A stretch of 64,000 nucleotides of DNA. Source: a virus. Positions within the stretch are counted from its first letter, which is position 1. Each line of letters begins with the position of its first letter. Position numbers and translations under genes: made by a program. The stretch covers positions 19,182 through 83,181 of IMG/VR virus record IMGVR_UViG_3300031521_000040. One strand, given 5' to 3'. The notes beneath the pieces are model-generated. The model was not told the origin of the DNA. It did not search any database and saw only the letters and a list, made by a program, of their open reading frames with translations. Shown piece after piece: positions 1 through 64,000 of the stretch.

Positions 1-576
1 AGTGCCATTAAATGTAGTTGCTGTTATTGAAACAGTACCGCTTCCAGTACTTGCGCTGTAGGTAATTGCTTTAAACGTTTTTGATATTCCACTAAATGCA
101 GTATCACTATATTTAGTAAATCCGCCAAATACAACGCCAGTATCACCTGATGCATAAATTGAAACGCCTAAGTAAGTATTATTGGTATATGATGCTGTGG
201 TAACACCTGTAGCACCTTTACTTACAGTTGATGGATCAATACCAGCATTTAATGTAAGTGCCCAAGCTTTTCCTGCATTATATCCGCTTAAACCCAATAC
301 TCTAGTTACCCATAATTGATTAGTTTCTTCCAGATATGAATTAGCTACATATGGTAATTGATATTGAAGATTACCGTTGGTAAATCTTTGGGTTGTTTGT
401 GCTCCAAATCTGTTAGCAAATTCAGTTTTGTCCTGTACGTAAACCTTCTCAAAGGCAGGTCCTTTAAGGGTTTCGCCAACAAGTCCTAATGTTGTAATAC
501 CTACGTTTCTTGTTACAAAGGTTAGGTCTTGTTCTTTAAATTTATACCCCGGTGAGGTAAATACAAATTCTGCCAT
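1..576 (-). CDS. Tail sheath protein (gp18-like), partial
   Basis: The ATG is at 574-576 on the minus strand and the frame stays open to the window edge, giving the first 192 residues; the C-terminus lies outside. The N-terminus carries the hallmark of myophage contractile sheath subunits: a start of the form MAEFVFTSPGYKF, then LTFVTRNVGITTLGLVGET, then KGPAFEKV. This block is strongly conserved in T4 gp18-like proteins. The product would polymerise around the tail tube and contract on infection. It is transcribed leftward, away from the virion genes that start at 885, and has a candidate late promoter 65 bases upstream (641-649). Sheath identity is well supported. Confidence 0.88.
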   Translation of the reverse strand, partial: MAEFVFTSPGYKFKEQDLTFVTRNVGITTLGLVGETLKGPAFEKVYVQDKTEFANRFGAQTTQRFTNGNLQYQLPYVANSYLEETNQLWVTRVLGLSGYNAGKAWALTLNAGIDPSTVSKGATGVTTASYTNNTYLGVSIYASGDTGVVFGGFTKYSDTAFSGISKTFKAITYSASTGSGTVSITATTFNGT

Positions 577-640
577 GTCTAATATTTATTTATTTTTTTT
601 ATTATTATTTTAATTTTAAAGCTGTTTCCTGCTTTCTACA

Positions 641-649
641 ATAAATACT
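641..649 (-). promoter_or_regulatory. Candidate late promoter motif AGTATTTAT
   Basis: Exact minus-strand AGTATTTAT, 64 bases upstream of the tail sheath start. Confidence 0.55.
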
Positions 650-856
650 AAAAAATAACGCAAAAGAAGTTTTAGTAAAATTATTATCACATTGCTATTC
701 TTGCTAATAAACCTAAATTTTGGATTTTTTTAATTTTTTTTATTCATATTTTTTTCTTTTTTTAGTTTTTATATTTAAAATTTTCGTTTTTTAGCTAAAA
801 AATATTTTTAATTTTTTTTAAAATAAATTATTGATAGATATGGTTTTCCTAGTTTT

Positions 857-865
857 AGTATTTAT
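857..865 (+). promoter_or_regulatory. Candidate late promoter motif AGTATTTAT
   Basis: Exact motif, 19 bases upstream of the ATG at 885. Confidence 0.6.
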
Positions 866-884
866 AATAAACGTTTAAATAATC

Positions 885-2990
885 ATGAACAAATCACAAC
901 AAATTTATTTTGATAGTGGCAATACTGGAAATGATATTCATACAAAGATAAGACTTGAACAAAATATTAATAGTATTGAATTTCTTAGCTTAAGCATAAG
1001 CGCTGAAGATGCTTATCAAAATTTTAATGCTGATTATGGCGTATTAATTGGAAGGGTAATTGCTAATGGTGGTATTGGCGTTCCAAATGCAAAAATAAGT
1101 ATCTTCATTCCAATTAGTGATACCGATTCATTGAATGGTGACATTGCTAGTGTCTATCCATATAAAACACCTAGAGATAAAAATAATGAAGGAAAAAGGT
1201 ATAATCTATTACCACGAACTTCAAAAATTAGCCCATTGACAGGTCAATGGTCGCCTAAACAGCCATTTGGCTCGTTTCCAATTAAAGAAGAAGTTGTAAC
1301 TAATGATATATTACTAAGTGTTTATAAAAAATATTATAGATATACTGCATTAACTAATGATTCGGGCGATTATATGATGTTTGGCGTTCCCATAGGAACT
1401 CAAACAGTACATATGAGTGTAGATATTACTGACATTGGAAGATATAGTATGAATCCAGCATCAATGGTAACTAATTTAGGATACTCACCTAATTTATTTA
1501 CTGCCGATAAAACCAAAATAAAACCTAATAATGACCTAAACGATTTACCTAATATTGAAACACAGGAAATTGATGTGGATGTTATACCTTTTTGGGGTGA
1601 TGCTACTAATTTCGAAATAGGTATAACTCGACAGGATTTTAGAATTAGATCAGTAATTGCAAATACTTTCGTTATTTTTGGAAGCGTGTTTACTGATGGT
1701 GATAATGCAATGTGGGGTGCTAATCCTAGTGGAAGTAGACGAATTTCGGAATTATTTCGTGCTAGAGACGATGCGAATACGACTATCGGCATATTCTCAA
1801 AGAGAACAGGTAAGGTTACCGAAAAAATATATTACTATCCATCTAGCGTTAGTGATGATACAATCGATTCTGGAAATGCTAAGAATGATGGTAGCGACAT
1901 GTTATTGTTAGACCCTAGTGAATATTCATTATATAGTGAAAATGGTAATTTTGTTGCCATAATAAATTGTAACAGAAATAAAGTTATAACGAATAATGGT
2001 GTTGAAACACCTGTTGCTGATAATTCGCCTAATGGAGTATATACTAAATTTAGGGGATTTATGACAATTGAAATATTACCAGATGACGTACAAATGAATT
2101 TCACTGGTGATATTGGCGTTGATACGACACTTGTACCATTCAGATATATCTTAAAATTTCCACAATACGCTGAAAGAAATCAATCATTTATACAGCCAGA
2201 TAGGTCAACAAGTAAAGATTTTCCCAATACGAATCAATGGAGAAAGCAATCATACACTTTTACAGGTGGAAGCTTCTATAGTTTATCTAAATTTCATGGA
2301 ACAGTATATAATGACTCCGCAACTGATGCTAATCAGGGTACAAATAATGGATTTTATAATCACGATACAATTAATAAACCACTCAATCAAGACCCTTTCT
2401 GGAATGTAGGTATTATTGCTACAAATACTTATGATGAAAAGTATCCTAACGATGCACTTAAGTTTCCAACTAATTCTAATATTACTGGCACATTAAAAAC
2501 ATTTGGTGCGAATTGGATGAATTTAAGTATTTATCTACCACAAGTTGGATTTCTGCAGGATGGCTCTAAATTTGTTTATCGTGTTAGATCAGCAGATCAT
2601 TTCACACGTCAAATTCCAGACGATAACGATCAGGGAAACAATGCATATTATTTTTACGATAACGATCAAAAAATTGCTGCTGGTGATATTAATACTAAAT
2701 GGTTTGCACGTTCAGATTTAAACTGGACTGACTTTATCAATGTGCCAATTAATGATATTGTATATATGAAGGGCAAAGATAAGGGATTTAAGACTAATAC
2801 GTTTGAATTAAGTGGTAAATATCGAAACGGTACAATAATACCTCATGGATGGTCACACCCATGTCCAATGGATGGTGGAAAACTTGATGGTGATCCATTA
2901 ATGTCAGCAGACCCTGCAATCTATTTTTATAAAGGATTGGATGAAGTAGACTGTATTGAGTTTTTATATAAGTTAGGACTAATTAATTAA
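885..2990 (+). CDS. Virion structural protein with carboxypeptidase-regulatory-like fold
   Basis: 701 residues, no close family recognised. Residues about 50-75 (GVLIGRVIANGGIGVPNAKI) and about 160-185 (TNDSGDYMMFGVPIGTQTV) look like the two halves of a carboxypeptidase-regulatory or Ig-like beta sandwich, a fold common in adhesion and baseplate proteins; a long insert lies between them. The remainder is Asn/Asp/Tyr-rich and beta-like, typical of tail or baseplate proteins. A late motif stands 19 bases upstream, and two further virion-type genes follow on the same strand. Baseplate or fibre attachment is inference; the precise role is unknown. Confidence 0.6.
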   Translation: MNKSQQIYFDSGNTGNDIHTKIRLEQNINSIEFLSLSISAEDAYQNFNADYGVLIGRVIANGGIGVPNAKISIFIPISDTDSLNGDIASVYPYKTPRDKNNEGKRYNLLPRTSKISPLTGQWSPKQPFGSFPIKEEVVTNDILLSVYKKYYRYTALTNDSGDYMMFGVPIGTQTVHMSVDITDIGRYSMNPASMVTNLGYSPNLFTADKTKIKPNNDLNDLPNIETQEIDVDVIPFWGDATNFEIGITRQDFRIRSVIANTFVIFGSVFTDGDNAMWGANPSGSRRISELFRARDDANTTIGIFSKRTGKVTEKIYYYPSSVSDDTIDSGNAKNDGSDMLLLDPSEYSLYSENGNFVAIINCNRNKVITNNGVETPVADNSPNGVYTKFRGFMTIEILPDDVQMNFTGDIGVDTTLVPFRYILKFPQYAERNQSFIQPDRSTSKDFPNTNQWRKQSYTFTGGSFYSLSKFHGTVYNDSATDANQGTNNGFYNHDTINKPLNQDPFWNVGIIATNTYDEKYPNDALKFPTNSNITGTLKTFGANWMNLSIYLPQVGFLQDGSKFVYRVRSADHFTRQIPDDNDQGNNAYYFYDNDQKIAAGDINTKWFARSDLNWTDFINVPINDIVYMKGKDKGFKTNTFELSGKYRNGTIIPHGWSHPCPMDGGKLDGDPLMSADPAIYFYKGLDEVDCIEFLYKLGLIN

Positions 2991-3001
2991 CAAAATGTTG
3001 A

Positions 3002-3010
3002 GGTATTTAT
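3002..3010 (+). promoter_or_regulatory. Candidate late promoter motif (GGTATTTAT)
   Basis: One mismatch to AGTATTTAT, in the 25-base gap between two same-strand genes and only 5 bases before the next ATG, closer than usual. Confidence 0.45.
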
Positions 3011-3015
3011 AGAAT

Positions 3016-4170
3016 ATGGATAATCAAGTTAAAATATTACTTAATAGCAATCAGAATGTTAATTCTGTCAATGTAGATATGTATGAAAAAGTCAGTTTAA
3101 ATAATAATATTTCCGAAATCAATGAATATGATATTAGAAATAGTATTAGCGCAACTGAAATATTTGATATTGAGAGAAATAGAAATAGTATCTATAGAAT
3201 ATATGGAAAAATTGAATATTTATCATTACTTAATGGACTTCGTAACAACTATAGTAAATTTGAGGATTTTTTTTCACCACAAATAAGTGATGGTAAAAGT
3301 ATATTAAATTCATTTGATTTTTATTTAGTGAGAGCAACAACTGGATATACTAAGATTGTGGGAAGTGGCTCAACATGGGTTAGATATTTTAATGTTGTGT
3401 CAACACCAAAAGATTTCGAACTATTTCCAGTAGGATTTTCTAATAATATATATGGTGAACAAGAATATTCATTTAATTTTAATGCTGATTTTAATGTTTC
3501 TAAATATTATGACGAATTTGGATTTCCAGTTACCGAATTATTTCTATATGCTCAATATAAAAAGGCTGCCAATCCAGTAGAAACATTATATTCTACAATG
3601 TGGTCAAGCTATGGCATTTCGGGAAAAACAATAACAAATACAATTCCATTAAACATTGGTGATTATGTAAAAAACAGTGTAGGTCAAAAGATTGGTGACT
3701 TAATTGAATATATTAAAGATGATTTCAGTCAGATAGAACTATTTCCACAGGTTTATTATATAACAACGCCATGGACAGGCGGTAGTCTTCAATGGTGCTA
3801 CAATCCGTTTATACCAATAAGACTAAGATATTTAACAGATAATGTATATACTGCTAATACGGGGAGTACTACATATGATCTAGTTGAATCCATACCATCA
3901 TATGCAACAAAAATTGATAATAATGGAAATTTTGTTTGGAGAGATATCATGCCTGAAGGATTTATTGATCCATTAACTGGAATAGGTACTGACTATCCGT
4001 TTATTAATGGAAAAAGATATTTATTTACATCGATCATATTTGATATTATTCCAAATCTGGAAGATGCAGTAACAGCACACGCATTTAGTGATGTATGGTA
4101 TACAAGGAACGCTAATAATTCAAGCATAACACCAACAGGTAATATTAATGATATAGGTAAGCCATGTTAA
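3016..4170 (+). CDS. Hypothetical virion protein
   Basis: 384 residues with no recognised domain. Composition is Asn, Ser, Tyr and Ile rich with predicted beta content (for example YSFNFNADFNVSKYYDEFGF), resembling the flanking virion genes. It follows the 885-2990 gene by 25 bases, which contain a late-type motif, and overlaps the next gene by 7 bases, so the three probably form one late tail or baseplate cluster. No signal peptide or membrane segment. Function unknown. Confidence 0.6.
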   Translation: MDNQVKILLNSNQNVNSVNVDMYEKVSLNNNISEINEYDIRNSISATEIFDIERNRNSIYRIYGKIEYLSLLNGLRNNYSKFEDFFSPQISDGKSILNSFDFYLVRATTGYTKIVGSGSTWVRYFNVVSTPKDFELFPVGFSNNIYGEQEYSFNFNADFNVSKYYDEFGFPVTELFLYAQYKKAANPVETLYSTMWSSYGISGKTITNTIPLNIGDYVKNSVGQKIGDLIEYIKDDFSQIELFPQVYYITTPWTGGSLQWCYNPFIPIRLRYLTDNVYTANTGSTTYDLVESIPSYATKIDNNGNFVWRDIMPEGFIDPLTGIGTDYPFINGKRYLFTSIIFDIIPNLEDAVTAHAFSDVWYTRNANNSSITPTGNINDIGKPC

Positions 4171-4943
4171 TAAAAGAAACAATATTTAATAGAGGAATTG
4201 ATATGAGCTTAAAAATTAATATAGGCTCAAATGATAGCTTTTTAGGATATCAGCAAGAAATTGATAATATTGTTGAAGAAGTATCAGCAGGATTAATTAA
4301 CTCAATTGTTGATGCGGAAAAACGAAAATTTAGTTTAAATTCTACAATACCTAATACCAAATTGCAATTTAATTTTAATGGTTTTAATACATTTATTGGT
4401 GCTGGCTTTACTGTTAAGGAAGTAATAACTAATAGCCAGACAATGCTAAACAGTTTTTTTATATTAGATTTTTACGATACGTTTGACCCTAACACACAGC
4501 AAAAAATATTCACCACATACTTGACTAAGGTTGGTTATATACCGAACTATAATATTAGCGCAAGCACTAGTAATCAATTATACTATTGGTATATACCAAT
4601 TTCATATACAACTGTACAAACAGGCAGTACAGCGATTGGTTATGTTAAATTTAGTTTCTATAATGCTAAGTCAGGCATAACCACGCAATTTTATAACCAA
4701 TATAATTCAAGTTTAACAACAGCAGAGAAAATGTACTTCAAATGCGAACTAAATCTTTTAGATAAAACATGGAGATTTTTGAATATGCCTAATTCAGTTG
4801 TAATTGCTAACGAATTAACGAACAGTATATTATATAACGATAAAATCAATAACACATATAATACGTTTAATAAAACAATACAGGTTTTTCCAACAGGTAA
4901 TAGCTATAATTATGTTGATAACAAATATAGGCTAATTACATAA
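4164..4943 (+). CDS. Hypothetical virion protein
   Basis: 259 residues, unrecognised. It overlaps the end of the preceding gene by 7 bases. An alternative start at 4203 (Met14) is preceded by AGAGGA at 4191-4196 and may be the real one. The protein is Asn/Thr/Tyr-rich with stretches such as LYYWYIPISYTTVQTGSTAI that suggest beta structure. Its end overlaps the convergent gene at 4936 by 8 bases. Likely part of the tail or baseplate cluster by position; no function assigned. Confidence 0.55.
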   Translation: MLIKETIFNRGIDMSLKINIGSNDSFLGYQQEIDNIVEEVSAGLINSIVDAEKRKFSLNSTIPNTKLQFNFNGFNTFIGAGFTVKEVITNSQTMLNSFFILDFYDTFDPNTQQKIFTTYLTKVGYIPNYNISASTSNQLYYWYIPISYTTVQTGSTAIGYVKFSFYNAKSGITTQFYNQYNSSLTTAEKMYFKCELNLLDKTWRFLNMPNSVVIANELTNSILYNDKINNTYNTFNKTIQVFPTGNSYNYVDNKYRLIT

Positions 4944-5700
4944 CGCTATAACCAATTCTTGGCTTTCTCATTGTTTTAACTATTTCAAATTCTTTTTCGT
5001 CTTGAATAAAGCCTAGAATTTTTAACGCATATTTTGAAACGAAAAATCTATCGCCATCAATATTTTCAATAGGATTTGATTCTGCAAATCCTTCAAACAG
5101 TAATGGCAATGGATTACCCTTTATATATACGTATTCTTGTTGTGATGCAAAGTTCTTCAATACTTGTTCATCATACTGATTTACATCAACTCTATATTTA
5201 GTAAATAGAGTAACTTCATATGTCATATCAACGTTTGTTGGTTCAGGCATTTTAAATCGCAAGTATATAATTTCGCCATTATCTAATATAGGTACATCTA
5301 AATACCTGAATTTACGTGGCTGTGGAATTCTATTTTTATTACCAATTCTAGTACCTCTTTGTTTATCAATACGCCTGACAGTAACGTAAGGCGTTGGAAC
5401 GTTTTTATCATTATCCACGAATTTCCATGTTTTACTGAATTCTCCCCAACGATCATTTTCTAAATAGAAAGTAGGTACTGGTGTATTATCAATTACTGGC
5501 TTCATATTTCCAGTATCAACATATGAAAAAACTGCTTGATCTAAATCTTCTAATAATATAGTTCTTGGCAAATATTTGGTATTAACATCGGTTTCGTTCA
5601 TAAGTTCTTCTATCCTATCCATTCCATAGTGAAGGTATTCAGTACCGATTTTGGGTGGATTAACATCTAAGGTTAGTTTAACTTTTTTTGGTAGTGCCAT
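4936..5700 (-). CDS. Probable tail completion / sheath stabiliser (gp15-like)
   Basis: 254 residues. The segment PTNVDMTYEVTLFTKYRVD followed by a hydrophobic amphipathic stretch and LPLLFEGF resembles the core of T4 gp15/gp3-type tail terminators, where a motif of the form YDMTYEVSIYTK precedes a QILPYF-like helix. It is minus strand like the sheath and neck genes, and falls between the gp13/gp14-like genes and the sheath, where T4 gene order places gp15. A late motif lies 14 bases upstream. The assignment combines a weak motif with strong context; it could be another head-tail joining protein. Confidence 0.5.
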   Translation of the reverse strand: MALPKKVKLTLDVNPPKIGTEYLHYGMDRIEELMNETDVNTKYLPRTILLEDLDQAVFSYVDTGNMKPVIDNTPVPTFYLENDRWGEFSKTWKFVDNDKNVPTPYVTVRRIDKQRGTRIGNKNRIPQPRKFRYLDVPILDNGEIIYLRFKMPEPTNVDMTYEVTLFTKYRVDVNQYDEQVLKNFASQQEYVYIKGNPLPLLFEGFAESNPIENIDGDRFFVSKYALKILGFIQDEKEFEIVKTMRKPRIGYSVM

Positions 5701-5714
5701 ATTAATATTTTTAT

Positions 5715-5723
5715 ATAAATACT
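5715..5723 (-). promoter_or_regulatory. Candidate late promoter motif AGTATTTAT
   Basis: Exact minus-strand motif with the downstream sequence ATAAAAA, 14 bases before the gp15-like ATG. Confidence 0.6.
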
Positions 5724-5792
5724 TGTGTGGTAATATTATTTTAAACGAAGTAATAAGTATAAAAATAATTATCAGGTATTTTATAATAATCC

Positions 5793-5823
5793 TTTGACTT
5801 TAAATATATAATAGTTACATTTG
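5793..5823 (+). promoter_or_regulatory. Host-type (Bacteroidetes) promoter of the early operon
   Basis: TTTG at 5793-5796, a 19-base spacer and TACATTTG at 5816-5823 match the Bacteroidetes housekeeping consensus TTTG/TAnnTTTG. It stands 17 bases upstream of the first gene of the nucleotide-metabolism operon, which has no AGTATTTAT motif. Confidence 0.75.
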
Positions 5824-5840
5824 CGTTATAATTTAATATT

Positions 5841-6182
5841 ATGCTAATAGAACGTAAAGAATTCGTAGAAGAAAGTGGAAAAATTGGGTACGTTGAGTCA
5901 GTATTTGAATCAGGCAACGTACTAAAAACAACATATTTTCCTGAATCACAAAGACTCTATATTGCATTCAATAGAGGTCACACGTATTCATATGGTAATA
6001 TATCGCAGGATATGTATAATGAATTTGAAAGTAATGAATCGCAGGGAATTTTCTTTCAGAAAAGGATAAATAATAATAGTCGATATCCCTTCCGTAAAGA
6101 ATTTACATTATATCCTACGGAAGTTACACTTCTAAAAGAAATCATCACTAAAAAACGAGCTGAAAATGACAACAATGAATAA
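5841..6182 (+). CDS. KTSC-domain protein
   Basis: 113 residues. The central part, YIAFNRGHTYSYGNISQDMY followed by FESNESQGIFFQKRI and a downstream YPF, matches the small KTSC domain (a tyrosine-rich LYV-F--G--Y-Y pattern, then S-G-yF---I). KTSC proteins are small, common in phages and often fused to or beside RNA- or nucleotide-related genes; their biochemical role is not established. This is the first gene after a host-type promoter, so it is expected early. It overlaps the next gene by 17 bases. Confidence 0.7.
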   Translation: MLIERKEFVEESGKIGYVESVFESGNVLKTTYFPESQRLYIAFNRGHTYSYGNISQDMYNEFESNESQGIFFQKRINNNSRYPFRKEFTLYPTEVTLLKEIITKKRAENDNNE

Positions 6183-6438
6183 TATAGAAGATTACCAAAA
6201 CCTAGTTGAATTACTTAAAATGGCACTAGAATTTTATGGTAATGCTGAGAACTATAAAACAGAAAGAGGTGTATTTAATATAATTAATATTGATGGTGGT
6301 TCACAAGCTCGTTTTGCGCTGGATAAGATTAAAGAATTAGAAAAAACATACGTTGATATGAAAACCGAATATGTTGACGTAGGTAATAAAACACCTGAAG
6401 AAATTTTTAATATAATTGATAAATTAAAAAATGGATAA
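6166..6438 (+). CDS. Hypothetical early protein
   Basis: 90 residues, mostly helical, no recognised family. Met4 at 6175 is an equally plausible start. It overlaps the KTSC gene upstream and the MazG-like gene downstream (6431), so translation is likely coupled within the early operon. No membrane segment or metal-binding motif is visible. Confidence 0.55.
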   Translation: MTTMNNIEDYQNLVELLKMALEFYGNAENYKTERGVFNIINIDGGSQARFALDKIKELEKTYVDMKTEYVDVGNKTPEEIFNIIDKLKNG

Positions 6439-6814
6439 AATAAAAACATTTGGGGAATATCAGGCTAAGGCGGTTGATTTAAAATTTTCGCTGAATAAAT
6501 TAGTTGAAAAGCATCCAGACTTAGATAGAAACATATTATTCATTCTAGCTGTTAATTATGACTGCTTAGGACTTGGAGAGGAAGCTGGTGAGGTATCAGG
6601 TAAGGTTAAAAAAATCATAAGAGATAAAGGTGGTATATTCACTGATAAAGATATAATCGAAATAAAAAAAGAAATTGGTGATACTTTCTGGTATTTAACA
6701 TCTTTATGTGAAACACTTGAAATTACAATGGAAGATGTTGCAACTGCGAACATTGAGAAATTACAATCAAGGCATGCACGTGGGACAGCTCATGGAAGCG
6801 GAGATAATCGTTAA
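6431..6814 (+). CDS. MazG-like nucleotide pyrophosphohydrolase
   Basis: 127 residues. Residues 50-54 EEAGE followed by a helix with VKKIIRD, and residues 80-84 KEIGD followed by FWYL, form the EExxE...ExxD metal-binding pattern of all-alpha NTP pyrophosphatases of the MazG superfamily. These hydrolyse nucleoside triphosphates to monophosphates and pyrophosphate. Phage MazG proteins are thought to clean or rebalance the nucleotide pool or lower (p)ppGpp. It sits directly before two dUTPase-type genes and thymidylate synthase, fitting a nucleotide-metabolism operon. Confidence 0.85.
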   Translation: MDKIKTFGEYQAKAVDLKFSLNKLVEKHPDLDRNILFILAVNYDCLGLGEEAGEVSGKVKKIIRDKGGIFTDKDIIEIKKEIGDTFWYLTSLCETLEITMEDVATANIEKLQSRHARGTAHGSGDNR

Positions 6815-6826
6815 AAACATACATAT

Positions 6827-7279
6827 ATGAAATATAATATAAGTGAAGATAGTGGCACATCAATAACAGTAGCCCCTACACAGATAAAATTTAAGAAATT
6901 AATACCTGAAGCACAAGTGCCATTTAAAAAATATACACCTGATGCTGGATTTGATCTCTATTGTACTTCAATAGTTAAAAAGAATAAGTATATAGAATAT
7001 CACACAGGACTTGCTATGGAAATACCTGTTGGTATGGTTGGTATTATCGTCCCAAGAAGCTCGATAACCGACTATGATTTAATGCTTAAAAATTCTTTGG
7101 GTATTATTAATTCAGGTGTTTCAGAAGAAATTATTCTATATTTCAGTGATGTTAAGGAATATAGTATGACACAAAAGAAAGAAATTTATAGTGTTGGTGA
7201 TAGTATTGGTGTTATTTTTTTTATTGAAGTACCTAATGTTAATTTATGTGAAGTAGAGGACTTCGATGAAATACAATAG
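6827..7279 (+). CDS. dUTPase-family protein, degenerate (lacks motif V)
   Basis: 150 residues of the trimeric dUTPase fold: motif I as PDAGFDLY, motif II as PRSSI and motif IV as SVGDSIGVIFFIE. Motif III, normally GxIDxxYxGE, reads GIINSGVSEE, so the base-recognition Asp and Tyr are missing, and the Gly-rich motif V at the C-terminus is absent. It is therefore unlikely to be a normal dUTPase and may be a decaying or repurposed paralogue. An HNH gene and an intact dUTPase follow immediately, suggesting a duplication invaded by a mobile gene. Confidence 0.75.
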   Translation: MKYNISEDSGTSITVAPTQIKFKKLIPEAQVPFKKYTPDAGFDLYCTSIVKKNKYIEYHTGLAMEIPVGMVGIIVPRSSITDYDLMLKNSLGIINSGVSEEIILYFSDVKEYSMTQKKEIYSVGDSIGVIFFIEVPNVNLCEVEDFDEIQ

Positions 7280-7502
7280 ATTAATGAAAAATTTACATGT
7301 AATTATTGATTATTCAATAACACCTAATATTTATAATAAATAAAAACATTATTGTTGAGAAAAATGTAAAATATGTGGAATAGATTTTTCTGTAATTAAC
7401 AGTAGAAAAGATAGTGCAAAATATTGTTCAAGGAAATGTTCCGCATTAGAGAAAAGAAGTCATGATAATATAATATGTACCGAATGCGGTGAACTTTTCC
7501 AT

Positions 7503-7973
7503 ATGAAAGAGTCTCGTATTAAAAGATATAAGAGGACACAAGGATGTTTTTGCTCAACAAAATGCGTAGCTGATTTTCGAAAAAAGGCATATATAGGTGT
7601 TAATAATCCTAATTTTAGAAATGCTGAAAGAGATGGTAAATATCTATTAGATAAATTGCCGAAATTTGGGCGAATTAAATTACATCATAAGGTTGCATTC
7701 GAGTGTCATAATATCGATAAAATACCTGACAACCATTGTATTCATCATAGAGATTGTATTATTGATAATAATGATGAAGAAAATTTGGTTTTAATAACTT
7801 GGAGTGATCATAGATGGTTACATAAGAATTTTGGTAATGCTACATTATGGGCATATATAAATAATAAAGTAACTCTGGATGAATTATGTACGTGGTGTAA
7901 AGAGCCAAATAAAGCGAGATTATTATTACCGTTAAACATAATACAACAAAAAATACTATATGAAAAAAGTTAA
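7503..7973 (+). CDS. HNH endonuclease, apparently 5'-broken
   Basis: 156 residues from the first ATG. The HNH core is visible as LHHKVAFECHNI, IHHRDCIIDNNDEENL and WSDHRWLH. The same frame is open without a start codon back to 7359, and those 48 upstream codons encode two further zinc-knuckle halves (CKICG, YCSRKCS, CTECGELF) continuous with the CFCSTKC of this ORF. The natural protein therefore began further upstream and has lost its start, after an in-frame TGA at 7356-7358. It inserts between two dUTPase-type genes and overlaps the next by 14 bases. Either a remnant or started at a non-standard codon. Confidence 0.7.
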   Translation: MKESRIKRYKRTQGCFCSTKCVADFRKKAYIGVNNPNFRNAERDGKYLLDKLPKFGRIKLHHKVAFECHNIDKIPDNHCIHHRDCIIDNNDEENLVLITWSDHRWLHKNFGNATLWAYINNKVTLDELCTWCKEPNKARLLLPLNIIQQKILYEKS

Positions 7974-8385
7974 AATAAAATATTTAAATGCTAACACTTG
8001 TTTGCCTAAAAAGGCTATTGATGACGATGCTTGTTATGATGTGGTAGCTGTATCTAAAAAGGAATATGGCGATGGAAGAATTGAATATGGATTGGGATTT
8101 TCATTGGAACTACCCCTAAACACTCAGCTTGATCTAAGACCTAGAAGCTCTATACATAAAACTGGACTTATTTTGAGTAATTGCATTGGAACTGGTGATG
8201 AGGGGTATCGTGGTGAATATAAAGCAGTTTTCTATCATATAATACCAACATTAAAGCCATATGATGTTGGAGATAGAATATTACAAATACAATTGAGAAC
8301 TAGAGAAGATATGAATTTAATAGTATCAGAAGATTTGTCTAATTCACAAAGAGGTGATGGCGGATTTGGTCATTCAGGCAAATAA
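7960..8385 (+). CDS. dut: dUTP diphosphatase
   Basis: 141 residues with all five dUTPase motifs: I DDDACYDVV (21-29), II RPRSS (60-64), III GTGDEGYRGEYKA (77-89), IV VGDRILQIQL (103-112) and V RGDGGFGHSG (131-140). It converts dUTP to dUMP and pyrophosphate, keeping uracil out of DNA and supplying substrate to the thymidylate synthase encoded shortly after. It overlaps the preceding HNH gene by 14 bases. Confidence 0.92.
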   Translation: MKKVKIKYLNANTCLPKKAIDDDACYDVVAVSKKEYGDGRIEYGLGFSLELPLNTQLDLRPRSSIHKTGLILSNCIGTGDEGYRGEYKAVFYHIIPTLKPYDVGDRILQIQLRTREDMNLIVSEDLSNSQRGDGGFGHSGK

Positions 8386-8418
8386 TTAAAAAGTATAAAA
8401 CAATAAAAACTATAATAT

Positions 8419-8607
8419 ATGTCACTACTAAAATTAAGAAGAGAAACAGCAAAACAAAACCTAGAAGCACAGCTTTTACGTGGAAATAAACCTGAAAAGG
8501 TTGATGGTAAAACAACAGATAAGCACATCCCGCTTTCAACACATGATATTGAGCGAATCAATCGTGAAATTGAAGCAATAAATAATCCTAAGAAAAAAAC
8601 TGCATAA
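8419..8607 (+). CDS. Hypothetical small early protein
   Basis: 62 residues, highly charged (Lys, Arg, Glu) and predicted helical, no recognised domain. It lies in the early operon one base before the next small gene and shares its strand and base composition. Unknown function. Confidence 0.5.
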   Translation: MSLLKLRRETAKQNLEAQLLRGNKPEKVDGKTTDKHIPLSTHDIERINREIEAINNPKKKTA

Positions 8608-8608
8608 C

Positions 8609-8770
8609 ATGAGTTCGTATCAAAAAGAGGTATCTGATGCTGATATAAGATATCAGCAATATCTGGAAAAACTTGCAGCAGCTAAGAAGTCATATGCTCA
8701 AGATATAAACAATGAGCCGATTCCAATGGATTTTGAGCCGATTAGCAAAGAAGAATATTTAAGATCATGA
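8609..8770 (+). CDS. Hypothetical small early protein
   Basis: 53 residues starting MSSYQKEV with a helical, charged middle (YLEKLAAAKKSY) and an acidic end. Its TGA overlaps the ATG of thymidylate synthase in an ATGA arrangement, and it starts 1 base after the preceding gene, so it sits in a tightly coupled operon. No family recognised; the tight spacing is the main support. Confidence 0.55.
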   Translation: MSSYQKEVSDADIRYQQYLEKLAAAKKSYAQDINNEPIPMDFEPISKEEYLRS

Positions 8771-9873
8771 AGCAATATTTGGATTTAATCGACAACATCA
8801 TCACGAATGGCGTTGAAAAAGAAAGCGGTAGAGCCAACATGCCTAATACTATTGGAATATCACATGGCGTTATTAAAATGAATTTAGCTGATGGATTTCC
8901 ATTGCTAACAACAAAAAAAATGTACTGGAAAGGTGTTGTGCACGAATTACTATGGTTTCTCAGAGGCGAAACCAACATCAAATACTTAGTAGATAATAGT
9001 GTAAACATCTGGAATCCTGATTCTTATAGATGGTATCTGAAGCAATGTAAAGATAATAATCTTGAAGTTTATTTTGATACGATTGAAAAATTTGTTGATT
9101 TTATAAAAAATGATAGCCTTGCGTATTACACGAATCTTACTAATAGAGAGTTTAAAGTAATTGATGGTATACACGATATGAGTCTGATAAGTCATATCAT
9201 GAATTTGAGTCAATTTAATTATATTATTGGTGACTTAGGTAAAGTTTATGGTTATCAATGGAGAAATCAAAACGGTGTTGATCAAGTTAAAGACGTTATT
9301 GATGGCTTGAAAGCTAATCCGTTTAGTAGATATCATATTATTGATGGATGGAATAAAGCAGATTTTAATGAAATGGCATTACCACCATGTCATCTGTTAT
9401 ATCAATTTATTGTCAGACCAATAACTCTTAGCGAGAGACAAAACATATTACATTATTCTGACGATTATGTTGACATATATAATGATACTGAGGAAAGCTT
9501 AGATACTCTCAATGTACCAAGATTCTATCTTGATCTTAATATGTATCAACGTTCTTGTGATTCGGCATGTGGAATTCCATTCAATATTGCATCAATGAGC
9601 TTATTATTAATGTTATTTGCTAAAGCAAGTAATATGATTGCTGGCGAAGCAACGTGGATTGGTGGTGATACACATCTATATTTAAGCCACATTGAAACAG
9701 CCAAGGAGCAGTTAAAAAGAGAACCATTTAAACTACCTGAATTGATTATAAATAAGGATTTATATGATCTTGATGACATATTAAATTTAAATATTGATGA
9801 TTTTGAACTCCTTAATTATGAATCACATCCTGCGATAAAATATGAATTATTTGTCGGACTGAAAAAAAAGTAA
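8767..9873 (+). CDS. thyA: Thymidylate synthase (ThyA type)
   Basis: 368 residues, longer than the usual 264-316. N-terminal LTTKKMYWKGVVHELLWFLRG, the catalytic ALPPCHLLYQF with Cys208, QRSCDSACGIPFNIAS, and HLYLSHIE are the standard ThyA motifs. The enzyme methylates dUMP to dTMP using methylene-tetrahydrofolate. Extra length comes from an insertion at about 95-150 and another at about 222-245 before the QRSCD motif. The 4-base overlap with the upstream small gene and the neighbouring dUTPase place it in a thymidylate supply operon. Confidence 0.95.
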   Translation: MKQYLDLIDNIITNGVEKESGRANMPNTIGISHGVIKMNLADGFPLLTTKKMYWKGVVHELLWFLRGETNIKYLVDNSVNIWNPDSYRWYLKQCKDNNLEVYFDTIEKFVDFIKNDSLAYYTNLTNREFKVIDGIHDMSLISHIMNLSQFNYIIGDLGKVYGYQWRNQNGVDQVKDVIDGLKANPFSRYHIIDGWNKADFNEMALPPCHLLYQFIVRPITLSERQNILHYSDDYVDIYNDTEESLDTLNVPRFYLDLNMYQRSCDSACGIPFNIASMSLLLMLFAKASNMIAGEATWIGGDTHLYLSHIETAKEQLKREPFKLPELIINKDLYDLDDILNLNIDDFELLNYESHPAIKYELFVGLKKK

Positions 9874-9888
9874 ATATAACTACATTGA

Positions 9889-10131
9889 ATGACAATATTA
9901 TATATAATAATCTTTATGTTGTTAGTGATAATTTCATTACTCTCACTAACGTTATATGTTTTCATAAGGAAAAATGTATATATTTCCGATAAAGAAAAGG
10001 AATTCATTTTCTTTGTAATTGATATTTTTAGAGATTTTGGTTCAGAATTGGGAATTCAATCGAAAGAACAACACGAAAAATTGGTTGAAGAATTAGAAAA
10101 AATTAAAAATAAATATAATAAAAAATTATGA
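9889..10131 (+). CDS. Small membrane-anchored coiled-coil protein
   Basis: 80 residues. Residues 1-25 form one hydrophobic membrane segment (TILYIIIFMLLVIISLLSLT), followed by basic residues that would stay cytoplasmic and a charged helix ending in EKLVEELEKIKNKY, a likely short coiled coil. No family recognised. It overlaps the next gene by 4 bases and belongs to the same early operon. Confidence 0.6.
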   Translation: MTILYIIIFMLLVIISLLSLTLYVFIRKNVYISDKEKEFIFFVIDIFRDFGSELGIQSKEQHEKLVEELEKIKNKYNKKL

Positions 10132-10406
10132 CTAAATTAGAAATCATATACGAGCAATATCCTGATGAAGTATTCATGTCGGCAGATGGATTCGATGCTG
10201 CGGTTATTGGCGTTACCACAAATAAAGCAACATCTGAATTAGTTCTGGTTTATTCCAGAAGCTTAGCCTTAATGGTTTTAATGTTAAATATGCCGTATGA
10301 AGAAGCTATAGAATATTTTGATTTTAATGTCGAAGGCGCATATATGGGCGATAAAACACCGATATGGGTTGACGATGAAATGTTTACTGATATGATGGAA
10401 GAATAA
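10128..10406 (+). CDS. Conserved-type phage hypothetical protein
   Basis: 92 residues. The pattern LVYSRSLALMVLMLNMPYEEAIEYFDFNVEGAYMGDKTPIWV, split here around positions 45-80, is one I associate with a small protein common in phages of many hosts, of unknown function. It is the last gene of the early operon, 4 bases overlapping its predecessor and directly followed by a strong terminator. Confidence 0.6.
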   Translation: MTKLEIIYEQYPDEVFMSADGFDAAVIGVTTNKATSELVLVYSRSLALMVLMLNMPYEEAIEYFDFNVEGAYMGDKTPIWVDDEMFTDMMEE

Positions 10407-10410
10407 AAAG

Positions 10411-10440
10411 GGAAGCTAATTTAGCTTCCTTTTTTATTTT
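10411..10440. terminator. Bidirectional intrinsic terminator
   Basis: GGAAGCTAA (10411-10419) pairs with TTAGCTTCC (10421-10429), flanked by A and T runs. It lies between two convergent genes and would end both the early operon and the leftward late gene. Confidence 0.8.
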
Positions 10441-11251
10441 ATAATGTGAAAACACTATCATCCTTATTCCAATTATCCCAATTGAATGGGTCAATACCTT
10501 GCTTTTGTAAATATTTTGTTGTTACAACAGCAACATCTTTAGGATTAATCTGCATATCTCTTATATCATTGAAAAACCAACTATTTTTACCTGTTTTTAA
10601 ATCTTCTGAATCATATCCTCTATAATCCCAACCATTTACAATCTTATTTGTGCCTTTAATCACTGCAAAATGAGTGTATCCTCTGAACACGCCATTACCT
10701 TTATCATGAGCAACATCATCACGCATTCCTCTTGGCTTCGTTCCAATCATTTTCTCATTCATGCTAGGGTTAAATGCTTTACTATTGTTTCCTGATGCAT
10801 TAATATAAACCCTTCCATCATCACCAACGTATATATCTGCTTGATTGAATTTCTTTGCAATTTCTTGTAATTGATCATTATTATCATCAAAGAAGCCAGC
10901 GCCATGACCGTTCCTACTTAGCCAAAAATTATGACCAATACCAGTTGCATCGTATGTGTTTAATTCATCAGGTGCTTGCTGTTTAGCAATTTGTAAAAAT
11001 TGAATAATATCGTTTTTAGCTTCTTGTATACTAGCTTTATCGAATTGATAAACCGTTTTTGAATATAATTCGTTATTTTCATCGCTTTCAGCCCACAATG
11101 CTGTTTCCAGATAACTATTCAACACTTCATCTACATTAAGATTGGTTTCTGTTGGTTGAGTATTAAAATCTTCATTTAATTTAGGCTTAAATGTTTTATC
11201 AAGTCTGCCCATAACTTCCATTATTCTATTTTTGCTACTGTTGGTTTTCAT
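10439..11251 (-). CDS. Late protein with capsid-targeting-like N-terminus
   Basis: 270 residues. Residues 7-21 KNRIMEVMGRLDKTF match a tag found at the start of four other proteins in this window, followed here by PKLNED, a plausible L-x-E prohead protease site. The middle has TGIGHNFWLSRNGHGAGFFD, a sequence I associate with a conserved phage protein of unknown function. A late motif is 14 bases upstream and a terminator downstream. Inference: a head-internal protein packaged with DNA and injected. No enzymatic residues can be named. Confidence 0.6.
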   Translation of the reverse strand: MKTNSSKNRIMEVMGRLDKTFKPKLNEDFNTQPTETNLNVDEVLNSYLETALWAESDENNELYSKTVYQFDKASIQEAKNDIIQFLQIAKQQAPDELNTYDATGIGHNFWLSRNGHGAGFFDDNNDQLQEIAKKFNQADIYVGDDGRVYINASGNNSKAFNPSMNEKMIGTKPRGMRDDVAHDKGNGVFRGYTHFAVIKGTNKIVNGWDYRGYDSEDLKTGKNSWFFNDIRDMQINPKDVAVVTTKYLQKQGIDPFNWDNWNKDDSVFTL

Positions 11252-11265
11252 GTTTAAAATTTTCT

Positions 11266-11274
11266 ATAAATACT
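11266..11274 (-). promoter_or_regulatory. Candidate late promoter motif AGTATTTAT
   Basis: Exact minus-strand motif, 14 bases before the ATG of the tagged 270-residue protein. Confidence 0.6.
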
Positions 11275-11351
11275 TTATTATTTTAAAATTACATGGCGTT
11301 TTATCCTTTTTGATTTTAATTACATGATTTCTCTCCAATAAAAAAATTTCT

Positions 11352-11360
11352 AGTATTTAT
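11352..11360 (+). promoter_or_regulatory. Candidate late promoter motif AGTATTTAT
   Basis: Exact motif followed by ATAAAAC, 9 bases before the GIY-YIG gene. Confidence 0.6.
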
Positions 11361-11369
11361 ATAAAACAA

Positions 11370-12413
11370 ATGATTATGATTGAATTAAATTGCTGTGGAA
11401 TATATAAAATAACTAATAATATCAATGGTAAATATTATATTGGTTCATCACATGAAGTAAAACATAGAATACAAAAACATTTTGAATTATTGAAACGTAA
11501 ATGTCATCATAGTATACATTTTCAAAACGCATATAATAAATATGGAAAGGACGTATTTAGTGTTGAAATATTGGCTGAGTGTAAGAGAGATGAGCTGTTT
11601 ATTTATGAACAGCAATATTTTGATGAAATAATAGATTGGCAGTGTACATATAATATGTCTAAAATTGCTGCTGGTAGTAATTACGATTTAAATAATCATC
11701 CTAATGAAAAGGAAATCAGTAAAAAAATAAGCCTCGGCAATACAGATAAACATACCAAACCATTCTATATTAATGGCATTAGATATGAAAAATTAATAAA
11801 TGCTGCTGTTGTTTTTAATGTAGATATTAAAACAATATCAAACAGGATAAAAGATTGGAAAACTAAAAATTATTATTATGAAAATAAACCGAAAATTGGT
11901 GAATACGATAAAATCATAAATAATATCTATACTAATAAATTATTTAAAGAAAAACATAAACATGTTTATAGATGTGAATGTGGGGTGGAAATAAGTAAAG
12001 ATTCTAAGTTCTGTGTTGGCTGTCGTAAAACAAGAAAAGATAATAGAAAATATATTAATCCTGTTACAATAAATAATGTAAAATATGATTCTGCTAAAGA
12101 AGCATCAAAAATACTAAATATTGAATATGCCACTCTAATATATAGAATTAATACAAATACCATCACATATAAGGATTATTTTTACACTAATAATCCTAAA
12201 AACATTTATGAGTTAATTACAATTAACGAAATAAAAATCAAGGCATCAACAACAAAAATTGATAATAATAGTTCGAACAACAAAAAGTCTTTCATTATTG
12301 ACGGAATTCAATATTTAACACTTGGTGATGCATCAATAAAACTTAATTTAAGAAAACAACTTATATGGGATAGATTAAGAAGCAAAAAGTTTAAAAATTA
12401 TATATATGTTTAA
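11370..12413 (+). CDS. GIY-YIG homing endonuclease
   Basis: 347 residues. The nuclease domain occupies roughly 1-100: GIYKITNNINGKYYIGSSHEV, then a conserved His/Asn helix (FQNAYNKYGKDVFSVEIL) and a Glu-rich end (YEQQYFD). The rest contains DNA-binding modules repeated three times, each with a short strand like FYINGIRYEKLINAA plus a helix (NUMOD-type), and a CECGVEISKDSKFCVGC zinc ribbon. It stands alone between late genes on the opposite strand, a typical free-standing homing endonuclease, and has its own late motif. Confidence 0.85.
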   Translation: MIMIELNCCGIYKITNNINGKYYIGSSHEVKHRIQKHFELLKRKCHHSIHFQNAYNKYGKDVFSVEILAECKRDELFIYEQQYFDEIIDWQCTYNMSKIAAGSNYDLNNHPNEKEISKKISLGNTDKHTKPFYINGIRYEKLINAAVVFNVDIKTISNRIKDWKTKNYYYENKPKIGEYDKIINNIYTNKLFKEKHKHVYRCECGVEISKDSKFCVGCRKTRKDNRKYINPVTINNVKYDSAKEASKILNIEYATLIYRINTNTITYKDYFYTNNPKNIYELITINEIKIKASTTKIDNNSSNNKKSFIIDGIQYLTLGDASIKLNLRKQLIWDRLRSKKFKNYIYV

Positions 12414-12415
12414 AA

Positions 12416-12970
12416 TCAGTCGCCTTTTTCTCCGTTATTAAAGAAAGCTATTACATCACTGTGGACAGGAACACCCGTTACTCGCTTCCAGTAATTTTTA
12501 AATCCACCGATGGTTTTTTTTGTTTCGGCTGAAACGTTATTAGCACTCTCAACCTCATAATATCTGCTCTTTTCACCACTCATATTATATTCAATAACAT
12601 CCCCACGACTAATTTCTAAATGCTTTTCTTCTAGTTCTTTAAGATATACACCGAATGAAATATTACCACTATCATCACGTGCTATACCACCCTGACCTGA
12701 GCCGTAATTCTCTTGCTTACCATCTTCAACATTAACCATTACACTTATTCTAACAGGTGGCATAAACTTTTTATCCTTAGCTTTTGCTTGACCGTATAAT
12801 GTATGTGTTTTGGTTTCAATAACGTTTATCCTGTGAATTATTACTTCTTGTGCATTATCTGTTTCTAAGAAATTTCTTCCATACATAACGTCTAGGTCGA
12901 ATGAGTTATCCGACATGAATAAGCCATACCTTTGATTCTCTAAATCGATTATTTGTTTTTTTTGTTTCAT
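12416..12970 (-). CDS. Probable neck protein (gp14-like)
   Basis: 184 residues. RGDVIEYNMSGEKSRYYEVE followed by a segment on the order of NNV...TIGGFKNYWKRVTGVPV is the arrangement expected near the end of T4-type gp14 neck proteins (GDII-Y...RWYEV---N). It begins 1 base after the kinase gene and lies near the gp13-like gene, matching T4 gene order. Would form part of the head completion ring to which the tail docks. The assignment leans heavily on position. Confidence 0.45.
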   Translation of the reverse strand: MKQKKQIIDLENQRYGLFMSDNSFDLDVMYGRNFLETDNAQEVIIHRINVIETKTHTLYGQAKAKDKKFMPPVRISVMVNVEDGKQENYGSGQGGIARDDSGNISFGVYLKELEEKHLEISRGDVIEYNMSGEKSRYYEVESANNVSAETKKTIGGFKNYWKRVTGVPVHSDVIAFFNNGEKGD

Positions 12971-12971
12971 T

Positions 12972-13508
12972 TTATTTCATAATCTTAAACCCTTCATCTT
13001 CTAATTTATGTATGTTTGCCATATATGATTGATATTGGCTATCAATTGCTTCTGGTGGAACATTTGCTCTATCCACACCATTAGCTAAATCATTGGCAAT
13101 TCTTTGTTTACTTACTTCTGGATTTCCTTCAAATATTTTAGCATATAAATCAAAATCAGTAGATGTGTTATCTTTAATATATTCGATATTTTTTCTACGA
13201 CCTCTTGAGCTAACATTTAATGCATCTAATACCACATTCTTTCCAGCATTTAGCGCATCGATAATTCTTTTATATGCGATTGCTCTTACTTCTTCACTTG
13301 TACTATGATCATTAACATCACCAGTTAATTCTCTTCTTAAATTATCAAACGATACTATTACATAATCGTTTTTACTTAACGAATTAATCCATGTAGATTT
13401 ACCACTTCCAGATATACCTACTGTAAATATTAATTTTGGCTTTGCCTGTGTAAAATTGGTATTTGTCATTTCCATTAATTCAAATAATCGTTGTTTGTTG
13501 TTTTTCAT
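12972..13508 (-). CDS. P-loop kinase (polynucleotide-kinase-like) with capsid-targeting-like tag
   Basis: 178 residues. Residues 5-19 KQRLFELMEMTNTNF are the shared N-terminal tag. A P-loop GISGSGKS follows at 31-38, then VSFDNLRREL, VVLDALNVSSRGRR and a lid-like arginine region, typical of the AAA_33/polynucleotide-kinase branch that phosphorylates 5' hydroxyl ends or small substrates. It is cotranscribed with the gp14-like gene from a late motif at 13562. A late-expressed kinase carrying a packaging-type tag suggests delivery with the virion, possibly for RNA or DNA end repair at the start of infection; substrate is not determinable. Confidence 0.7.
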   Translation of the reverse strand: MKNNKQRLFELMEMTNTNFTQAKPKLIFTVGISGSGKSTWINSLSKNDYVIVSFDNLRRELTGDVNDHSTSEEVRAIAYKRIIDALNAGKNVVLDALNVSSRGRRKNIEYIKDNTSTDFDLYAKIFEGNPEVSKQRIANDLANGVDRANVPPEAIDSQYQSYMANIHKLEDEGFKIMK

Positions 13509-13561
13509 ATTAACTATATACGTATTAATAGCATAAAATGTTACAAGGTATTGTTTTAAAT

Positions 13562-13570
13562 ATAAATACT
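13562..13570 (-). promoter_or_regulatory. Candidate late promoter motif AGTATTTAT
   Basis: Exact minus-strand motif, 53 bases upstream of the kinase ATG. Confidence 0.5.
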
Positions 13571-13629
13571 GATTAATAAAAGATAATTTGGAAAATTTGG
13601 TGGTTGTTATACTTTTTAACTACGATGCG

Positions 13630-13638
13630 AGTATTTAT
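13630..13638 (+). promoter_or_regulatory. Candidate late promoter motif AGTATTTAT
   Basis: Exact motif followed by GATAAA, 15 bases before the ATG at 13654; it supports that start over an upstream TTG. Confidence 0.6.
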
Positions 13639-13653
13639 GATAAATATTATACC

Positions 13654-14811
13654 ATGGATAGAAATGAACTTAAGAAATATTTAGAATCAGATAACAAGTC
13701 TGGATATAAAACACGTGAAAAACACATAAAATATAAATTTCCTGAAACATATGAGAATATTGTTAATATTTGTCATGAGCATTGGTTTACTGATTTATAT
13801 AATTTTGTTAATAATGTTAGTGGTAAGACATGTGCTGAATGTGGTAAAGCTTTAGAGGTTAAAATTTTTAATCTTGGCTATCCTCAGTTTTGTTCTGTTA
13901 TTTGTAAGAACCAAAATACTGGTTTTAAAGAAAAGGTGAAAAAATCTGTTTTTTTAAAATACGGTGTCGATAATCCAAGTAAGTCTGATATTGTTAAGAA
14001 AAAAATAAAAGATAAGTTATTTACTGATGGAAAATGGTATGTTGAAACAGATGAGTATAAGAAAAAATCGAAAGAGACTTGTACTAGTAAATATGGCACT
14101 GATTCGTATAGTAAACTCGCTGAATATCATGAAAAGGTAAAACAAACCAGTGTTGATCGATATGGAGTTGATTCATATAATAAAACAGACGAATATAAGG
14201 AATATTGTAAAACAAAAAATTTGGAAAAATACGGCACTGAATGGTTTCAATCTACTGAAGAGTTTAAAGAAAAATCAAAAAAAACTAATCTAAAAAAACG
14301 TGGTGTTATAAGTCATACTAAAACGGATGAATATAAATTGAAAATGAAAGCATATTATTTAAATAAATATGGCATTGAACATCATATGCAAACGGAAGAG
14401 GGAAAGAAAAAGGTCTACGATGCTATGATTGAAAAATATGGAGAATTATGGTTAAAACATATTCCATCATATAACGCTAACTCCATTATCTATTTAGATA
14501 TGCTCTCAGAGAAACTAAAATTACCGATACAACACGCATTGAATGGCGGTGAGAAGAAATTTATTAGATATTGGGTTGATGGTTATATTCAAAAATATAA
14601 TATTTGTATTGAATGGGATGAAAAGCATCATAACTCAGAACGCCAAAAAATACGTGATGCTAATAGAGAAGAGTTTCTCATTAGCAATTTTAATTGTAAA
14701 ATTTTTCGAATTAATGAAAGAGAATTTTTTAAAAATATAGTGACCAGCATTGATGATATTGCTGGTCACATAATAAATTATATTGCTATGATCGGGAACA
14801 TGGGTGGCTGA
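13654..14811 (+). CDS. Mobile endonuclease with Vsr-like nuclease domain
   Basis: 385 residues from the ATG at 13654, chosen because the late motif lies just upstream; the frame is open to a TTG at 13588. N-terminal zinc finger (CAECGKAL...FCSVICK) is followed by six or so repeats of the form KYGVDN-S-T-EYK, a pattern common in phage homing-type endonucleases. The C-terminus YWVDGYIQKYNICIEWDEKHH with a later FRINE resembles the Vsr/EDxHD nuclease fold. It overlaps the end of the convergent gp13-like gene by 34 bases. Likely a selfish element. Confidence 0.7.
   Translation: MDRNELKKYLESDNKSGYKTREKHIKYKFPETYENIVNICHEHWFTDLYNFVNNVSGKTCAECGKALEVKIFNLGYPQFCSVICKNQNTGFKEKVKKSVFLKYGVDNPSKSDIVKKKIKDKLFTDGKWYVETDEYKKKSKETCTSKYGTDSYSKLAEYHEKVKQTSVDRYGVDSYNKTDEYKEYCKTKNLEKYGTEWFQSTEEFKEKSKKTNLKKRGVISHTKTDEYKLKMKAYYLNKYGIEHHMQTEEGKKKVYDAMIEKYGELWLKHIPSYNANSIIYLDMLSEKLKLPIQHALNGGEKKFIRYWVDGYIQKYNICIEWDEKHHNSERQKIRDANREEFLISNFNCKIFRINEREFFKNIVTSIDDIAGHIINYIAMIGNMGG
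14740..14769. repeat. Perfect 10-bp inverted repeat
   Basis: GTGACCAGCA and TGCTGGTCAC flank a 10-base loop inside the last codons of the endonuclease gene, just before its overlap with the convergent gp13-like gene. No T run follows, so it may be a processing or pause hairpin, or an operator. Confidence 0.5.
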
Positions 14812-15896
14812 TATTGCAAATGTTTGTTTACATTCTCAGCTATTTTAGCTCTGTTTTCGGTTAAGATAACTTGACTTATGTTTGTTAGTTGTTCCAATAT
14901 GATTTTTTCAGTATCTTCTTTTAACTTAGTACCTTCATCAAGCAAATGACGATAATCCATTGTAAGTTGTTTTTCAGCTACACCTAATTCGCCTGTATAA
15001 AAACCACGTACACCACCAATAACCATTTTAACCTTAGCAATAAGTAAATTTCTTATTTGTTGTTTAGCAACATCATTTAAATTAGTCCATTGAAGTATTT
15101 GTGTAGGTGGGTCTGATGGAAGTCTTACGATATCATTGTTAGCTTCTAAACATTCATCCCTGTTAGATGGATTTGTTTCATAATACCAGTAATACACTCG
15201 TCTGCCACTATAATGTTTTCCCCATGCACTGGAAATCTCGTATCTATCCCCGGGAATTGGGTACAGATGCAGTATTTTTTCACCATTAGCAGTACCTGTT
15301 ATTCTATATGTTAAGATTGATTGCAATATTCTTTGTTTCATACGTCGATCTTGTGCAGATAATAACATTGAAAAAGTTGGTTGGACGTATTGTGATGGAC
15401 GACCATTCATCGACCAACCCATCATGCCAGAGGATGTTGTATTCATCGCAAACGGGTCCATTAATCCACCATCAATTTGTGGTGGAGTTTCCCATAGTAC
15501 TTCATTAACTTCTCTACCAGCAGGTATTATATAATGTTGTGTATCCTCAGTAGTTGTAATAAAATCACGTTTAAGTTCCCACCCTGCCGATGCAGGTGCA
15601 TTAGTTCCTTGCCCAACTTGTTTAGAATATGCATACGTAAACGATTCCATATAATGATTCGATTTGTTAGTATATGCTGAAAGAAAATCACCATTTTCCT
15701 TGCTAAGTCCTTCTAATCCAATCCATTGTTGCTGAATCAACCAGTTGTTTAGTATTGATGAATAGTCTTCAACAACCATTTCGAGATATGAATCCATCAT
15801 TTCGTCTTTTAATTCGAAAGGTCTTAAAGGGAAACCTAATTCATGTTTTATGTGGAGATATAATTTATTTTTATCAACCGTTGCTATTATTCCCAT
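14778..15896 (-). CDS. Head completion / neck protein (gp13-like)
   Basis: 372 residues. The N-terminal LYLHIKHELGFPLRPFELKD and the C-terminal LQWTNLNDVAKQQIRNLLIAKVKMVIGGVRG, split about 75 residues from the end, match the layout of T4-type gp13 neck proteins, in which a NLNDVG---I---LA--KE-LG-VRGK segment is diagnostic. The middle contains RDFITTTEDTQHYIIPAGREVNEVLW, a strand-rich section also typical of the family. It would complete the DNA-filled head before tail joining. A late motif is 20 bases upstream; same strand as capsid and terminase. Confidence 0.65.
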   Translation of the reverse strand: MGIIATVDKNKLYLHIKHELGFPLRPFELKDEMMDSYLEMVVEDYSSILNNWLIQQQWIGLEGLSKENGDFLSAYTNKSNHYMESFTYAYSKQVGQGTNAPASAGWELKRDFITTTEDTQHYIIPAGREVNEVLWETPPQIDGGLMDPFAMNTTSSGMMGWSMNGRPSQYVQPTFSMLLSAQDRRMKQRILQSILTYRITGTANGEKILHLYPIPGDRYEISSAWGKHYSGRRVYYWYYETNPSNRDECLEANNDIVRLPSDPPTQILQWTNLNDVAKQQIRNLLIAKVKMVIGGVRGFYTGELGVAEKQLTMDYRHLLDEGTKLKEDTEKIILEQLTNISQVILTENRAKIAENVNKHLQYQPPMFPIIAI

Positions 15897-15916
15897 AATT
15901 ATTTAATTTTGTAATT

Positions 15917-15925
15917 ATAAATACT
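15917..15925 (-). promoter_or_regulatory. Candidate late promoter motif AGTATTTAT
   Basis: Exact minus-strand motif, 20 bases before the gp13-like ATG. Confidence 0.6.
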
Positions 15926-15939
15926 TAAACAGATTGATT

Positions 15940-16422
15940 ATGCTAAAAATAGAATACAAAATTGATTTAAACAAATCTGGCAGACCATGTATTGATTTGC
16001 CTATGGACTATGAGCATAGACCAGAAGATAAATTTTTCGCTATTGAAATGGCTAGATATTTTTTACAATCAATATCACCTAAGACAATTGGATTGCTCGA
16101 TGAACATACACATAATAAATTAAATGAAAGTATTGGCTTGTTGGGACAACTTGGTGATCAAATGGCTGAAATCGTTTATAATAATCTAAAATCATTGGGC
16201 GATATGCACTCCATGATAAACAATGATTATGATTTCAGTGTTGAAACCATTAATGACTTGAATAAATTAGGTGATCGTATAATTACTGATGGTAAAATAT
16301 ATGAAAAACATCAAGGCTTAAAAGTTTTCGTGGTTGAAAATAATAAAACATATAGGTTATATGTAGACGATAATTGGATAGAGGTTGAAGATGATGATAC
16401 AACAGAATATAGAACTAGATAA
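15940..16422 (+). CDS. Hypothetical protein
   Basis: 160 residues from the ATG at 15940 (the frame extends to a TTG at 15934). Residues 15-60 contain PCIDLPMDYEHRPEDKFFAI and a helical region; the C-terminus is acidic. No family recognised. It precedes the helicase gene by 14 bases on the same strand and is probably cotranscribed with it, so a replication-associated role is possible but unproven. Confidence 0.55.
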   Translation: MLKIEYKIDLNKSGRPCIDLPMDYEHRPEDKFFAIEMARYFLQSISPKTIGLLDEHTHNKLNESIGLLGQLGDQMAEIVYNNLKSLGDMHSMINNDYDFSVETINDLNKLGDRIITDGKIYEKHQGLKVFVVENNKTYRLYVDDNWIEVEDDDTTEYRTR

Positions 16423-16436
16423 TTTATAATAACTCA

Positions 16437-18983
16437 ATGGATCACAAGCCTACTCCTGAACAAGAAAGAATATTCCTTTTTATAAAGAAAAGAACTGAAA
16501 ACATTGTTATTAAAGCCTTTGCAGGCACTGGTAAAACTTCTACCATAGTTGAAGCAGTTAAGCTGCTGCCCAAAGACAAGCAAATCATGTTCTTAGCATT
16601 TAATAAGCACATCCAAGTCGAATTGCAGGAAAAGTTACCCAGCCACGTGCGCACTTACACTACTTATGGTTTAGGTACATCAGCCATTAAAAGGAAATAT
16701 GGTGATAGCATTCAATTTGATGAATTTAAAATAGATAAAATCATCCAGAAGAAAGCTAAGTCATGGGATTTAGACGATGAGTTTAAAACAGAAGAAGAAA
16801 TATTTGTTTATTTAAACAACATTAAGAAATTAGTTAACCTTTGCAGACTAACACTTACTTTAAAGCCCGAATACGTGCCTTACGTGGCAGAACGTTATGA
16901 AGTTAATATAAGCAAGCCAAATGATATTAAAAGGGTTCTAAAGGTCTTAAATGATGCAACGCTGGATAGGAAGTCTTTTGATTACACCGATATGATATAT
17001 TTACCAGCAGTTGATAACAGTATTTGGATGTTTCCACAAGATTATGTGTTTATTGATGAATGTTTGCCAGCTAAAACATATATTTCAACAATAGAGGGTA
17101 AAAGACAATTAGGTGCGCTTTATTATTTGAGCAAGAAAAATATTACATTACCTGATATTATTACTTATAATGAAAAAACCAGCCTTTTTGAAAACAAAAA
17201 AATTAATAAAATTTGGTGTACAGGGAAAAAAGATGTTTATTATGTTGTTTTAAATGGAAAAAGAAAATTAAAATCGACTGTTAATCATAGATTTTTAACA
17301 TTATCTGGCTGGAAAAGATTAGATGAACTAAAAATTGGTGATTCTGTAATTTCAAATTATAATAATCAACCATATCATGAAATATTCAATGAAACCCAAA
17401 AGAATATAGTAATCGGATCAAAGCTTGGTGATGGACATCTTGGAAAAATTTCTGATGACATATATAGACTAAGTGTAATACATGGCGAAAAGCAGAAAGA
17501 ATATTGTGAATGGAAAGCATCCTTTTTTGATTCTAAAATAAAAAATTTAAAAAATAACGGCTATGCGAAAAAGCAAGCATATTCCTTTACGACCAAAGGA
17601 TTTTATTTTAATATATGTGAAAGTGAAATCATCAATAACATGTCACTACAATCATTAGCGATATCTTGGATGGATGATGGTAATTTAGCAAAAAATGAAT
17701 TGAGTTCCACTCTTTACTCAACAGCTAAGAGTGTGAGATTGTCTCAATTACTTTCCGATAAAATTAATGGTCTTTGGAATATTTCATCAACAGTTAGAAA
17801 ATCTAAAAGCTCAACAACAAAAAACCCATATTATCGGTTATTGTTTAATAAAGAAAATACTCAAAAAATTTCAAGTCTTTTGGCGCAGTATATTCACCCA
17901 AGCATGGGGTATAAGTTATGTACTAATGATAGAAATAAATTTAATGAAACACTATGGCTTAATGAAAAAATAAATTTAGGATGTATGGTTGTTACATCTG
18001 AGCATAAATTTTATAAATATGAAAATACTTATGATATGTCCGTTGAAGATAATCACAATTTCATTGTAACATCCGAAAGTTACATAAATGGTGCTGCTGG
18101 AAATTTTGGAATAATAACACATAACTGTCAAGACCTTAACAGATGTCAGATTAAAATCATTGAGAAAATATTGAAAAGAGATAAACTAAGCGGAAAAATT
18201 ACTGGCAGACTGATTTCTGTTGGTGATTATTTTCAAGGAATTTATGGTTTCAATGCAGCGGATGATAAATCTTTCGAATGGTTTGAAAAATTCCCCAATA
18301 CTAAGGTATTGCCTTTGTCAGTATCATTCAGATGTGCTAAAAATGTTATACTAAAAGCTCAAGAGATCGTCCCTGATATTAAAGCATTAGATGATGCACC
18401 CGATGGACTTGTAAGGGATGGAAATGTGCTTACAGAGGCTGAAAGCGGTGATTTCGTTATATGTAGAACGACAATGCCATTGGTTAAGCTATTTTTCGAG
18501 TTTCTAACACAACATAAAAAAGCAGTTATTAAGGGTAGTGATATTGGCATTCAATTAATTGAATTAATAGGTAAAATCGATACGATTGATAAGCTTAAAA
18601 CATTTTGGGAAGGTGAGCTACATTCGTTTAAAAAAGAGTTGAAATCAACAGGCATATTGAATCCATCAGAGCATAGTGGATATTCAGCATTAGAAGATAA
18701 AGTAATGACATTGTTGTTTTTAGCTAAACTATCCACTAACATTACCGAATTAAAATTAAACATCAGAACTATTTTTACTGATGAAATTGTGGGAATATGC
18801 TTAAGTACAGTGCATAAGATCAAAGGACTTGAAGCTAATCGTGTTTTTATAGTAAGACCCGATTTACTGCCATTACCCAATGCTCATGGTTGGCAATCTA
18901 TACAAGAAAAGAACCTAGCCTACGTAGCGTATACGAGAGCTAAGCTAGAACTTATATTTGATAGAGAATGGAGCGATGAATAA
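16437..18983 (+). CDS. SF1 DNA helicase (UvrD-like) interrupted by an intein
   Basis: 848 residues before splicing, 493 after. Motif I is AGTGKT (29-34); motif II would be VFIDECQD once the intein is removed; motif III/IV GDYFQGIYGF; motif V/VI STVHKIKGLEA and AYVAYTRAK. This is a compact UvrD/PcrA-type superfamily 1A helicase, a 3'-5' DNA translocase used in phage replication or recombination. An intein occupies residues 209-563 exactly within the Walker B motif. It is followed without a gap by a small gene (overlap of 1 base). Confidence 0.9.
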   Translation: MDHKPTPEQERIFLFIKKRTENIVIKAFAGTGKTSTIVEAVKLLPKDKQIMFLAFNKHIQVELQEKLPSHVRTYTTYGLGTSAIKRKYGDSIQFDEFKIDKIIQKKAKSWDLDDEFKTEEEIFVYLNNIKKLVNLCRLTLTLKPEYVPYVAERYEVNISKPNDIKRVLKVLNDATLDRKSFDYTDMIYLPAVDNSIWMFPQDYVFIDECLPAKTYISTIEGKRQLGALYYLSKKNITLPDIITYNEKTSLFENKKINKIWCTGKKDVYYVVLNGKRKLKSTVNHRFLTLSGWKRLDELKIGDSVISNYNNQPYHEIFNETQKNIVIGSKLGDGHLGKISDDIYRLSVIHGEKQKEYCEWKASFFDSKIKNLKNNGYAKKQAYSFTTKGFYFNICESEIINNMSLQSLAISWMDDGNLAKNELSSTLYSTAKSVRLSQLLSDKINGLWNISSTVRKSKSSTTKNPYYRLLFNKENTQKISSLLAQYIHPSMGYKLCTNDRNKFNETLWLNEKINLGCMVVTSEHKFYKYENTYDMSVEDNHNFIVTSESYINGAAGNFGIITHNCQDLNRCQIKIIEKILKRDKLSGKITGRLISVGDYFQGIYGFNAADDKSFEWFEKFPNTKVLPLSVSFRCAKNVILKAQEIVPDIKALDDAPDGLVRDGNVLTEAESGDFVICRTTMPLVKLFFEFLTQHKKAVIKGSDIGIQLIELIGKIDTIDKLKTFWEGELHSFKKELKSTGILNPSEHSGYSALEDKVMTLLFLAKLSTNITELKLNIRTIFTDEIVGICLSTVHKIKGLEANRVFIVRPDLLPLPNAHGWQSIQEKNLAYVAYTRAKLELIFDREWSDE
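17061..18125 (+). mobile_element. Intein with LAGLIDADG endonuclease, in helicase motif II
   Basis: The intein starts at Cys209 (CLPAKTYISTIEG), has block B TVNHRFLT, LAGLIDADG helices IVIGSKLGDGHLG and LAISWMDDGN, block F TYDMSVEDNHNFIV, and ends IITHN at residue 563, followed by Cys564 as the +1 extein residue. 355 residues. Every splicing residue expected of a class 1 intein is present, so it should be active. Splicing restores the sequence DECQD of the ATPase site. Confidence 0.93.
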
Positions 18984-19270
18984 TGGAGTTTAAGCTAACA
19001 AATGAAATATTAAAAAGTTATAAGTCATATGATGACTTATTAAATGTAATCATTCAATCAAAATCGGCTGAATGTTGTGAATTTTGCCTTGATTATGATG
19101 GAATATGGAAAAGACTAACCTTAAAATGGATGATTGATTATTTTATTGAAAAGGAAGAGTATGAAAAATGTATTATTGTTAATAATTATATACTGACTGA
19201 TTATATTGCTAACGATTTAAGACAAGATGAATTAAATACAAAGTTGAATGAAATTACAAAAGCCCTTTGA
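18983..19270 (+). CDS. Hypothetical protein
   Basis: 95 residues, Glu/Lys/Tyr-rich and helical, with clustered cysteines (ECCEFC) near residue 32 that might bind metal but lack partners. Its ATG uses the last base of the helicase stop codon, so the two are likely translationally coupled. No family recognised. Confidence 0.55.
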   Translation: MEFKLTNEILKSYKSYDDLLNVIIQSKSAECCEFCLDYDGIWKRLTLKWMIDYFIEKEEYEKCIIVNNYILTDYIANDLRQDELNTKLNEITKAL

Positions 19271-19296
19271 TAATTCAATTATTATATATATATTTG
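19266..19296 (+). promoter_or_regulatory. Host-type (Bacteroidetes) promoter of the lipoprotein gene
   Basis: TTTG at 19266-19269, 19-base spacer, TATATTTG at 19289-19296; 27 bases before the lipoprotein ATG. Confidence 0.7.
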
Positions 19297-19323
19297 CATC
19301 TTATTAATTATAAACATAACAAA

Positions 19324-19527
19324 ATGAAAAAAATCCTAATTCTATTGGTAGCATTAATTGCTATTGTTGCATTTTCATGCAAGCCATCAACAAAGGTTGA
19401 TGCTAAACAAGTTACAGCTGACTCAATCGCCAGAGTAGATTCAATTGCTAAGGTTGACTCAATTGCTAAAGCAGATTCAATCGCCAAAGCAAAACCTGTT
19501 AAGAAAAAATCAGCTAGGAGACGATAA
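19324..19527 (+). CDS. Small lipoprotein with heptad-like repeats
   Basis: 67 residues from the ATG at 19324. Residues 1-19 are a lipoprotein signal: MKKILILLVALIAIVAFSC, with the lipobox cysteine at residue 19. After KPSTKVDAKQV come five copies of a D-S-I-A-(K/R)-(V/A) unit, then a Lys/Arg-rich tail. The mature 49 residues would be anchored in the inner or outer membrane of the host and extend as a helix. It has its own host-type promoter, so it is expected early. Phage lipoproteins of this kind can block superinfection, as T5 Llp does; that role is inference. Confidence 0.75.
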   Translation: MKKILILLVALIAIVAFSCKPSTKVDAKQVTADSIARVDSIAKVDSIAKADSIAKAKPVKKKSARRR

Positions 19528-19570
19528 TAAATTTGTCCCATATATAATATATATATATGGGACAAATTTA
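19528..19570. terminator. 18-bp perfect inverted repeat downstream of the lipoprotein gene
   Basis: TAAATTTGTCCCATATAT (19528-19545) pairs perfectly with 19553-19570 across a 7-base loop, directly after the lipoprotein stop codon. The AT-rich ends make it a plausible bidirectional terminator; an operator or RNase III site is also possible. Confidence 0.55.
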
Positions 19571-19584
19571 AATAATTATTAATT

Positions 19585-19863
19585 ATGGAATGGAAAGTAT
19601 TAATTGAAGGAAAACCTAATTTAAGAATCATGGTTAAATTTCTTCCACTAACAGAACAAATCGCCTTTATAGGTCAGTTTAAAAGAACTAATTTGGAATG
19701 GGTGAATTTTTGCATTGAGGAACATACTATGTATATTGATTTAGATCAAATCAATGAAATGTTGGTTAAAACATATGATACTATGACGACAAGAATTAAT
19801 ATGTATAATGAAGTTGCCGAAGGTTTCACTCTTATTAAGGTGATTGAAGTTAAAGAAGATTAA
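19585..19863 (+). CDS. Hypothetical protein
   Basis: 92 residues, no recognised domain; alternating hydrophobic residues suggest a small alpha/beta protein. It starts 15 bases after the large inverted repeat and its last codon overlaps the convergent Mom-like fusion gene by 4 bases. Unknown role. Confidence 0.5.
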   Translation: MEWKVLIEGKPNLRIMVKFLPLTEQIAFIGQFKRTNLEWVNFCIEEHTMYIDLDQINEMLVKTYDTMTTRINMYNEVAEGFTLIKVIEVKED

Positions 19864-21593
19864 TCGGTAATTAATTTAAATTCAAAAAAGTCATAATACC
19901 ATGGCTTGCCTGTTTTCAGCTCAATTTGTTTTCTTTTAAATTTTGATTCTAATATAAAATCTGGATATGTTTCGGTAATATGTATGGTCAAACAGCCTGA
20001 TTTATTTATATAATCAGTAAATACTCTACCTGTTTTTTTACATGTTAAAACATAATGATTTACTGAATTGTAATTGTCATCGACAGGTTTAGCTCTTTTG
20101 GTGAAAATTCCACTGAGCGTCGAAAAATTAATATCATATTTTCTTGAAATTTCCCTGATTGGCATATTATCTTTTTCATAATCACTATATATGCACTTCA
20201 ATTCATCCACAGAGAATTCCTCTAATGTTCTATGTTTTTGAGAACTAAATGATTTTTGTGTGTTATTAATATAGTCCTCTTCGTAGCACCAATAAATGTT
20301 TTGATTATTTTTTGTATGTCCCAAGCATTTCCTCAGAATTTGTTCATGTGATAGTCCATCGATATTATTTCTTCCAGCATCAGCTAAAGATGAATATCTT
20401 TCAATAATGGTATCAATATTTCTATCAATTTTAATAACAGGCTTGGATACTTGAATAACTCTTTTCTGAATCCATTCTTTACTTTGCTTGACATTTTTTC
20501 TAATTCTAGATAATTTTTCTTTGGTTTCATCATGACTAAAAGACCTTATTCCACCAAATTCAATATTATAACCCAAATTTCTATTAGTTGAGTCGTATTC
20601 ATAAATATATTTAATTTCTTTATAGTTTAATTCATCAGTTGTTTGTGCAGTATCTATAATATTAAACTTAAATTTATCGAATCCATATTTGTCGAAAGCT
20701 TTTAATACATATAAATTACAACACTTAGCTCTGTTTTTGTATTCATTATATCTATCGTTAAAGCCTCTTGTTGTTTGACCTACATATTTTTTATTATTTA
20801 CAGTATTCTCAATTAAATAAATTATACCAGCAATTTCGTTGTTTTTTTTAGGGTATTCTAATTTTATGTGCTTAATCGATTCAAGAAATTTTTTATTTTC
20901 TACTTTATTACCTATAAAATAGAAGTATCTTCTTTTTCTATATTGTGAAAGAAAAATTGCATTAGGATATTTTTCTAATATTACATCTTTTTTAATTGTT
21001 CCAAATTCTTTCCTGATAGAGCGTGAATGTTTCAATTTTCCATCGATAAAAACCGAGAATCTCTTGGTTTCTCTTCCGTTTTTTCCGTAGTTTCCTGTCA
21101 TGAGACCAACATAGTGCCAATTTAGTGATTGATATATAATACCTATTTCACCAGCTGATGGGTCAACACTTGCTGTTATTATTTTATATTCTGTATTTTT
21201 TTTAAGCCAATCAGCTGTCTTAGAAATAAAATAGGAAGCTGTATTTTTTGGTGTCCACCAAAGGCATGTACCTCGACTTAATAATATTATTTTATTTGTA
21301 TACCCATACTTATCCCAAGTAGTAGATTTATTTGCTGAGTATTCTTCTGAATATATAACAACGCCACCTAAATGGTATTCATTATCTATATTAAAATATA
21401 TTCCAAAAAAATATCTATTAAATAACGGCATTGTTTTAAGCCATTCATATTTTAAAATAATATTTCTCGCTGTGCTAAAATCTATTAGTTCTATTTTTGT
21501 ATTAGATAATGCAGCTTTGCCATAATCAAAATCAATTGTTGCGGATTCGATTTCTTCTTGTTTTTTACGTACTTTATATTGATATGCTTCCAT
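19860..21593 (-). CDS. Mom-like DNA modification protein fused to GIY-YIG endonuclease
   Basis: 577 residues from the ATG at 21591-21593; the frame extends to 21653 but that part runs through a terminator. Residues about 60-255 resemble the phage Mom-type acyltransferase-like family: GGVVIY, LSRGTCLWWTPKNTASYFIS, then IITASVDPSAGEIG and IYQSLNWHYVGL, ending near RRYFYFIGNK and EYPK. Mom adds a carbamoylmethyl-type group to adenine and protects DNA from restriction. At about residue 257 a GIY-YIG domain begins (GIIYLIENTVNNKKYVGQT), followed by NUMOD/HTH modules. A homing endonuclease fused in frame to the 3' end of a modification gene is unusual. Whether both parts work cannot be told. Confidence 0.72.
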   Translation of the reverse strand: MEAYQYKVRKKQEEIESATIDFDYGKAALSNTKIELIDFSTARNIILKYEWLKTMPLFNRYFFGIYFNIDNEYHLGGVVIYSEEYSANKSTTWDKYGYTNKIILLSRGTCLWWTPKNTASYFISKTADWLKKNTEYKIITASVDPSAGEIGIIYQSLNWHYVGLMTGNYGKNGRETKRFSVFIDGKLKHSRSIRKEFGTIKKDVILEKYPNAIFLSQYRKRRYFYFIGNKVENKKFLESIKHIKLEYPKKNNEIAGIIYLIENTVNNKKYVGQTTRGFNDRYNEYKNRAKCCNLYVLKAFDKYGFDKFKFNIIDTAQTTDELNYKEIKYIYEYDSTNRNLGYNIEFGGIRSFSHDETKEKLSRIRKNVKQSKEWIQKRVIQVSKPVIKIDRNIDTIIERYSSLADAGRNNIDGLSHEQILRKCLGHTKNNQNIYWCYEEDYINNTQKSFSSQKHRTLEEFSVDELKCIYSDYEKDNMPIREISRKYDINFSTLSGIFTKRAKPVDDNYNSVNHYVLTCKKTGRVFTDYINKSGCLTIHITETYPDFILESKFKRKQIELKTGKPWYYDFFEFKLITD

Positions 21594-21630
21594 TATAAAT
21601 AATTTGATTTTACTCCAGAAAACAAAGGTA

Positions 21631-21661
21631 AAAAAAGACTTGCATATGTGCAAGTCTTTTT
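21631..21661. terminator. Intrinsic terminator after the major capsid gene
   Basis: GACTTGCA (21637-21644) and TGCAAGTC (21649-21656) form a hairpin with a TATG loop, with A and T runs on either side. It lies 24 bases after the capsid gene stop and would work in both directions. Confidence 0.85.
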
Positions 21662-21684
21662 AAAAATATTCATATCAATTAAGA

Positions 21685-23370
21685 TTATTGAAGATCACCG
21701 ATTCCGAAAGTCTGAAGACCATCACAATAGATTCTACCATAATAACGGTTAAGAACCATTTTCTTTGCATAACGTGTCATAATTCCACGAATTGGTGTAA
21801 AATCGAATGGGTTATACATGACCGGCGTAAGCTGCATTGGTACGTAAGGAGCGTAGATGTAACCTGTTTCCAAGATACTAGTACCCTTATGTCCGATAAG
21901 AATTGTGTTTGCTGGTGAATATGGGTCACGATACACGATGTAACGACCACTTAAGCTACCGATTTTTTCGATACCCATGTTGTATTTGTCTTCTTCTGGA
22001 GAAGCATTGCTAACGTGGAAATATTCCAAGTCATCAAATACTGCTGATACTTCAGGAGATACAACTACCCAACTAGCGCCACCACGAAGGGTTGCTTTAT
22101 GAATCTGAGCTGAAATCTGGTTGATCTTTGTGATAAGAGTCTGATTCCAGTCTTTTTGTGTTCCATAATAAGTATTAGCTTGTCTACGAAGACCATTATA
22201 GTCCCAACGTGCAGTCCAAGCAGCACCTCTACGTAAGTCACGTAAAATCTCACGATCAATCTCAGCAGCCATTTGCTCTGACAATAAAGCTGTTAATTCA
22301 GCTTCAGCATCAATATTATGAAACGCTGAAACGTCCTGAGCAAGCTCTGGAGTCCACATAGCTCTCATTTTACGTGTTTCAACAGAAACAGTAACTTGAT
22401 CTAACTGGAATGTTACTTCTGCCATACGTGAATCTTCTTCAAGATCACTATAGCTTCTGTATTCATAGAAGAAACTTGTTGTTCCTGATGTAACAGCGCT
22501 TAATGGCTGATAACCGTTTGTTCCTGCATATTGAAGGTCAACTACTAATACGATATCACCTTGTTTGTTAACAATAGCTTGTCCGTATTTTTGTACCTTA
22601 ACATTGAAAGGAAGTGAATGTCCTTTAAGAACGTTTTGTTCTGTAAAACCTGCTGGTGCTACAAAATCTTTGTTAGATGTAATTTTCAAACTTGAAAGGA
22701 ATGATTCAGTGTCCATCTGAACACCTGCAGGACCTACCAATTTACCTGAGTCGCTTACCAAGAAGCCATGAATAACAACTTGGATGAATTTTTCGCCAAC
22801 TGTCCATGATGCACCTGTTGTTGTACCAGTGTGAACTGACATATCGCCTTTTGAACGATCAAACAATGAAGCACCTTCTTCGTTATATTCTGTTGCATAA
22901 AATGCATCATACAATGAACGAGTTTCGAATTGTGTTCTTTCTCCAGCAGGTTTGTTTGCTGCATTGCCATAAGCACCGTTAGGTGATGTATGTTGATTAC
23001 CAGCTGTTGTTGTGTGAGTGTCATCTTGTACTCTAACACTTGCTTTTGGATTTATGTAGTACAATTTACCAATAGGTAAATTAAGTGCCTGTACAGACAC
23101 GATATCATTTGCTAAAAGCTTAGCAAATACCCTACGAATAACTGGAAACGCTACTGTTTCGAATTGTCCTGATGAAGCTGAATCTGATGATTCATTGATC
23201 ATATAAGATAACTGATTTTCAAAAAGCTGTGCGCAATTTTCTTTCACGTTACCATCTAATCCTTCTAGCAAGCCGATTTTTTCCCAACGGTTTGTAGTTA
23301 TTTCTCTTTGTTCACGAAGTTGTTTTAATCCAATATTGCCAACTTCGGCTGATTCCATTAAAAATCCCAT
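21685..23370 (-). CDS. Major capsid protein (gp23-like)
   Basis: 561 residues, close to T4 gp23 (521). NRWEKIGLLEGL at 28-39, LFENQLSYMINE to residue 60, then FETVAFPVIRRVFAKLLANDIVSVQ are the gp23 N-terminal signature. The sequence I-N-E at 58-60 matches the T4 prohead protease rule (I/L)-x-E, predicting removal of 60 residues. The HK97-type core follows, with TPELAQDVSAFHNIDAEAEL and the conserved RYAKKMVLNRYYGRI near the end. It lies 26 bases after the scaffold gene and ends at a strong terminator. Confidence 0.93.
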   Translation of the reverse strand: MGFLMESAEVGNIGLKQLREQREITTNRWEKIGLLEGLDGNVKENCAQLFENQLSYMINESSDSASSGQFETVAFPVIRRVFAKLLANDIVSVQALNLPIGKLYYINPKASVRVQDDTHTTTAGNQHTSPNGAYGNAANKPAGERTQFETRSLYDAFYATEYNEEGASLFDRSKGDMSVHTGTTTGASWTVGEKFIQVVIHGFLVSDSGKLVGPAGVQMDTESFLSSLKITSNKDFVAPAGFTEQNVLKGHSLPFNVKVQKYGQAIVNKQGDIVLVVDLQYAGTNGYQPLSAVTSGTTSFFYEYRSYSDLEEDSRMAEVTFQLDQVTVSVETRKMRAMWTPELAQDVSAFHNIDAEAELTALLSEQMAAEIDREILRDLRRGAAWTARWDYNGLRRQANTYYGTQKDWNQTLITKINQISAQIHKATLRGGASWVVVSPEVSAVFDDLEYFHVSNASPEEDKYNMGIEKIGSLSGRYIVYRDPYSPANTILIGHKGTSILETGYIYAPYVPMQLTPVMYNPFDFTPIRGIMTRYAKKMVLNRYYGRIYCDGLQTFGIGDLQ

Positions 23371-23396
23371 GGTTATTTTATTTATTTATAATTTTA

Positions 23397-24890
23397 TTAT
23401 TTTTTACCTCTATGTTCTACGTAATCGATAAGCTTTCTCATTTTGACCATGTGCGCATCGTTTGCATAGGCTGTTTTTTCGACCACTTCTTCAAGTTTTT
23501 GTTTTGATGAAGGTTGTATTGAGGCAGAAACCTTATTTTCAATACTTTCAGAAATAGTTTTTTTATTATTTTTCATTTCAGATAAAAATGATTTGTATAC
23601 ATTTTGTGAATCAGCAATGCTATTAACTTTTTTGAATTCATTGATAATCTTGATTTTATCGTCTTGAGTAAGTGCTAGACTTTCATTAACGAAAAGATTA
23701 TTTGAATGTGCAAGATTAGTGTTGAAAATTGCCATTTCTTTTAATTGTACACGATATTTACCTAAAGCTGTTTTATATTCTTCATTTAATGAAGTTGATG
23801 TCTGAATCTGCTGTTTAGCTTCGTTTAGTTTTTTTGTTAATTTTTTGTTTTCTTCGATCAAACGACTAAGTTTTTTCTCCGATTCTCCAAAACGTCTTCT
23901 ATTAGCTTCGCCAGTTGATAAATAATCATTGCTTGGAAGTTTACTATTCATTGTTGTTCCAGCTGAGAATGATACTCCGTGTGTTTCGTCTACAGGCATT
24001 TCATTTCCGCTTCCACCGCCACCGATTACTGCCTCAATATCCGCATCTGTAAATTCAGTTTCGCTTAATGACGATAAATCATCTTCACCTTCTTCTTCCA
24101 TTCCTTGGTTTTGATCGCCATTCATACCATTAATCATTTCGTCTAATTTGTTTCTCATGGCTACTAATTCTTTAAATGCGTCTCCGCCTTGATTTGCGGG
24201 TGTTCCGTATTTAATACCGTTTGGGTTTGGAAGGTTTTCACCTAAATTTTCCATTTGTGATATTTCTGCTTCGATTTCATCAATAGTAATAATTTCGTCA
24301 TCATCATTAGCATTACCCAATGCTGAATCTACGCTATTACCATCAAGTCCTGATATATCAAATTCTTCTTTTAGATTTGAAATTGGTTTTTGTTTACCTT
24401 TAATATTGATATCAAACGCAATGCCTTTTTGTTTGCCTTTTTCCTGATTAGGAGTTTCAGCTTCAACATCAGCAACGAAATCTTTTTCACGTTCTTCTTC
24501 AATAGCCTGTACGCCTTTTTTAGTATTAAAAGGATCGCTTTTTCCAACAGTGTTGGTGATTTTAACATCTTCCTTAACTGAAACAGCTTTGCCATCAAAG
24601 GGTTTACCTTTTCCAACTGTATCTATAACCTTTACGGTCTCTTTTACTTGTTTTTCCATATCAGATTCTTTGTTTAATTCATCATCATTTTCAGATTCTT
24701 TTGCATTGTCTATTTTTTTATAAGACTCTTTAGCCGTTTTATTTTTATTAATTTCTTCTTTCAATAATTTTTCAAAGCTGTTTGGAAATTCTTCAGCCAG
24801 CTTTTTCTTTGCATTAATTGCAGCAGCTTCTACGATTGTATTATAATCAGTCAATGCCTCTTTAATTATTGATGGTTTATCTTCTTTCAT
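23397..24890 (-). CDS. Prohead scaffolding core protein (gp22-like)
   Basis: 497 residues, strongly charged and low complexity, with an acidic Gly-rich middle (DDDEIITIDEIEAEI, MEEEGEDDL) and a C-terminal coiled coil (about 340-400, ESEKKLSRLIEENKKLTKKL). There is no enzymatic motif. Position between a gp21-like protease and the capsid gene is exactly that of T4 gene 22, whose product forms the inner core and is degraded during maturation. Several L-x-E and I-x-E sites would allow that. A late motif lies 37 bases upstream. Confidence 0.75.
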   Translation of the reverse strand: MKEDKPSIIKEALTDYNTIVEAAAINAKKKLAEEFPNSFEKLLKEEINKNKTAKESYKKIDNAKESENDDELNKESDMEKQVKETVKVIDTVGKGKPFDGKAVSVKEDVKITNTVGKSDPFNTKKGVQAIEEEREKDFVADVEAETPNQEKGKQKGIAFDINIKGKQKPISNLKEEFDISGLDGNSVDSALGNANDDDEIITIDEIEAEISQMENLGENLPNPNGIKYGTPANQGGDAFKELVAMRNKLDEMINGMNGDQNQGMEEEGEDDLSSLSETEFTDADIEAVIGGGGSGNEMPVDETHGVSFSAGTTMNSKLPSNDYLSTGEANRRRFGESEKKLSRLIEENKKLTKKLNEAKQQIQTSTSLNEEYKTALGKYRVQLKEMAIFNTNLAHSNNLFVNESLALTQDDKIKIINEFKKVNSIADSQNVYKSFLSEMKNNKKTISESIENKVSASIQPSSKQKLEEVVEKTAYANDAHMVKMRKLIDYVEHRGKK

Positions 24891-24927
24891 ATTCTTAAAA
24901 TATCGTATCTAATACTATAATTTTTAT

Positions 24928-24936
24928 ATAAATACA
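24928..24936 (-). promoter_or_regulatory. Candidate late promoter motif (TGTATTTAT)
   Basis: Minus-strand variant followed by ATAAAAAT, 37 bases before the scaffold ATG. Confidence 0.5.
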
Positions 24937-25008
24937 TAATCTTTGTGAAAAAGTATGTTATTTAAAAAAAATGTTGTTATGTAAATGATAATATGTTACA
25001 AAATAACA

Positions 25009-25710
25009 TTATAATAAAAATTTGTTAGTTGCTGAAATTATTTTTTTTTCGTCTTCCCTTAGATAAATGCCGTTTTTATTAACGTATGTTTCTGCAAATG
25101 TCTGACTGCCTGAATCTGGTGAAAATAAATATCCACCGGGGGTACTAGGTGTAGTAACCAAATCAAAACCAATTAATTCAAAATCTCCTTGAACAAGGTT
25201 TTCACCATTAATTTCTTTTAATGTTCCTACTCCACGTGATGAAATACCCATCTTGATTTTATTCTGTAGGTATAGCACAATTTTATCGCCTACGACAGAA
25301 ACAATACCGTACTTAATGTAACCGGGACTAACAATTATTTTAAGCTGACCATATAAAACATTTTCGTATTCATTCTTACCCCACCACATTTTCGTTATCA
25401 TATGCGAGATATTCTGTAATGAAATTATTGATGATTCGGGATGATCTGCTTCTGAAACAGCACTATTTGTATCGACTAGTTGTTGATATATTAAAACCTG
25501 TGGAACTAAGACATCTTTAGGATATATACGACCATTTTTATTTTTAACTCCCCACTTTTGCAGTATACAGTTAACTAAAACTGGTTCGTTGGGTTTAAGC
25601 TCGAATGACTCATTGATAAATGTAGGGTTTAAATCAGAATTAACATAACCAGCATCATATTCAATTATAATACCAAATCCGCTTTCCCCTGCTTGTAGTA
25701 TCTTACTCAT
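25009..25710 (-). CDS. Prohead core protease (gp21-like)
   Basis: 233 residues. VNCILQKWGVKNKNGRIYP at 46-64 is the family's N-terminal block; the catalytic His is likely His90 in SEADHPESS and the nucleophile Ser157 or Ser158 in MGISSRGVG, with FDLVTTPSTPGG near the end. This is the S78-like serine protease fold of herpesvirus-type assemblins and T4 gp21, which cleaves scaffold, capsid and internal proteins during head maturation. Its substrates here probably include proteins with L-x-E or I-x-E sites. A late-type motif is 16 bases upstream. Confidence 0.92.
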   Translation of the reverse strand: MSKILQAGESGFGIIIEYDAGYVNSDLNPTFINESFELKPNEPVLVNCILQKWGVKNKNGRIYPKDVLVPQVLIYQQLVDTNSAVSEADHPESSIISLQNISHMITKMWWGKNEYENVLYGQLKIIVSPGYIKYGIVSVVGDKIVLYLQNKIKMGISSRGVGTLKEINGENLVQGDFELIGFDLVTTPSTPGGYLFSPDSGSQTFAETYVNKNGIYLREDEKKIISATNKFLL

Positions 25711-25711
25711 A

Positions 25712-25894
25712 TTAGTATCTTTCTCTATAAATAGTTTTATTTGTTGCTTTATTTTTGCGAATAAATCTTTTCTTTTTATGTATCATTTTTGCCGTATTAT
25801 CAACAGTGTTAATAAAAATTTGCGTTTCTAAATATTCGTTCATGCTTTTCAGTAACATATTGATTTCTAATAAACTTTCTAATTTAGTTAACAT
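25712..25894 (-). CDS. Small basic protein upstream of the prohead protease
   Basis: 60 residues; the first half is helical (LESLLEINMLLKSMNEYLE) and the second strongly basic (KKKRFIRKNK). Its last codons run through the late motif of the protease gene. T4 has two tiny core genes (67, 68) in the same place between portal and protease, but those are not similar in charge. The ORF may be genuine; support is position and lack of any alternative. Confidence 0.4.
   Translation of the reverse strand: MLTKLESLLEINMLLKSMNEYLETQIFINTVDNTAKMIHKKKRFIRKNKATNKTIYRERY
25727..25735 (-). promoter_or_regulatory. Candidate late promoter motif (ACTATTTAT)
   Basis: Minus-strand variant, 16 bases before the prohead protease ATG. 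Confidence 0.5.
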
Positions 25895-25899
25895 GATAT

Positions 25900-26313
25900 T
25901 TAATATTGTTTAGCATTCTTTGCAATATGATTATTAATTTCTTCTAGCTTAGCTAAAATTTTTGTTGATTCTAATTTATTAAATTTTTCGCTAAGGTCTA
26001 ATAGCTCAGATACGCCACCTAATACATGTAGTGTTTCCTTTTCAGACTCAATCCATTGACGAGTTCTTTCTTCTTCTCGTCTAAGCATTTCCAATCTGAT
26101 TTTTTCTAATGCTTCTGAATGCTCCTTTCGAATAATATCAATTTTAGCTATTTGTTGTTTTAAATCCCGATTATTTTCGTTAGTCTTTTTCAGTAATTTA
26201 TTACTGAAATAGGCAATTCCTACCACGCCTAAAAAAATTAGTAGCATTGATACATAGAAAAATCCGTTATTAAATATTGTTAGTGTATCGATTGGAATTG
26301 GAGTCTGTGTCAT
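25900..26313 (-). CDS. Membrane-anchored coiled-coil protein
   Basis: 137 residues from the ATG at 26311-26313, selected because a late motif stands 16 bases upstream; the frame runs further to 26394. Residues about 18-40 (FYVSMLLIFLGVVGIAYFSN) form one transmembrane helix, followed by a basic stop and a long charged helix with coiled-coil character (about 45-100). No family recognised. Could act in lysis control or in membrane-linked assembly; unproven. Confidence 0.6.
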   Translation of the reverse strand: MTQTPIPIDTLTIFNNGFFYVSMLLIFLGVVGIAYFSNKLLKKTNENNRDLKQQIAKIDIIRKEHSEALEKIRLEMLRREEERTRQWIESEKETLHVLGGVSELLDLSEKFNKLESTKILAKLEEINNHIAKNAKQY

Positions 26314-26329
26314 TTCATCGTTTATTAGT

Positions 26330-26338
26330 ATAAATAGT
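26330..26338 (-). promoter_or_regulatory. Candidate late promoter motif (ACTATTTAT)
   Basis: Minus-strand variant, 16 bases before the ATG of the coiled-coil membrane protein. Confidence 0.5.
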
Positions 26339-26375
26339 TGAAATGACTCGTTTCTCACTACATTTTTCATTATAT

Positions 26376-26384
26376 CGTATTTAT
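26376..26384 (+). promoter_or_regulatory. Candidate late promoter motif (CGTATTTAT)
   Basis: One mismatch; it abuts the ATG at 26385 and lies 15 bases before a second in-frame ATG at 26400, which fits the usual spacing better. Confidence 0.5.
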
Positions 26385-29300
26385 ATGAAACCAAATGAAA
26401 TGCCAGTAATCGATTATTTGAATGACCCCGATAGCGTTAACATTAACCCTAACATAATTAACGCTATTCCACAATATCAAGATATGCATATTTTTGCTGA
26501 ATTAACAGCATCTAGAAGGGCTAGAAGTGTTATCGTAATAGGTGGCGACACTCAATCAACACCAGATTTCAAGGTTAATTTCATTGGAAATAATCAAAAT
26601 CAAAATAATCCGAATTATTTAAATTTTACGACAAATTATTATGATGGTAGTACACGTGATAATGAGGAACAGTTTGAATCTTTCGGTATTGCGAGTATTA
26701 AAGTTGTTGTAAATTCATCATATATACCAACTGTGAGTATACAGTTTGTTGATATACGTGGTTTATCTTTTTTCAATAACGAAAATTCTAAATATAGGAT
26801 TTTATTTGATTTTCCACCACCCGTTTTTAATTTAAAAATTAAAGGGTATTATGGTAGAACATTATCATATGATTTGCATTTAGTCAAATACACATCAGAA
26901 TTTAAATCAGAAAATGGTAATTTTGTGATTGATGCCGAATTTGTTGCAATTACATTTGCGCCATTAAGTGATGTATTGTTTAGATATGCAATTAATTTTC
27001 CGTTAATCGAGGATTTTAGAAGCGAAAGCACTATCATAAGTGATCCAAAACTACCACCTAAAAACACATATGAATTCATATTAAAAATAAAAAATTTGCT
27101 TCCTGAAATAAAGAACTACCTTAATACCGAATCTGAAACAGGTGATTTTAAACGACTTTCAGATCAGCTTACGGCAAATAATTCAACGCTTGCTCTATTA
27201 TATGCATATAATGAACATTTAAAACATGGCACTCCATATATATTTACAGTGGACGATTCAGTAATTAACGAACAAGGAGAAACCAATAATTCTTCAGTTA
27301 GACCTCTAAATAGTTTCAGCGATTATGATAAAAATATAAAATCAAACATAACTGGAATAAAATTATATATTGGCTTCATAACGGAATCTAATAGTTCACA
27401 AGAAATATTCAGCTTTTCAGGGTCTACTCAGTCAATGATTAGTACATTACAATCAAATGAATTGAAAGCATATGCAAAAGAATTAAATGATAGGGGCATT
27501 AAAGGTAGCGTTGGAAATATTGCAACCGAAAGTGAAATTTCCAAACCAGAAATAATTAATAATACGTTTAATATTTCTATTAAGCAACATTCTAATATAC
27601 AAACATCATATCAAGTAATTGATATTACTAGTTTTTATACTAAATTATTTAAAACAAATTATGATATTGCAACCAATAGAACAACCGTTGCAAAATCACT
27701 TAACACAAAAATTAATAATAATATTATTGGTACATTAGGAATGAACCCTACCATATATAACGTCTTTAAGTTAATATTGGATGATGTAGATACGTTTTTT
27801 AGAAAACTACGAAAAACATCTCAAGATGCACAAGATCATCATAATAGGGCTGATAATAAAGGAAAAATATTAAATGGTGGTATGAAAGATGTTGGAAGTA
27901 TGAAGGCTAGTCAGCCAATCTATTCTTTTCCGCTATTAATTAAAATAACGTGTGGTAATAAAGAAGAAAAAACATCACCTACAGCTATCAACCAAAAGCT
28001 ATCACCGACAGAACAATTTCCTGAATCAATATTAATTAGCGATTTTATAGATACTTTTTCAAAACAAAAACATAATGTAATTAATAATAACATGAAAAAC
28101 GAAAAAGATTCTGAAGGTAATAATATATGGATTCCAATTTCCCCTCAAGATTCAACTATTGTTAGTGGCGATACGAGATCACCATACTTTGGCTTAGATT
28201 CTAACACATCACAAATTAATATGAATGAGGATAAAATAATAAATCAATATTTAACTGTTATTTTAAATAGATTTTATGTTCTTAGCGAAGGTATAATTCC
28301 AGATAAGTTATACGGTGATAAAAACAATCCTTACTTAAAATTTTATTCACAATCAGAAGCATTAAATTTAAAGCTATCTGTTTTTAATAAAGATGTTGTA
28401 GGAATTCTAAAGAAATTTGCTTTAGATAATGCTAATTACACTAACTTCTATACTTATTTAAGCACTCACCTTCACAGTTTATATAAATTCCAGAATAATG
28501 AAAAATCTGTTATCAATGGCGTTTATAGTAATAAAGGTGATGTAAACTTTAGAGGTGTTTTTTTATCAGATGGCGTTGTTGATATTCAAGCACCCACTAG
28601 TGATACAAATAAACCGATTAATACTTTTATAACTAAATCACAAAGAAGCTTTTTTGAAAGTCCCTTTAGTGGATCATTGCCCGAAGCATATTTTCAATTT
28701 ACAGTTCAAAATATTATATATATTTCAGATAATTTTGTGAACAGCAAAGGTAATAGCTCATCTGATGAATCTAAGGTATCTAATGGAATTCATTTGCAAA
28801 CGAGATTTTTACTCCCATCTAATTCGTCTACATTTAATTCATCTGAAAGTATTTCACTCTCAAATATTTTAAATCAAGGTAATGCTGCTTTTATTGGATC
28901 AAGATCAAGCATCGGCAGTAAAAACGAATTTGTTGATGTGGTTGATGTATGGGTTAATACACTTGCAGCCAACGATACATTTTTATACGATAAAGTTATA
29001 AACACCCATAGTCGTCTCAGTTCAGTACTATTACTTTCTAATTTTGGTCATACATTAAGTCCGTTCAGTGTTTTCAAGAGCCTAAATAAAACCATTTTTC
29101 AAACGCCATCTGTTGTAGAAGTTCCATATTATCTATCTTCATATGTTGGAGCTTTAGTGTATGTGATTGAAAATAAAATGATAAATGAGTTAATGGATTT
29201 TTTTAATTCCAAGAGTAATTTGATCAAAATAGGTATATTAATAATTGCAGATATTCATGATATACAAAAATATTTATCAAAAAACGATAAGGCTATGTTT

Positions 29301-31241
29301 TTAAGCAAATATGAAAATTTTTACGATAATAGTTATGTTGGAATAATAAATGATTTAAAATTCGTGTGTGATAAGATAATAAAAATGGATTCTATTAAGG
29401 AAAAATATATTGCATATAACACATATTTAAATCCACGTGCAACAAATGTTATTAACTATGGAAGTCATTTTAAAGATATTTTAGTTCCATTGTTAACTAA
29501 AACAAATGTGATAATTTATGGTGAGAATACATTTAAGCCTGTTATCACTACGCAATCATTTTATAAATCATTGTTTTATGTGGATACCGAAAAGGGGGGG
29601 GCAAAATTAGATATAAATAAAATATACTTTAATAGCTTTTGGTCTTCATTGTATGGTCTATTGGATGATAGAGAAAAAGAACTAATAAAAGAGGAGGGCG
29701 AACAGAAAAAGCTGAAAGGAGATGAGGATATTGTTGCTCAAACATACTACTCGTTTAAAACAATAAATGATAAGTGGCTATGTAGTCCAGAAAATAATAG
29801 TGACGGATACCCATATAATATTGCAGGAAAAAAATTAATTGATTCGTTTGCGTTTGTTGATCGTGCTATGAATCCTGCTGGTGATATTATAATAAATCCA
29901 GAAATATTACTAAATGCATATGATGACACAAATATTTCTGTTTTTTCAATACTATCTCAAATATTATCATTAAATGGATTTGAATTTTTTCCATTGCAAA
30001 ATTTTATGAATGATGATAATGGGTGGAATGATACATTTAAAATAGATACTAATGGCGAAGTGAGTAAACGACCAGCTTTTGTATGTATGTATGTTGGTGG
30101 TTCATCTAGTTACCCATCCAACACATCCAACGGTTTTGAAAATGACGGTATTATTGATATAAATAATGGTGTTCCCAACGATTTTAATGCGGACTGTCAA
30201 CAAAATCCCGAATCAGATATGCAATCCGAAAACAACAAAGACTTTCCGTATCGTAAAATTCGTGCTTTTAATGTAAAATTCGCACAACAAAATCAGTCAA
30301 TGTTTACTGACATGAAAATTGAAAGTAAAGAGTTTCCTGAAACAAATGAATCACTTCAAATTTTAGCAAGATTAGCTGGTGATAGTAGAGATAATCCAGC
30401 AATCCCTAAAGGTCAGAATCTATATAATTTATATGAAAACCGTGCATACCGAGCTACCATAACTGGTCTAGGTAATGCAATGATTCAACCAACACAATAT
30501 TTTCAATTAGATAATGTACCTATGTTCAATGGAGCGTATTTAATATTATCTGTGGAACACAATATTGTTGCAAATAAAATGACTACATCGTTTTCAGGTA
30601 CTAAAATATTGAGATACCCCATGCCAAAAATAATAAATCCTATGTCGGTATTGGATTTTGAGGGGACAAGTGTTTCTGAATATATAGAAGCAGCAGGTAC
30701 TGTAACATCGGTTGATTCTCAACCAAATCCCACTACATTCATTCCGTATGTTCCCAATGGGGGCGTAATTCAAATAAATGCGCCAATAAATCCGCAGTTG
30801 GTAAGATTCTCTAGTGGATATGGTGAAAGAATAATCAAGGGTGTTAAGGGATTTCATTATGGAAATGATTTTGCTGCAACTAAAGGAACTCCAATTTGGG
30901 CTGCTCAAGATGGAAAAATTCATAAGCTTTTGCATCAAGGACATGGTGAAGGATTAAGTGGAGGGTTTGGTGAATATGTAACTATTGACCACGGAAATAA
31001 TATTTATACTGCATATGCACATATGATGCAATGGGCAGATAGTTTAAGGGTTGGAACAAATGTGAAGGCAGGTGAAGTAATTGGTTGGGTTGGTGACACC
31101 GATTCCCCCAAGGCATTTCATTTACATTTTGAATATAGAAATGGTGCTGATAATGAATTTGACGGTCTTAAAGTAACTGCTGTTGATCCTAAACCACACT
31201 TATTAAGATCAATGAAATCTGTATATGCTAAAACTACTTAA
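26385..31241 (+). CDS. Giant virion protein with C-terminal M23 peptidase
   Basis: 1618 residues from 26385 (Met at 26400 is an alternative with better promoter spacing). The last 140 residues are a LytM/M23 zinc endopeptidase: FSSGYGERIIKGVKGFHYGNDFAA carries the first His and Asp ligands, TAYAHM and HLHFEYRN the others, so the active site looks complete. Such domains cut peptidoglycan cross-links. About 120-170 resembles baseplate-hub domains with paired strands (VSIQFVDIRG, KIKGYYGRTLSYDL). The size, late motif and position among head genes suggest a tail hub or cell-puncturing protein that opens the wall during infection. A terminator follows directly. Confidence 0.8.
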   Translation: MKPNEMPVIDYLNDPDSVNINPNIINAIPQYQDMHIFAELTASRRARSVIVIGGDTQSTPDFKVNFIGNNQNQNNPNYLNFTTNYYDGSTRDNEEQFESFGIASIKVVVNSSYIPTVSIQFVDIRGLSFFNNENSKYRILFDFPPPVFNLKIKGYYGRTLSYDLHLVKYTSEFKSENGNFVIDAEFVAITFAPLSDVLFRYAINFPLIEDFRSESTIISDPKLPPKNTYEFILKIKNLLPEIKNYLNTESETGDFKRLSDQLTANNSTLALLYAYNEHLKHGTPYIFTVDDSVINEQGETNNSSVRPLNSFSDYDKNIKSNITGIKLYIGFITESNSSQEIFSFSGSTQSMISTLQSNELKAYAKELNDRGIKGSVGNIATESEISKPEIINNTFNISIKQHSNIQTSYQVIDITSFYTKLFKTNYDIATNRTTVAKSLNTKINNNIIGTLGMNPTIYNVFKLILDDVDTFFRKLRKTSQDAQDHHNRADNKGKILNGGMKDVGSMKASQPIYSFPLLIKITCGNKEEKTSPTAINQKLSPTEQFPESILISDFIDTFSKQKHNVINNNMKNEKDSEGNNIWIPISPQDSTIVSGDTRSPYFGLDSNTSQINMNEDKIINQYLTVILNRFYVLSEGIIPDKLYGDKNNPYLKFYSQSEALNLKLSVFNKDVVGILKKFALDNANYTNFYTYLSTHLHSLYKFQNNEKSVINGVYSNKGDVNFRGVFLSDGVVDIQAPTSDTNKPINTFITKSQRSFFESPFSGSLPEAYFQFTVQNIIYISDNFVNSKGNSSSDESKVSNGIHLQTRFLLPSNSSTFNSSESISLSNILNQGNAAFIGSRSSIGSKNEFVDVVDVWVNTLAANDTFLYDKVINTHSRLSSVLLLSNFGHTLSPFSVFKSLNKTIFQTPSVVEVPYYLSSYVGALVYVIENKMINELMDFFNSKSNLIKIGILIIADIHDIQKYLSKNDKAMFLSKYENFYDNSYVGIINDLKFVCDKIIKMDSIKEKYIAYNTYLNPRATNVINYGSHFKDILVPLLTKTNVIIYGENTFKPVITTQSFYKSLFYVDTEKGGAKLDINKIYFNSFWSSLYGLLDDREKELIKEEGEQKKLKGDEDIVAQTYYSFKTINDKWLCSPENNSDGYPYNIAGKKLIDSFAFVDRAMNPAGDIIINPEILLNAYDDTNISVFSILSQILSLNGFEFFPLQNFMNDDNGWNDTFKIDTNGEVSKRPAFVCMYVGGSSSYPSNTSNGFENDGIIDINNGVPNDFNADCQQNPESDMQSENNKDFPYRKIRAFNVKFAQQNQSMFTDMKIESKEFPETNESLQILARLAGDSRDNPAIPKGQNLYNLYENRAYRATITGLGNAMIQPTQYFQLDNVPMFNGAYLILSVEHNIVANKMTTSFSGTKILRYPMPKIINPMSVLDFEGTSVSEYIEAAGTVTSVDSQPNPTTFIPYVPNGGVIQINAPINPQLVRFSSGYGERIIKGVKGFHYGNDFAATKGTPIWAAQDGKIHKLLHQGHGEGLSGGFGEYVTIDHGNNIYTAYAHMMQWADSLRVGTNVKAGEVIGWVGDTDSPKAFHLHFEYRNGADNEFDGLKVTAVDPKPHLLRSMKSVYAKTT

Positions 31242-31246
31242 ATAAA

Positions 31247-31270
31247 AAAACCCCGATATCGGGGTTTTTT
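31247..31270. terminator. Bidirectional intrinsic terminator
   Basis: The perfect palindrome AAAAACCCCGATATCGGGGTTTTT lies between two convergent genes. Confidence 0.9.
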
Positions 31271-31273
31271 TAT

Positions 31274-32050
31274 TTACAACAAACCTTTTTTTAATTCATG
31301 TAATTTAATTATATCGTCTTCAACATCAGTTTTTTTGTATTTCATTTCTTTTATTTTTTGAATTGTTTTTGAAATGTTGTCCTCAACGTTATTCTTATTC
31401 AATTTTTCAAGTATTAATAAATTTTCGTTTTTATATTCTTCTAACAGCGCTTGTTTTTCTTCATTAGTTGATTTGGTTAGTTTATTAAATAGGCTTCTAT
31501 CGCTTTCATCCAGTGATTTGTATTTGCTGTTGAACTTATCAACAGCCATTTCAATAATATCATCATTAATTCCTTCGTGTTCAACGCTTTCAATTAGTTT
31601 AGTCTTTGGCTCTTTAATGTGATTTAATACTAATGTAAATGATTCATGTACTATATCAACATCAATTTCATCGTAATTACACAGTGATTCGGTTATTAGA
31701 TTATCTATTGCATTATAGAGAGCAATCTTGCTATTCATTGGTATTGTTGCTTCAGTAATAAACGGTTTTAATTTTTTACGCTCAGCATTAATTTCATCAA
31801 TAGTGTATACTTCAAATAACTTTATTGAATTATCAATATATCGTGATGCTGTTAATTCATTATCAATGAATTTATTTTCTATCCCACTAAAGACTTTGAA
31901 TTCGAGTTGTAGTATAGGCGAATTTTTCACTATTGAATAAAAATCAAAAGTTTGCTTTTTAGATTCTCCTAGAAGCTTGCTGTCGAAATAAGATTCTTTC
32001 AGTTTATTTGAAATCATGAAATTAACAATTCCAATGTTGATATTTTTCAT
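31274..32050 (-). CDS. Hypothetical late protein
   Basis: 258 residues, helical and highly charged, no recognised domain. The C-terminal 90 residues are Lys/Glu-rich with coiled-coil character. It has an exact late motif 20 bases upstream, follows the portal gene on the same strand and ends at a terminator. A head or scaffold-associated role is possible by position only. Confidence 0.55.
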   Translation of the reverse strand: MKNINIGIVNFMISNKLKESYFDSKLLGESKKQTFDFYSIVKNSPILQLEFKVFSGIENKFIDNELTASRYIDNSIKLFEVYTIDEINAERKKLKPFITEATIPMNSKIALYNAIDNLITESLCNYDEIDVDIVHESFTLVLNHIKEPKTKLIESVEHEGINDDIIEMAVDKFNSKYKSLDESDRSLFNKLTKSTNEEKQALLEEYKNENLLILEKLNKNNVEDNISKTIQKIKEMKYKKTDVEDDIIKLHELKKGLL

Positions 32051-32070
32051 ATAATTTATTTTGATTTTTT

Positions 32071-32079
32071 ATAAATACT
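32071..32079 (-). promoter_or_regulatory. Candidate late promoter motif AGTATTTAT
   Basis: Exact minus-strand motif, 20 bases before the ATG at 32050. Confidence 0.6.
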
Positions 32080-32114
32080 GTATTAATTTGTAAATTATCA
32101 TTATATTGAATATT

Positions 32115-34100
32115 TTATGGAATATCAATATGTGTTATATCGATATCATCGTCATCATTATTTTTTTGTTTATTATTAATTGTATCTGAATTCTGAAGCA
32201 TCTTATCGATTTCTTTGATCATACTATGAGCTTTTATGTTCATATCTTCGTTTGCTTCCATGTTTTCACTAATGATTTTTTTATGTTTAGCTTCATTAGC
32301 TCTTTTGGGTTCTAGATTTCCACCAAATACCATCTTCTCAACATGTTTAGTGAATTCTTCTTCACTTAATCTTCCTTGCATTTCAGCTAATGGTGGTAAT
32401 TCACCACCACTTGCTTCACCACCCACTGGTGGCATTCCACCCGCTATCGGTGGCATTCCACCCACTGCTGGCGGTGGTGTTCCCCCTGCTGGTGGCGCTC
32501 CTGCTGCTGGTGGCATTCCACCTTGAGCAGTTGCTCCACTTGCTTCACCACCCATTACTAATTCGGGTTGAGCAAATCTTTTATCAATATCAGTAAATAA
32601 ACCTGATTTCTTTATTGTAACTGGTGCATCAGCAAGCTCTTGCATAACAACCTTTTCCATTTTCTGTTGTTTAAGGTCATCAACGATTTCCTTATCACTC
32701 ATATTAAATATAATACGTTTTGCATTGGTATGTGACATTGCTGCAATTCCGTTTTCACCACGTGTTAATTCAGTATAAGATTGCGCTTTATCACGTAATA
32801 GTTCCGATTTAAGCAATTCTTGCTGTGTTGATGGATTTGTTAATGTTAACTCAAAGCTGTTTAAATCTTCGTTGCTATAACCTAATAAGTATAAATGTAT
32901 CATAGCCATTTTATTAAGCTCCTGAATCATTGCTTGTTGAATACGACTTACTTTTTTTGCAAAACGTATATCATATTGTGCCATGTTTTTACCAGCGCCA
33001 GCAGCATCTTGAAAACTTAAAAATGGTTTAGGAACGCCAAGACCAATAAAAAGATTATCTCTTAAATATTCTATATCTTGAATTGCATCGAGATTACTAG
33101 CCCCGGGCAATGTATCAATACCTGTTTGTGAATTGCTATTTCTCATTGGAAGGAAATAATCTTCATCATTCCCCAATATATTAAATCTATAGTCGATTTG
33201 TCCATCATTAGGATTCACCTGACCTACTTTTTTAAATTTAGTTGCAACCTTATAAATATAATCTTCAATATCGTCTTCATCGATATTACCAACATCTATC
33301 TTAAACACTTTTTTCTCACCAGCACGAACAATACGATAGGTTAACATGGCATCTTCAGCCATTACAAGCTGTCTAAAGACCCTACGAACCTTATTTAATA
33401 TGGAACTACCATAGGGTAAGTACTTATCATCCCCAAGTAGTCTAAAATGCGCTATTTCAAAGACGTTGAATTCATCACCTGTCATTCTTTCCTTAAATTT
33501 GACTAATGGTTTACCGTTTTGAATTCTTTCAAATCGTTCAATTTCATAGTTAACCATTTGTTTGACGTGTGTTATACCTTTTTTTCTTTCGCCATATAAT
33601 AAGACAAAATTATCACCATATTTTACAGTATTTCTAACCCAAAATGGTAAATTAACGTTAACATTAACAATATCATAGAAAAATTCTTCCAATAATGATT
33701 TAATACGTTCTTTGTTTGAATATATATTAAGCATTTTGCCATTAACACCGATGGTTGTGGCTTCTTCCATGAATAAATCCAAGGCTGAGGATATAATTGG
33801 GTAATATTCCATACCCTCATAGTCTATGTATGCGGGCAGACGTGCTGCCTCATATTGAAGTGCCTTTTGGAATCCTCTATCTGTTGTACGAAAGAATTTA
33901 CTTTGAAGTTCTTTCTTTTGTTGTAATTCTAAGCCTTTTTGATGAATTTCTTCAGGTGTATTACCTTTGATGATAATCTTAGTTTCCTTAGCGGGGGTGG
34001 ATTGTGATACTGATGGTTGTGTCTGTTGTCCACTAAAATCACCGAGATTAAAAAATCCATTAAGTTGTTGATATATTGTTCCTTTTTTTTCTTCAGCCAT
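32115..34100 (-). CDS. Portal protein (gp20-like)
   Basis: 661 residues, longer than T4 gp20 (524). DYEGMEYYPIISSALDLFMEEAT, then VKYGDNFVLLYGE, IAHFRLLGDDKYLPYGSSIL, VMAEDAMLTYRIVRAGEKKVF and LDAIQDIEYLRDNLFIGLGVPK are consecutive gp20 family motifs. The dodecameric portal is the entry site of DNA and the base of head assembly. A C-terminal extension after about residue 510 contains Gly/Pro repeats of the type GGMPP-GG, absent in T4. Two tandem late motifs lie upstream. Confidence 0.93.
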   Translation of the reverse strand: MAEEKKGTIYQQLNGFFNLGDFSGQQTQPSVSQSTPAKETKIIIKGNTPEEIHQKGLELQQKKELQSKFFRTTDRGFQKALQYEAARLPAYIDYEGMEYYPIISSALDLFMEEATTIGVNGKMLNIYSNKERIKSLLEEFFYDIVNVNVNLPFWVRNTVKYGDNFVLLYGERKKGITHVKQMVNYEIERFERIQNGKPLVKFKERMTGDEFNVFEIAHFRLLGDDKYLPYGSSILNKVRRVFRQLVMAEDAMLTYRIVRAGEKKVFKIDVGNIDEDDIEDYIYKVATKFKKVGQVNPNDGQIDYRFNILGNDEDYFLPMRNSNSQTGIDTLPGASNLDAIQDIEYLRDNLFIGLGVPKPFLSFQDAAGAGKNMAQYDIRFAKKVSRIQQAMIQELNKMAMIHLYLLGYSNEDLNSFELTLTNPSTQQELLKSELLRDKAQSYTELTRGENGIAAMSHTNAKRIIFNMSDKEIVDDLKQQKMEKVVMQELADAPVTIKKSGLFTDIDKRFAQPELVMGGEASGATAQGGMPPAAGAPPAGGTPPPAVGGMPPIAGGMPPVGGEASGGELPPLAEMQGRLSEEEFTKHVEKMVFGGNLEPKRANEAKHKKIISENMEANEDMNIKAHSMIKEIDKMLQNSDTINNKQKNNDDDDIDITHIDIP

Positions 34101-34124
34101 TTCTATAATTTTTTATAGTTTTTT

Positions 34125-34133
34125 ATAAATACA
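34125..34133 (-). promoter_or_regulatory. Candidate late promoter motif (TGTATTTAT)
   Basis: Proximal of two tandem motifs upstream of the portal gene, 24 bases before its ATG. Confidence 0.5.
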
Positions 34134-34158
34134 AATATTTTCTGGAAAATACTTTCAT

Positions 34159-34167
34159 ATAAATACT
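34159..34167 (-). promoter_or_regulatory. Candidate late promoter motif AGTATTTAT
   Basis: Distal of two tandem motifs upstream of the portal gene; exact match on the minus strand. Confidence 0.5.
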
Positions 34168-34214
34168 ATTTGATCTACATTTGTAAATCTAATTTAATTA
34201 TCAGGGATATAATA

Positions 34215-35654
34215 ATGAAGGTCAATAGGTTTATTGAAAGAGGAAATTTAAAACATAATGGATTTTATGACTATTCATTAGTTATTGAAGCACAAATCAG
34301 AGAAAAGTTTAAAATTATTTGCCCAATACATGGCGTGTTTGAGCAAAGAGGTGATGCACATTTATCGGGACAGGGATGTGGTAAATGCAAAAAATCCATA
34401 TTAAAATCTCAAAATGAATTCGTTATAGATGCTAAAATAAAACATGAAAATTATTATGATTATACTCTTGTTAATTATGTAAATTCAAAGTTATGTGTTG
34501 ACATTATTTGTCCTGTACATGGGGTTTTTAAACAAACACCTGATAATCATCTAGCTGGTCATGGATGTGCTAAATGTGCATTTGTATTAAATTCATCTAT
34601 AATGAAAAATGTTTCAGCAGATAAATTTGAAAATGAAGCAAACGAAACACATAACGATAAATATGATTATCAAAATTCAATATATACTAGAGCAAAAGAT
34701 AAGATAAATATTAGCTGTAAAATACACGGGGAATTTAAACAAACACCGAACGATCATTTATCTGGAAAAGGTTGTCCTAAATGTGGAGTGAACCTATCGA
34801 TAGGCGAAAATGAAGTACGTGACTTTATCGAAAATGAATTAGGTTTTAAAACAGATAAAATTAGAATAGAAAGTAAAGAAATTGATATTTTTATTCCAGA
34901 AAAAAATGTTGGCATTGAATACGATGGTCTATATTGGCATTCGGATAATTTTAGGGATAAAAAATATCATTTAAATAAGACCTTATTATGTGAAGAACAT
35001 AATATTCAACTACTTCATATTTTTGAGGATGAATGGATTAATAAAAAAGAAATTGTTAAATCAATAATCAGGTCTAAATTAGGCGTTGTTAATAATAAAA
35101 TATTTGCTAGAAAGTGCATTGTAAAAGAATTGAAAGTAACTGATGTTACAAAATTTCTGTTTGTGAATCATTTACAAGGCAATGTAGGGGGCTGTGCTAG
35201 ATATGGATTGTACTATAATGACGAGCTAGTGTCATTAATGACATTCGGTAAAAAAAGAGCATCAATGGGTGTTAAGATTAGAATTGATGATGAATATGAA
35301 ATGATGAGATTTTGTAACAAACTCAACGCAACTGTTGTTGGTGGAGCAAGTAAATTATTAAAACATTTTATAATAGAACATAATCCTGCCTCAATTCTAA
35401 CATTTGCTGATAGAAGATATTCCAATGGTAATTTATATCTAGAATTGGGTTTCAAGCATGTCGGGTATAGCGACCCTAACTATTTTTATTTTTCTAAAAA
35501 CAGTCTAAAACGTGAATATCGTTTTAAATACAGAAAAGATATTCTTATTAAGCAGGGATTTGATGCATTAAAAACCGAGCATCAAATCATGCAAGAAAGA
35601 GGGTATTATAAAATATTTGATTGTGGTCATATAAAATTCATCATGCGTTTTTAA
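34215..35654 (+). CDS. Mobile endonuclease with zinc repeats, Vsr-like nuclease and GNAT-like tail
   Basis: 479 residues from the ATG at 34215 (frame open to 34170). Three repeats of the form C-(x)2-HG-F-Q----HL-G-GC-KC fill the first 190 residues and are probable treble-clef DNA-binding units. Residues about 200-290 (SKEIDIFIPEKNVGIEYDGLYWHS, then LLHIFEDEW) match the Vsr-like nuclease fold of phage endonucleases. The last 190 residues resemble an acyltransferase-like domain found fused to such enzymes (RFCNKL, VVGGASKLLKHFI, TFADRRYSNGNLYLELGF). It lies between portal and terminase on the opposite strand, so it is likely an inserted selfish gene. Confidence 0.75.
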   Translation: MKVNRFIERGNLKHNGFYDYSLVIEAQIREKFKIICPIHGVFEQRGDAHLSGQGCGKCKKSILKSQNEFVIDAKIKHENYYDYTLVNYVNSKLCVDIICPVHGVFKQTPDNHLAGHGCAKCAFVLNSSIMKNVSADKFENEANETHNDKYDYQNSIYTRAKDKINISCKIHGEFKQTPNDHLSGKGCPKCGVNLSIGENEVRDFIENELGFKTDKIRIESKEIDIFIPEKNVGIEYDGLYWHSDNFRDKKYHLNKTLLCEEHNIQLLHIFEDEWINKKEIVKSIIRSKLGVVNNKIFARKCIVKELKVTDVTKFLFVNHLQGNVGGCARYGLYYNDELVSLMTFGKKRASMGVKIRIDDEYEMMRFCNKLNATVVGGASKLLKHFIIEHNPASILTFADRRYSNGNLYLELGFKHVGYSDPNYFYFSKNSLKREYRFKYRKDILIKQGFDALKTEHQIMQERGYYKIFDCGHIKFIMRF

Positions 35655-35670
35655 TGTTTACATAAAATAT

Positions 35671-37710
35671 TTACTTTTTTTCTTTGATTCCATTATACAG
35701 CCAATCATTTACCATATGTGGATTATATGGTGAATTGCTGTTTGGCGAAATATATGGTTGTGTTCTATCAGCCATTGACCTTTCCTTAACTTGATTAAAA
35801 CTTATCATAGCGTTGATCAGTTTTTCACTAAGACTTTTACTTTGTTTAAACCTAACCATATCAAAATTATATGTAAAGAGTCCAATTGCCAATCCCATTA
35901 TGGAATCATCATGAAATGAACGTTTATGGTCTGCAACTCTGTTACCATTAACAGTAACAAATGTTTTTAATTCGTTTAATAATCTTACTGATCTGATTGT
36001 TATGTCAGCTAAATTTATTGCTCTTTGCAATTCTAGCAATACTGATGCACGATTGTTTCCGATAAAGAACCCCGGGATTAAATCCACTGATATTATAGCA
36101 CCATCAGGCATTGTTTTCTGTCCTTTTTTGATGTATCCTTGAAGTCTATCTCTTGACGGTTTATGTGTAACTTCTGCATAATGAACGTTTTCATACCCAA
36201 TTTCAAGTAATTTTTCAACTGTTTGAATGCCAATACCTCCTGTTATATCAACAACGCAATATGCATTATTATATCGTTTCCCGAATTGATATGCTATTTC
36301 GGATAACATCTGTGGTGTTACTTTGCCATAATATTCGGCAACTTGTTCTAACTTATGCCTTTTTATCTTAACATCTTTTGTTTTTCCGTTTTTTGTTATA
36401 GACCTGATTTCAATAATTTCATCAACCTTCATTATGTTAATGGTAGAATTATCCTCACCATGCCCAGCAGATGCATCAATACCCATAATATAGTTTTGAT
36501 CTGGAATTGCATCTTCCCAAATCCACATGTTCAAATCAATATATTCTTGACGAATAGGTGTTCTTACTTCAAAATCTTGAATACGTTTAATATATTCTTC
36601 AGCAATGAAGTTATCACCAGAACCAAGGAAACTACATAAAAGTTCTTGTGCGATTGCCTTCATATCTCCATTGGCATCCTTGACTTGTTCTTCAAACCAT
36701 GGTGAGCTTGCTTCCCAACCATCATCCATCATTTGAATTCTTCGTTTAGTATCCCAATTTTCATCAGGTAATCTAATTTCAGTTTCTTTTCCTTTGTTTT
36801 TAAGCCATGAAAGATTTTTATTATATCTTGGGTCGTTAAACCACCACAACTCAACGGCTTTCCAGTTGTTTTCACCTCTTCTTGCACCATCAAAGTGTTT
36901 GTAAAATACTGCATCTAAACCAGATGGAGTACTAACCATGATTGCTGCACCACCAGTACCTAATGTTGGTTTAGCTGCTTTCCAAAACTTATCACCCTTT
37001 TCTGTCCATGCGGTTTCATCCCAAAATATTAAAGTAGGTGTCATACCACGTAGACCTTTAGATGAAAATGCACCTAATCTAGAACCATTATCGTATATTT
37101 TTAGCTTTTGAGTATCTTTAAGATTTTCTTTGGTTTCTCTACCCGTTTTAGGTCTAAGCCATTCAGGACAACCTTCTATAAATAATAAAACATCACTCAT
37201 GATTTCATCACGTGCTGTTTCTAATTTATCCGCAACAATAGCTACTTGTCTATTTTCATTAAAACAAATATACCATGCTATATAAGCACACGTTGTTGTT
37301 GAAATACCAGCCTGACGATATTTATTGGCAACAACAAATCTATTTTCTCTATAGGATTTAATTAAATCTTTTTGAAAGTCGAATAGGCTAAATGGAACGA
37401 TTAATCCTGCAGTTCCTTGTGTTTGGTCAAAGATCGTTAAGTATGTTTCAATGAAGTAAATTGGGTTTATTGCACAACGGACAAATTCTTGTTCTTTTTC
37501 TGTTTGTGTTAGTTGAGTAACCTTTTTAACAGTACCATCATTGGTTGTGATAATAGGTATTATTTTTCCTGATTTTTTTCTTAATTCTTCGCTTAATTTT
37601 CTGGCATCCTCTTTTTGCTTTTCTCTTTGCGTATTATGAGGTATTATTGGTATATGTTCGGGAAATAAATCATCATCATCAACTTCGGGAACATTTTTAT
37701 TATCTTTCAT
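35671..37710 (-). CDS. Terminase large subunit (gp17-like)
   Basis: 679 residues. The packaging ATPase has a Walker A variant NKYRQAGIST (129-138), Walker B LIFWDE (227-232) and a following MVSTPSG coupling motif. The C-terminal RNase H-like nuclease shows GIDASAGHGEDNS near 415 and YCVVDITGGIG near 497, the metal-binding aspartates. It cuts concatemers and drives DNA into the head through the portal. An exact late motif is 24 bases upstream. No small terminase gene is recognisable next to it. Confidence 0.95.
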   Translation of the reverse strand: MKDNKNVPEVDDDDLFPEHIPIIPHNTQREKQKEDARKLSEELRKKSGKIIPIITTNDGTVKKVTQLTQTEKEQEFVRCAINPIYFIETYLTIFDQTQGTAGLIVPFSLFDFQKDLIKSYRENRFVVANKYRQAGISTTTCAYIAWYICFNENRQVAIVADKLETARDEIMSDVLLFIEGCPEWLRPKTGRETKENLKDTQKLKIYDNGSRLGAFSSKGLRGMTPTLIFWDETAWTEKGDKFWKAAKPTLGTGGAAIMVSTPSGLDAVFYKHFDGARRGENNWKAVELWWFNDPRYNKNLSWLKNKGKETEIRLPDENWDTKRRIQMMDDGWEASSPWFEEQVKDANGDMKAIAQELLCSFLGSGDNFIAEEYIKRIQDFEVRTPIRQEYIDLNMWIWEDAIPDQNYIMGIDASAGHGEDNSTINIMKVDEIIEIRSITKNGKTKDVKIKRHKLEQVAEYYGKVTPQMLSEIAYQFGKRYNNAYCVVDITGGIGIQTVEKLLEIGYENVHYAEVTHKPSRDRLQGYIKKGQKTMPDGAIISVDLIPGFFIGNNRASVLLELQRAINLADITIRSVRLLNELKTFVTVNGNRVADHKRSFHDDSIMGLAIGLFTYNFDMVRFKQSKSLSEKLINAMISFNQVKERSMADRTQPYISPNSNSPYNPHMVNDWLYNGIKEKK

Positions 37711-37714
37711 TATA

Positions 37715-37906
37715 TTATTTTATAATAAATACTATAATGTCAGTAAAACCGCAAGGCTCGGCTAATATCTGGATTAGTCGAGCCTCGAAACCTAGTGTTC
37801 CGAATAAGGCAACATAGGCAATTATTAATAATTTAAGCAAAAAACGATGTATATCGTGACACATCGATTTTCGATTTCCTTCCCCCGAATGGTGGGATGA
37901 ACTCAT
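37715..37906 (-). CDS. Doubtful small ORF in structured region upstream of terminase
   Basis: 63 codons with a hydrophobic middle (FLLKLLIIAYVALFGTLGF). The only support is an exact late motif 23 bases before its ATG, the same spacing as real late genes. Against it, the DNA is packed with stem-loops and is richer in G+C than its neighbours, so the transcript may instead be a structured RNA. Confidence 0.25.
   Translation of the reverse strand: MSSSHHSGEGNRKSMCHDIHRFLLKLLIIAYVALFGTLGFEARLIQILAEPCGFTDIIVFIIK
37735..37743 (-). promoter_or_regulatory. Candidate late promoter motif AGTATTTAT
   Basis: Exact minus-strand motif, 24 bases before the terminase ATG. Confidence 0.6.
37755..37897. other. 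Series of stem-loops upstream of terminase
   Basis: Four successive hairpins: 37755-37766 with 37773-37784 (12 pairs, one wobble), 37791-37818 with a bulged G, 37845-37850 with 37861-37866, and about 37881-37897. The tract is GC-richer than its surroundings and lies between a late motif at 37930 and the terminase promoter. Candidate structured RNA or packaging-initiation region; nothing known matches. Confidence 0.5.
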
Positions 37907-37929
37907 TTATGCACAAATATAATGCAATT

Positions 37930-37938
37930 ATAAATACT
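37930..37938 (-). promoter_or_regulatory. Candidate late promoter motif AGTATTTAT
   Basis: Exact minus-strand motif reading into the stem-loop region rather than into a clear gene. Confidence 0.5.
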
Positions 37939-37948
37939 ATGCAATAAT

Positions 37949-38437
37949 TTATTTAAGAGATATCGATGTTGTTTCAATAAATTCATTATCTCTTAATATG
38001 ATTTTTCTTGACTCAAGCATTTCTTTTATTTTATCTAGTGATGTGCCATAGTGAAATACCAATAATGGTGAATCATCATTATCACTGCTACTAAACATTT
38101 TATCATAATCACTGACACCATCATCATCATTTATTGATGGAATTTCATATGCTAGTGCATGTATTGTATGATAGCCATGCATATATTCTCTATCAGTAGC
38201 TTCATGTAAACAGAATAAATCAAACGACTTGGTTTTTAAGCTAAATATGCCATTAACAAAACTTTCTTCTGGTGGAATTGCATGATCACACGCTGGTGAT
38301 ATATCCCAACACCAACCTTCCATATCAATATTTGTTTCATCTAATGAAAAAATGAATTCATACAAACCTTCGTCTTTAGAGTTATATCCTATTTTCAATA
38401 CATATATCAGTTTCAATTTATCTCCTTCGTATTTCAT
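37949..38437 (-). CDS. Hypothetical late protein
   Basis: 162 residues with an acidic middle (SINDDDGVSDYDKMF, SSSDNDDS) and an N-terminal strand-rich part including EGWCWDISPACDHAIPP. No family recognised. Exact late motif 13 bases upstream. Between the terminase region and a large acidic virion protein. Confidence 0.6.
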   Translation of the reverse strand: MKYEGDKLKLIYVLKIGYNSKDEGLYEFIFSLDETNIDMEGWCWDISPACDHAIPPEESFVNGIFSLKTKSFDLFCLHEATDREYMHGYHTIHALAYEIPSINDDDGVSDYDKMFSSSDNDDSPLLVFHYGTSLDKIKEMLESRKIILRDNEFIETTSISLK

Positions 38438-38450
38438 GATATTGTTTTCA

Positions 38451-38459
38451 ATAAATACT
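38451..38459 (-). promoter_or_regulatory. Candidate late promoter motif AGTATTTAT
   Basis: Exact minus-strand motif, 13 bases before the ATG at 38437. Confidence 0.6.
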
Positions 38460-38465
38460 ATCCAT

Positions 38466-38497
38466 AAAAAAAGCCACCACTTTTTTAAGGTGATGGC
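38466..38497 (-). terminator. Intrinsic terminator of the large acidic protein gene
   Basis: On the minus strand GCCATCAC pairs with GTGGTGGC (one wobble) and is followed by seven U residues, 24 bases after the stop codon. Confidence 0.75.
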
Positions 38498-38520
38498 TAG
38501 GGTTCTAAGGCGATTCTTTA

Positions 38521-41175
38521 TTATTTCTTCTTCTTAGCTAACGATTCGTATACTTTGAATCTTTCATCAATCATCGAATCAAGCTTTTTGAATGCATCAG
38601 ATTTCTTGTTTTCATTTATGCTTGGTTTTTTGAGTCCAGCTTTTTCTTCAAGACGACCACGTACATATCTTCTAAGTTTTTGCTCACTCTCATTCAAGTT
38701 TTCTTCGAGTTCATTTGGTGTTGGTTGTCTATCGTCTCTGTTCATGTTTAGATCAGCTTTTATTTTAGGTAAAGCATCTTTTAGTTTTCTCAATGCAAAT
38801 CCATTAATTTCATGGATACCGCCATCTACAATATTATATGAATTACGATCAACAGAAATTGTTGCAATTCCATTTGTATTGTTTGCAGCTACATCAAATG
38901 CGATACTATCACCATTTTTACGGATATTAGTAAAACCTTGATTTTCCAAATACTGTTTCATTTCTGGATTAATGTATCTACCAAAAGTGGTACTTTGTGA
39001 TTGACCTATTTGAGCAGTTACTGGATCGTTATGATTGTTAGGACCGCTATTTGCATTATACTTATCGAGACCCTTCCAACTTGCATTATTTGCTAAACCA
39101 GTTGAAATTTCATTAATCATGTTCGTTAATGAACCCAATTGTTTTTTGGCTTCAGCTAATTTAATGTTTATCATCTTGTTTTGACCATCAACATTTACAT
39201 CAATACCAGTTGTTGGAGCACCTATTGGTTTAACAACACCTGCGCCTAATGATTGACCAGCGGGAGCAAATTTGATATCATCATTGAATTCTTCAGTATT
39301 TTTCATACCATCAGTATTTTCAACATTCTCCATGCTTTCGATGTTTTCGATATCGTCCTGTTTTTCATCATCTTCATCACCGTCTTCTTTTAACATTGTT
39401 TGTGTCTCAACGTTTGCGGGATCGATGTTTTCTCTTTGGATTTGACTACCAGCTTTAGTACCAGCTAAGCTAGCACCCTTACCTGCAGTCAATTGATTAG
39501 TAATACCTCTTAAAATGCCTTGTACGTTAACTGGTTCTTGACCAGCTTTAACTAATCTAGCATTTAAAGCAGCTACTTGTGCACCTAAATCAGATGCCAT
39601 TTTTTCTAATTTTTTTACTTCCCCACCAACTTCTCCTTGATGGTACGTTTGTTGAATACCTTGTGCAGCATCACCAACAGCATTTACACCAGCCTTAATA
39701 CCACCAGAAACTGCTTGTCCTGCTTTACTGATTCCAGAACCAACAGCATTTGCTGCGTTAGCACCTGCTTGCCCAACTCTTTGAGCGCCACCTGCAACTG
39801 CACTGCCAACTGCTTGACCAGCATTACTAATACCAGAGCCAATAGCATTTGCACCAGCTTTTAAGCCACCCATTGCTGCTTTTCCTAATGATTTCAAACC
39901 ACCAAACAATTCATTTAGTTTAGCTATATTTTCTTCATCAGTACTTTCATTCATTGAATCAACTTGTGGTTGAAGTTTTTCTGCATATTCTTCATGACCG
40001 TAATCATTTTTTAATGTGTTTAATAACTCAGGATTTATCACCTTTATAACTAAAGCAACACCTTCGAGATCACCATCATTCATGCCATCATTATGTGCAT
40101 TAGCGTAGCCACTGATAACGTTACCAACTTCTTCTTCACCACACTCCATTAATGATTCTGCGCTGTTATAACCTCTTGATTCAGCATATCTTGCGAAAGT
40201 ACCACATTCTGAACACTGTGCTTCTTCAACGCCTTGTCCTTCTTCGTGATCTTCAACATTCTGTCCTAAATCCTCGATATCTTCAGGGGGTACAATTTTC
40301 AATATTAAATTTGCAATATCTTTTCTTTCTTCAATTTCAAGTTCAGGAAGCTTATCTTTAAATGCTTGAATAAATGATTTAAGATATGATTGAGTTTGTG
40401 ATGGTTCTAAATCAGTTTTTCTGATTGTATTAGTAATTTTACCAATACCCTTTTCTAATTCTCTAATGCTTTCATCTTCACCTTCACCAGCAGCAGACAT
40501 TTCTTCGCTACCGTCACCAGCAGGCATTCCTTCTTCGCTACCATCACCAGCAGGCATTCCTTCGCCACCATCGGGTGCGGGCATTCCTTCTTCGCTATCT
40601 GGAGCAGGCATTCCTTCACCACCATCAGGAGCTGGCATTCCTTCGCCACCGTCACCAGCTGGCATTTCAGTGCCATCAGCTTGTGCAGGCTCTGCTTCAT
40701 TACCAGCAGCAAATTCAGCTGAATTAGTTTGATCTTCAGCAGCAGTTGCAGCATCCAAATCACTTAATTTATTTTCTGCGTTGTCGATTTCCTGACCTGC
40801 GATATCTTCATTAAGTCTTTTTTTGCTACCAGTTTTATTTTGTTTCAAAGAACCAGCTTCATTAATTGTATGCATTATCATATTTCTGTTTTTATCAGCT
40901 TCTGACAATGATTTATATTGAAAATTAGTGATGTTAGCTAGTCCACCAATATATGCAAAATCAGATACATCTGGATCAGATTTGATACCTGCTTTTTTAA
41001 TATAGTAGTTGTGATTTTCCTTAATGATACCGTAGGCAACACCATCAGCAGCTCTTTTGTAATCAATTAGATTGCCTAGTGTGCGATTTTTTGTTTCCTT
41101 AATCGATTTTTTATTAATGTCAGCTAAACCTCTTAATCTTTCCAAGTAAGCCTCTCTTGATGTTTGATTTTTCAT
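38521..41175 (-). CDS. Large acidic repeat-rich virion or head-core protein
   Basis: 884 residues. About 170-230 is a run of degenerate acidic repeats (GGEGMPAPD, GSEEGMPAGD). About 415-510 is Ala/Gly-rich with repeated GSGISNAGQAV-type units that would form amphipathic helices. A CSECG...C pattern near 320 may bind metal. Several (L/I)-x-E sites, for example RLNED near residue 122, could be prohead protease targets. No family recognised. An exact late motif is 44 bases upstream and a terminator follows. Likely abundant head-interior or structural protein, by inference. Confidence 0.6.
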   Translation of the reverse strand: MKNQTSREAYLERLRGLADINKKSIKETKNRTLGNLIDYKRAADGVAYGIIKENHNYYIKKAGIKSDPDVSDFAYIGGLANITNFQYKSLSEADKNRNMIMHTINEAGSLKQNKTGSKKRLNEDIAGQEIDNAENKLSDLDAATAAEDQTNSAEFAAGNEAEPAQADGTEMPAGDGGEGMPAPDGGEGMPAPDSEEGMPAPDGGEGMPAGDGSEEGMPAGDGSEEMSAAGEGEDESIRELEKGIGKITNTIRKTDLEPSQTQSYLKSFIQAFKDKLPELEIEERKDIANLILKIVPPEDIEDLGQNVEDHEEGQGVEEAQCSECGTFARYAESRGYNSAESLMECGEEEVGNVISGYANAHNDGMNDGDLEGVALVIKVINPELLNTLKNDYGHEEYAEKLQPQVDSMNESTDEENIAKLNELFGGLKSLGKAAMGGLKAGANAIGSGISNAGQAVGSAVAGGAQRVGQAGANAANAVGSGISKAGQAVSGGIKAGVNAVGDAAQGIQQTYHQGEVGGEVKKLEKMASDLGAQVAALNARLVKAGQEPVNVQGILRGITNQLTAGKGASLAGTKAGSQIQRENIDPANVETQTMLKEDGDEDDEKQDDIENIESMENVENTDGMKNTEEFNDDIKFAPAGQSLGAGVVKPIGAPTTGIDVNVDGQNKMINIKLAEAKKQLGSLTNMINEISTGLANNASWKGLDKYNANSGPNNHNDPVTAQIGQSQSTTFGRYINPEMKQYLENQGFTNIRKNGDSIAFDVAANNTNGIATISVDRNSYNIVDGGIHEINGFALRKLKDALPKIKADLNMNRDDRQPTPNELEENLNESEQKLRRYVRGRLEEKAGLKKPSINENKKSDAFKKLDSMIDERFKVYESLAKKKK

Positions 41176-41219
41176 TTTTATATTTTTAGTGTTTTTTGTT
41201 ATTTATATTACATTTTTTT

Positions 41220-41228
41220 ATAAATACT
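41220..41228 (-). promoter_or_regulatory. Candidate late promoter motif AGTATTTAT
   Basis: Exact minus-strand motif, 44 bases before the ATG at 41175. Confidence 0.5.
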
Positions 41229-41254
41229 TAATTGAGAGCAAAAAAATGTTTTAA

Positions 41255-41503
41255 CTATATTATTTCATAATTTTCATTTATTATCTTATGCTTAGTAAGC
41301 ATTTCGAAAACCTTTGGCGTAATAAGCATTTTCCTTCTATAATTATCAATCACTGATTGATTTGCTTTTTCATGTGATACATTTTCATTTAGAAGTTTTG
41401 TATTCATATGTAAATGTTCTAATATGTCATAGAAAATTTTATTTGCTTTTCTTCTATCAACATACTCAACTAACTGCTCTTTTTTAACTATAAATTTTTT
41501 CAT
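41255..41503 (-). CDS. Hypothetical small late protein
   Basis: 82 residues, L/K/N-rich and helical, unrecognised. It starts 2 bases after the nucleotidyltransferase gene and has no promoter motif of its own, so it is cotranscribed with it. Confidence 0.55.
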   Translation of the reverse strand: MKKFIVKKEQLVEYVDRRKANKIFYDILEHLHMNTKLLNENVSHEKANQSVIDNYRRKMLITPKVFEMLTKHKIINENYEII

Positions 41504-41505
41504 AA

Positions 41506-42378
41506 TTATATCATGAATTCGTTTAAACTTAATTCGTTTTTTAAGTAATTATTCTTTAATGCAACCAATTTCTCAAGGTATCCACTGTTTCTTAATATTT
41601 TAAAAACCAGATTTTCTACTGAATATTCACCCTTTTTATCTAATCCTGATTGCCTATACTTTTTTATTTTATTTTTAAGCTGATCAATTTTAATTAAAAA
41701 ATTAGCTTCATCTTTATTCGTTTCTAAATCATCAATCGTATTCATAATATCAGCCGATTTTAATTGCACATCAGCAGTATCAATATTAACGATTTTTTTT
41801 AACGGTTTGCGAACCCAATCATTTTTCATGATTGAATATGTTCCTGATGAATGATGTGGTTCATCGATATCTTGAAAATATAACTCAACATCAAATCCCT
41901 TTACTTGAATAGGTAATTTATCAGACCATAATTGCTTTTTAAGCTTCAAAAAGTCGCCCACAAATTCTTTGTTTTCAGATATTTGTGAAAAATCGAGTAC
42001 TATATGTATATCTATATCTGAATTTTCATTATAATTATAATTTGCCATACTGCCTGTAAATATAATATCCTTAAACTTTAAATTTTCTACATCTGAAAAT
42101 TCAATAAATCTTTTAGCATTTAATAATAATATTTTTCTTATTTCAGGCTTTAGTATTTCGTTTTTATCCCATATTAGCGGACACAGCGTATCGTGCATCT
42201 GAATTGACGATACATCAACACTATCAGGCTCAATAACCTCTTTTAGTAAATCAGATATATTGGTTTTAGCCCAATACTTGGATGACCAAAATCTTGGCAT
42301 CTTAGTGTTTTGCTCGTTATTACCATTGATTGAATTACTTGATTGAACGTCACTTTTCTCCACGTTAATAATTTTCAT
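41506..42378 (-). CDS. Nucleotidyltransferase-fold protein
   Basis: 290 residues. FTGSMANYNYNENSDIDIHIVLDF (about 107-130) has the GS and DxD signature (Asp121, Asp123) of the polymerase-beta nucleotidyltransferase superfamily, and FDVELYFQD supplies a third acidic residue. The following EPHHSSGTYSIM-NDWVRKP pattern recurs in a group of late phage proteins of unknown substrate. A late motif directly abuts the first ATG, so a downstream start such as Met27 is possible. It might transfer nucleotides to proteins or RNA; target unknown. Confidence 0.75.
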   Translation of the reverse strand: MKIINVEKSDVQSSNSINGNNEQNTKMPRFWSSKYWAKTNISDLLKEVIEPDSVDVSSIQMHDTLCPLIWDKNEILKPEIRKILLLNAKRFIEFSDVENLKFKDIIFTGSMANYNYNENSDIDIHIVLDFSQISENKEFVGDFLKLKKQLWSDKLPIQVKGFDVELYFQDIDEPHHSSGTYSIMKNDWVRKPLKKIVNIDTADVQLKSADIMNTIDDLETNKDEANFLIKIDQLKNKIKKYRQSGLDKKGEYSVENLVFKILRNSGYLEKLVALKNNYLKNELSLNEFMI

Positions 42379-42387
42379 ATAAATACA
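42379..42387 (-). promoter_or_regulatory. Candidate late promoter motif (TGTATTTAT)
   Basis: Minus-strand variant immediately adjacent to the first ATG of the nucleotidyltransferase gene. Confidence 0.45.
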
Positions 42388-42409
42388 TAATTATTAATTA
42401 AAGTAAAGG

Positions 42410-42418
42410 AGTATTTAT
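42410..42418 (+). promoter_or_regulatory. Candidate late promoter motif AGTATTTAT
   Basis: Exact motif followed by TATAAAT, 17 bases before the ATG at 42436. Confidence 0.6.
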
Positions 42419-42435
42419 TATAAATTCTAGCACAG

Positions 42436-44445
42436 ATGAATTTAGAATGTTTAAACAACATAATTACAGATAACTTAGTAATTGACATTGATTTGACTAA
42501 TGTTAATTCATGGATTAATTTTAACAGCGATTTGACTGCATTTAGCCTTACAAAATGGAGCGAAGCTATTGTTGATAATATTAATTTAAATGATTTTGGG
42601 TTAACTGATTACGACAACGGAAAAACAGATATTATGTGGAGTGGAATCACGCTTACACCTAATAATGATTTATTTTCAGTATATAAAGTTGGATATAACA
42701 CAGTTATCAATCCAACAACAGGTCAAACAAGCGGATTTACATCAACAACACATTTTCTTCCAATTACAGGTATCACAAGTACAACTGGAAATTATTTTAA
42801 TTTAAATGGCGGATATGTGCAAGGATTTTTCAAACTACAAGATTATAATTATACGTTATTACCTTCCAGATATGGAAAAGGTATAACAATTGAAACAATA
42901 CTTAAATTATCGTCTAGTTCTCATGGTATATTTTATATGATGGGAGCACGTGCTGAAGATAAATATAATTCATATTTTAGTGGTGAAACTAAAACAGGCA
43001 GTACTACAACAGGCATAATAACTAGTGAGGGAAATTATTTGAACGCTTTGATTGGTGATATTGTTACTAAGAAGAGTTTCCAAAGACCTGAAGAAAATAC
43101 AGAAACCATTTATAGCGAAACAGCTCAAATCAATAATCTGAAAAATAACGTTATTGCATTTGAAATAACAACTGATAGAAGACTTGGTTACAAATACTTG
43201 AATAATAACGGACTTGTCGTAAGTGAAGAATCACCAATAAAGATAACCGCAACTGGTTTTACTATGATTGACTTAACGTTCACGCCATATGAAAACATAT
43301 ATGACTTAGGATTGTTAAAATGCATGAAACAAAGAATGGGTACATTAATGTTTTACGTAAATGGTCGTGCTGTTTGGATTATAAAGGATTTTCCTGAATT
43401 CTATTTTCATGGTTTCAGTAATCAAAAGGAAAAGGTATTGGGAATTCCATATTCAATAAGTTGGGGCGGTGGGTCTTTTGGATTGAAATATTCATGGCAT
43501 TATGATTATCAAAAATATAATATATATGATAATCAAGATAATACCTATATTACAACACATTTTTCTGTTCACGATAATCCCTTAGTATCAAATAATTTAC
43601 TATCTGGAATTTCATTAAGCGCAAATACTAATGCTTTTAATGCAACAGTAATGGAAATTGTATCGACAGGTGCAACAGGTAATACTTACTTTGTTAAATT
43701 TAATAATCCAATCTCTGTTCTGTCGAATAGGAATTATACATTTACATTATCACTTAATAATCACGGCTTATTTAAAAACACTAATAATATAGGTGAAGCT
43801 GTTAATAATAAATTATCTATTTTAGCATATAGTGATACTGTTGATGTTAGTTTTATGAATAGCATTGAATATGTATATCCTATTACAAGCCTACGTATGG
43901 AGGAAATACAGGCACTAGGGTTACATCCGTTTCAAGATAACCAAGAATATCAATATATTTATCCTAATGGCGTTATGTATTATGGTGAAACAGGTATCCC
44001 CGTTCTCGATGAATTCGGAAATGAAAATACATTTGGTTATGAAATGCCAATTAATCTAACTGGTAATACTTTATGGTATACAACTGGTGTAGATATGTGG
44101 AATGAACTTAAAGCAGTAATTAGAACATCTGATAATACAGGTCAGAGCTTTATTAATGTTGGCTTATTGATTGAAACAACTGATACTTTAAATCTTAATA
44201 GTCCGCTATTTATCAGCGGATTTACATATACTGCATCAGATATCTTAGTACATGATACTAGAAAAAATAATCTAACCATCGAAGAAAATTTCAACACATC
44301 GTTTATTGGTGGAATTCAAAAACTAAGAATATATAATAATGCGCTAACATCGCCAGAGGTGTTGCATAATGCGTTAATGGAAACCAAAGTTAATCCAAAT
44401 ATTATTGTAAGTAAGGGTGGAAGAATAATAACATATAGAGTATGA
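42436..44445 (+). CDS. Virion protein with lectin-like features, probable tail fibre component
   Basis: 669 residues, Thr/Ser/Asn/Tyr-rich and beta-like. Around 285-345, MIDLTFTPYENI, then GTLMFYVNGRAVWIIKDFPEF and an aromatic GIPYSISWGGGSFGLKY, look like a concanavalin/LamG-type jelly roll: the string LMFYVNGRAVW is typical of such domains. The end, LRIYNNALTSPEVLHNA, also fits a LamG C-terminal strand. It could bind surface glycans as a tail fibre or capsid decoration. Late motif 17 bases upstream; overlaps the next gene by 4 bases. Confidence 0.6.
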   Translation: MNLECLNNIITDNLVIDIDLTNVNSWINFNSDLTAFSLTKWSEAIVDNINLNDFGLTDYDNGKTDIMWSGITLTPNNDLFSVYKVGYNTVINPTTGQTSGFTSTTHFLPITGITSTTGNYFNLNGGYVQGFFKLQDYNYTLLPSRYGKGITIETILKLSSSSHGIFYMMGARAEDKYNSYFSGETKTGSTTTGIITSEGNYLNALIGDIVTKKSFQRPEENTETIYSETAQINNLKNNVIAFEITTDRRLGYKYLNNNGLVVSEESPIKITATGFTMIDLTFTPYENIYDLGLLKCMKQRMGTLMFYVNGRAVWIIKDFPEFYFHGFSNQKEKVLGIPYSISWGGGSFGLKYSWHYDYQKYNIYDNQDNTYITTHFSVHDNPLVSNNLLSGISLSANTNAFNATVMEIVSTGATGNTYFVKFNNPISVLSNRNYTFTLSLNNHGLFKNTNNIGEAVNNKLSILAYSDTVDVSFMNSIEYVYPITSLRMEEIQALGLHPFQDNQEYQYIYPNGVMYYGETGIPVLDEFGNENTFGYEMPINLTGNTLWYTTGVDMWNELKAVIRTSDNTGQSFINVGLLIETTDTLNLNSPLFISGFTYTASDILVHDTRKNNLTIEENFNTSFIGGIQKLRIYNNALTSPEVLHNALMETKVNPNIIVSKGGRIITYRV

Positions 44446-44645
44446 GTGTATTAAATGAAATATTTGAAGGTTGGAAAAATCTGATTTTTGAAGATGATAA
44501 GGTTGAGGAAGAAGCCAAAAGAAGAATGGCTATTTGTGTTGGCTGTGATAAATTTACACGTGTAAAATCATGTGAACTATGCGGTTGTTATATGCCAGCA
44601 AAAGTACGATCTATGAAAAGCAAATGTGGTGATAATAAATGGTAA
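44442..44645 (+). CDS. Small zinc-ribbon protein
   Basis: 67 residues. A helical N-terminus precedes RRMAICVGCDKF, CELCGCYMPAK and a final C before DNKW, giving the C-x2-C...C-x2-C-x-C zinc-ribbon arrangement of a small family often seen beside phage tail genes. It overlaps the lectin-like gene by 4 bases, so the two are cotranslated. Role unknown. Confidence 0.65.
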   Translation: MSVLNEIFEGWKNLIFEDDKVEEEAKRRMAICVGCDKFTRVKSCELCGCYMPAKVRSMKSKCGDNKW

Positions 44646-45071
44646 TTAATTCTTACTGTGCGTTATAACATATGTATCTTCTAAAGCATATGCTTCAAAT
44701 TCATCAGTATTAAAATACATTTTACTATATGATGTAAGCTGTTTCGTGATATTGTTAATAATAAAATCAATTCTTCCTGTTAGACATATTGCAGAATGTA
44801 CATAATCACGTTTAGCTAATTTAATCTTTGTGTCTTTTGGAATGAAATGTAATACTGTAACATCATTAGTATTTTCTTCGTTGGGTACTCTTTTAAACCT
44901 AATCTGTTCGTTTTCACTACAATACCCCCAATTATTGAAATACCTCACTACAACTCCATCGCCAATTTCATGTATATATGGAAAATTTTGAAGCATTTCC
45001 GATTTTCTCTTATCGAGTAATTTATCTATTCTATCTATAATATATTTTTTTTCTTCGTTCATTATTAACAA
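44646..45071 (-). CDS. Hypothetical late protein, possibly cupin-like
   Basis: 141 residues (an ATG at 45062 would remove three residues). A run of short strands in the second half (IPKDTKIKLAKRDYVHSAIC, TGRIDFIIN, DEFEAYALEDTYVITHS) has the rhythm of a cupin barrel, but the metal-binding histidines are not clear. It overlaps the upstream gene by 7 bases and relies on that gene's late motif. Confidence 0.5.
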   Translation of the reverse strand: MLIMNEEKKYIIDRIDKLLDKRKSEMLQNFPYIHEIGDGVVVRYFNNWGYCSENEQIRFKRVPNEENTNDVTVLHFIPKDTKIKLAKRDYVHSAICLTGRIDFIINNITKQLTSYSKMYFNTDEFEAYALEDTYVITHSKN

Positions 45072-45664
45072 TATTGAGTAACAATGGAATTATTTAGGTT
45101 GTCGTGTATGTCCATAGTTGTACGATCAACAATTAGCTGCTCAACATATTCTTTTACAAATAATTTACGTATATTAATAGGTGCTCTTTCAAATGCAGTA
45201 AATTCAATCTCACTACCATCAGCAAATAATGATGCATTGATAGCCTGCCAATCGATATTACTAAACCAAGCTTCGTTTGCTGGCGGAGTATCATATGTGC
45301 CACTATCCGATGTGCCATCTGCACTAACTGAGACATTGTCACCGTGGAATCTTACATCGAATATAATTGGCTTTTCATTAGAATCATATAAGTATTCAAT
45401 ACTTATATTATACTCAATCGATAATTTAGTTACATCTTCTAATTCATTAGATTCCCAATTTCCGCCAATATGTGAATCATCAACATGTATAATTTTTATC
45501 TTAGCGTTTTTTGCTAAAAGTGAATCACATATAAATTGTTTTTGTAGGTCTTCGTTATTCAGTAATTCAATATTAGCCTCATCTTTATGAGATTCGTCAC
45601 TACCAAGAAAATCGAATTTTTCAATTTCTTCATTAACTAATATTATAAAATCTTTTTTTTTCAC
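45065..45664 (-). CDS. Hypothetical late protein with NEEI-type N-terminal tag
   Basis: 199 residues, starting with GTG at 45662-45664. The N-terminus KKKDFIILVNEEIEKFDFL resembles two other late proteins here (58448-58906 and 63024-63365), all with an ILVNEEI-like box within the first 20 residues. The remainder is acidic, with DSNEKPIIFDVRFHGDNVSV and WFSNIDWQAINASLF. No family recognised. Exact late motif 15 bases upstream. Confidence 0.55.
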   Translation of the reverse strand: MKKKDFIILVNEEIEKFDFLGSDESHKDEANIELLNNEDLQKQFICDSLLAKNAKIKIIHVDDSHIGGNWESNELEDVTKLSIEYNISIEYLYDSNEKPIIFDVRFHGDNVSVSADGTSDSGTYDTPPANEAWFSNIDWQAINASLFADGSEIEFTAFERAPINIRKLFVKEYVEQLIVDRTTMDIHDNLNNSIVTQYC

Positions 45665-45679
45665 AGGATAGATTTTATG

Positions 45680-45688
45680 ATAAATACT
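45680..45688 (-). promoter_or_regulatory. Candidate late promoter motif AGTATTTAT
   Basis: Exact minus-strand motif, 15 bases before the GTG at 45664. Confidence 0.6.
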
Positions 45689-45755
45689 ATATTTTTCTAT
45701 AAAATTTTTAGAAATTCATGGGCAATATGTTTATTTATGCTTTTCACTTGATTTT

Positions 45756-45764
45756 AGTATTTAT
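45756..45764 (+). promoter_or_regulatory. Candidate late promoter motif AGTATTTAT
   Basis: Exact motif followed by GAAAAA, 14 bases before the ATG at 45779. Confidence 0.6.
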
Positions 45765-45778
45765 GAAAAATTGTATAT

Positions 45779-46192
45779 ATGAGCAAAGATTCGAAAAAAA
45801 TGCTGTTTGAAATGATGGAAAAAATAAATCCTAAGTTTAAACAACTCGAAATAGACGAAATAACAGGAGGATTACCGCCACAAGCTGGTGTAACACCACA
45901 AGCTACTACAACGCCACAGGCTTCACCTAATGCACAGCCAGTACAATCACCAGCCGTTACTCCACAACAGCCAGTAAATGCGCCTAGTGACGTTAGAACA
46001 GTTGCTAGAATGGCACAATCAGCTACTGCACTTCAAGGTGCTAATAAAAGGATTAATACAGCTACTGAATTTCCGCAAGCATTTAAAGATTGGTTTGCAT
46101 CATTGGGGTATAAAGCTGACAATCCTGCAATTTCGATAATGAAAGTAATGACTGAAGTTAAAAAGGCTATGACTGAAATGGGTTTTAAATAA
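45779..46192 (+). CDS. Late protein with capsid-targeting-like tag
   Basis: 137 residues. Residues 6-20 KKMLFEMMEKINPKF carry the shared N-terminal tag. A Pro/Gln/Thr/Ala-rich linker (about 30-70, GVTPQATTTPQASPNAQPVQ) is followed by a compact helical C-terminus (FPQAFKDWFASLGYKADNPA). No catalytic motif. It is the first of two adjacent tagged genes, 6 bases before the next. Probable head-internal protein by analogy with T4 internal proteins. Confidence 0.6.
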   Translation: MSKDSKKMLFEMMEKINPKFKQLEIDEITGGLPPQAGVTPQATTTPQASPNAQPVQSPAVTPQQPVNAPSDVRTVARMAQSATALQGANKRINTATEFPQAFKDWFASLGYKADNPAISIMKVMTEVKKAMTEMGFK

Positions 46193-46198
46193 TATATT

Positions 46199-46810
46199 AT
46201 GGGAAATAAGCAAAGACTGTTTGAGATAATGGGAAAGGTAAATCCTGAATTTATTATTAAAGAAGACGTACCAGCAAGAGACCCTTCATGGATTGATGAT
46301 AATTCATTAAGTGTTGGTGAATTAAAGGAAGCAATCAATATTTATTCTCATTCGAAAAGTAAAGAAGAAGCATTAGCTAGAGCAAAAAATAGTGGCGTTG
46401 ATATACTAAAGTGTGTTGTAGGATTAATTGGCGTTGCAGGTTTCATTGCTGGAACAGCAGGAATAGGCGGTGCAGTGGTAGCAATTGCTGGTGGTGCTGC
46501 TGTAGGCGGTGCAGGTGCTGCATCTACATTGGATGATGTTCGCAAAGTTTTTAAGAAATTACTAGGTCCTAAAACCAAAACTGCACCTAAAACCCCAACA
46601 GGTTTTATGCAATTATTAAATATTGATCCAGAGGTTTCAATACTATTAGACGATAATATTGAAAACGAATTTATACAATTTGCAGTAAATAAACTCAATT
46701 CTATGCAAGATACCGAACCAGTTCCTAATTTTTTTAATGAATTAAGAGAATTTATTAAGGAAAAGTATGCACAAGTATATAACATAGGATACGGACAATC
46801 AGTACAATAG
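46199..46810 (+). CDS. Late protein with capsid-targeting-like tag and glycine-zipper-like hydrophobic segment
   Basis: 203 residues. Residues 4-18 KQRLFEIMGKVNPEF are the tag. Residues about 78-118 are hydrophobic and Gly/Ala-rich (VVGLIGVAGFIAGTAGIGG and following), suitable for membrane insertion, followed by a basic stretch and a helical end. A tagged protein with a membrane-active segment could be ejected with the genome and assist passage across the inner membrane; this is inference. Confidence 0.6.
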   Translation: MGNKQRLFEIMGKVNPEFIIKEDVPARDPSWIDDNSLSVGELKEAINIYSHSKSKEEALARAKNSGVDILKCVVGLIGVAGFIAGTAGIGGAVVAIAGGAAVGGAGAASTLDDVRKVFKKLLGPKTKTAPKTPTGFMQLLNIDPEVSILLDDNIENEFIQFAVNKLNSMQDTEPVPNFFNELREFIKEKYAQVYNIGYGQSVQ

Positions 46811-46839
46811 AAATTATTATAAATTATTTTTGAAAATAC

Positions 46840-46870
46840 TTTGCATTTCTTGTAACTTTTACTACCTTTG
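46840..46870 (+). promoter_or_regulatory. Host-type promoter of tRNA operon 1
   Basis: TTTG at 46840-46843, 19-base spacer, TACCTTTG at 46863-46870. The surrounding 50 bases, including TGTAAC and GTTACGTATTTAG, are nearly identical to those at 50614-50657 before tRNA operon 2. Confidence 0.8.
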
Positions 46871-46927
46871 TTACGTATTTAGTTATGTCATAATTAATGT
46901 AATTATAATTTTTAAGAAAAAATCAAC

Positions 46928-47002
46928 ATGAAAAATTTAAACAACATACAACAACAACCGCAACAGCATCCACAAATGTCTGAACGGGGAAGTTATGTTT
47001 AA
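46928..47002 (+). CDS. Leader peptide of tRNA operon 1 (Gln/Pro/His-rich)
   Basis: 24 codons beginning MKNLNNI; codons 8-16 read QQQPQQHPQ, then MSERGSYV and TAA. The three enriched amino acids are those of the tRNAs downstream (two with Pro anticodons, His, Gln). Codons 19-21 contain GAACGGGG (46982-46989), complementary to CCCTGTTC in the terminator 5' arm at 47033-47040. A ribosome stalled in the QPH tract would leave GAACGGGG free to pair and prevent termination; one reaching the stop codon would cover it. Expected role: sensing charged Gln/Pro/His tRNA. Confidence 0.75.
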   Translation: MKNLNNIQQQPQQHPQMSERGSYV

Positions 47003-47030
47003 ATTTATCATGAGTTTAAAGCATTATAGA

Positions 47031-47060
47031 AACCCTGTTCGAAAGTTCAGGGTTTTTTTT
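47031..47060 (+). terminator. Attenuator terminator of tRNA operon 1
   Basis: AACCCTG (47031-47037) pairs with CAGGGTT (47048-47054) and runs into eight T residues. It sits between the leader peptide and the tRNAs and has a competing partner inside the leader ORF. Confidence 0.85.
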
Positions 47061-47070
47061 ATGTATATAT

Positions 47071-47082
47071 GTTCTTTGAAAA
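47071..47082 (+). promoter_or_regulatory. boxA-like antitermination element
   Basis: GTTCTTTGAAAA resembles boxA (GCTCTTTAACA type), the NusB/S10 site found in rRNA leaders. It lies 10 bases after the attenuator terminator and before the first RNA; the same element follows the other two tRNA attenuators. Confidence 0.6.
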
Positions 47083-47087
47083 GTATT

Positions 47088-47319
47088 GAAGAGGTGACTG
47101 AATGTTAAAGTTAATCAGGTGAAGGAGAGCCTTATGCTGGTAAAGTCAGTGTCTGCAACAAGACACTGGTGACTGCACCGAGGGGTGGGGTGAAATACCC
47201 ACACTGACCTAAAACGAGGCGTAGCACAAAGTATGGTTATTGTTCGGTGTACAACGATAATAATTTGAAATCGACCAACGCCTATCCTCACTCTGTGGGT
47301 TAAAGTCCCACCCTCTTCA
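47088..47319 (+). ncRNA. 232-base structured RNA with tRNA-like ends
   Basis: GAAGAGG at 47088-47094 pairs with CCTCTTC at 47312-47318 next to a T-arm-like hairpin GTGGG-TTAAAGT-CCCAC (47295-47311) and a discriminator A. Between them lie strong hairpins, such as CAGTGTCT/AGACACTG (47147-47168) and GTGGG/CCCAC (47185-47202), and a long-range GAGGCGT/ACGCC pairing. No normal anticodon arm is visible. It may be a tRNA with a large insertion or intron, or a tRNA-like regulator; tmRNA is unlikely because no tag frame is evident. Confidence 0.55.
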
Positions 47320-47325
47320 AAATAT

Positions 47326-47415
47326 CTAGGCGTAGGTCTGTAGTTGGTAGCAGTCCTGTCTTGGAAGCAGGTAGGGTAAAACCTCTCGTCAGTTCGAATC
47401 TGACCGCTTAGACCA
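47326..47415 (+). tRNA. tRNA-Pro-like (TGG), irregular, with encoded CCA
   Basis: Acceptor CTAGGCG/CGCTTAG, A73 and encoded CCA. Anticodon stem CCTGT/GCAGG with loop CTTGGAA gives anticodon TGG. It has an enlarged variable region and three extra bases before the D stem, and A37 rather than the G37 usual for tRNA-Pro. Identity uncertain. Confidence 0.55.
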
Positions 47416-47423
47416 ATTAATAT

Positions 47424-47495
47424 AGAGTAGTAGCGCAGTGGTAGCGTACATGGTTTGGGACCATGTGGTCGTGGGTTCGAGTCCCACTTACTCTA
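47424..47495 (+). tRNA. tRNA-Pro (TGG)
   Basis: Acceptor AGAGTAG/TTACTCT, D stem GCGC/GCGT, anticodon stem CATGG/CCATG with loop TTTGGGA (anticodon TGG, G37), T arm GTGGG-TTCGAGT-CCCAC. Confidence 0.9.
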
Positions 47496-47506
47496 CAAGA
47501 TCACAT

Positions 47507-47578
47507 GGGACGATTGGTGTATCGGTAGCACGGAAGTTTGTGAAGCTTTTAGAGTGGGTTCAAACCCCACATCGCCCC
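47507..47578 (+). tRNA. tRNA-His (GTG)
   Basis: The extra G at position -1 (47507) faces C73, the hallmark of tRNA-His. D stem GTGT/GCAC, anticodon stem GAAGT/GCTTT with loop TTGTGAA (GTG), T arm GTGGG-TTCAAAC-CCCAC. One A-C mismatch in the acceptor. Confidence 0.88.
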
Positions 47579-47587
47579 CTAAATTAT

Positions 47588-47659
47588 TGTTGTATAATAC
47601 AATGGTTAGTATAACTGACTTTGAATCAGTTTATTGTGGTTCGAATCCACATACAACAA
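47588..47659 (+). tRNA. tRNA-Gln (TTG)
   Basis: Acceptor TGTTGTA/TACAACA, D stem ATAC/GTAT, anticodon stem ACTGA/TCAGT with loop CTTTGAA (TTG), T arm TGTGG-TTCGAAT-CCACA. Confidence 0.9.
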
Positions 47660-47710
47660 CAAAATATTGTTCGATTTTTTATAAAATGATTCGAACTTTC
47701 ATATGTTTTC

Positions 47711-47719
47711 AGTATTTAT
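47711..47719 (+). promoter_or_regulatory. Candidate late promoter motif AGTATTTAT
   Basis: Exact motif followed by GATAAAA, 10 bases before the HNH gene start at 47730. Confidence 0.6.
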
Positions 47720-47729
47720 GATAAAACAT

Positions 47730-48299
47730 ATGAAAGAAGAAATATTAAAGTTAAGATCAGAAGGTAAAAAATATTATGAAATACAAAAAGCGTTAAATTG
47801 TTCTAAATCAATTGTTTCGTATTATTGTGGCGTTGCTCAAAAAGACAAATCTCGGAAAAGACAAGCTGAAAATAGAATGAAATGCAACGAAACAACCATT
47901 ATATGTAAAACAACTAATTTCAAATATTGTAGAATTGATAAGTCGAAAAAACTAAGAATTTCATCAACTAGTTTTCAAAAAAGACCTAATAAAATTTATG
48001 AAAAAGATATTACATTAACATTTGATTGGAAGGATGTAATCGATAAATTTGGTGAGGATACTTTTTGTTATTTAAGTGGTGAAAAAATAAACCTTATTAA
48101 TGATAAAAATTATAATCTTGATCATATTGTACCAAAAACCAGAGGTGGCGAAAATAATTTAGAAAATTTAGGAATTCTACATGAAACAGTTAATAAAATG
48201 AAAGGAGCATTGTTGAATGAAGAATTATTTGAGTGGTGTATAAAAATATTGAAGCATAATGGATATGATGTAGTAAAGAATAAAATAATAAACGATTAA
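47730..48299 (+). CDS. HNH endonuclease with HTH domain
   Basis: 189 residues from the ATG at 47730, chosen because the late motif overlaps the nine upstream codons. N-terminal helix-turn-helix (EEILKLRSEGKKYYEIQKAL, then NCSKSIVSYYCGV), C-terminal HNH nuclease: CYLSGEKINL, YNLDHIVPKTRGGENNLEN and ILHETVNKMKGAL, with the catalytic His in LDHI and Asn in EN-LGILH. A typical free-standing mobile endonuclease placed at the end of tRNA operon 1. Confidence 0.85.
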   Translation: MKEEILKLRSEGKKYYEIQKALNCSKSIVSYYCGVAQKDKSRKRQAENRMKCNETTIICKTTNFKYCRIDKSKKLRISSTSFQKRPNKIYEKDITLTFDWKDVIDKFGEDTFCYLSGEKINLINDKNYNLDHIVPKTRGGENNLENLGILHETVNKMKGALLNEELFEWCIKILKHNGYDVVKNKIIND

Positions 48300-48309
48300 A
48301 TATAACAGC

Positions 48310-49128
48310 ATGTATTACATAGTCCAGAAGAACGTCTTTAGAGAAGAAAATTACGATAATTTAATATTGGCTTTAGATCGATTAAAACTATCATACGAAA
48401 TAGTTGATGTACTACCATTTATTGAAACATTCGAGTTTCATTGTAAAGACAAAAATGTGTTTCCTTTTGGGTCAACGAAAATGGCTAGACTGTCTAAGCT
48501 ATATGGCTGGACACCCGGTTCTCAATTGAATGATAATCATGATTATCAGGTGTATAAAAACTTTTATGGTGATAATTTATTGAATTACGATTCACTTATT
48601 TATAAATTCGATGATGAATTTTTTGTTGACAAACCCTTTTTCGCCAGACCAACTAAAGATAGTAAAGCGTTTACTGGTAAGGTATTCGACATGGAAACAT
48701 GGAGAAAATTTAGAAACACTGCCTTAATCAATATACTTGATAAAGATACTGAAATTCAGGTATCATTAGTTAAAGTTATTCAAAAAGAAATAAGATTCTG
48801 GATAGTAAAAGGAAAAATTGCAACTGCAAGTCAATATAAACTAGGAACTAGAGTAGTGCTTAGCGACACCGTAGATCAGCCAGCATATGATTTTTGTAAT
48901 AAAATGATTCAATTGTTTCAATTAAACGATGCATTTGTAATGGATTTGTGTTTGGTTAATGATGAATATAAGATCGTTGAGTGTGGGTGCATTAATTGTG
49001 CTGGTTTCTATCGAGCTGATCTACAGAAATTATTGGTTAAACTAGAAGAAGCATTCTCAAACGATTATTTTGATCGTTGTTATCCGTCATTTTGTAATCC
49101 CATGGATCAAAACTTCTTGCGTTTATAA
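48310..49128 (+). CDS. ATP-grasp domain protein
   Basis: 272 residues. The centre and C-terminus match the ATP-grasp ligase fold of the small phage type: KPFFARPTKDSKAFTGKVF (Lys and Gly-rich lid), VQVIQKEIRFWIVKGKIATASQY-like strand pair (here KVIQKEIRFWIVKG), then VMDLCLVNDEYKIVECGCIN with the acidic and Asn residues that bind ATP-Mg. Such enzymes join a carboxylate to an amine, often modifying peptides or proteins. It starts 10 bases after the HNH gene; substrate unknown. Confidence 0.75.
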   Translation: MYYIVQKNVFREENYDNLILALDRLKLSYEIVDVLPFIETFEFHCKDKNVFPFGSTKMARLSKLYGWTPGSQLNDNHDYQVYKNFYGDNLLNYDSLIYKFDDEFFVDKPFFARPTKDSKAFTGKVFDMETWRKFRNTALINILDKDTEIQVSLVKVIQKEIRFWIVKGKIATASQYKLGTRVVLSDTVDQPAYDFCNKMIQLFQLNDAFVMDLCLVNDEYKIVECGCINCAGFYRADLQKLLVKLEEAFSNDYFDRCYPSFCNPMDQNFLRL

Positions 49129-49147
49129 AATTTAATAATTACTTTTG
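49117..49147 (+). promoter_or_regulatory. Possible host-type promoter
   Basis: TTG at 49117-49119, 20-base spacer, TACTTTTG at 49140-49147; 12 bases before the ATG at 49160. The upstream box is incomplete. Confidence 0.45.
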
Positions 49148-49159
49148 CAATAAAACGAT

Positions 49160-49405
49160 ATGAGAGCAGTTGTACCCTGTAATATCGACAATTCTGAAGA
49201 TATTGTCGATACAATAAAATACAATACTATAGGCATTTATGAAGATACAATATCTTCATTCAAAGACTATGTACTACCTGAAAATTCATTAGAACCAACA
49301 ACTACCACAATCTTTTTTCATAAAAGAGAAGATGAACATGGGTTTCTTCAACAAGTTACTATAACAATTAAAACAGAAGTCTTATTAGGATTTCAAAAAT
49401 ATTAA
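49160..49405 (+). CDS. Hypothetical small protein
   Basis: 81 residues of alternating strand character (TTTIFFHKRED, QVTITIKTEVL), unrecognised. It precedes the cyclic-phosphate receiver protein by 3 bases and is probably cotranscribed with it. Confidence 0.5.
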   Translation: MRAVVPCNIDNSEDIVDTIKYNTIGIYEDTISSFKDYVLPENSLEPTTTTIFFHKREDEHGFLQQVTITIKTEVLLGFQKY

Positions 49406-49408
49406 TAT

Positions 49409-49873
49409 ATGCAGTACAATCTATATTTAGATGACTTCAGAATGCCATTGGATTCGTTCAATTATACTAACAATAAAATATATAATATTGTTAATTGGAA
49501 GGTTGTGCGTAATTATGATGAATTCGTTGAAGCGATTCTAACTAATGGATTGCCTGAACGAATTTCCTATGATCATGACTTATCATATGAAGATATCAAT
49601 AAAGAAACTGGCTTTACTGAAAAAACTGGCTTGGATTGTGCTAGGTGGCTTATAAACTACTGTATGGATAATAATTTAGATGTGCCAGTTGAAATTTATA
49701 TTCATAGTATGAATACCGTTGGTGCATTAAATATTAAATCATTATTTACTACCTATTATAAGGTATACCCAACCGATAACGACTTTTATATTAATGATGT
49801 CTATATTAAAAACGGATTCTATTCTTATAATTATAGTCGTGGCTTTAATATGTGGAATGAAGATATTTATTAA
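49409..49873 (+). CDS. Cyclic-phosphate processing receiver-domain protein
   Basis: 154 residues. LDDFRMP (7-13), WKVVRNYDEFVEAI, ISYDHDLSYED, TGLDCARWLINYC and IYIHSMNTVGALNI are the successive motifs of the cREC family, a receiver-like domain with His and Asp residues proposed, from comparative genomics, to process 2',3'-cyclic phosphate ends of broken RNA. Here it follows a tRNA operon, and the phage also has an Rnl1-like RNA ligase and a P-loop kinase. End-healing of cleaved tRNA is a reasonable hypothesis. The activity of this protein is unproven. Confidence 0.75.
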   Translation: MQYNLYLDDFRMPLDSFNYTNNKIYNIVNWKVVRNYDEFVEAILTNGLPERISYDHDLSYEDINKETGFTEKTGLDCARWLINYCMDNNLDVPVEIYIHSMNTVGALNIKSLFTTYYKVYPTDNDFYINDVYIKNGFYSYNYSRGFNMWNEDIY

Positions 49874-49895
49874 GCATGCGTTTTTAAATAAAATA

Positions 49896-49904
49896 AGTAT
49901 TTAT
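49896..49904 (+). promoter_or_regulatory. Candidate late promoter motif AGTATTTAT
   Basis: Exact motif followed by GAAAAAA, 17 bases before the ATG at 49922. Confidence 0.6.
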
Positions 49905-49921
49905 GAAAAAATATATATTTT

Positions 49922-50344
49922 ATGCAAAAAATAGGTAAAGACAGACTTTTCGAAGTCCTAAGTAGGTTAGATAAAACATTCAAACTCATAAATGAAGAAC
50001 AACTACATCATTATAATGATGCTAACGAAACATTTGCACCCGATCAAAATGGCAATGAAGTTACAGATACTGTAAGTCCTGCTACAAGTACAGCACCACT
50101 TAACGAAGATCAATCAGAATCACCTATTCATAAATATGTTTACTTTGCATTTAACTATCCTAATGATTTTATTGAGCAAACATGGGCTGATGATGAAAAT
50201 TTAATGACCCATCTTAAATCTAAATTCCAAGGATATTATAATAAGTATGGTTCAGCTTCAGTAATGAATTATTTTTATACTGAACTTGATGTTCAAAATC
50301 AAAGGAAATTGGATGATTGGATTATTAATAATTATAATGGCTAA
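49922..50344 (+). CDS. Late protein with capsid-targeting-like tag
   Basis: 140 residues. Residues 6-20 KDRLFEVLSRLDKTF are the tag, nearly the same as in the 10439-11251 protein, followed by KLINEEQ with a possible protease site (I-N-E). A Thr/Pro/Asn-rich linker precedes a compact acidic domain (YVYFAFNYPNDFIEQTWADD, LKSKFQGYYNKYG). No enzyme motif. Probable head-internal protein. Confidence 0.6.
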   Translation: MQKIGKDRLFEVLSRLDKTFKLINEEQLHHYNDANETFAPDQNGNEVTDTVSPATSTAPLNEDQSESPIHKYVYFAFNYPNDFIEQTWADDENLMTHLKSKFQGYYNKYGSASVMNYFYTELDVQNQRKLDDWIINNYNG

Positions 50345-50350
50345 TATGTC

Positions 50351-50560
50351 ATGAATGAACGCAGGGAATATATCAAAGTAGGTAGGAAAGCTTCTAAACG
50401 TGGCGATAGAGCTATAGCTTCTTCTTGTAAATATGATAGCTATTGGACTCAACCTTGTAATAAATATTGGAAAAGACAGGCAAATAAAAAGGTTAGATGC
50501 TCAAATATCATCAATAATATGGGATATAAAAGGATTTATGATAGCTTTTACTGGTCTTAA
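50351..50560 (+). CDS. Hypothetical small basic protein
   Basis: 69 residues, Lys/Arg/Tyr-rich with three Cys; unrecognised. It starts 6 bases after the tagged protein and may be cotranscribed with it. Positive charge suggests nucleic-acid binding, but no motif supports a function. Confidence 0.5.
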   Translation: MNERREYIKVGRKASKRGDRAIASSCKYDSYWTQPCNKYWKRQANKKVRCSNIINNMGYKRIYDSFYWS

Positions 50561-50613
50561 AACAATTGATATTTAATGAGTTAAAAATTATTATTAATTA
50601 TTTTTAAAAATAC

Positions 50614-50644
50614 TTTGCATTTCTTGTAACATTTTATACCTTTG
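50614..50644 (+). promoter_or_regulatory. Host-type promoter of tRNA operon 2
   Basis: TTTG at 50614-50617, 19-base spacer, TACCTTTG at 50637-50644, nearly identical to the operon 1 promoter including flanking GTAAC and GTTAC half-sites. Confidence 0.8.
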
Positions 50645-50724
50645 TTACGTATTTAGATATACAAACAACAATAAGTAATTATTGAAATTTATTAAAAACA
50701 ACGAATATTAAAAACAAAAACGAA

Positions 50725-50814
50725 ATGAAAAATTTACTCGAAACTTTATTAGTAGCAATGGTAGCCGACCTATTATGGTTGGATGCAGAGGATATGTTAT
50801 GTGATGTCGGGTAA
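50725..50814 (+). CDS. Leader peptide of tRNA operon 2 (Leu/Asp/Val/Ala/Glu/Trp-rich)
   Basis: 29 codons: MKNLLETLLVAMVADL, then LWLDAEDMLCDVG. Twenty-one residues are Leu (8), Asp (4), Val (3), Ala (3), Glu (2) or Trp (1), all of which have tRNA genes in the operon. The Leu codons used (TTA, CTA, TTG, CTC) correspond to the Leu-type anticodons seen downstream. The last codons hold GTCGGGT (50806-50812), complementary to ACCCGAC in the terminator 5' arm (50854-50860); CCGAC at 50765-50769 can pair with it instead. This is a complete 1:2, 2:3, 3:4 attenuator layout. Confidence 0.78.
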   Translation: MKNLLETLLVAMVADLLWLDAEDMLCDVG

Positions 50815-50853
50815 AGGAAATAATAATATTGTTCACCTTTCTTTTTATAAAAG

Positions 50854-50884
50854 ACCCGACTATTAAAACCAGTCGGGTTTTTTT
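50854..50884 (+). terminator. Attenuator terminator of tRNA operon 2
   Basis: ACCCGACT (50854-50861) pairs with AGTCGGGT (50871-50878) followed by a T run. The 5' arm has a second partner in the leader ORF at 50806-50812. Confidence 0.87.
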
Positions 50885-50899
50885 GTTTTAGGTGAATAA

Positions 50900-50910
50900 G
50901 TTCTTTGACA
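50900..50910 (+). promoter_or_regulatory. boxA-like antitermination element
   Basis: GTTCTTTGACA lies 15 bases after the attenuator T run and 18 bases before the first tRNA. Confidence 0.6.
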
Positions 50911-50928
50911 TGCTGGAAAAAATAAAAT

Positions 50929-51008
50929 GGTCTTAGGGTCTGCTGGGCGTGGACGACACCCTGTCACGGTGTTCAATCAGGTCGATTCGAATTCGACTAG
51001 GACCGCCA
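50929..51008 (+). tRNA. tRNA-Asp (GTC)
   Basis: Acceptor GGTCTTA/TAGGACC, G73 and encoded CCA. Anticodon stem ACACC/GGTGT with loop CTGTCAC (GTC). T arm GTCGA-TTCGAAT-TCGAC; variable region slightly long. Confidence 0.85.
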
Positions 51009-51015
51009 TTAATAC

Positions 51016-51088
51016 AATGCTATAGTTCAATTGGCAGAATAACTGACTGTCTATCAGTGGGTTGCGGGTTCGAGTCCCGTTAGCATTG
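51016..51088 (+). tRNA. tRNA-Asp (GTC), second copy
   Basis: Acceptor AATGCTA/TAGCATT with G73, D stem GTTC/GAAT, anticodon stem ACTGA/TCAGT with loop CTGTCTA (GTC). Base 37 is T rather than a purine, which is unusual. Confidence 0.75.
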
Positions 51089-51148
51089 CACGGTTTACTG
51101 GAAGGTAAACTAATCAGAGTTATATAAAACGTGATAAATTAACTCTGA

Positions 51149-51218
51149 AGTCTCGTAGTTTAGAGTGGATATGAATGCCCTGAAGGGGTGGTTGCTGGTT
51201 CAACGCCAGTCGGGACTG
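51149..51218 (+). tRNA. tRNA-like gene with aberrant anticodon arm
   Basis: Acceptor AGTCTCG/CGGGACT, D stem GTTT/GAAT and T arm are good, but the anticodon arm folds as GCCC-TGAA-GGGG, without a seven-base loop. A Phe (GAA) reading is possible only with a weak stem. Possibly degenerate. Two hairpins precede it (51092-51147). Confidence 0.5.
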
Positions 51219-51228
51219 CTTTTAAAAT

Positions 51229-51303
51229 GTTGCCGTTGATAAATTGGCGAAATCACCTGACTTTCAATCAGGTCATATGTGGGTTCAAGTCCCATCGGCA
51301 ATA
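51229..51303 (+). tRNA. tRNA-Glu (TTC)
   Basis: Acceptor GTTGCCG/CGGCAAT, anticodon stem CCTGA/TCAGG with loop CTTTCAA (TTC), T loop TTCAAGT. Confidence 0.85.
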
Positions 51304-51309
51304 CAATAT

Positions 51310-51382
51310 GTCGCTATATGCTAATTGGCTAGGCAATAACACCTTCACTGTTATGGTGTGAGTTCGATCCTCACTAGCGATA
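51310..51382 (+). tRNA. tRNA-Glu-like (TTC) with C33
   Basis: Acceptor GTCGCTA/TAGCGAT, D stem TGCT/GGCA, anticodon stem TAACA/TGTTA with loop CCTTCAC: anticodon TTC but C instead of U at position 33. T arm GTGAG-TTCGATC-CTCAC. Confidence 0.75.
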
Positions 51383-51403
51383 CAATTTTTAAATAAAAAC
51401 GTT

Positions 51404-51541
51404 ATGAAACCATTAAAAAGAAAATTAACCTCAACTGAATTTAGTAAAAAGCAAGAGAACGCAGCTAATTACGGAAAATTCATTAAAACAACTTTAGTTG
51501 AAAGAGGTAAACAGAGAAACATTTTCAAAATTAAGAACTGA
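51404..51541 (+). CDS. Small basic protein inside tRNA operon 2
   Basis: 45 residues (MKPLKRKLTSTEFSKKQENA and a basic tail with IKTTLVERGKQRN), with about a quarter Lys/Arg. It lies between tRNA genes and is the only clean ORF in its gap. It may bind tRNA or be a leader-like element; no family recognised. Confidence 0.5.
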   Translation: MKPLKRKLTSTEFSKKQENAANYGKFIKTTLVERGKQRNIFKIKN

Positions 51542-51599
51542 TAACATATAAGCGGTTAATAGCCTGTGAGACATTAACGGCTAATATATTATTACTTAT

Positions 51600-51674
51600 G
51601 TTCCCTTAGCTTAGCTGGTTTAAAGCACTTCTCCTACAAAGAAGATACCGTTGGTTCAAATCCAACAGGGAACA
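51600..51674 (+). tRNA. tRNA-Val (TAC) with C33
   Basis: Textbook cloverleaf: acceptor GTTCCCT/AGGGAAC, D stem GCTT/AAGC, anticodon stem CTTCT/AGAAG, T arm GTTGG-TTCAAAT-CCAAC. The loop is CCTACAA, so anticodon TAC with C at position 33. Confidence 0.85.
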
Positions 51675-51741
51675 CAAAACATAACAATAAGTGTTTTCGC
51701 TTATATTCATATTTAATAAGCGAAAACACTTGTAAATATAT

Positions 51742-51823
51742 CCTTTTGTGGTGGAATTGGTATACACGGCAGCCCAAGAAACTGTTGTCGAAGGACATGC
51801 GAGTTCAAATCTCGCCAAGAGGA
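51742..51823 (+). tRNA. tRNA-Leu-like, type II, loop CCAAGAA
   Basis: Acceptor CCTTTTG/CAAGAGG, D stem GTGG/ACAC-like, long variable arm GTC-GAAG-GAC and T arm GCGAG-TTCAAAT-CTCGC define a Leu-type body. Counting from the D arm, the loop is CCAAGAA (anticodon AAG, C33) with a C31-A39 mismatch; CAA is an alternative reading. Confidence 0.7.
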
Positions 51824-51830
51824 CTGAGAT

Positions 51831-51944
51831 GTAATATGGTAATAAAGACGATGGCTGAGTGAGGCTATAGCGTGTCCAAAGCGCCAATAGACCACCAGAG
51901 GTTAACTCCCGATGCAATATCTGGCAACCTCACTCCCATATTAC
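51831..51944 (+). ncRNA. Three-way-junction RNA between tRNAs
   Basis: GTAATATGG (51831-51839) pairs with CCATATTAC (51936-51944); inside, GTGAGG (51859-51864) pairs with CCTCAC (51928-51933), enclosing two hairpins (CTAT/ATAG and CCAGA/TCTGG at 51894-51924). There is no T arm or acceptor of tRNA type. Unidentified 114-base structured RNA. Confidence 0.55.
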
Positions 51945-51959
51945 GGAAAGATGAATTAT

Positions 51960-51978
51960 CGTCTGGAGATTCCAGACG
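51960..51978. repeat. Intercistronic hairpin, copy 1
   Basis: CGTCTGGA-GAT-TCCAGACG, an almost perfect stem between RNAs; a second copy with the same stem lies at 53112-53128 and a related one at 53322-53342. Confidence 0.65.
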
Positions 51979-51989
51979 GAAAATAATAT

Positions 51990-52064
51990 GCTGGTGTAGC
52001 CGAATGGTAAATAGGCAACTGACTTAGGATCAGAAATTTGCGAGTTCGAGTCTCGCCACCAGTA
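51990..52064 (+). tRNA. tRNA-Leu (TAG)
   Basis: Acceptor GCTGGTG/CACCAGT, anticodon stem ACTGA/TCAGA-like with loop CTTAGGA (TAG, G37), T arm GCGAG-TTCGAGT-CTCGC. The variable region is short for tRNA-Leu. Confidence 0.82.
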
Positions 52065-52069
52065 CATTT

Positions 52070-52158
52070 GGGGATGTGATGAAATTGGTAGCACATGACA
52101 AGCTTAAACCTTGTTGCGAAATAATAGTAGCGTGTCAGTTCGAGTCTGACCTTCCCTA
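52070..52158 (+). tRNA. tRNA-Leu (TAA)
   Basis: Acceptor GGGGATG/CTTCCCT (one mismatch), anticodon stem ACAAG/CTTGT with loop CTTAAAC (TAA), long variable arm, T arm GTCAG-TTCGAGT-CTGAC. Confidence 0.87.
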
Positions 52159-52169
52159 CTGAAATACAT

Positions 52170-52241
52170 GGGGTGTGAAGTGTAATTGGCTGCACAAAAC
52201 ATTTGCAATGTTTTAGAGGGGTTCAAGTCCCACACGCTCCA
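52170..52241 (+). tRNA. tRNA-Ala (TGC)
   Basis: Acceptor GGGGTGT/ACGCTCC, anticodon stem AAACA/TGTTT with loop TTTGCAA (TGC), T loop TTCAAGT. Confidence 0.85.
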
Positions 52242-52282
52242 CAAGAAATTTTGAGTTCATTCAATCTTTTCTCCACAATTAA

Positions 52283-52291
52283 AGTATTTAT
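52283..52291 (+). promoter_or_regulatory. Candidate late promoter motif AGTATTTAT
   Basis: Exact motif followed by GATAAAA, 14 bases before the HNH gene at 52306. Confidence 0.6.
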
Positions 52292-52305
52292 GATAAAATA
52301 TTATT

Positions 52306-53097
52306 ATGAATATATGTAAAAATTGTGGAATTGAAATCGAATCACATCGTAAATATTGTTCATTGAGATGTAGAAATATATATGTTAATGAAAATCTTAG
52401 AAACTATAGTAAAAACGGTGATTCTATTAGCAAAAAATTTGTTGATGAATATAATTCACATCCAAAAAAATGTAAAGCATGTGATAAAATTATACCATAT
52501 GCGCTAAGGGAATGGGTTTTTTGTTCTAAAGAATGTAAAAAAACTGGATTAATTAAGTGGAATGAAAATCGAAAAGGCGAAAAGCGTAGTTTTAGTAAAG
52601 AAGGAATTGATAATATTATTATAGCAAGACGATTAAGATTAGATACTAGTTTTGAGGATTACATGTCTAATCCGAAACTTTGTAAAGAATGTGGTGAAAA
52701 ATTGCCGTTTGACCATAAAGCACGAATTTTCTGTAATATTAAATGTAAACGAATTTATGATAGTAAAAACATATCCGAATATCAAATTTATTATAAAAAT
52801 TGTCAGTTTAAATTTAATTTATCTAACTATCCAGAAGAATTTAATTTCGATATGATAAATGAATATGGTTGGTATAAAGCAAAAAATCATGGTGATAATT
52901 TAAATGGTATTAGTCGTGACCATATGATTTCAGTAAAATATGGTTATGAAAATAATATTAGCTCAGATATTATTTCTCACCCTGCTAATTGCAAACTAAT
53001 GCCACATAGTAGTAATTCAAAGAAACATAGTAACTGTTCGCTTAGCTTAGAAAACTTGCTACTAAAAATCAATGAATGGAATTTAAAATATTATTAG
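52306..53097 (+). CDS. HNH homing endonuclease with zinc fingers
   Basis: 263 residues. Three zinc-finger pairs (CKNCGIEI...YCSLRCR; CKACDKII...FCSKECK; CKECGEKL...FCNIKCK) precede an HNH nuclease with ISRDHMISVKYGYENN, then PANCKLMPHSSNSKKHS. It lies inside tRNA operon 2 between tRNA-Ala and the Trp-anticodon tRNA, with its own late motif, so it is expressed separately from the tRNAs. Mobile element. Confidence 0.83.
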   Translation: MNICKNCGIEIESHRKYCSLRCRNIYVNENLRNYSKNGDSISKKFVDEYNSHPKKCKACDKIIPYALREWVFCSKECKKTGLIKWNENRKGEKRSFSKEGIDNIIIARRLRLDTSFEDYMSNPKLCKECGEKLPFDHKARIFCNIKCKRIYDSKNISEYQIYYKNCQFKFNLSNYPEEFNFDMINEYGWYKAKNHGDNLNGISRDHMISVKYGYENNISSDIISHPANCKLMPHSSNSKKHSNCSLSLENLLLKINEWNLKYY

Positions 53098-53111
53098 AAA
53101 TAAATAAAATC

Positions 53112-53128
53112 GTCTGGAAATTCCAGAC
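53112..53128. repeat. Intercistronic hairpin, copy 2
   Basis: GTCTGGAA and TTCCAGAC form a perfect 8-bp stem just before the next tRNA; same stem as at 51960. Confidence 0.65.
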
Positions 53129-53135
53129 AAAACAT

Positions 53136-53218
53136 ACGTAAGTTGCCGAGTGGTTAAAGGCGGTGGTCTCCAAAACTACTAGAGAAATCTTTCGTGGGTT
53201 CGAATCCTACCTTACGTG
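53136..53218 (+). tRNA. tRNA with Trp anticodon (CCA) and type II variable arm
   Basis: Acceptor ACGTAAG/CTTACGT with G73, D arm of Ser/Leu type (GCC...GGC), anticodon stem GTGGT/ACTAC with loop CTCCAAA (CCA), T arm with TTCGAAT. The 14-base variable arm is unexpected for tRNA-Trp. A Trp codon in the operon 2 leader supports the anticodon. Confidence 0.75.
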
Positions 53219-53240
53219 CTTGATAATCAACAAGTTATAT

Positions 53241-53314
53241 AGCCCTATATGCCAACTGGTAGAGTGAGGTGTTTCAAACGCATCGTAGTGAGAGTTCGAA
53301 TCTCTCTAGGGCTA
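53241..53314 (+). tRNA. tRNA-Leu-like (CAA), possible alternative TCA
   Basis: Acceptor AGCCCTA/TAGGGCT and T arm GAGAG-TTCGAAT-CTCTC are perfect; the D stem is poor. Stem GGTGT/GCATC with loop TTCAAAC gives CAA and a normal 5-base variable region. Moving one base gives loop TTTCAAA (TCA) with a weaker stem. Confidence 0.65.
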
Positions 53315-53321
53315 CATTTAG

Positions 53322-53342
53322 TCATCGGGAATCTCCAGATGA
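53322..53342. repeat. Intercistronic hairpin, copy 3 (degenerate)
   Basis: TCATC...GATGA with an inner GGA/TCC, at the end of tRNA operon 2; related to the copies at 51960 and 53112. Confidence 0.5.
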
Positions 53343-53448
53343 AATTAATTTAATATTTTTGTAACATTTCGCTATAGTTATACGTATAATAATTAAAATA
53401 TTCTTGCTTATTATTATCATTATCATTACTTTTAACAAAAATTATCAC

Positions 53449-54171
53449 ATGTATATTATTTCAAATAAGAAAAAAGATTATTATGATGGCGTTGCTGGTA
53501 CAGTAGGCATTGATAAAACCATTGTATATAATCGTCAGCAAATTGAAATAGGTGAAAAGGACTTACCTTCTTTATTTAAAGTTGATATACATAATCATAA
53601 CAATTCTTCATTCACCAAATTGGATGCTTATCACATTAAAGATGAATATTCTAAAGATTTTTTTAATTATTCATGTGATATTATTGGATTTTGTGGTAAG
53701 ATTTATTTTTGTTGGAATTTCTATTATAAGAAATATAATAGGTTTACGCATGCTGATGAAACAGTTACTCATATTACATATGATATTACTGAAGCTAAGG
53801 ATATTTTAACAGATAAAAACTATTATGGTAATCTTGCTGACAATATCAACGATGTTCTAAATTATGATGCAATGCATTTGTTTAGAGAATTTAAAACACC
53901 TGTATTTGTTTATTCAGATGACCCACATGATTCGGTTTTGCTTGATAGGCGCAGATATAGATGGGCAAAAAAGATCATATTGAATCCAATATTAAATGAT
54001 TTCAACTTCTATTCTGAGTTTGATTCATTTCAAGCATTTCAAGAAATTCAGATGTTTATCGGTGGCGTACTAGGTTGTAATGAAAAAGATATTATTGAAG
54101 TTGCTGATAAATATAAGATTGCGCAGCACGGATTTGATAAATTTAGTTTTAGAAAGGATAAGGAAAAATGA
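53449..54171 (+). CDS. Conserved-type phage hypothetical protein
   Basis: 240 residues from the ATG at 53449 (frame open to 53404). The C-terminal pattern FQAFQEIQMFIGGVLG ... KHGFDK-SFRK, here IAQHGFDKFSFRKDK, belongs to a protein common in phages of diverse hosts and without known function. First gene of a run of ten closely spaced small early genes. The upstream sequence has TTTTTGTAAC and TACGTATA but only a weak promoter match. Confidence 0.65.
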   Translation: MYIISNKKKDYYDGVAGTVGIDKTIVYNRQQIEIGEKDLPSLFKVDIHNHNNSSFTKLDAYHIKDEYSKDFFNYSCDIIGFCGKIYFCWNFYYKKYNRFTHADETVTHITYDITEAKDILTDKNYYGNLADNINDVLNYDAMHLFREFKTPVFVYSDDPHDSVLLDRRRYRWAKKIILNPILNDFNFYSEFDSFQAFQEIQMFIGGVLGCNEKDIIEVADKYKIAQHGFDKFSFRKDKEK

Positions 54172-54440
54172 AACCTGTTATAAACAAAATATTTTTCATA
54201 CCTGCTAAGTTCGTGGAAGTTCGTGGCGATAAAGTAGTTCTCGATTGCTTGCTTACAGCAAATCATCAGGGTATTGAAAGAAGAATTTTCGATAAAATAT
54301 TGTTTGACGATATTGATAATCCAAATCTAATTATGATTGCAATGATATCAGGCTTTATGTGTTTTCAGATTAATGTAATGTCTGCCGATGAATATATGTA
54401 TTTGTATAAGAAAAAATGGTTTTGGCTGTTAAAAAATTAA
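54168..54440 (+). CDS. Hypothetical early protein
   Basis: 90 residues; the second half is hydrophobic and aromatic (IAMISGFMCFQINVM, KKWFWLL). Overlaps the preceding gene by 4 bases and precedes the next by 2. No family recognised. Confidence 0.5.
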   Translation: MKPVINKIFFIPAKFVEVRGDKVVLDCLLTANHQGIERRIFDKILFDDIDNPNLIMIAMISGFMCFQINVMSADEYMYLYKKKWFWLLKN

Positions 54441-54442
54441 TC

Positions 54443-54913
54443 ATGGAACAATTAGATAAGAGAAAAATTAAATTTAGGATAGTTGAACACCAATATGATA
54501 ATGGTAGTAAAAGTTTCACACCTGAATGGTATTGCTATATTAAACAAGCATGTAATTTTGGATGGAATCCTTGCTATGGTTCTAATTTAACTGCGGAAAC
54601 CGATACGCATGAACAGGCATTAAAAAATATCATTTTTTTTGCTGGTTGTATTGGATTATTCGTATCCAAGCCTAAAGAAATTATACATGAAATAAACATA
54701 GGTAATTTATTTGATATCAATAAAGACTGTAGAAAAACACCTGATATTGAAAAAACAGATGAAATACTTGCTGAGCTTAAATTAAGAAAAAGAAGAAATC
54801 TCATGAATCGAGCACTAAACAATAACGCTTCAGAATTCGCATATAGTGAAATTGAAATCACGGTTTTGAATGATTTGATTAAGTACGTTCAAGATTTAAT
54901 AAATAGCAAATAA
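54443..54913 (+). CDS. Hypothetical early protein
   Basis: 156 residues from the ATG at 54443 (frame open to 54416, within the previous gene). PEWYCYIKQACNFGWNPCYG and a helical charged second half; no recognised family. Its stop overlaps the next start by 1 base. Confidence 0.55.
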   Translation: MEQLDKRKIKFRIVEHQYDNGSKSFTPEWYCYIKQACNFGWNPCYGSNLTAETDTHEQALKNIIFFAGCIGLFVSKPKEIIHEINIGNLFDINKDCRKTPDIEKTDEILAELKLRKRRNLMNRALNNNASEFAYSEIEITVLNDLIKYVQDLINSK

Positions 54914-55077
54914 TGAAAAAAACTGAAAAGATATTACTGGCGCTTAAGGCAGACAGAAGATTAAATGATACTCATTGTACTTTAAACAACTGTTCACCTT
55001 CACAATATATGCAAGGTAGTAATAAAATATTGGATGATTACATTATATATGTAGAAAATTTAATAAATAAGAAATAA
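54913..55077 (+). CDS. Hypothetical small early protein
   Basis: 54 residues (MKKTEKILLALKADRRLNDT and a C-terminal IYVENLINKK). Start and stop each share a base with the neighbouring genes, a strong sign of translational coupling. The C-terminal VENLINKK resembles the end of the preceding protein (VQDLINSK), hinting at a partial duplication. Confidence 0.55.
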   Translation: MKKTEKILLALKADRRLNDTHCTLNNCSPSQYMQGSNKILDDYIIYVENLINKK

Positions 55078-55364
55078 TGGACTTTGAATCGGGTGATATT
55101 GTTTTAGTTAAAAAAGGAACTACTGTATGGCTAGTTAATCTTGGCTTAGGTATGATACTTGCGTATGACATATTGGTTGAAATTGATTGTTATTTTGGCG
55201 GTAGTTATTTAGGTAAAAGAAAATTGATATGGGAAAAGGACGATGATTTTGAATTAATAGATAATGCAGCAGCTTTTGAACTATTTAAAGATGATCTTAA
55301 AGACCTAATCAAATACGATACACTTACATATGAAGAAAAATTAGCACTTACCAAATACATTTAA
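55077..55364 (+). CDS. Hypothetical early protein
   Basis: 95 residues; N-terminal strands DFESGDIVLVKKGTTVWLVN suggest a small SH3-like barrel, followed by an acidic helical C-terminus. No family recognised. Coupled to the preceding gene by a shared base. Confidence 0.5.
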   Translation: MDFESGDIVLVKKGTTVWLVNLGLGMILAYDILVEIDCYFGGSYLGKRKLIWEKDDDFELIDNAAAFELFKDDLKDLIKYDTLTYEEKLALTKYI

Positions 55365-55368
55365 TATT

Positions 55369-55701
55369 ATGAAAATCAGGAAAATATGTGGATTCATGCG
55401 GTTCTTTTTAGGTGACAGCGTTTTAGCTATTACATTAGCTCCTTTTGGCATATATGTTAAACCCGATTATGATATAACAGAAGATACCATCAGACATGAA
55501 ACGATACATTGGAAACAACAAATGGAAATGTTAATAATTCCATTTTATCTCTGGTATTTTGCTGAATACATCATACGTGTGATACTTTTCGAAGATAAAC
55601 CATATATGAACTTGTCAATGGAGAAGGAAGCATATCAAAATGAAAACAACGTTGATTACTTAGCAACTCGCAAGCATTTTGCTTGGTTTAAATATTTATG
55701 A
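55369..55701 (+). CDS. Small HExxH-type putative metalloprotein
   Basis: 110 residues. TIRHETIHWKQQMEML has the HExxH zinc motif followed by a Gln and Glu, and adjoining hydrophobic segments (IIPFYLWYFAEYIIRVILF) suggest membrane association. KEAYQNENNVDYLATR near the end is also typical of a small phage family with this motif. It could be a membrane-bound metalloprotease, but no substrate is known. Overlaps the next gene by 4 bases. Confidence 0.6.
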   Translation: MKIRKICGFMRFFLGDSVLAITLAPFGIYVKPDYDITEDTIRHETIHWKQQMEMLIIPFYLWYFAEYIIRVILFEDKPYMNLSMEKEAYQNENNVDYLATRKHFAWFKYL

Positions 55702-55853
55702 TTATGAAAAGGATAGTAAATTGGTTTAAGAAGTGTTATTTGAATTACCAGATAAGCGAGAATGATATCGCATTAACTATTCAAGCCATAACATATGAAG
55801 AATATTTAATAATTGACGATAAGTTAAAAAAAGAACTTGAAAAAATAAAATAA
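55698..55853 (+). CDS. Hypothetical small early protein
   Basis: 51 residues starting MIMKRIVNWFKKC; Met3 at 55704 is an alternative start. Amphipathic N-terminus and charged C-terminus (DKLKKELEKIK). ATGA overlap with the HExxH gene and 2 bases to the next gene. Confidence 0.5.
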   Translation: MIMKRIVNWFKKCYLNYQISENDIALTIQAITYEEYLIIDDKLKKELEKIK

Positions 55854-55855
55854 TC

Positions 55856-56581
55856 ATGAAAGTAAAAATAGGTAATAGAGTATTTGATGCTGATGATCAG
55901 CCAATCATGCTTTACTTTGAAGACAGTAGTGAGTCACAAACGGTTGCAATGCAATTGTTTAATATGGCAACTGATTCTCGAAAATATTGCATGTATCCTG
56001 ATGACACTGATGCCACCAAGATTTTAAATTTCATGAATACCGATAAGTATGACGAACAAAAAAGATGCAACGATCAATGGATTTCGTTAATAAAGCAAAT
56101 TGGTTTTTCAGATAAGAATATTAAAACAGTGCTGAAATATGTTAAGCTGCATACAAGATATGAAATAGCTGGAATGGTTATTGATAAAAACATTACTTCT
56201 CCAAGTGACATACCAGTACCAACACTATATTTAGCATTAAAGGTTTTATTTGAATTGGAAAAACAAGGTCTTTTCAACAGGTTATTTTTCATTGATAGAC
56301 CGACAATAAGCACTTATAAATTTAACAGAAAATCATATTCTTTTAATGTTGCAACTAGTATTATGAAGTTCAAATTAAATCCTTATGATGATTTTCCGAT
56401 CTCAATGCTGGAAACAGGACTTGATGATGTAATAGTTAATGAAACGGTTTTCATATTGAAAAAGCAATTGGATTCGACACCATTATTAATATTCATTCTC
56501 TTTTCAGATAGAAGTATAATTGATGGTAAAGAATTAATAATAAGCCACAGATATTCAGTGGGTAAAATAAACGAACAATGA
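55856..56581 (+). CDS. Hypothetical early protein
   Basis: 241 residues, unrecognised. MKVKIGNRVFDADDQPIMLYF at the start looks like a small nucleotide-independent alpha/beta domain; the C-terminal half is rich in Phe/Leu/Ile (LLIFILFSDRSIID). Overlaps the next gene by 4 bases. Confidence 0.55.
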   Translation: MKVKIGNRVFDADDQPIMLYFEDSSESQTVAMQLFNMATDSRKYCMYPDDTDATKILNFMNTDKYDEQKRCNDQWISLIKQIGFSDKNIKTVLKYVKLHTRYEIAGMVIDKNITSPSDIPVPTLYLALKVLFELEKQGLFNRLFFIDRPTISTYKFNRKSYSFNVATSIMKFKLNPYDDFPISMLETGLDDVIVNETVFILKKQLDSTPLLIFILFSDRSIIDGKELIISHRYSVGKINEQ

Positions 56582-57018
56582 GAAAAATTACAGTGATAAT
56601 TGAAGATGGGTTCAATACTTTAAGTCAAACAATTAAATGTGATGCCATTTGCTTTGCAGCATCAGGTGTTGGTGCATTAAGCAGTCATTTAAATCATGAA
56701 ATGAATATGCTTATTGAGTCTCAAAAGGATTGGATTGCTGAAGAGCCAAAAGATTGTAAATTTGTCATAGCGTGTAGATATAGTGATGTAATTGCATGTG
56801 GTATTGATACATCGTTTGATGCTTTATGTGTATACATTGGTGAACATTTCAATAATGTATGCAAGAGAAATCCTAGCTATTCAGATAAATATACAAAAGA
56901 AGAGCATAAGAAATTTTGGTATCATTTATTAGAAGTAAATGAAAGTGAATGTGAAAATTTAATGAGAGATCACATTGATAATGCTCATGAAAATAAATGG
57001 TTTCATTATAGTGCTTAA
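56578..57018 (+). CDS. Hypothetical early protein
   Basis: 146 residues with several Cys and His, for example DAICFAASGVGALSSHLNHE and the final HIDNAHENKWFHYSA. No clear metal site or family. Within the small-gene operon. Confidence 0.5.
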   Translation: MRKITVIIEDGFNTLSQTIKCDAICFAASGVGALSSHLNHEMNMLIESQKDWIAEEPKDCKFVIACRYSDVIACGIDTSFDALCVYIGEHFNNVCKRNPSYSDKYTKEEHKKFWYHLLEVNESECENLMRDHIDNAHENKWFHYSA

Positions 57019-57027
57019 ACTAATATT

Positions 57028-57480
57028 ATGAACGAAGAAAGCTGGAAAACACTAAATAAATTCCATGATGATCTAATAATTGCAATTGAAGAATATGAAA
57101 ATTCTCCTGAAGGCAAGACAGCTAATGCATGGAAGAAATATCTTGAAGAATTTCAAGAAGAACGGTTTCAACAATTTGAAAAATGGTTAGAACATAACGA
57201 TTTTGATAAATTGATATATCGTTTAATATCGGAACATGATGCTGACTATCGTGATAGCTGGTATGAAAGAGGTATTGAGCCACAGCCGAATAATAAACTA
57301 CAATTTTTACTCGATTATGTTGATAATAGGTGTAAAATAACTAACGTGAAAAAGCTTGATTGTGGGTTCAACAACCAAATACGATTATTTAAGGGTTATT
57401 ACTTTCAAACAACACATGGTCAAGGGACTGTTACTGATATCTATAACAAAAAGAAACTGCAACACTTATTACACGTATGA
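57028..57480 (+). CDS. Hypothetical early protein
   Basis: 150 residues, helical first half with many aromatic and acidic residues (FQEERFQQFEKWLEHNDFDK). No family recognised. Overlaps the HisE-like gene by 4 bases. Confidence 0.5.
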   Translation: MNEESWKTLNKFHDDLIIAIEEYENSPEGKTANAWKKYLEEFQEERFQQFEKWLEHNDFDKLIYRLISEHDADYRDSWYERGIEPQPNNKLQFLLDYVDNRCKITNVKKLDCGFNNQIRLFKGYYFQTTHGQGTVTDIYNKKKLQHLLHV

Positions 57481-57785
57481 AAATATATAATAAATTAGTT
57501 CGTGATAAGATATTGAAAATATTGAAAAAAGCTGGTGTAAAGCATAAATATCATATTGCTGATGATGCTGAATACTATACTAAACTTCACGATAAACTAC
57601 AAGAGGAAATTCAAGAATTTGTTGAAAACCCATGTATGGAAGAATTTGCTGATATTTTGGAAGTATTAGAAGCTATTGGTAAATATCATAAACTTGATTT
57701 TGGTGAAATTAAAACAATAAAAGGAATTAAACAAATTGAACGTGGTGCATTCTATAATAAAATAATTTTAGAATCTACAGATTAA
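57477..57785 (+). CDS. HisE/MazG-like phosphohydrolase
   Basis: 102 residues. YNKLVRDKILKIL at the start, KLQEEIQEFVE, then EEFADILEVLEAIGKYH and a late RGAFYNKIIL are the signature of phosphoribosyl-ATP pyrophosphohydrolase-like all-alpha NTP hydrolases. The E-x2-E-F and E-x2-A-D-x-L-E residues would bind magnesium. It is a second MazG-type enzyme in the window (see 6431-6814), likely acting on nucleotides. Last gene of the early operon, directly before a tRNA-Leu. Confidence 0.8.
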   Translation: MKIYNKLVRDKILKILKKAGVKHKYHIADDAEYYTKLHDKLQEEIQEFVENPCMEEFADILEVLEAIGKYHKLDFGEIKTIKGIKQIERGAFYNKIILESTD

Positions 57786-57790
57786 AATAT

Positions 57791-57878
57791 GGGGGTGTGA
57801 TGAAATTGGTAAACATAACAGACTTAAAATCTGTCGGTTAGCTTAAGCGCCTTGAGGGTTCAAGTCCCTCTACCCCTA
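57791..57878 (+). tRNA. tRNA-Leu (TAA), isolated
   Basis: Anticodon stem ACAGA/TCTGT with loop CTTAAAA (TAA), long variable arm, T arm GAGGG-TTCAAGT-CCCTC and acceptor GGGGGTG/TACCCCT. It has no leader module of its own and probably rides on the early operon transcript. Confidence 0.9.
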
Positions 57879-57892
57879 CAAACCTAAATGAA

Positions 57893-58012
57893 ATGAAAGC
57901 TAAACCAAAAGAAGATGATTGTAATTGTGGTAAACCATTGAAATTAGATGATCCACGAAAGAAAGCATTAGAAGCAAAAAAAATTATTAAGAAAAGAAAT
58001 CTACTTAAATAA
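57893..58012 (+). CDS. Hypothetical small protein
   Basis: 39 residues, MKAKPKEDDCNCGKPLKLDD and a Lys-rich helix. A single C-x-C pair. It starts 14 bases after tRNA-Leu; composition and coding strand fit neighbouring genes, but support is thin. Confidence 0.4.
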   Translation: MKAKPKEDDCNCGKPLKLDDPRKKALEAKKIIKKRNLLK

Positions 58013-58013
58013 A

Positions 58014-58022
58014 AGTATTTAT
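58014..58022 (+). promoter_or_regulatory. Candidate late promoter motif AGTATTTAT
   Basis: Exact motif. The first ATG after it (58027) opens only eight codons (MKKLWEFL); the next gene starts at 58077. Confidence 0.5.
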
Positions 58023-58076
58023 TATTATGAAAAAACTATGGGAATTCTTGTAACGCTCTAATGCGTATACGGGATT

Positions 58077-58364
58077 ATGAGAAATAAAGAAACTATGGAT
58101 GCCACTGACAATCGTGGCGTATTCAATCGTGCATACAAGGAATATCTTGAGCACAAAGGAAAAATTCATTGCAGCTATTGCAAATATCATAAGGGTGAAA
58201 ATTACAAGGGTAATAGCTATGGAGGATATGGGAAAGTTAAGCTTCCTAATTGGAAGCTAGTATCGAAGAACCCTAAACAATGGATGAAAAAACCGATGAA
58301 AATCGTTGAAAAACCAACACATCACCCAATGTATAATATGTTTTATACTGAAATCAAATTTTAG
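58077..58364 (+). CDS. Hypothetical protein
   Basis: 95 residues with a single HCSYC pair near residue 31, a Gly/Tyr-rich stretch and a basic, Pro-rich end. Met7 at 58095 is an alternative start. A late motif is 54 bases upstream with an eight-codon ORF between, which may be a leader. No family recognised. Confidence 0.5.
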   Translation: MRNKETMDATDNRGVFNRAYKEYLEHKGKIHCSYCKYHKGENYKGNSYGGYGKVKLPNWKLVSKNPKQWMKKPMKIVEKPTHHPMYNMFYTEIKF

Positions 58365-58372
58365 TATAATAT

Positions 58373-58443
58373 GCGGATATCGTTCAAAGGTAGGACTGCT
58401 CCCCCATAAAGAGTAGATATGAGTTCGATTCTCATTATCCGTA
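58373..58443 (+). tRNA. tRNA-Met-like (CAT) with C33
   Basis: Acceptor GCGGATA/TATCCGT, D stem GTTC/GGAC, T arm ATGAG-TTCGATT-CTCAT. Counted from the D arm, the anticodon stem is GCTCC/AGAGT and the loop CCCATAA: anticodon CAT with C33 and a C31-A39 mismatch. Could be elongator Met or an Ile2-type tRNA. Confidence 0.75.
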
Positions 58444-58447
58444 CAAA

Positions 58448-58906
58448 TTAAAATGTAACTGAGCAGATATTGGTTTTAAAATCAAAATCTAAGCCAGATA
58501 CATACAATCCACCACCTGTGTTTAAAACAGCATCACCTACATTGAATTTCCAAGGCTGTTCCGCTATGTTTTTATCTGTTTCATTTTCTAATGCATCGGT
58601 ATGCTTATTGTAGGATGCGAGCTTATATGTTCCCTCTACACCGTCTATTGATATAATGAAGTTCTCAACGCCAAAGTCATTCAACCAAAACGAAATATGC
58701 CAACTAATAAAAATATCACTATCATTGATGTCTGCATCAAAATCTGATGAAAATACTTCGTAATTAAAAAATGTTGAATCTTTTATTTCTTGACGAAATC
58801 TAAAATTATCGTTTTCCATTACAAAACCTTCGTTAAGAAATTTTTTAATCTCTTCATTAAGAATTGTATCTATGTTTTTTCCAGCGTTTAATGTTTTAAA
58901 ACTCAT
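58448..58906 (-). CDS. Late protein with NEEI-type N-terminal tag
   Basis: 152 residues. Residues 9-22 KNIDTILNEEIKKF match the NEEI tag of the 45065-45664 and 63024-63365 proteins. The rest is strand-rich (DIFISWHISFWLNDFGVENF, PWKFNVGDAVLNTGGGLYVS), unrecognised. Late motif 14 bases upstream. Confidence 0.55.
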   Translation of the reverse strand: MSFKTLNAGKNIDTILNEEIKKFLNEGFVMENDNFRFRQEIKDSTFFNYEVFSSDFDADINDSDIFISWHISFWLNDFGVENFIISIDGVEGTYKLASYNKHTDALENETDKNIAEQPWKFNVGDAVLNTGGGLYVSGLDFDFKTNICSVTF

Positions 58907-58920
58907 GTCAGTATTTTTCT

Positions 58921-58929
58921 ATAAATACA
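58921..58929 (-). promoter_or_regulatory. Candidate late promoter motif (TGTATTTAT)
   Basis: Minus-strand variant, 14 bases before the ATG at 58906. Confidence 0.5.
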
Positions 58930-58980
58930 CTATGATTGTTAAAAATTCTTCATTATATTTGCAACATAATATATTGAAGT

Positions 58981-59995
58981 ATGATTGAAAGCAATGAAGT
59001 GTTTGTAAATGAAAAACATTGGCGAAGTATGAGTGAAAATGAATTAAGTGCATTGCATTAAAGATTTTCTCTTATTATAGAGAACATGGATTTCCATATT
59101 ACCCAACTGATAATGAAATAAGAAGAAAAGATTTTAATAAGCTTAAAAACTTTAACTTTCATAATGCACAGGATAGGGCAGTAATAAATCAAACAATGCA
59201 TGGACTTGGTTTAGCTTGGTCATATTTTCCACATGCTTTTGATGTTAAATCTAATGGTATGATGACTCCTTATGAGGCATTCATGAATGATGAAATATTT
59301 ATGAAAGTCATATTGAAAAGATTGAAGATGGGAACATATATTTCTGATTCTGGTATAAGAAAAATGTTAAAAATTTATACTGGTGTTCAAGGAGTATCTA
59401 ATTTCAGACCAACAGCAGCAGCGTGTTTATATGATGAATTTGGAAAAGATGGTGTCGTGTGGGATATGTCTGGCGGATGGGGTGGTAGATTGCTTGGCGC
59501 AGCTATTAGCAACGTTAATAAGTATATAGCTACCGAACCTTCGACTAAAACATTTAATGGTCTTAAATCGCTTGCAAATGACTTTTCTGGCAATATGATA
59601 TGTGAAATCAATCATTGTGGTAGTGAAGATTATGTTCCCGAAGTGAATAGTTTGGATATGTGTTTTACATCGCCACCATATTTTGATCTGGAACAATACT
59701 CAAGCGAATCAACACAAAGCTATATTAAATTTAATAATATTGAAAAATGGAGAGAAGGTTTTTTAAAACCAACATTTGATAATTGTTACTATGGACTAAA
59801 ACCTGAAAAATTCATGTTAATCAATATTTCAGATAAGGTTGGTAACAATATTAAGCTTGAAGATATTACAATTGAAACAGCAAAAGAAGTTGGATTTACA
59901 ATGTATGAAAATACTGGCTTGCTCTTTCAAATATAAATTTAATGGATAGTGGAATAAAATTTAAATATGAACCAATATATATTTTTAAAAAATGA
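58981..59995 (+). pseudogene. DNA methyltransferase broken by two frameshifts
   Basis: Three frames together form one methyltransferase. 58981-59058 encodes the N-terminus (VFVNEKHWRSMSENELSALH) and stops; the main frame is already open from about 59055 (FSYYREHGFPYYPTDNEIRR) and runs to 59936, including the SAM site VWDMSGGWGGRLLGAAI and catalytic TSPPYFDLEQYSSE; a third frame completes the C-terminus (LMDSGIKFKYEPIYIFKK, stop 59993-59995). SPPY-type enzymes methylate amino groups of adenine or cytosine. Each joint needs one base change, so the gene is decayed or misread in the assembly. A LAGLIDADG endonuclease gene follows directly. Confidence 0.75.
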
Positions 59996-60023
59996 TCATT
60001 TTATGGTTGTAAAAAATATGAAG

Positions 60024-60032
60024 AGTATTTAT
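60024..60032 (+). promoter_or_regulatory. Candidate late promoter motif AGTATTTAT
   Basis: Exact motif, 19 bases before the LAGLIDADG gene. Confidence 0.6.
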
Positions 60033-60051
60033 ATCTATAAAACTATATGGC

Positions 60052-60996
60052 ATGGGAAAAAAATGTTTTTTTGAAGAAAATGAAATTATTGATATTATTA
60101 AAAAATACACTATTGAAAACCTGAGTTGTGAAAAAATTGGAATTTTATATAATGTTTCATCGACCACCATATCACGAAACCTTAAAAAAAATAAAATTGA
60201 AATTAAAAAATGTAATGAGTATAAAAAATACACAGTAAATGAAGAATTTTTAAAAAATGTTAATGGTATTAATTCATATTTTATTGGGTTAATGGCATCG
60301 GATGGAAATGTTAAAAAGAATTTCAGGTGTTTTTCAATATCACAGTCAGGTATAAACGGCATGAAATTGATTGAGCAAATTTCTAATTGGTTAGCATATT
60401 CAGGGAAAATTTATCATGCAAGAACGTCATGTAAAATATCACATGGAATTACTATTACTTCGGAAAAATTGGTTTCCGAAGTAATCAAACACAATATAGT
60501 GCCAAATAAATCAGCAATATTCTATTATAATAATTTAGCCTTATTAAAAGAGTTTTTACAGGGATATGTTGACGGAGATGGATGTGTTGGCATTTACAAA
60601 AAAAACGGAAAAAATTACTATTATATTAGTTTTTTTGGTACTACAAAATTTATGAAAAGTATTATTTCATTAATTCCGATAATACCTACTTGTTATAAGA
60701 TAAATGAAAACTATCATGAAATTAAGTTTTTTGGTAAAAAGGGTATTGATTTCAGTAATTGGCTATGGGAATATCCAGTATATAGCGATAGTATAAAATA
60801 TAAAAAATATGTTTTATTTAAAGCCAATGAATACCTTAACAGTGAAAAATATCAATATAATAAACTAAATATTGATATTATGAATATGTTGGATAAAAAT
60901 TTTACAGTAAAAGAAATTTGTGATAAGCACAATATTAATAAAAGAACAGTTTATAATTTAAAATATAATAAAAAAAATGGAAGAGGTACTTACTAA
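60052..60996 (+). CDS. LAGLIDADG homing endonuclease
   Basis: 314 residues. An N-terminal HTH (IIKKYTIENLSCEKIGILYN) precedes two LAGLIDADG helices, YFIGLMASDGNV (about 89-100) and FLQGYVDGDGCVGI (about 173-186), whose acidic ends (SDG, GDG) form the active site. A second HTH lies at the C-terminus (TVKEICDKHNINKRTVYNL). It lies between the broken methyltransferase and the RNA ligase, overlapping the latter by 20 bases, with its own late motif. Confidence 0.88.
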   Translation: MGKKCFFEENEIIDIIKKYTIENLSCEKIGILYNVSSTTISRNLKKNKIEIKKCNEYKKYTVNEEFLKNVNGINSYFIGLMASDGNVKKNFRCFSISQSGINGMKLIEQISNWLAYSGKIYHARTSCKISHGITITSEKLVSEVIKHNIVPNKSAIFYYNNLALLKEFLQGYVDGDGCVGIYKKNGKNYYYISFFGTTKFMKSIISLIPIIPTCYKINENYHEIKFFGKKGIDFSNWLWEYPVYSDSIKYKKYVLFKANEYLNSEKYQYNKLNIDIMNMLDKNFTVKEICDKHNINKRTVYNLKYNKKNGRGTY

Positions 60997-62062
60997 AATC
61001 GATTGGAATGTATTAAATACTTATATTGAAAATAATTTAATTGTATCAAATAAACATCCAGAATATGATATTTGGATACTAAATTATTCGCCAAAGGCAC
61101 AGTCAAAAAAGTTTTGGGATGAATACACCATGTCCTGTAGAGGCTTAGTTGTAGATATTGATGGTAATATAATTAGCCGATGTATGAAAAAGTTCAAAAA
61201 TTATGAAGAACATGATCCATCGGAAATTGATATGTTACAGTCATTCGAAATTTTCGAAAAGATGGACGGGTCAATGATTTCTGTTTTTTGGTACGATGCA
61301 CGTAACGAATGGATTGTAGCCAGCAGGGGGTCTTTTATTTCGGAACAGTCTGTGGAAGCCAGAAAAATACTGAGTAATAAATCTGTTTACTTGGAAAAAA
61401 ATAATACATATATTTTCGAGGTAATATATCCTGAAAATCAGATAGTTGTCCACTACAATGGAATTCGTAGCTTAGTACTACTTACTGTTATTGAAACTAA
61501 GTCAGGCATCGAAGCACCATATGATAATGTATTAAATAACTATGTTGATTATTTTACTATCGTTAAGAAATATGATATTAAGAATATCAACAACTTAAAC
61601 GATTTAAAAATACTTGAAGAAGAAAATCATGAAGGTTTTGTTGTGAAATTTGCCGATGGATTCCGAGTTAAAGTAAAATTTAATGAATACATCCGATTGC
61701 ATGGTATTTTAACTAATGTTTCAAATGTTGTAGTTTGGGAACACTTAATGAATAACTATAACTTTGATCTATTATTAGATAGAGTTCCTGATGAATTTTA
61801 TGACTGGTTGAGAAGAACAGTGGGATCGCTACAATTGCAATATAATGATATTGAACGATTGGCTTTGAAGGATTTTATCAGAATTTATCATATAAATAAT
61901 ATATCAGATCGTAAAGCATTCGCAATGGAAGCTATAAAAACAGAACATCGTTCGATATTGTTTAGACTTTATGACAAAAAGCCATATGATGTATTAATCT
62001 GGAAACAAATTCGACCTGTATTTTCGAAGCCATTCAAAGATGGCTATGAATATGTTTCATAA
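60977..62062 (+). CDS. rnlA: RNA ligase, T4 Rnl1 family
   Basis: 361 residues, close to T4 Rnl1 (374). Motif I is EKMDGS with adenylated Lys95; SCRGLVVDIDG upstream, motif III YIFEVIYPENQIVV, motif IV HEGFVVKF and motif V RVKVKFNEYIRLH follow in order. Rnl1-type ligases seal 3'-OH and 5'-phosphate RNA ends and in T4 repair tRNA cut by the host anticodon nuclease PrrC. The C-terminal helical domain that recognises tRNA in T4 also appears present. The gene ends at a strong terminator. Confidence 0.9.
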   Translation: MEEVLTKIDWNVLNTYIENNLIVSNKHPEYDIWILNYSPKAQSKKFWDEYTMSCRGLVVDIDGNIISRCMKKFKNYEEHDPSEIDMLQSFEIFEKMDGSMISVFWYDARNEWIVASRGSFISEQSVEARKILSNKSVYLEKNNTYIFEVIYPENQIVVHYNGIRSLVLLTVIETKSGIEAPYDNVLNNYVDYFTIVKKYDIKNINNLNDLKILEEENHEGFVVKFADGFRVKVKFNEYIRLHGILTNVSNVVVWEHLMNNYNFDLLLDRVPDEFYDWLRRTVGSLQLQYNDIERLALKDFIRIYHINNISDRKAFAMEAIKTEHRSILFRLYDKKPYDVLIWKQIRPVFSKPFKDGYEYVS

Positions 62063-62097
62063 AAAACGGTCATGCTGCAGAGTATGACCGTTTTTTT
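62062..62097 (+). terminator. Intrinsic terminator after the RNA ligase
   Basis: CGGTCAT (62067-62073) and ATGACCG (62084-62090) pair, flanked by A and T runs. It starts at the ligase stop codon. Confidence 0.87.
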
Positions 62098-62106
62098 AGT
62101 ATTTAT
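62098..62106 (+). promoter_or_regulatory. Candidate late promoter motif AGTATTTAT
   Basis: Exact motif directly after the ligase terminator, 16 bases before the protease ATG at 62123. Confidence 0.65.
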
Positions 62107-62122
62107 AAGAAAATCAAATACT

Positions 62123-62914
62123 ATGAAACCATTCACCTACTTAAAAAAATTATTTAAAAAAAAGAAAACAATCAAATTCGGGTGGAAAAAAGATAATCTA
62201 GACCCAAGAGACATTAAATTTAAAATTGAACAACAACACGCATTACCGCCGATGGTTGATTTAAGATCCTATTGTCCACCTGTTTATGATCAGGGTAATA
62301 TAGGTAGTTGTACTGCAAATTCATTGGCTGCTGCTTATCAGTTTGAGGAAATGAAACAAAAGGGTGAAAATTTTATCCCATCAAGATTATTTATCTATTA
62401 TAATGAAAGAGCATTAGAAGGAAATGTCAATACTGATAGTGGTGCTGCAATCAGAGACGGCATTAAAACAATGGTTACTGATGGCGTATGTCCTGAAACA
62501 ATATGGAAATATAGCCCAAATAAATTTGCAATAAAACCAACTAAAGAATGTTATGATGCTGCATTAAATAATCAGGTTGTAGAGTATTTAAGAATTACTC
62601 CACATAATTTATATGAAGTTAAACATTGCATTTCTGATGGTTATCCAGTTGTATTTGGTTTCATGATCTATGAATCATTTATGGATGCAGAAGTTGCACG
62701 TACTGGTATTGCGCCTATGCCTAAATCTAATGAAATATTACAAGGCGGACATGCTGTTCTTGCTGTTGGATATGATGACTCAATGGAAGCGTTAATTGTT
62801 AGAAATAGTTGGGGAAGTGATTGGGGCATTGATGGCTATTTTTATCTTCCATATGGGTTTGTTACTGAAGAAAACTTATCTGCCGATTATTGGACAATCA
62901 GATTGGTTGAGTAG
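62123..62914 (+). CDS. Papain-like (C1 family) cysteine protease
   Basis: 263 residues from the ATG at 62123; the frame reaches 62072 but through a terminator. VYDQGNIGSCTANS holds the oxyanion Gln57 and nucleophile Cys63; QGGHAVLAVGYDD holds His210; VRNSWGSDWGIDGYFYLP holds Asn228. All four papain-type catalytic residues are therefore present. There is no signal peptide; the first 30 residues are basic and may be a short propeptide. Late expression suggests virion maturation, lysis or entry. Papain-type enzymes are uncommon in phages. Confidence 0.88.
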   Translation: MKPFTYLKKLFKKKKTIKFGWKKDNLDPRDIKFKIEQQHALPPMVDLRSYCPPVYDQGNIGSCTANSLAAAYQFEEMKQKGENFIPSRLFIYYNERALEGNVNTDSGAAIRDGIKTMVTDGVCPETIWKYSPNKFAIKPTKECYDAALNNQVVEYLRITPHNLYEVKHCISDGYPVVFGFMIYESFMDAEVARTGIAPMPKSNEILQGGHAVLAVGYDDSMEALIVRNSWGSDWGIDGYFYLPYGFVTEENLSADYWTIRLVE

Positions 62915-62921
62915 TATTTAT
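62913..62921 (+). promoter_or_regulatory. Candidate late promoter motif AGTATTTAT
   Basis: Exact motif overlapping the protease stop region; the ATG immediately after opens only nine codons, and the next gene starts at 63024. Confidence 0.45.
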
Positions 62922-62922
62922 A

Positions 62923-62972
62923 TGCACGAATTAAATATTTTGTTAAATTAAACGATTTGGCTAATTCGTGCA
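62923..62972. repeat. 11-bp inverted repeat between protease and next gene
   Basis: TGCACGAATTA (62923-62933) and TAATTCGTGCA (62962-62972) are exact inverse copies separated by 28 bases, straddling a TATCTTTG box at 62974. It could be an operator or an mRNA hairpin. Confidence 0.5.
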
Positions 62973-63023
62973 TTATCTTTGTACAAAATCTAATACAGTA
63001 TTCATTAAACATATAAACTAAAT

Positions 63024-63365
63024 ATGAGAAATATCTTTGAAATCATCAATGAAGAGATTGACACATTAAATATCAATAGCCAACAGAATAACAATCCAGA
63101 ACCTGATTATGGTTGGGCTATCTTTAGAATAGCAAACGGACATAAATATTATGTTATTAAAATAGATACGCAGTCTGATAAAATTATTATGTATGATAGC
63201 GGTGTTAAGTATTCGGATAGAAAAGTATTGAAGTTTTCGGAAAAAAGAGCAGCACAAATAATAAAAAAGAACATGAATGTTGATAAAAAATATGGAATTG
63301 TCAACAGTAGAGGTGTTCAAAAACTGTATGATTGGAGTATTCGTTACGATAATGGCTTAAGCTAG
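63024..63365 (+). CDS. Protein with NEEI-type N-terminal tag
   Basis: 113 residues. MRNIFEIINEEIDTLNI is the NEEI tag; an Asn/Gln-rich linker follows, then a small strand-rich domain (YGWAIFRIANGHKYYVIKID, IIMYDSG). No family recognised. It shares the tag with two late proteins, suggesting the same destination in the virion or membrane. Confidence 0.55.
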   Translation: MRNIFEIINEEIDTLNINSQQNNNPEPDYGWAIFRIANGHKYYVIKIDTQSDKIIMYDSGVKYSDRKVLKFSEKRAAQIIKKNMNVDKKYGIVNSRGVQKLYDWSIRYDNGLS

Positions 63366-63427
63366 TGTTGATAATCAACCAGTTAAAAATAAATGAAAAA
63401 TAATTGCAATTTTTTGTAACATTTTGC

Positions 63428-63458
63428 TTGTCTAATACGTATTTATGGTATATCTTTG
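63428..63458 (+). promoter_or_regulatory. Host-type promoter of tRNA operon 3
   Basis: TTG at 63428-63430, 20-base spacer, TATCTTTG at 63451-63458. The upstream TTTTTTGTAACATTTT and TACGTATTTA are shared with the other tRNA promoters. Confidence 0.65.
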
Positions 63459-63489
63459 TTAAATAAAACAAATAATAACAAAACAAACA

Positions 63490-63582
63490 ATGAGAACATT
63501 TGGTAAAACATATCGTGGTTATAAATCTTATAAGAAAACTCTTATGGAATCGGGATTGCTTTGTCAAATAAAAACAACTTAA
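63490..63582 (+). CDS. Leader peptide of tRNA operon 3 (Lys/Thr/Tyr/Gly/Arg-rich)
   Basis: 30 codons: MRTFGKTYRGYKSYKKT, then LMESGLLCQIKTT. Lys occurs five times, Thr five, Tyr three, Gly three, Arg two and Ser two. The only identifiable tRNA of this operon within the window is Lys (TTT), in agreement. Codons for ESG contain GAATCGGG (63547-63554), complementary over 8 bases to CCCGATTC in the terminator 5' arm (63617-63624). The Lys/Thr/Tyr/Arg/Gly tract lies before that segment, as needed for stalling control. Confidence 0.72.
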   Translation: MRTFGKTYRGYKSYKKTLMESGLLCQIKTT

Positions 63583-63614
63583 AATAGTTTAATAGCATTT
63601 AGACATTATCAAAA

Positions 63615-63644
63615 ACCCCGATTCATTAGAGTCGGGGTTTTTTT
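63615..63644 (+). terminator. Attenuator terminator of tRNA operon 3
   Basis: ACCCCGA (63615-63621) pairs with TCGGGGT (63632-63638), then seven T residues; the 5' arm has a competing partner in the leader ORF. Confidence 0.85.
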
Positions 63645-63655
63645 GTTCTTTAAAA
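63645..63655 (+). promoter_or_regulatory. boxA-like antitermination element
   Basis: GTTCTTTAAAA directly after the terminator T run; third instance of this arrangement. Confidence 0.6.
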
Positions 63656-63845
63656 TATTGATGAAATGAAAGTTGTTTGAAATTATTATTGAAAGTCTGA
63701 AGGAAACTACATGGGAGACATACGCAATCGTGAGATAAAAAACGTGAGCAGTGGAAGGCGCTGACAGGCACAGAAGTTAAGAAATGTATTAGTAGATCAA
63801 ATCAGTATGTAATGAGATTAGAATGACGAGTAATCACACTAACGG
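63656..63845 (+). other. tRNA operon 3 leader RNA, nothing recognised
   Basis: 190 bases between boxA and the first tRNA with no clear ORF or tRNA. Small hairpins exist (for example GATTA/TAATC near 63817-63836). It occupies the same place as the 232-base tRNA-like RNA of operon 1 but lacks a T arm. Confidence 0.4.
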
Positions 63846-63932
63846 GATATCTGTAGCTCAGTCAGGTAGAGCAGGAGACAGCGTTTGCGTATTAGAAACT
63901 CCGTGTCATAGGTTCAAATCCTATCTGGTGTC
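63846..63932 (+). tRNA. tRNA-like gene with interrupted anticodon loop
   Basis: D stem GCTC/GAGC, T arm ATAGG-TTCAAAT-CCTAT and acceptor ATATCTG/CTGGTGT (with a possible G-1:C73 pair) are normal. The anticodon stem GGAG/CTCC encloses 19-21 bases instead of 7, as if 12 bases, including GCGTTTGCG, had been inserted. Identity cannot be assigned. Confidence 0.6.
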
Positions 63933-63955
63933 ATAAACCGTTGGTGTGTAATTTT

Positions 63956-64000
63956 GCCTTCGTAGCTCAATAGGTAGACGCACCTGACTTTTAATCAGGG
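63956..64000 (+). tRNA. tRNA-Lys (TTT), cut by the window end
   Basis: Acceptor 5' strand GCCTTCG, D arm GCTCAATAGGTAGACG and anticodon stem CCTGA/TCAGG with loop CTTTTAA (TTT). The T arm lies beyond the window. Confidence 0.85.

Follow-up and report, generated by a model that had tools for sequence, protein, structure and literature searches.

The tRNA genes of the window, the 64,000-nucleotide stretch at the 3′ end of the 83-kb IMG/VR record IMGVR_UViG_3300031521_000040, are, on comparative evidence, very probably organized in operons whose transcription is in each case regulated by ribosome-mediated attenuation of the trp/his/ilv type, with each leader sensing several tRNAs at once. In the mechanism proposed from the sequence, RNA polymerase would initiate at a Bacteroidota-type promoter, followed by a ribosome on a leader ORF of 22–48 codons that holds codons for almost every tRNA of its operon. 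When these tRNAs are plentiful, the ribosome would run on and cover a pairing segment (segment 2), leading to formation of the terminator hairpin and a stop before the tRNA genes. When any one of them is scarce, the ribosome would stall 13–30 nt before segment 2, which would then pair with the terminator 5′ arm; through this antitermination, the polymerase would continue into the tRNA genes, in many units passing a boxA-like site on the way. The tRNA produced would relieve the stall, a direct negative feedback on tRNA supply divided among several multi-tRNA sensors. The natural trigger would be a loss of host tRNAs through depletion or cleavage, the latter perhaps inflicted by a host defence. 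As a counterpoint to attenuation, extra tRNA would not cure an amino-acid shortage, as opposed to a tRNA shortage.

All three tRNA arrays of the window, which lie on the + strand, open with a Bacteroidota-type promoter carrying the −7 box TAnnTTTG, an ORF of 24–30 codons, a strong intrinsic terminator and, close to the end of the ORF, a segment complementary over 7–8 bp to the terminator 5′ arm. The original prediction had placed a promoter, an ORF of this length and a terminator before each array, and all are present where it located them; the complementarity that it described is exact in the three operons, with one G-U pair in operon 1. The promoter of operon 1 (46840–46870), read directly, contains TTTG at −33 and the −7 box TACCTTTG at 46863–46870. 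Leader ORF 1 (46928–47002) encodes MKNLNNIQQQPQQHPQMSERGSYV, in which 60% of the control residues belong to {P,H,Q} versus 7% expected. Its segment 2, GAACGGGG (46982–46989), pairs with CCCTGTTC (47033–47040), and segment 2 and the terminator 5′ arm fold at −18.3 kcal/mol while the terminator 3′ arm is not yet made. Terminator 1 with its T-run spans 47028–47061 (hairpin 47028–47057; −13.5 kcal/mol, z-score −4.5 against shuffles) and is followed by the boxA-like motif GTTCTTTGAAA at 47071–47081. The tRNA genes Pro(TGG), Pro(TGG), His(GTG) and Gln(TTG) occupy 47326–47660 (ARAGORN and Rfam), and no intron-containing tRNA was found by ARAGORN with introns allowed in the intervening 47085–47325.

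The promoter region of operon 2 (50622–50644) carries the same −7 box, TACCTTTG, at 50637–50644, and leader ORF 2 (50725–50814) encodes MKNLLETLLVAMVADLLWLDAEDMLCDVG, with 85% of its control residues in {A,D,E,L,M,V,W} versus 34% expected. Segment 2, GTCGGGT (50806–50812), pairs with ACCCGAC (50854–50860) or, alternatively, with a protector, TTTACTCGA, early in the ORF. Terminator 2 with its T-run (50849–50890; hairpin 50849–50883; −16.0 kcal/mol, z-score −4.9) precedes the boxA-like motif GTTCTTTGACA at 50900–50910. ARAGORN placed Asp, Asp, Glu, Glu, Val, Leu(AAG), Leu(TAG), Leu(TAA), Ala, Trp and Leu(CAA) tRNA genes at 50929–53315, interspersed with protein genes, and a distal pair, tRNA-Leu(TAA) and tRNA-Met, at 57791–58444, which may close operon 2 or belong to a separate transcript. 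A further TTGTAAC/ACGTAT element lies at 53359, upstream of the distal pair. Operons that hold protein genes and multi-kb gaps may contain extra promoters.

In operon 3, the −7 box TATCTTTG was read in the sequence at 63451–63458, and leader ORF 3 (63490–63582) encodes MRTFGKTYRGYKSYKKTLMESGLLCQIKTT, which corresponds to the class-3 (Lys/Tyr) leader of relatives. Its segment 2, GAATCGGG (63547–63554), pairs with CCCGATTC (63617–63624) of terminator 3 (63611–63647 with the T-run, hairpin 63611–63642; −20.9 kcal/mol, z-score −5.5). In class 3, some 25 nt separate segment 2 from the last base of the stop codon; a terminating ribosome may therefore cover the segment incompletely, and coverage would need to occur during elongation. 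The tRNA genes begin with a tRNA with an anticodon-arm insertion (63847–63932), followed by a tRNA-Lys(TTT) cut off by the contig end (array 63847–64000); they run past that end, and relatives have a Lys/Tyr operon at the same place. Enrichment of the leaders for their own tRNAs had been predicted for operons 1 and 2, where it holds, and leader 3 is cognate (Lys/Tyr) as well. A boxA-like site had been expected in all three operons; GTTCTTTGA stands downstream of terminators 1 and 2, and downstream of terminator 3 only a weaker variant, GTTCTTTAA, occurs. Since the window ends with the 3′ end of the record, a fourth operon is absent from it.

Among 38 related viral records, a detection blind to composition yielded 74 different leader peptides belonging to four classes of operon, {Pro,His,Gln}, {Asp,Glu,Val,Leu,Ala,Trp,Met}, {Lys,Tyr} and {Cys,Ile,Ser,Phe,Gly,Asn,Thr,Arg}, which combined represent all 20 amino acids. 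The share of control residues cognate to the tRNAs of the same operon is 0.60 versus 0.24 expected; it is 0.20 and 0.19 in the other two frames of the same DNA and 0.29 in the last eight codons. When leaders were permuted among operons within genomes, 0 of 20,000 permutations matched the observed share, and the true assignment ranked first in 13 of 13 genomes tested. Thus leader composition is better matched to the tRNAs than under shuffled assignments, one of the checks proposed with the original prediction. AT-rich DNA commonly has short ORFs and hairpins, which lends some plausibility to chance or detector bias as the source of the pattern; as these leaders were chosen blind to composition and the permutation result was 0/20,000 in each of two sets, such an origin has a negligible probability.

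The match extends to codons. A cognate leader codon is present for 380 of 409 operon anticodons, compared with 348 ± 5 after synonymous resampling and 185 under shuffled assignment. Because CTC, a rare Leu codon in class-2 leaders, forms part of the protector hairpin, it was not counted as codon-level evidence, and the test was rerun without class 2; class 4 alone gave 127 versus 115 ± 3. In genomes G011 and G012, CTN-reading Leu tRNAs reside in operon 4, Leu CTN codons occur in the leader of that operon, and CTN accounts for one of the eight Leu codons remaining in their operon-2 leaders. Operon 4 of G012 is split, with a leader containing IITITQITRIRGTKT preceding Thr/Arg/Ile tRNAs and one containing FLNLNNNPSNLNSNFISGNIFLGTC preceding Phe/Ile/Ser/Gly/Asn/Leu(CTN)/Cys tRNAs. 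Judged from these sequences, the leaders changed along with the tRNAs that moved between operons. Exceptions are G018, in which tRNA-His was not detected, yet the leader retains HP; operon 2 of G020, with Trp in the leader and no Trp tRNA called; and operon 3 of G009, with Tyr codons in the leader and no Tyr tRNA called. A general translation-rate sensor, in which any slowing of ribosomes (low energy, antibiotics or global depletion) opens the operons and the codon match is secondary, would suit an architecture that answers any stall in the leader and senses up to eight amino acids per leader. However, in each of the genomes tested the amino acids are divided among the leaders as the tRNA genes are among the operons, and the codons follow the tRNAs down to isoacceptor level too, a match that a general sensor does not need; this explanation is therefore quite improbable.

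The positions of the cognate codons agree with stalling by a ribosome. Their fraction is 0.87–0.96 at codon starts 30 to 13 nt upstream of segment 2 and falls to a background of 0.22–0.33 from 6 nt upstream into the segment, suggesting that enrichment ends where a stalled ribosome would start covering the pairing segment. Segment 2 and the terminator arm pair with a score of 21.0 versus 12.0 for shuffled sequences, and the folding energies of the predicted antiterminators, with the 3′ arm not yet made, range from −9 to −34 kcal/mol. Conservation of the pairing through matched changes, another proposed check, is borne out: segments pair worse with swapped terminators of the same class, and 17, 18, 1 and 0 of 100,000 permutations were as good as the true pairs. 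The protector (1:2) hairpin, which enforces termination without translation, is a trait of trp-type attenuators that is not universal. Sought in all classes, it was present only in class 2 (Asp/Glu/Val/Leu), unlike in trp-type attenuators, so that in the remaining classes an absence of translation might lead to read-through or to termination by another route. The leader ORFs could instead encode functional small proteins, with a terminator that merely ends the upstream or leader transcript and an incidental composition match, and motifs such as MKNL..., QPQQHP and SRNGNGIFCS are indeed kept across relatives in some classes. Against this, the peptides have no sequence in common between classes or between lineages, yet match their downstream tRNAs; the enrichment stops at segment 2 and is missing from the other frames; and the conserved C-terminal residues VEWG and VG encode the pairing segment. 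A small-protein role is thus very improbable.

TAnnTTTG stands upstream of 45 of 50 leaders versus 11% expected, a figure somewhat inflated by a detector that favoured candidates with this box, and an exact search for the promoter pattern added one further contig only. Of 50 units from relatives, 23 have the boxA-like TTC[AT]TTGA within 75 nt, versus about 1% expected per site; a TTTTT...GTTCTTT pattern scan of relatives was dropped as too unspecific. The conserved element TTGTAAC...ACGTAT that accompanies the promoters could be taken to favour a T-box-like riboswitch binding tRNA directly, or a phage protein on the hairpin, with the ORF as a by-product, and scarce or uncharged tRNA is a plausible signal for such a device. 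At the Rfam gathering threshold, the leaders match no T-box, other riboswitch or other family, with tRNAs the only matches, and operons 1 and 3 gave no T-box even with E values up to 1 allowed. Control of this kind would also leave a reading frame rich in cognate codons unexplained and is extremely improbable.

The attenuator design recurs with different amino-acid partitions in the huge phages LR756500, LR756501 (735 kb), LR756502 and Lak, extending to other lineages the predicted co-variation of leader amino acids with downstream tRNAs found in relatives; more than one lineage of very large viruses of Bacteroidota has the design. The true assignment ranked first of 24 in LR756500, of 120 in LR756501 and of 720 in LR756502, and 0 of 20,000 permutations were as good when these were pooled with Lak; this pool includes the Arg/Thr/Val/Ala/Gly/Pro leader of LR756501, which was obtained, as was a second leader of Lak, by relaxing the search and taking composition into account. 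No leader/terminator unit was detected in T4, T5, phiCbK or crAss001, and the single unit in KVP40 lacks cognate enrichment, which also argues against chance. The detector gave no unit in the huge phages LR756508 and LR756511, and 10 units, two with a promoter, in 441 tRNA-free one-kb windows. In a small sample of two Bacteroidota bins, host-type tRNA genes lack a cognate leader, and phage-like contigs of one bin have one. A constitutive tRNA array of the T4/T5 type was rejected for the window, as the leader-ORF/terminator unit stands before the tRNAs here.

Ribosome-mediated attenuation is known for E. coli trp, Salmonella his, leu, thr, ilvGMEDA, ilvBN and pheA (PMC1183508). As the original prediction stated, the phage units have the layout of these amino-acid-operon attenuators: a short leader ORF rich in control codons, an intrinsic terminator, a mutually exclusive antiterminator, a stall point that precedes it by roughly one ribosome footprint and, as in ilv, a single leader that senses several amino acids. 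In contrast to them, the phage units are viral, regulate tRNAs instead of biosynthetic enzymes, number four to six leaders per genome that jointly cover many or all amino acids, and match isoacceptor codons, not amino acids alone. Aminoacyl-tRNA synthetase genes are controlled by the hisS leader peptide or T-box (PMC2965389), which likewise govern translation-supply genes by premature termination responding to tRNA charging; their targets, however, are synthetases, and T-boxes read tRNA without translation. Phage tRNAs replace cleaved host tRNAs, as T5 tRNA-Tyr does against retron-Eco7 and phage tRNA-Lys against PrrC (PMC11555353, PMC10264068). The arrays described here would similarly supply tRNAs destroyed by host defences, whereas those phage tRNAs are described with strong promoters and no sensing leader, and the T5 array gave no unit. 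The tRNA arrays of huge phages were described by Al-Shayeb et al. 2020 (PMC7162821) and for Lak (PMC8346664), in genomes related to, or the same as, those bearing the present units; neither paper mentions leader peptides or attenuation. No report of an attenuated tRNA operon was found in the open-access literature searched.

The reasons for which phages possess tRNAs, and the uses to which they put them, have been under debate for decades. The chances seem evenly balanced that huge Bacteroidota phages possess a genome-wide set of codon-specific sensors, in which each multi-tRNA leader feeds back on its own operon, the set is re-partitioned between lineages, and the whole serves as an inducible counter-defence restoring exactly the tRNAs lost to host anticodon nucleases or host decay during infection. 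Leader-peptide attenuation would be extended to viruses and to tRNA genes. The units would be ready-made codon-specific sensors of tRNA shortage spanning all 20 amino acids, and they could serve to delimit tRNA operons and, for uncultured hosts, to predict the tRNAs that become scarce. The leaders would encode the expectation of the phage, namely that an operon stays off unless a specific tRNA runs short, and would make the tRNA-depletion and counter-defence ideas testable by reporter.

The three tRNA arrays of the window, rechecked in coordinates, elements and pairings, exist precisely as the original prediction described them. That prediction had claimed cognate leader peptides for operons 1 and 2, which stands, and had not called leader 3 cognate; it is a Lys/Tyr leader, and the tRNAs of operon 3 extend past the contig end. 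tRNA regions were taken from about 30 related contigs, and leaders were picked by hairpin, T-run, ORF length, stop position and promoter, a rule blind to composition. The 74 distinct leader peptides obtained from 38 records (a few being overlapping stretches of one contig) sort into four classes tracking tRNA content: class 1, Pro/His/Gln (e.g., MKNLIHIQPQPQQHPQMSEWGNYA); class 2, Asp/Glu/Val/Leu/Ala/Trp/Met (e.g., MKNLLDILMVVLAVDLLWADAEDKLCLVG); class 3, Lys/Tyr (e.g., MKTFGKSYYGYKSYKKHLMESGLVCQNSM); and class 4, Cys/Ile/Ser/Phe/Gly/Asn/Thr/Arg (e.g., MKAISTISTSTFTTSSRNGNGIFCFGRNIKGTGFGFHKS). Of the control-region residues of the leaders, 60% have a cognate tRNA in the leader's own operon, compared with 24% expected from phage proteins, and with 20% and 19% when the leader DNA is read in its two remaining frames (49 units, which are not 49 independent events because the genomes are related). 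Real assignments also outperformed shuffled ones: none of 20,000 within-genome reassignments of leaders to operons reached the observed value, and the true assignment came out on top in 13/13 genomes. The kinship objection is answered by natural experiments in two relatives and by other huge-phage lineages. G012 has a split operon 4 with a correspondingly split leader; in both G011 and G012, the Leu tRNAs that read CTN have changed operon together with the CTN codons, the G011 operon-2 leader retaining one CTN codon. Leader amino acids co-vary with downstream tRNAs among the relatives and in the other huge-phage lineages, as had been anticipated. An apparent exception, a G012 Lys/Tyr leader before Leu(GAG), proved to be an ARAGORN miscall, the anticodons of the two tRNAs read by eye being GTA (Tyr) and TTT (Lys).

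The same detector was applied to other huge phages, in which the tRNA partitions differ. LR756501 (735 kb) contains SKHSKHFSSSSKWF upstream of Trp/His/Phe/Lys/Ser, YNDYCIND upstream of Ile/Cys/Asp/Asn/Tyr, MIQEQMQQIQ upstream of Met/Gln/Ile/Glu, one Leu leader and, by a relaxed search, TPAPAVAFRRGTGTGTGT upstream of Arg/Thr/Val/Ala/Gly/Pro. LR756502 contains SSRSRSS (Arg/Ser), NLNMNLNTLTVVNNTL (Asn/Leu/Val/Ile/Thr) and four further units, LR756500 contains IIDNRRDDNN (Asn/Asp/Arg/Met) and three further units, and Lak-A1 and Lak-C1 contain GMHPVCGMVHMFPCGGGRPM upstream of His/Pro/Arg/Gly/Cys/Met. The true assignment ranks 1 of 120, 720 and 24 in LR756501, LR756502 and LR756500, respectively, the pooled permutation gave 0/20,000, and leader/terminator pairing is significant at 0.05 in 15/16 units. 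No unit was detected in T4, T5, phiCbK or crAss001; KVP40 has one, without cognate enrichment, and 441 one-kb windows away from tRNAs yielded 10, of which 2 have a promoter.

The match extends to codons, as a cognate leader codon is present for 380/409 distinct operon anticodons, against 348 ± 5 after synonymous resampling at phage codon usage and 185 after shuffled assignment (193/210 against 177 ± 4 with class 2 left out). CGC accounts for 8/30 Arg codons in class-4 leaders and 2% genome-wide; theory predicts that sensitive attenuators use particular synonymous codons (PMC1183508). Codons starting 30 to 13 nt upstream of the segment that pairs with the terminator 5′ arm (the pairing segment) are 87–96% cognate; from a start 6 nt upstream onwards and inside the segment, the fraction is 22–33%, close to background. 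A ribosome stalled in the former zone, with the cognate codon occupying the A site, would leave the segment free. Each pairing segment fits its own terminator arm better than the arms of same-class members (e.g., GAATGGGG/CCCCATTC, GAACGGGG/CCCTGTTC and GCTTGGG/CCCAAGC in class 1), so that pairing is preserved by matched changes, as foreseen. When folded, a nascent leader that still lacks the 3′ arm adopts the antiterminator, whereas the terminator alone forms with a ribosome at the stop codon. Since the terminator is favoured at equilibrium in the window leaders when both arms are present, their switch would have to be kinetic, as in the trp attenuator. A protector hairpin, in which an early-ORF segment pairs with the pairing segment (TTACTCGAC/GTCGGGTAA), was sought in all classes and found in class 2 only.

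The window spans bases 19182–83181 of an 83,181-base IMG/VR record, and the head it encodes is of T4 type (major head protein phrog_138, portal phrog_213). Searching with the major capsid protein gave 118 relatives, of which 80 were kept (contigs up to 365 kb). Three major-capsid matches in metagenome bins labelled Bacteroidales or Bacteroidota, together with the Bacteroidota −7 box TAnnTTTG in the window promoters, point to Bacteroidota as the most likely host. L348 and L352, contigs of a Bacteroidota bin with class-4 and class-3 leader/tRNA units, are most likely phage contigs binned together with the host. A TTGTAAC-N(16)-ACGTAT element occurs five times in the window (0.08 expected), at 13518–13546 (minus strand), 46850–46878, 50624–50652, 53359–53387 and 63414–63442, three copies lying at leader promoters and two ahead of protein genes; with its GTAAC/GTTAC halves, it resembles an operator or a promoter element of the phage. 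A structured stretch downstream of terminator 1 and ahead of the first tRNA (47085–47325) has tRNA-like ends (GAAGAGG ... CCTCTTC) as well as a hairpin resembling a T arm; it matched no Rfam family, and no intron-containing tRNA was called. An HNH endonuclease adjoining tRNA operon 1 (47703–48299) is likely a homing-type gene within the array, an R2K-clade ATP-grasp protein (PF14243; 48310–49128) lies between operons 1 and 2, and a tRNA at 63847–63932 carries extra bases in its anticodon arm. A protein with a cyclic-phosphate-processing receiver domain (PF20274; 49409–49873), also adjoining operon 1, would suit RNA damage and is possibly linked to such damage or its repair.

The anatomy of the units, their match to the tRNAs by amino acid and by codon, the geometry, the matched pairing changes and the spread across lineages fit a ribosome-mediated attenuation that senses several tRNAs at once, presumably through stalling, read-through and feedback. 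Candidate triggers would be host tRNA decay following host shut-off, tRNA cleavage by anticodon nucleases, or the codon demand of phage genes. Among known cleavers, PrrC acts on tRNA-Lys and retron-Eco7 on tRNA-Tyr (PMC11555353), in light of which the sharing of an operon of their own by Lys and Tyr is suggestive. In line with the original prediction, which named no described tRNA operon controlled in this way, none was found among 5.4 million open-access papers, and the huge-phage and phage-tRNA papers examined make no mention of leader peptides or attenuation. The class of mechanism is already known; its tRNA targets, viral setting and coverage of all amino acids appear to be new.

Follow-up and report, generated by a model that had tools for sequence, protein, structure and literature searches.

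The window, i.e., the whole stretch of 64,000 nucleotides analysed here, comprises most of an 83,181-base IMG/VR virus fragment from a phage whose capsid, portal and terminase match T4-type Pfam families; its terminase shares ~26% identity with the terminase of immuto, a cultured Flavobacterium phage. Three tRNA operons are found in this window, all following one common order: a Bacteroidota-type promoter, a short leader ORF, an intrinsic terminator and a tRNA array. In all three, the terminator, composed of a GC-rich hairpin and a T run, lies between the leader ORF and the first tRNA gene, at most ~40 bases from the leader stop codon, and a segment from the 3' end of the leader can pair with the 5' arm of the terminator hairpin. 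Operon 1, which carries Pro, His and Gln tRNAs, is organized as follows:

46840-46870, + strand: promoter 1, of the Bacteroidota type TTTG-N19-TAnnTTTG (TTTGCATTTCTTGTAACTTTTACTACCTTTG)
46928-47002, + strand: leader ORF 1, MKNLNNIQQQPQQHPQMSERGSYV and stop, with in-frame 3n indels before the antiterminator and an excess of synonymous change in 14 relatives
46949-46975, + strand: sensor tract of leader 1, codons 8-16, QQQPQQHPQ
46982-46989, + strand: antiterminator segment GAACGGGG, which pairs with CCCTGTTC at 47033-47040
47030-47060, + strand: intrinsic terminator 1 (arms 47030-47037 and 47048-47055, T run 47053-47060)
47086-47320, + strand: structured RNA (z = -4.1) with tRNA-like ends (GAAGAGG...CCTCTTCA; T-arm-like GTGGGTTAAAGTCCCAC)
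47326-47415, + strand: tRNA-Pro(tgg), atypical (ARAGORN)
47424-47496, + strand: tRNA-Pro(tgg) (ARAGORN)
47508-47579, + strand: tRNA-His(gtg) (ARAGORN)
47588-47660, + strand: tRNA-Gln(ttg) (ARAGORN)

An earlier note had claimed that codons 8-16 of leader 1 contain only Gln, Pro and His and that the tRNAs encoded downstream are Pro, Pro, His and Gln, and no others. Both statements were borne out, the former by translation of the ORF at 46928-47002 and the latter by ARAGORN at 47326-47660; a tRNA scan could have refuted the claim by giving other identities, and it gave none. The first tRNA-Pro, with 90 nt, reached 27.8 bits, below the Rfam cut-off of 29 bits. It was also verified that the antiterminator segment starts six bases after the last Gln codon and that its complementary segment is located at 47033-47040, the GAACGGGG/CCCTGTTC pairing comprising 8 bp, including one G-U. 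As to the chance of such a tract, none of the 254,659 nine-codon windows taken from long ORFs of this phage and its relatives was composed exclusively of Pro, His and Gln. The structured RNA at 47086-47320 presents a strong fold with a large insert and is conserved at 89% in L095 and 61% in L139; no Rfam family matched it, and it is perhaps an intron-bearing or otherwise enlarged tRNA.

Operon 2 emerged when the leader 1 region was used as a DNA query against its own record and a second copy was returned at window positions 50582-50714. The 5' regions of the two operons are 80% identical, and this likeness stops approximately at the start of the leader ORFs. The features of operons 2 and 3 are the following:

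50614-50644, + strand: promoter 2, of the same type as promoter 1
50725-50814, + strand: leader ORF 2, MKNLLETLLVAMVADLLWLDAEDMLCDVG and stop
50765-50769, + strand: possible protector CCGAC, complementary to the antiterminator
50806-50812, + strand: antiterminator segment GTCGGGT of operon 2, which pairs with 50854-50860
50851-50884, + strand: intrinsic terminator 2, ACCCGAC (50854-50860) with GTCGGGT (50872-50878), then a T run
50929-52242, + strand: tRNA array 2, with Asp, Asp, Glu, Glu, Val, Leu(aag), Leu(tag), Leu(taa) and Ala
53136-53315, + strand: continuation of tRNA array 2, with Trp(cca) and Leu(caa)
63490-63582, + strand: leader ORF 3, MRTFGKTYRGYKSYKKTLMESGLLCQIKTT and stop, K/Y-rich, corresponding to class C {K,Y} in relatives
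63547-63554, + strand: antiterminator segment 3, GAATCGGG, the same segment being present in class C leaders of relatives
63612-63644, + strand: intrinsic terminator 3, CCCCGATTC (63616-63624) with GAGTCGGGG (63629-63637), then a T run
63956-64000, + strand: tRNA-Lys, truncated at the end of the contig, anticodon read by eye as TTT

Leader 2 is made up of L, V, A, D, W, E and M, and 75% of its residues belong to the tRNA set of its operon (p = 2.5e-6 against the composition of the phage). Within array 2, a conserved degenerate tRNA-like sequence missed by standard scanners was observed at 51090-51229, with relatives in L104, L117 and L101. Leader 3 (MRTFGKTYRGYKSYKKTLMESG...) stands ahead of a tRNA-like gene and then of the Lys tRNA; this tRNA-like gene (63847-63932) scored 37.4 bits and has an anticodon loop of ~21 bases. 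When the window was scanned with Rfam at gathering thresholds, only tRNAs scored, with no T-box and no other regulatory family, and the curated amino-acid leader families, such as the His or Trp leaders, gave no match.

Other genes accompany these arrays. An HNH endonuclease gene (47703-48299) and a treble-clef-like gene (52306-53097) are located inside or directly after them, as mobile genes in phage tRNA regions typically are. Beside the arrays are also found an R2K ATP-grasp gene (48310-49128), possibly involved in peptide ligation, and a cREC domain gene (49409-49873), possibly involved in RNA end repair, cREC domains being predicted to process the cyclic phosphate ends left by RNA cleavage (PMC7824862). 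Elsewhere in the window, a helicase-like ORF (16437-18983) carries an apparent intein, identified by eye (CLPAKTYIST...IITHNC).

Since an exact IMG/VR scan for the promoter returned no match, relatives were sought via the terminase and ATP-grasp proteins; the IMG/VR relatives thus obtained were scanned for tRNAs and their arrays were then fetched. In relatives of the same clade, the leaders were recovered in the same order and on the same strand, and they fall into four classes, A {P,H,Q}, B {D,E,V,L,A,W,M}, C {K,Y} and D {C,I,S,F,G,N,T,R}, which combined account for all 20 amino acids; ISTISTSTFTTSSRNGNGIFCFGRN is an example of a class D leader. In G005, the Met tRNAs are located in operon D and the D leader has Met codons. 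A tblastn search of one class B leader against INPHARED gave no match, homology searches failing because the leaders are too short. Leader substitutions lean to third positions and are synonymous in excess (N/S 0.99-1.94 versus 3.6-4.8 expected), and, L119 with its frame change excepted, the indels located before the antiterminator keep the reading frame; as to translation, this evidence is only indirect. In class B, the order and length of the leaders vary while their composition is kept. Of 47 leaders, 39 have a TTTG-N17-21-TAnnTTTG promoter in the 250 nt preceding them, the corresponding proportion among random 270-nt windows being 2.2%; this Bacteroidota-like form points to a predicted transcription by the host RNA polymerase of Bacteroidota, no cultured host being known.

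More distant relatives, obtained with an ATP-grasp alignment, divide the amino acids in other ways. In G031, the leader LVLSLCLCLLVV precedes Cys, Val and Leu tRNAs and the leader IFDFAAFAFFAEEDD precedes Phe, Glu, Asp and Ala tRNAs; in G033, AYTYYQPKTQGGKTP precedes Pro, Gln, Tyr, Thr and Gly; in G026, TPAPAVAFRRGTGTGTGT precedes Arg, Thr, Val, Ala, Gly and Pro; and the G036/G037 leaders LISISTTITSSSTT precede Ile/Thr and Thr/Ser tRNAs. Leaders were also detected in published huge phages of 462-735 kb, unannotated megaphages reached via the ATP-grasp gene or a tRNA match, and there too the amino acids are divided differently and the leaders follow. LR756501 (735 kb) has five leaders, whose operons jointly cover 20 amino acids; LR756502 (642 kb) has seven, one of them being FQQQQQQQ ahead of four Gln tRNAs; and in LR745206 (635 kb) the Gln tRNAs share one operon with Pro and Asp, the leader being NPQPQDQDP. 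In LR756504 (636 kb), leaders precede {Arg, Ile, Met}, {Glu, Ala, Ile, Val, Gly}, {Tyr, Gln, Lys} and {Leu, Ser, Cys}, with IAIVEIAVIGGAEEGV ahead of the Glu, Ala, Ile, Val and Gly tRNAs and LSLCLSLSLSL ahead of Leu, Ser and Cys. That the leaders change along with the tRNA partition is the strongest evidence obtained.

In the same LR756504.1, two attenuators in tandem were observed at 394000-408000 (L233), the first leader including Asp and preceding one Asp tRNA, and the second (K, Q, Y, P) preceding Tyr, Gln and Lys. Additionally, many of these phages, namely G001, G002, G004, G005, G015, G028, G033 and LR756500, carry a tRNA with a CTA anticodon (amber suppressor, called 'Pyl' by ARAGORN), which suggests TAG read-through or recoding. 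Immuto, the cultured Flavobacterium phage, carries three tRNAs, without a leader in the portion that was inspected, and no tRNAs were found near the ATP-grasp relatives of six bacterial contigs (Saprospiraceae, Aureivirga, Maribacter and Tenacibaculum). Several of the leader-bearing genomes had been published or discussed by Al-Shayeb et al. 2020 (PMC7162821) and in later megaphage work (PMC9723777), where complete huge-phage genomes were described with up to 67 tRNAs (PMC7162821, PMC9723777); the text of PMC7162821 does not mention leaders, terminators or attenuation.

Hand-picked pairs of leader and array were tested initially and were then superseded by a composition-blind rule, which requires a hairpin, a T run, a short ORF, a complementary segment and a downstream tRNA, ignoring amino acids; the terminator is, outside the window, a requirement of this search. 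The thresholds were fixed after the first relatives were known, and a nearly identical rule later yielded the huge-phage leaders. Among the first relatives, the rule gave 53 matches representing 47 distinct leaders, all of them true leaders except for one pick in the wrong frame (G005), and the huge phages contributed 16 further leaders, totalling 63 tested. The excess of residues belonging to a leader's own tRNA set was 0.243 for the 47 leaders, versus 0.005 +/- 0.025 when permuted, and 0.245 for the 63 leaders, versus 0.002 +/- 0.018, with none of 100,000 permutations reaching the observed value. When only the 16 leaders from huge phages were considered, the observed match was not reached in any of 200,000 permutations. 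In the opposite direction, every amino acid of the operon's tRNAs was present in 65 of 68 distinct leaders, a set that includes six LR756504 leaders from a slightly looser scan; the recall score was 0.987 for own sets and 0.620 for permuted ones, with a permuted maximum of 0.761. One of the three misses corresponds to the wrong frame chosen by the rule in G005, and the other two to CAT-anticodon tRNAs called Met, which we presume may be tRNA-Ile(CAU).

The leader counts do not represent independent trials, given the common descent of many leaders, with a single clade supplying most of those in classes A-D. A better measure is that leader composition tracks the downstream tRNA set over 37 distinct sets from several lineages. 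Not all leader residues belong to the tRNA set, the proportion being 0.29-0.41 overall in K/Y leaders, and some tRNAs, located in later stretches, lack a dedicated leader. As controls, six tRNA-rich phages outside the leader-bearing group, namely Caulobacter CcrBL9, Pseudomonas SL2, Aeromonas Ah1, Enterococcus EFGrKN, Pectobacterium POP15 and Pelagibacter Mosig, gave no match to the blind rule, nor did the arrays of two distant ATP-grasp relatives, G034 and G035.

Regarding the RNA switch, 46 of 47 leaders showed a better match between antiterminator and terminator than base-shuffled sequences did (p <= 0.05), in a test that is not fully independent because the matches had been partly selected on complementarity (>= 7 bp required). 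In class A, complementarity is kept in 14 leaders, with 96% of cells paired, and two of the 14 (the window and L119) show a compensatory double change from U-A to C-G, together with which the 3' arm of the terminator also changes. A mutually exclusive antiterminator next to the regulatory codons is supported by computed pairing and this one compensatory change, without probing.

The earlier note had supposed that a ribosome at the stop codon of leader 1 would cover the antiterminator segment, while one stalled early in the tract would leave it free. The latter part agrees with the folding calculations, in which an early stall leaves the antiterminator as the MFE structure (-20.9 versus -19.9 kcal/mol with the terminator forced); the margin is only 1 kcal/mol, and the terminator cannot compete before its 3' arm is made. 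The former part needs correction, since a ribosome at the stop covers the segment only partly; the terminator alone is then left, at -13.9 kcal/mol. In the absence of a ribosome, the MFE structure is the terminator (-29.5 versus -21.9 kcal/mol with the antiterminator forced), and for this reason the default state of leader 1 is not certain and could be set by kinetics. For operon 2, the terminator is still the MFE structure of the full-length RNA after an early stall, the antiterminator being favoured only until the 3' arm is made.

We abandoned the assumption that the antiterminator is covered in every case by a ribosome at the stop, the segment ending 10-28 nt upstream of the stop in most class C/D leaders. 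In classes other than A, as much as 40 nt can separate the segment from the stop downstream of it, and the ribosome would then sit between both pairing segments rather than on one of them. In class B relatives, ACTCGAC(A), which is complementary to the antiterminator, occurs earlier in the leader as a clear protector and would give the four-segment (1-2-3-4) layout of the trp attenuator. A protector was sought in all classes and was weak or absent outside class B, with a 5-bp CCCCA in some class A leaders.

The layout, the coding constraint, the complementarity and the correspondence between leaders and tRNA sets, all of them observed, make it very likely, in the absence of bench data, that each phage tRNA operon is under a ribosome-mediated transcription attenuator and that shortage of a cognate tRNA switches the operon on. 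Leader-peptide attenuation had been proposed from a single leader, and this proposal gained support from the recovery of the same layout elsewhere by the composition-blind rule. According to this model, RNA polymerase would start at the operon promoter and transcribe the short leader ORF, whose codons are those that the downstream-encoded tRNAs are predicted to read. When these tRNAs are plentiful, the ribosome would reach the leader stop codon and sit on, or between, the antiterminator segment and the 5' arm of the terminator, so that the terminator would form and transcription would end. When any of them is scarce, for instance because it was cleaved in the host, the ribosome would stall in the sensor tract, the antiterminator segment would pair with the 5' arm of the terminator and the polymerase would continue into the tRNA genes. 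Each operon would sense the shortage of its own products, the operons of one phage jointly covering most or all amino acids, and synthesis of the tRNAs is probably confined to conditions in which their scarcity stalls ribosomes. Translation, stalling, the rise in read-through on scarcity of cognate tRNA, i.e., the direction of the switch, and the cause of the shortage are inferred; there are no expression, ribosome or structure data, and transcription-translation coupling in Bacteroidota hosts has not been established.

The conservation of each class within the window's clade, with N/S below neutral, would also be expected if the leaders were small functional phage proteins merely standing ahead of tRNA arrays, the terminator being an ordinary gene end. 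However, across lineages the peptides share little sequence and yet match the tRNA set, class B leaders differ in order and length with constant composition, and the antiterminator is formed by the leader's 3' codons, which makes this explanation very improbable. A leader RNA sensing tRNA directly, in a T-box-like manner and without translation, would equally account for a tRNA-related output and a terminator/antiterminator switch. We consider it extremely improbable, given the Rfam scan of the window, in which neither a T-box nor any other regulatory family reached its gathering threshold, the many codons listed in an ORF under coding constraint with in-frame indels, and a leader of ~120 nt that could hardly hold separate specifier loops for eight amino acids.

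Codon-poor repeats could also lie ahead of tRNA arrays by chance, with terminators that only resemble attenuators: simple repeats are frequent in AT-rich phage DNA, and the ORFs of the window have 30 nine-residue windows with three or fewer residue types. However, the zero counts among the 254,659 windows and the 100,000 permutations, and the lack of matches in six other tRNA-rich phages, G034 and G035, reduce this possibility to a negligible one; chance is refuted by the permutation tests. It is harder to set aside the idea that the leaders sense host amino-acid starvation rather than tRNA loss, because classical attenuators respond to charged tRNA (PMC1183508) and starvation would stall the same ribosomes. 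Nevertheless, the operons encode tRNAs and not biosynthetic enzymes, starvation is not cured by more tRNA, and the grouping of amino acids tracks operon content instead of biosynthetic families, so this reading is considered unlikely, though it retains some weight. Attenuation in response to tRNA shortage remains the preferred reading.

The phage leaders would have in common with T-box riboswitches a terminator/antiterminator switch governed by tRNA charging. In T-boxes, uncharged tRNA is bound directly via a specifier loop, and the genes controlled are those of synthetases or biosynthesis, whereas the phage leaders contain an ORF under coding constraint and have no Rfam match. With the trp, his, leu and ilv attenuators (theory in PMC1183508) they share a leader ORF rich in regulatory codons, an intrinsic terminator and an alternative antiterminator pairing, and the class B leaders resemble the trp attenuator also in the additional protector segment. 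Unlike in amino-acid operons, the controlled product is the tRNA itself, so that the loop would close on tRNA supply; moreover, up to eight amino acids would be sensed per leader, and several leaders per phage divide the code under Bacteroidota-type promoters. The type of mechanism is classical, and its use on phage tRNA genes is undescribed in the searchable literature: neither regulated phage tRNA arrays nor phage tRNA operons with leader peptides or attenuation were found in the full texts that could be searched. As most subscription journals and preprints were outside this scope, a prior description cannot be excluded.

Host tRNA depletion during infection is documented (PMC10264068, PMC11555353); retron-Eco7, for instance, degrades tRNA-Tyr and PrrC targets tRNA-Lys (PMC11555353). 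The phage operons would have in common with anti-defence phage tRNAs (PMC11555353, PMC10264068, PARIS/AriB PMC12409363) the replacement of host tRNAs destroyed during infection, the reports on the latter describing strong promoters or cleavage-resistant tRNAs (PMC11555353, PMC10264068, PMC12409363). It could be tentatively proposed, as a possibility that falls somewhat short of even odds, that huge phages have a tRNA supply that regulates itself over the whole code, in which the attenuators divide the amino acids, sense damage from host tRNA-cleaving immunity and switch on only the operon with the destroyed tRNAs. If so, the {Lys,Tyr} operon would answer PrrC/PARIS-type (Lys) and retron-Eco7/Septu-type (Tyr) nucleases. 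The link from the leaders to anti-phage defence is an inference.

What phage tRNA genes are for has been a matter of debate for decades. Sensors of tRNA shortage are predicted by the replacement of depleted tRNA and not by constitutive codon supplementation, and the leaders would constitute a sequence-readable list of the tRNA shortages to which each phage answers, an idea testable with simple reporters. Additionally, the leaders can mark tRNA operons and help to identify tRNAs misread by scanners. The range of leader-peptide attenuation would thereby come to include tRNA genes and single leaders that sense as many as eight amino acids, and the splitting of the 20 amino acids into a few operons, performed differently in each lineage, would represent a natural experiment in regulatory design.
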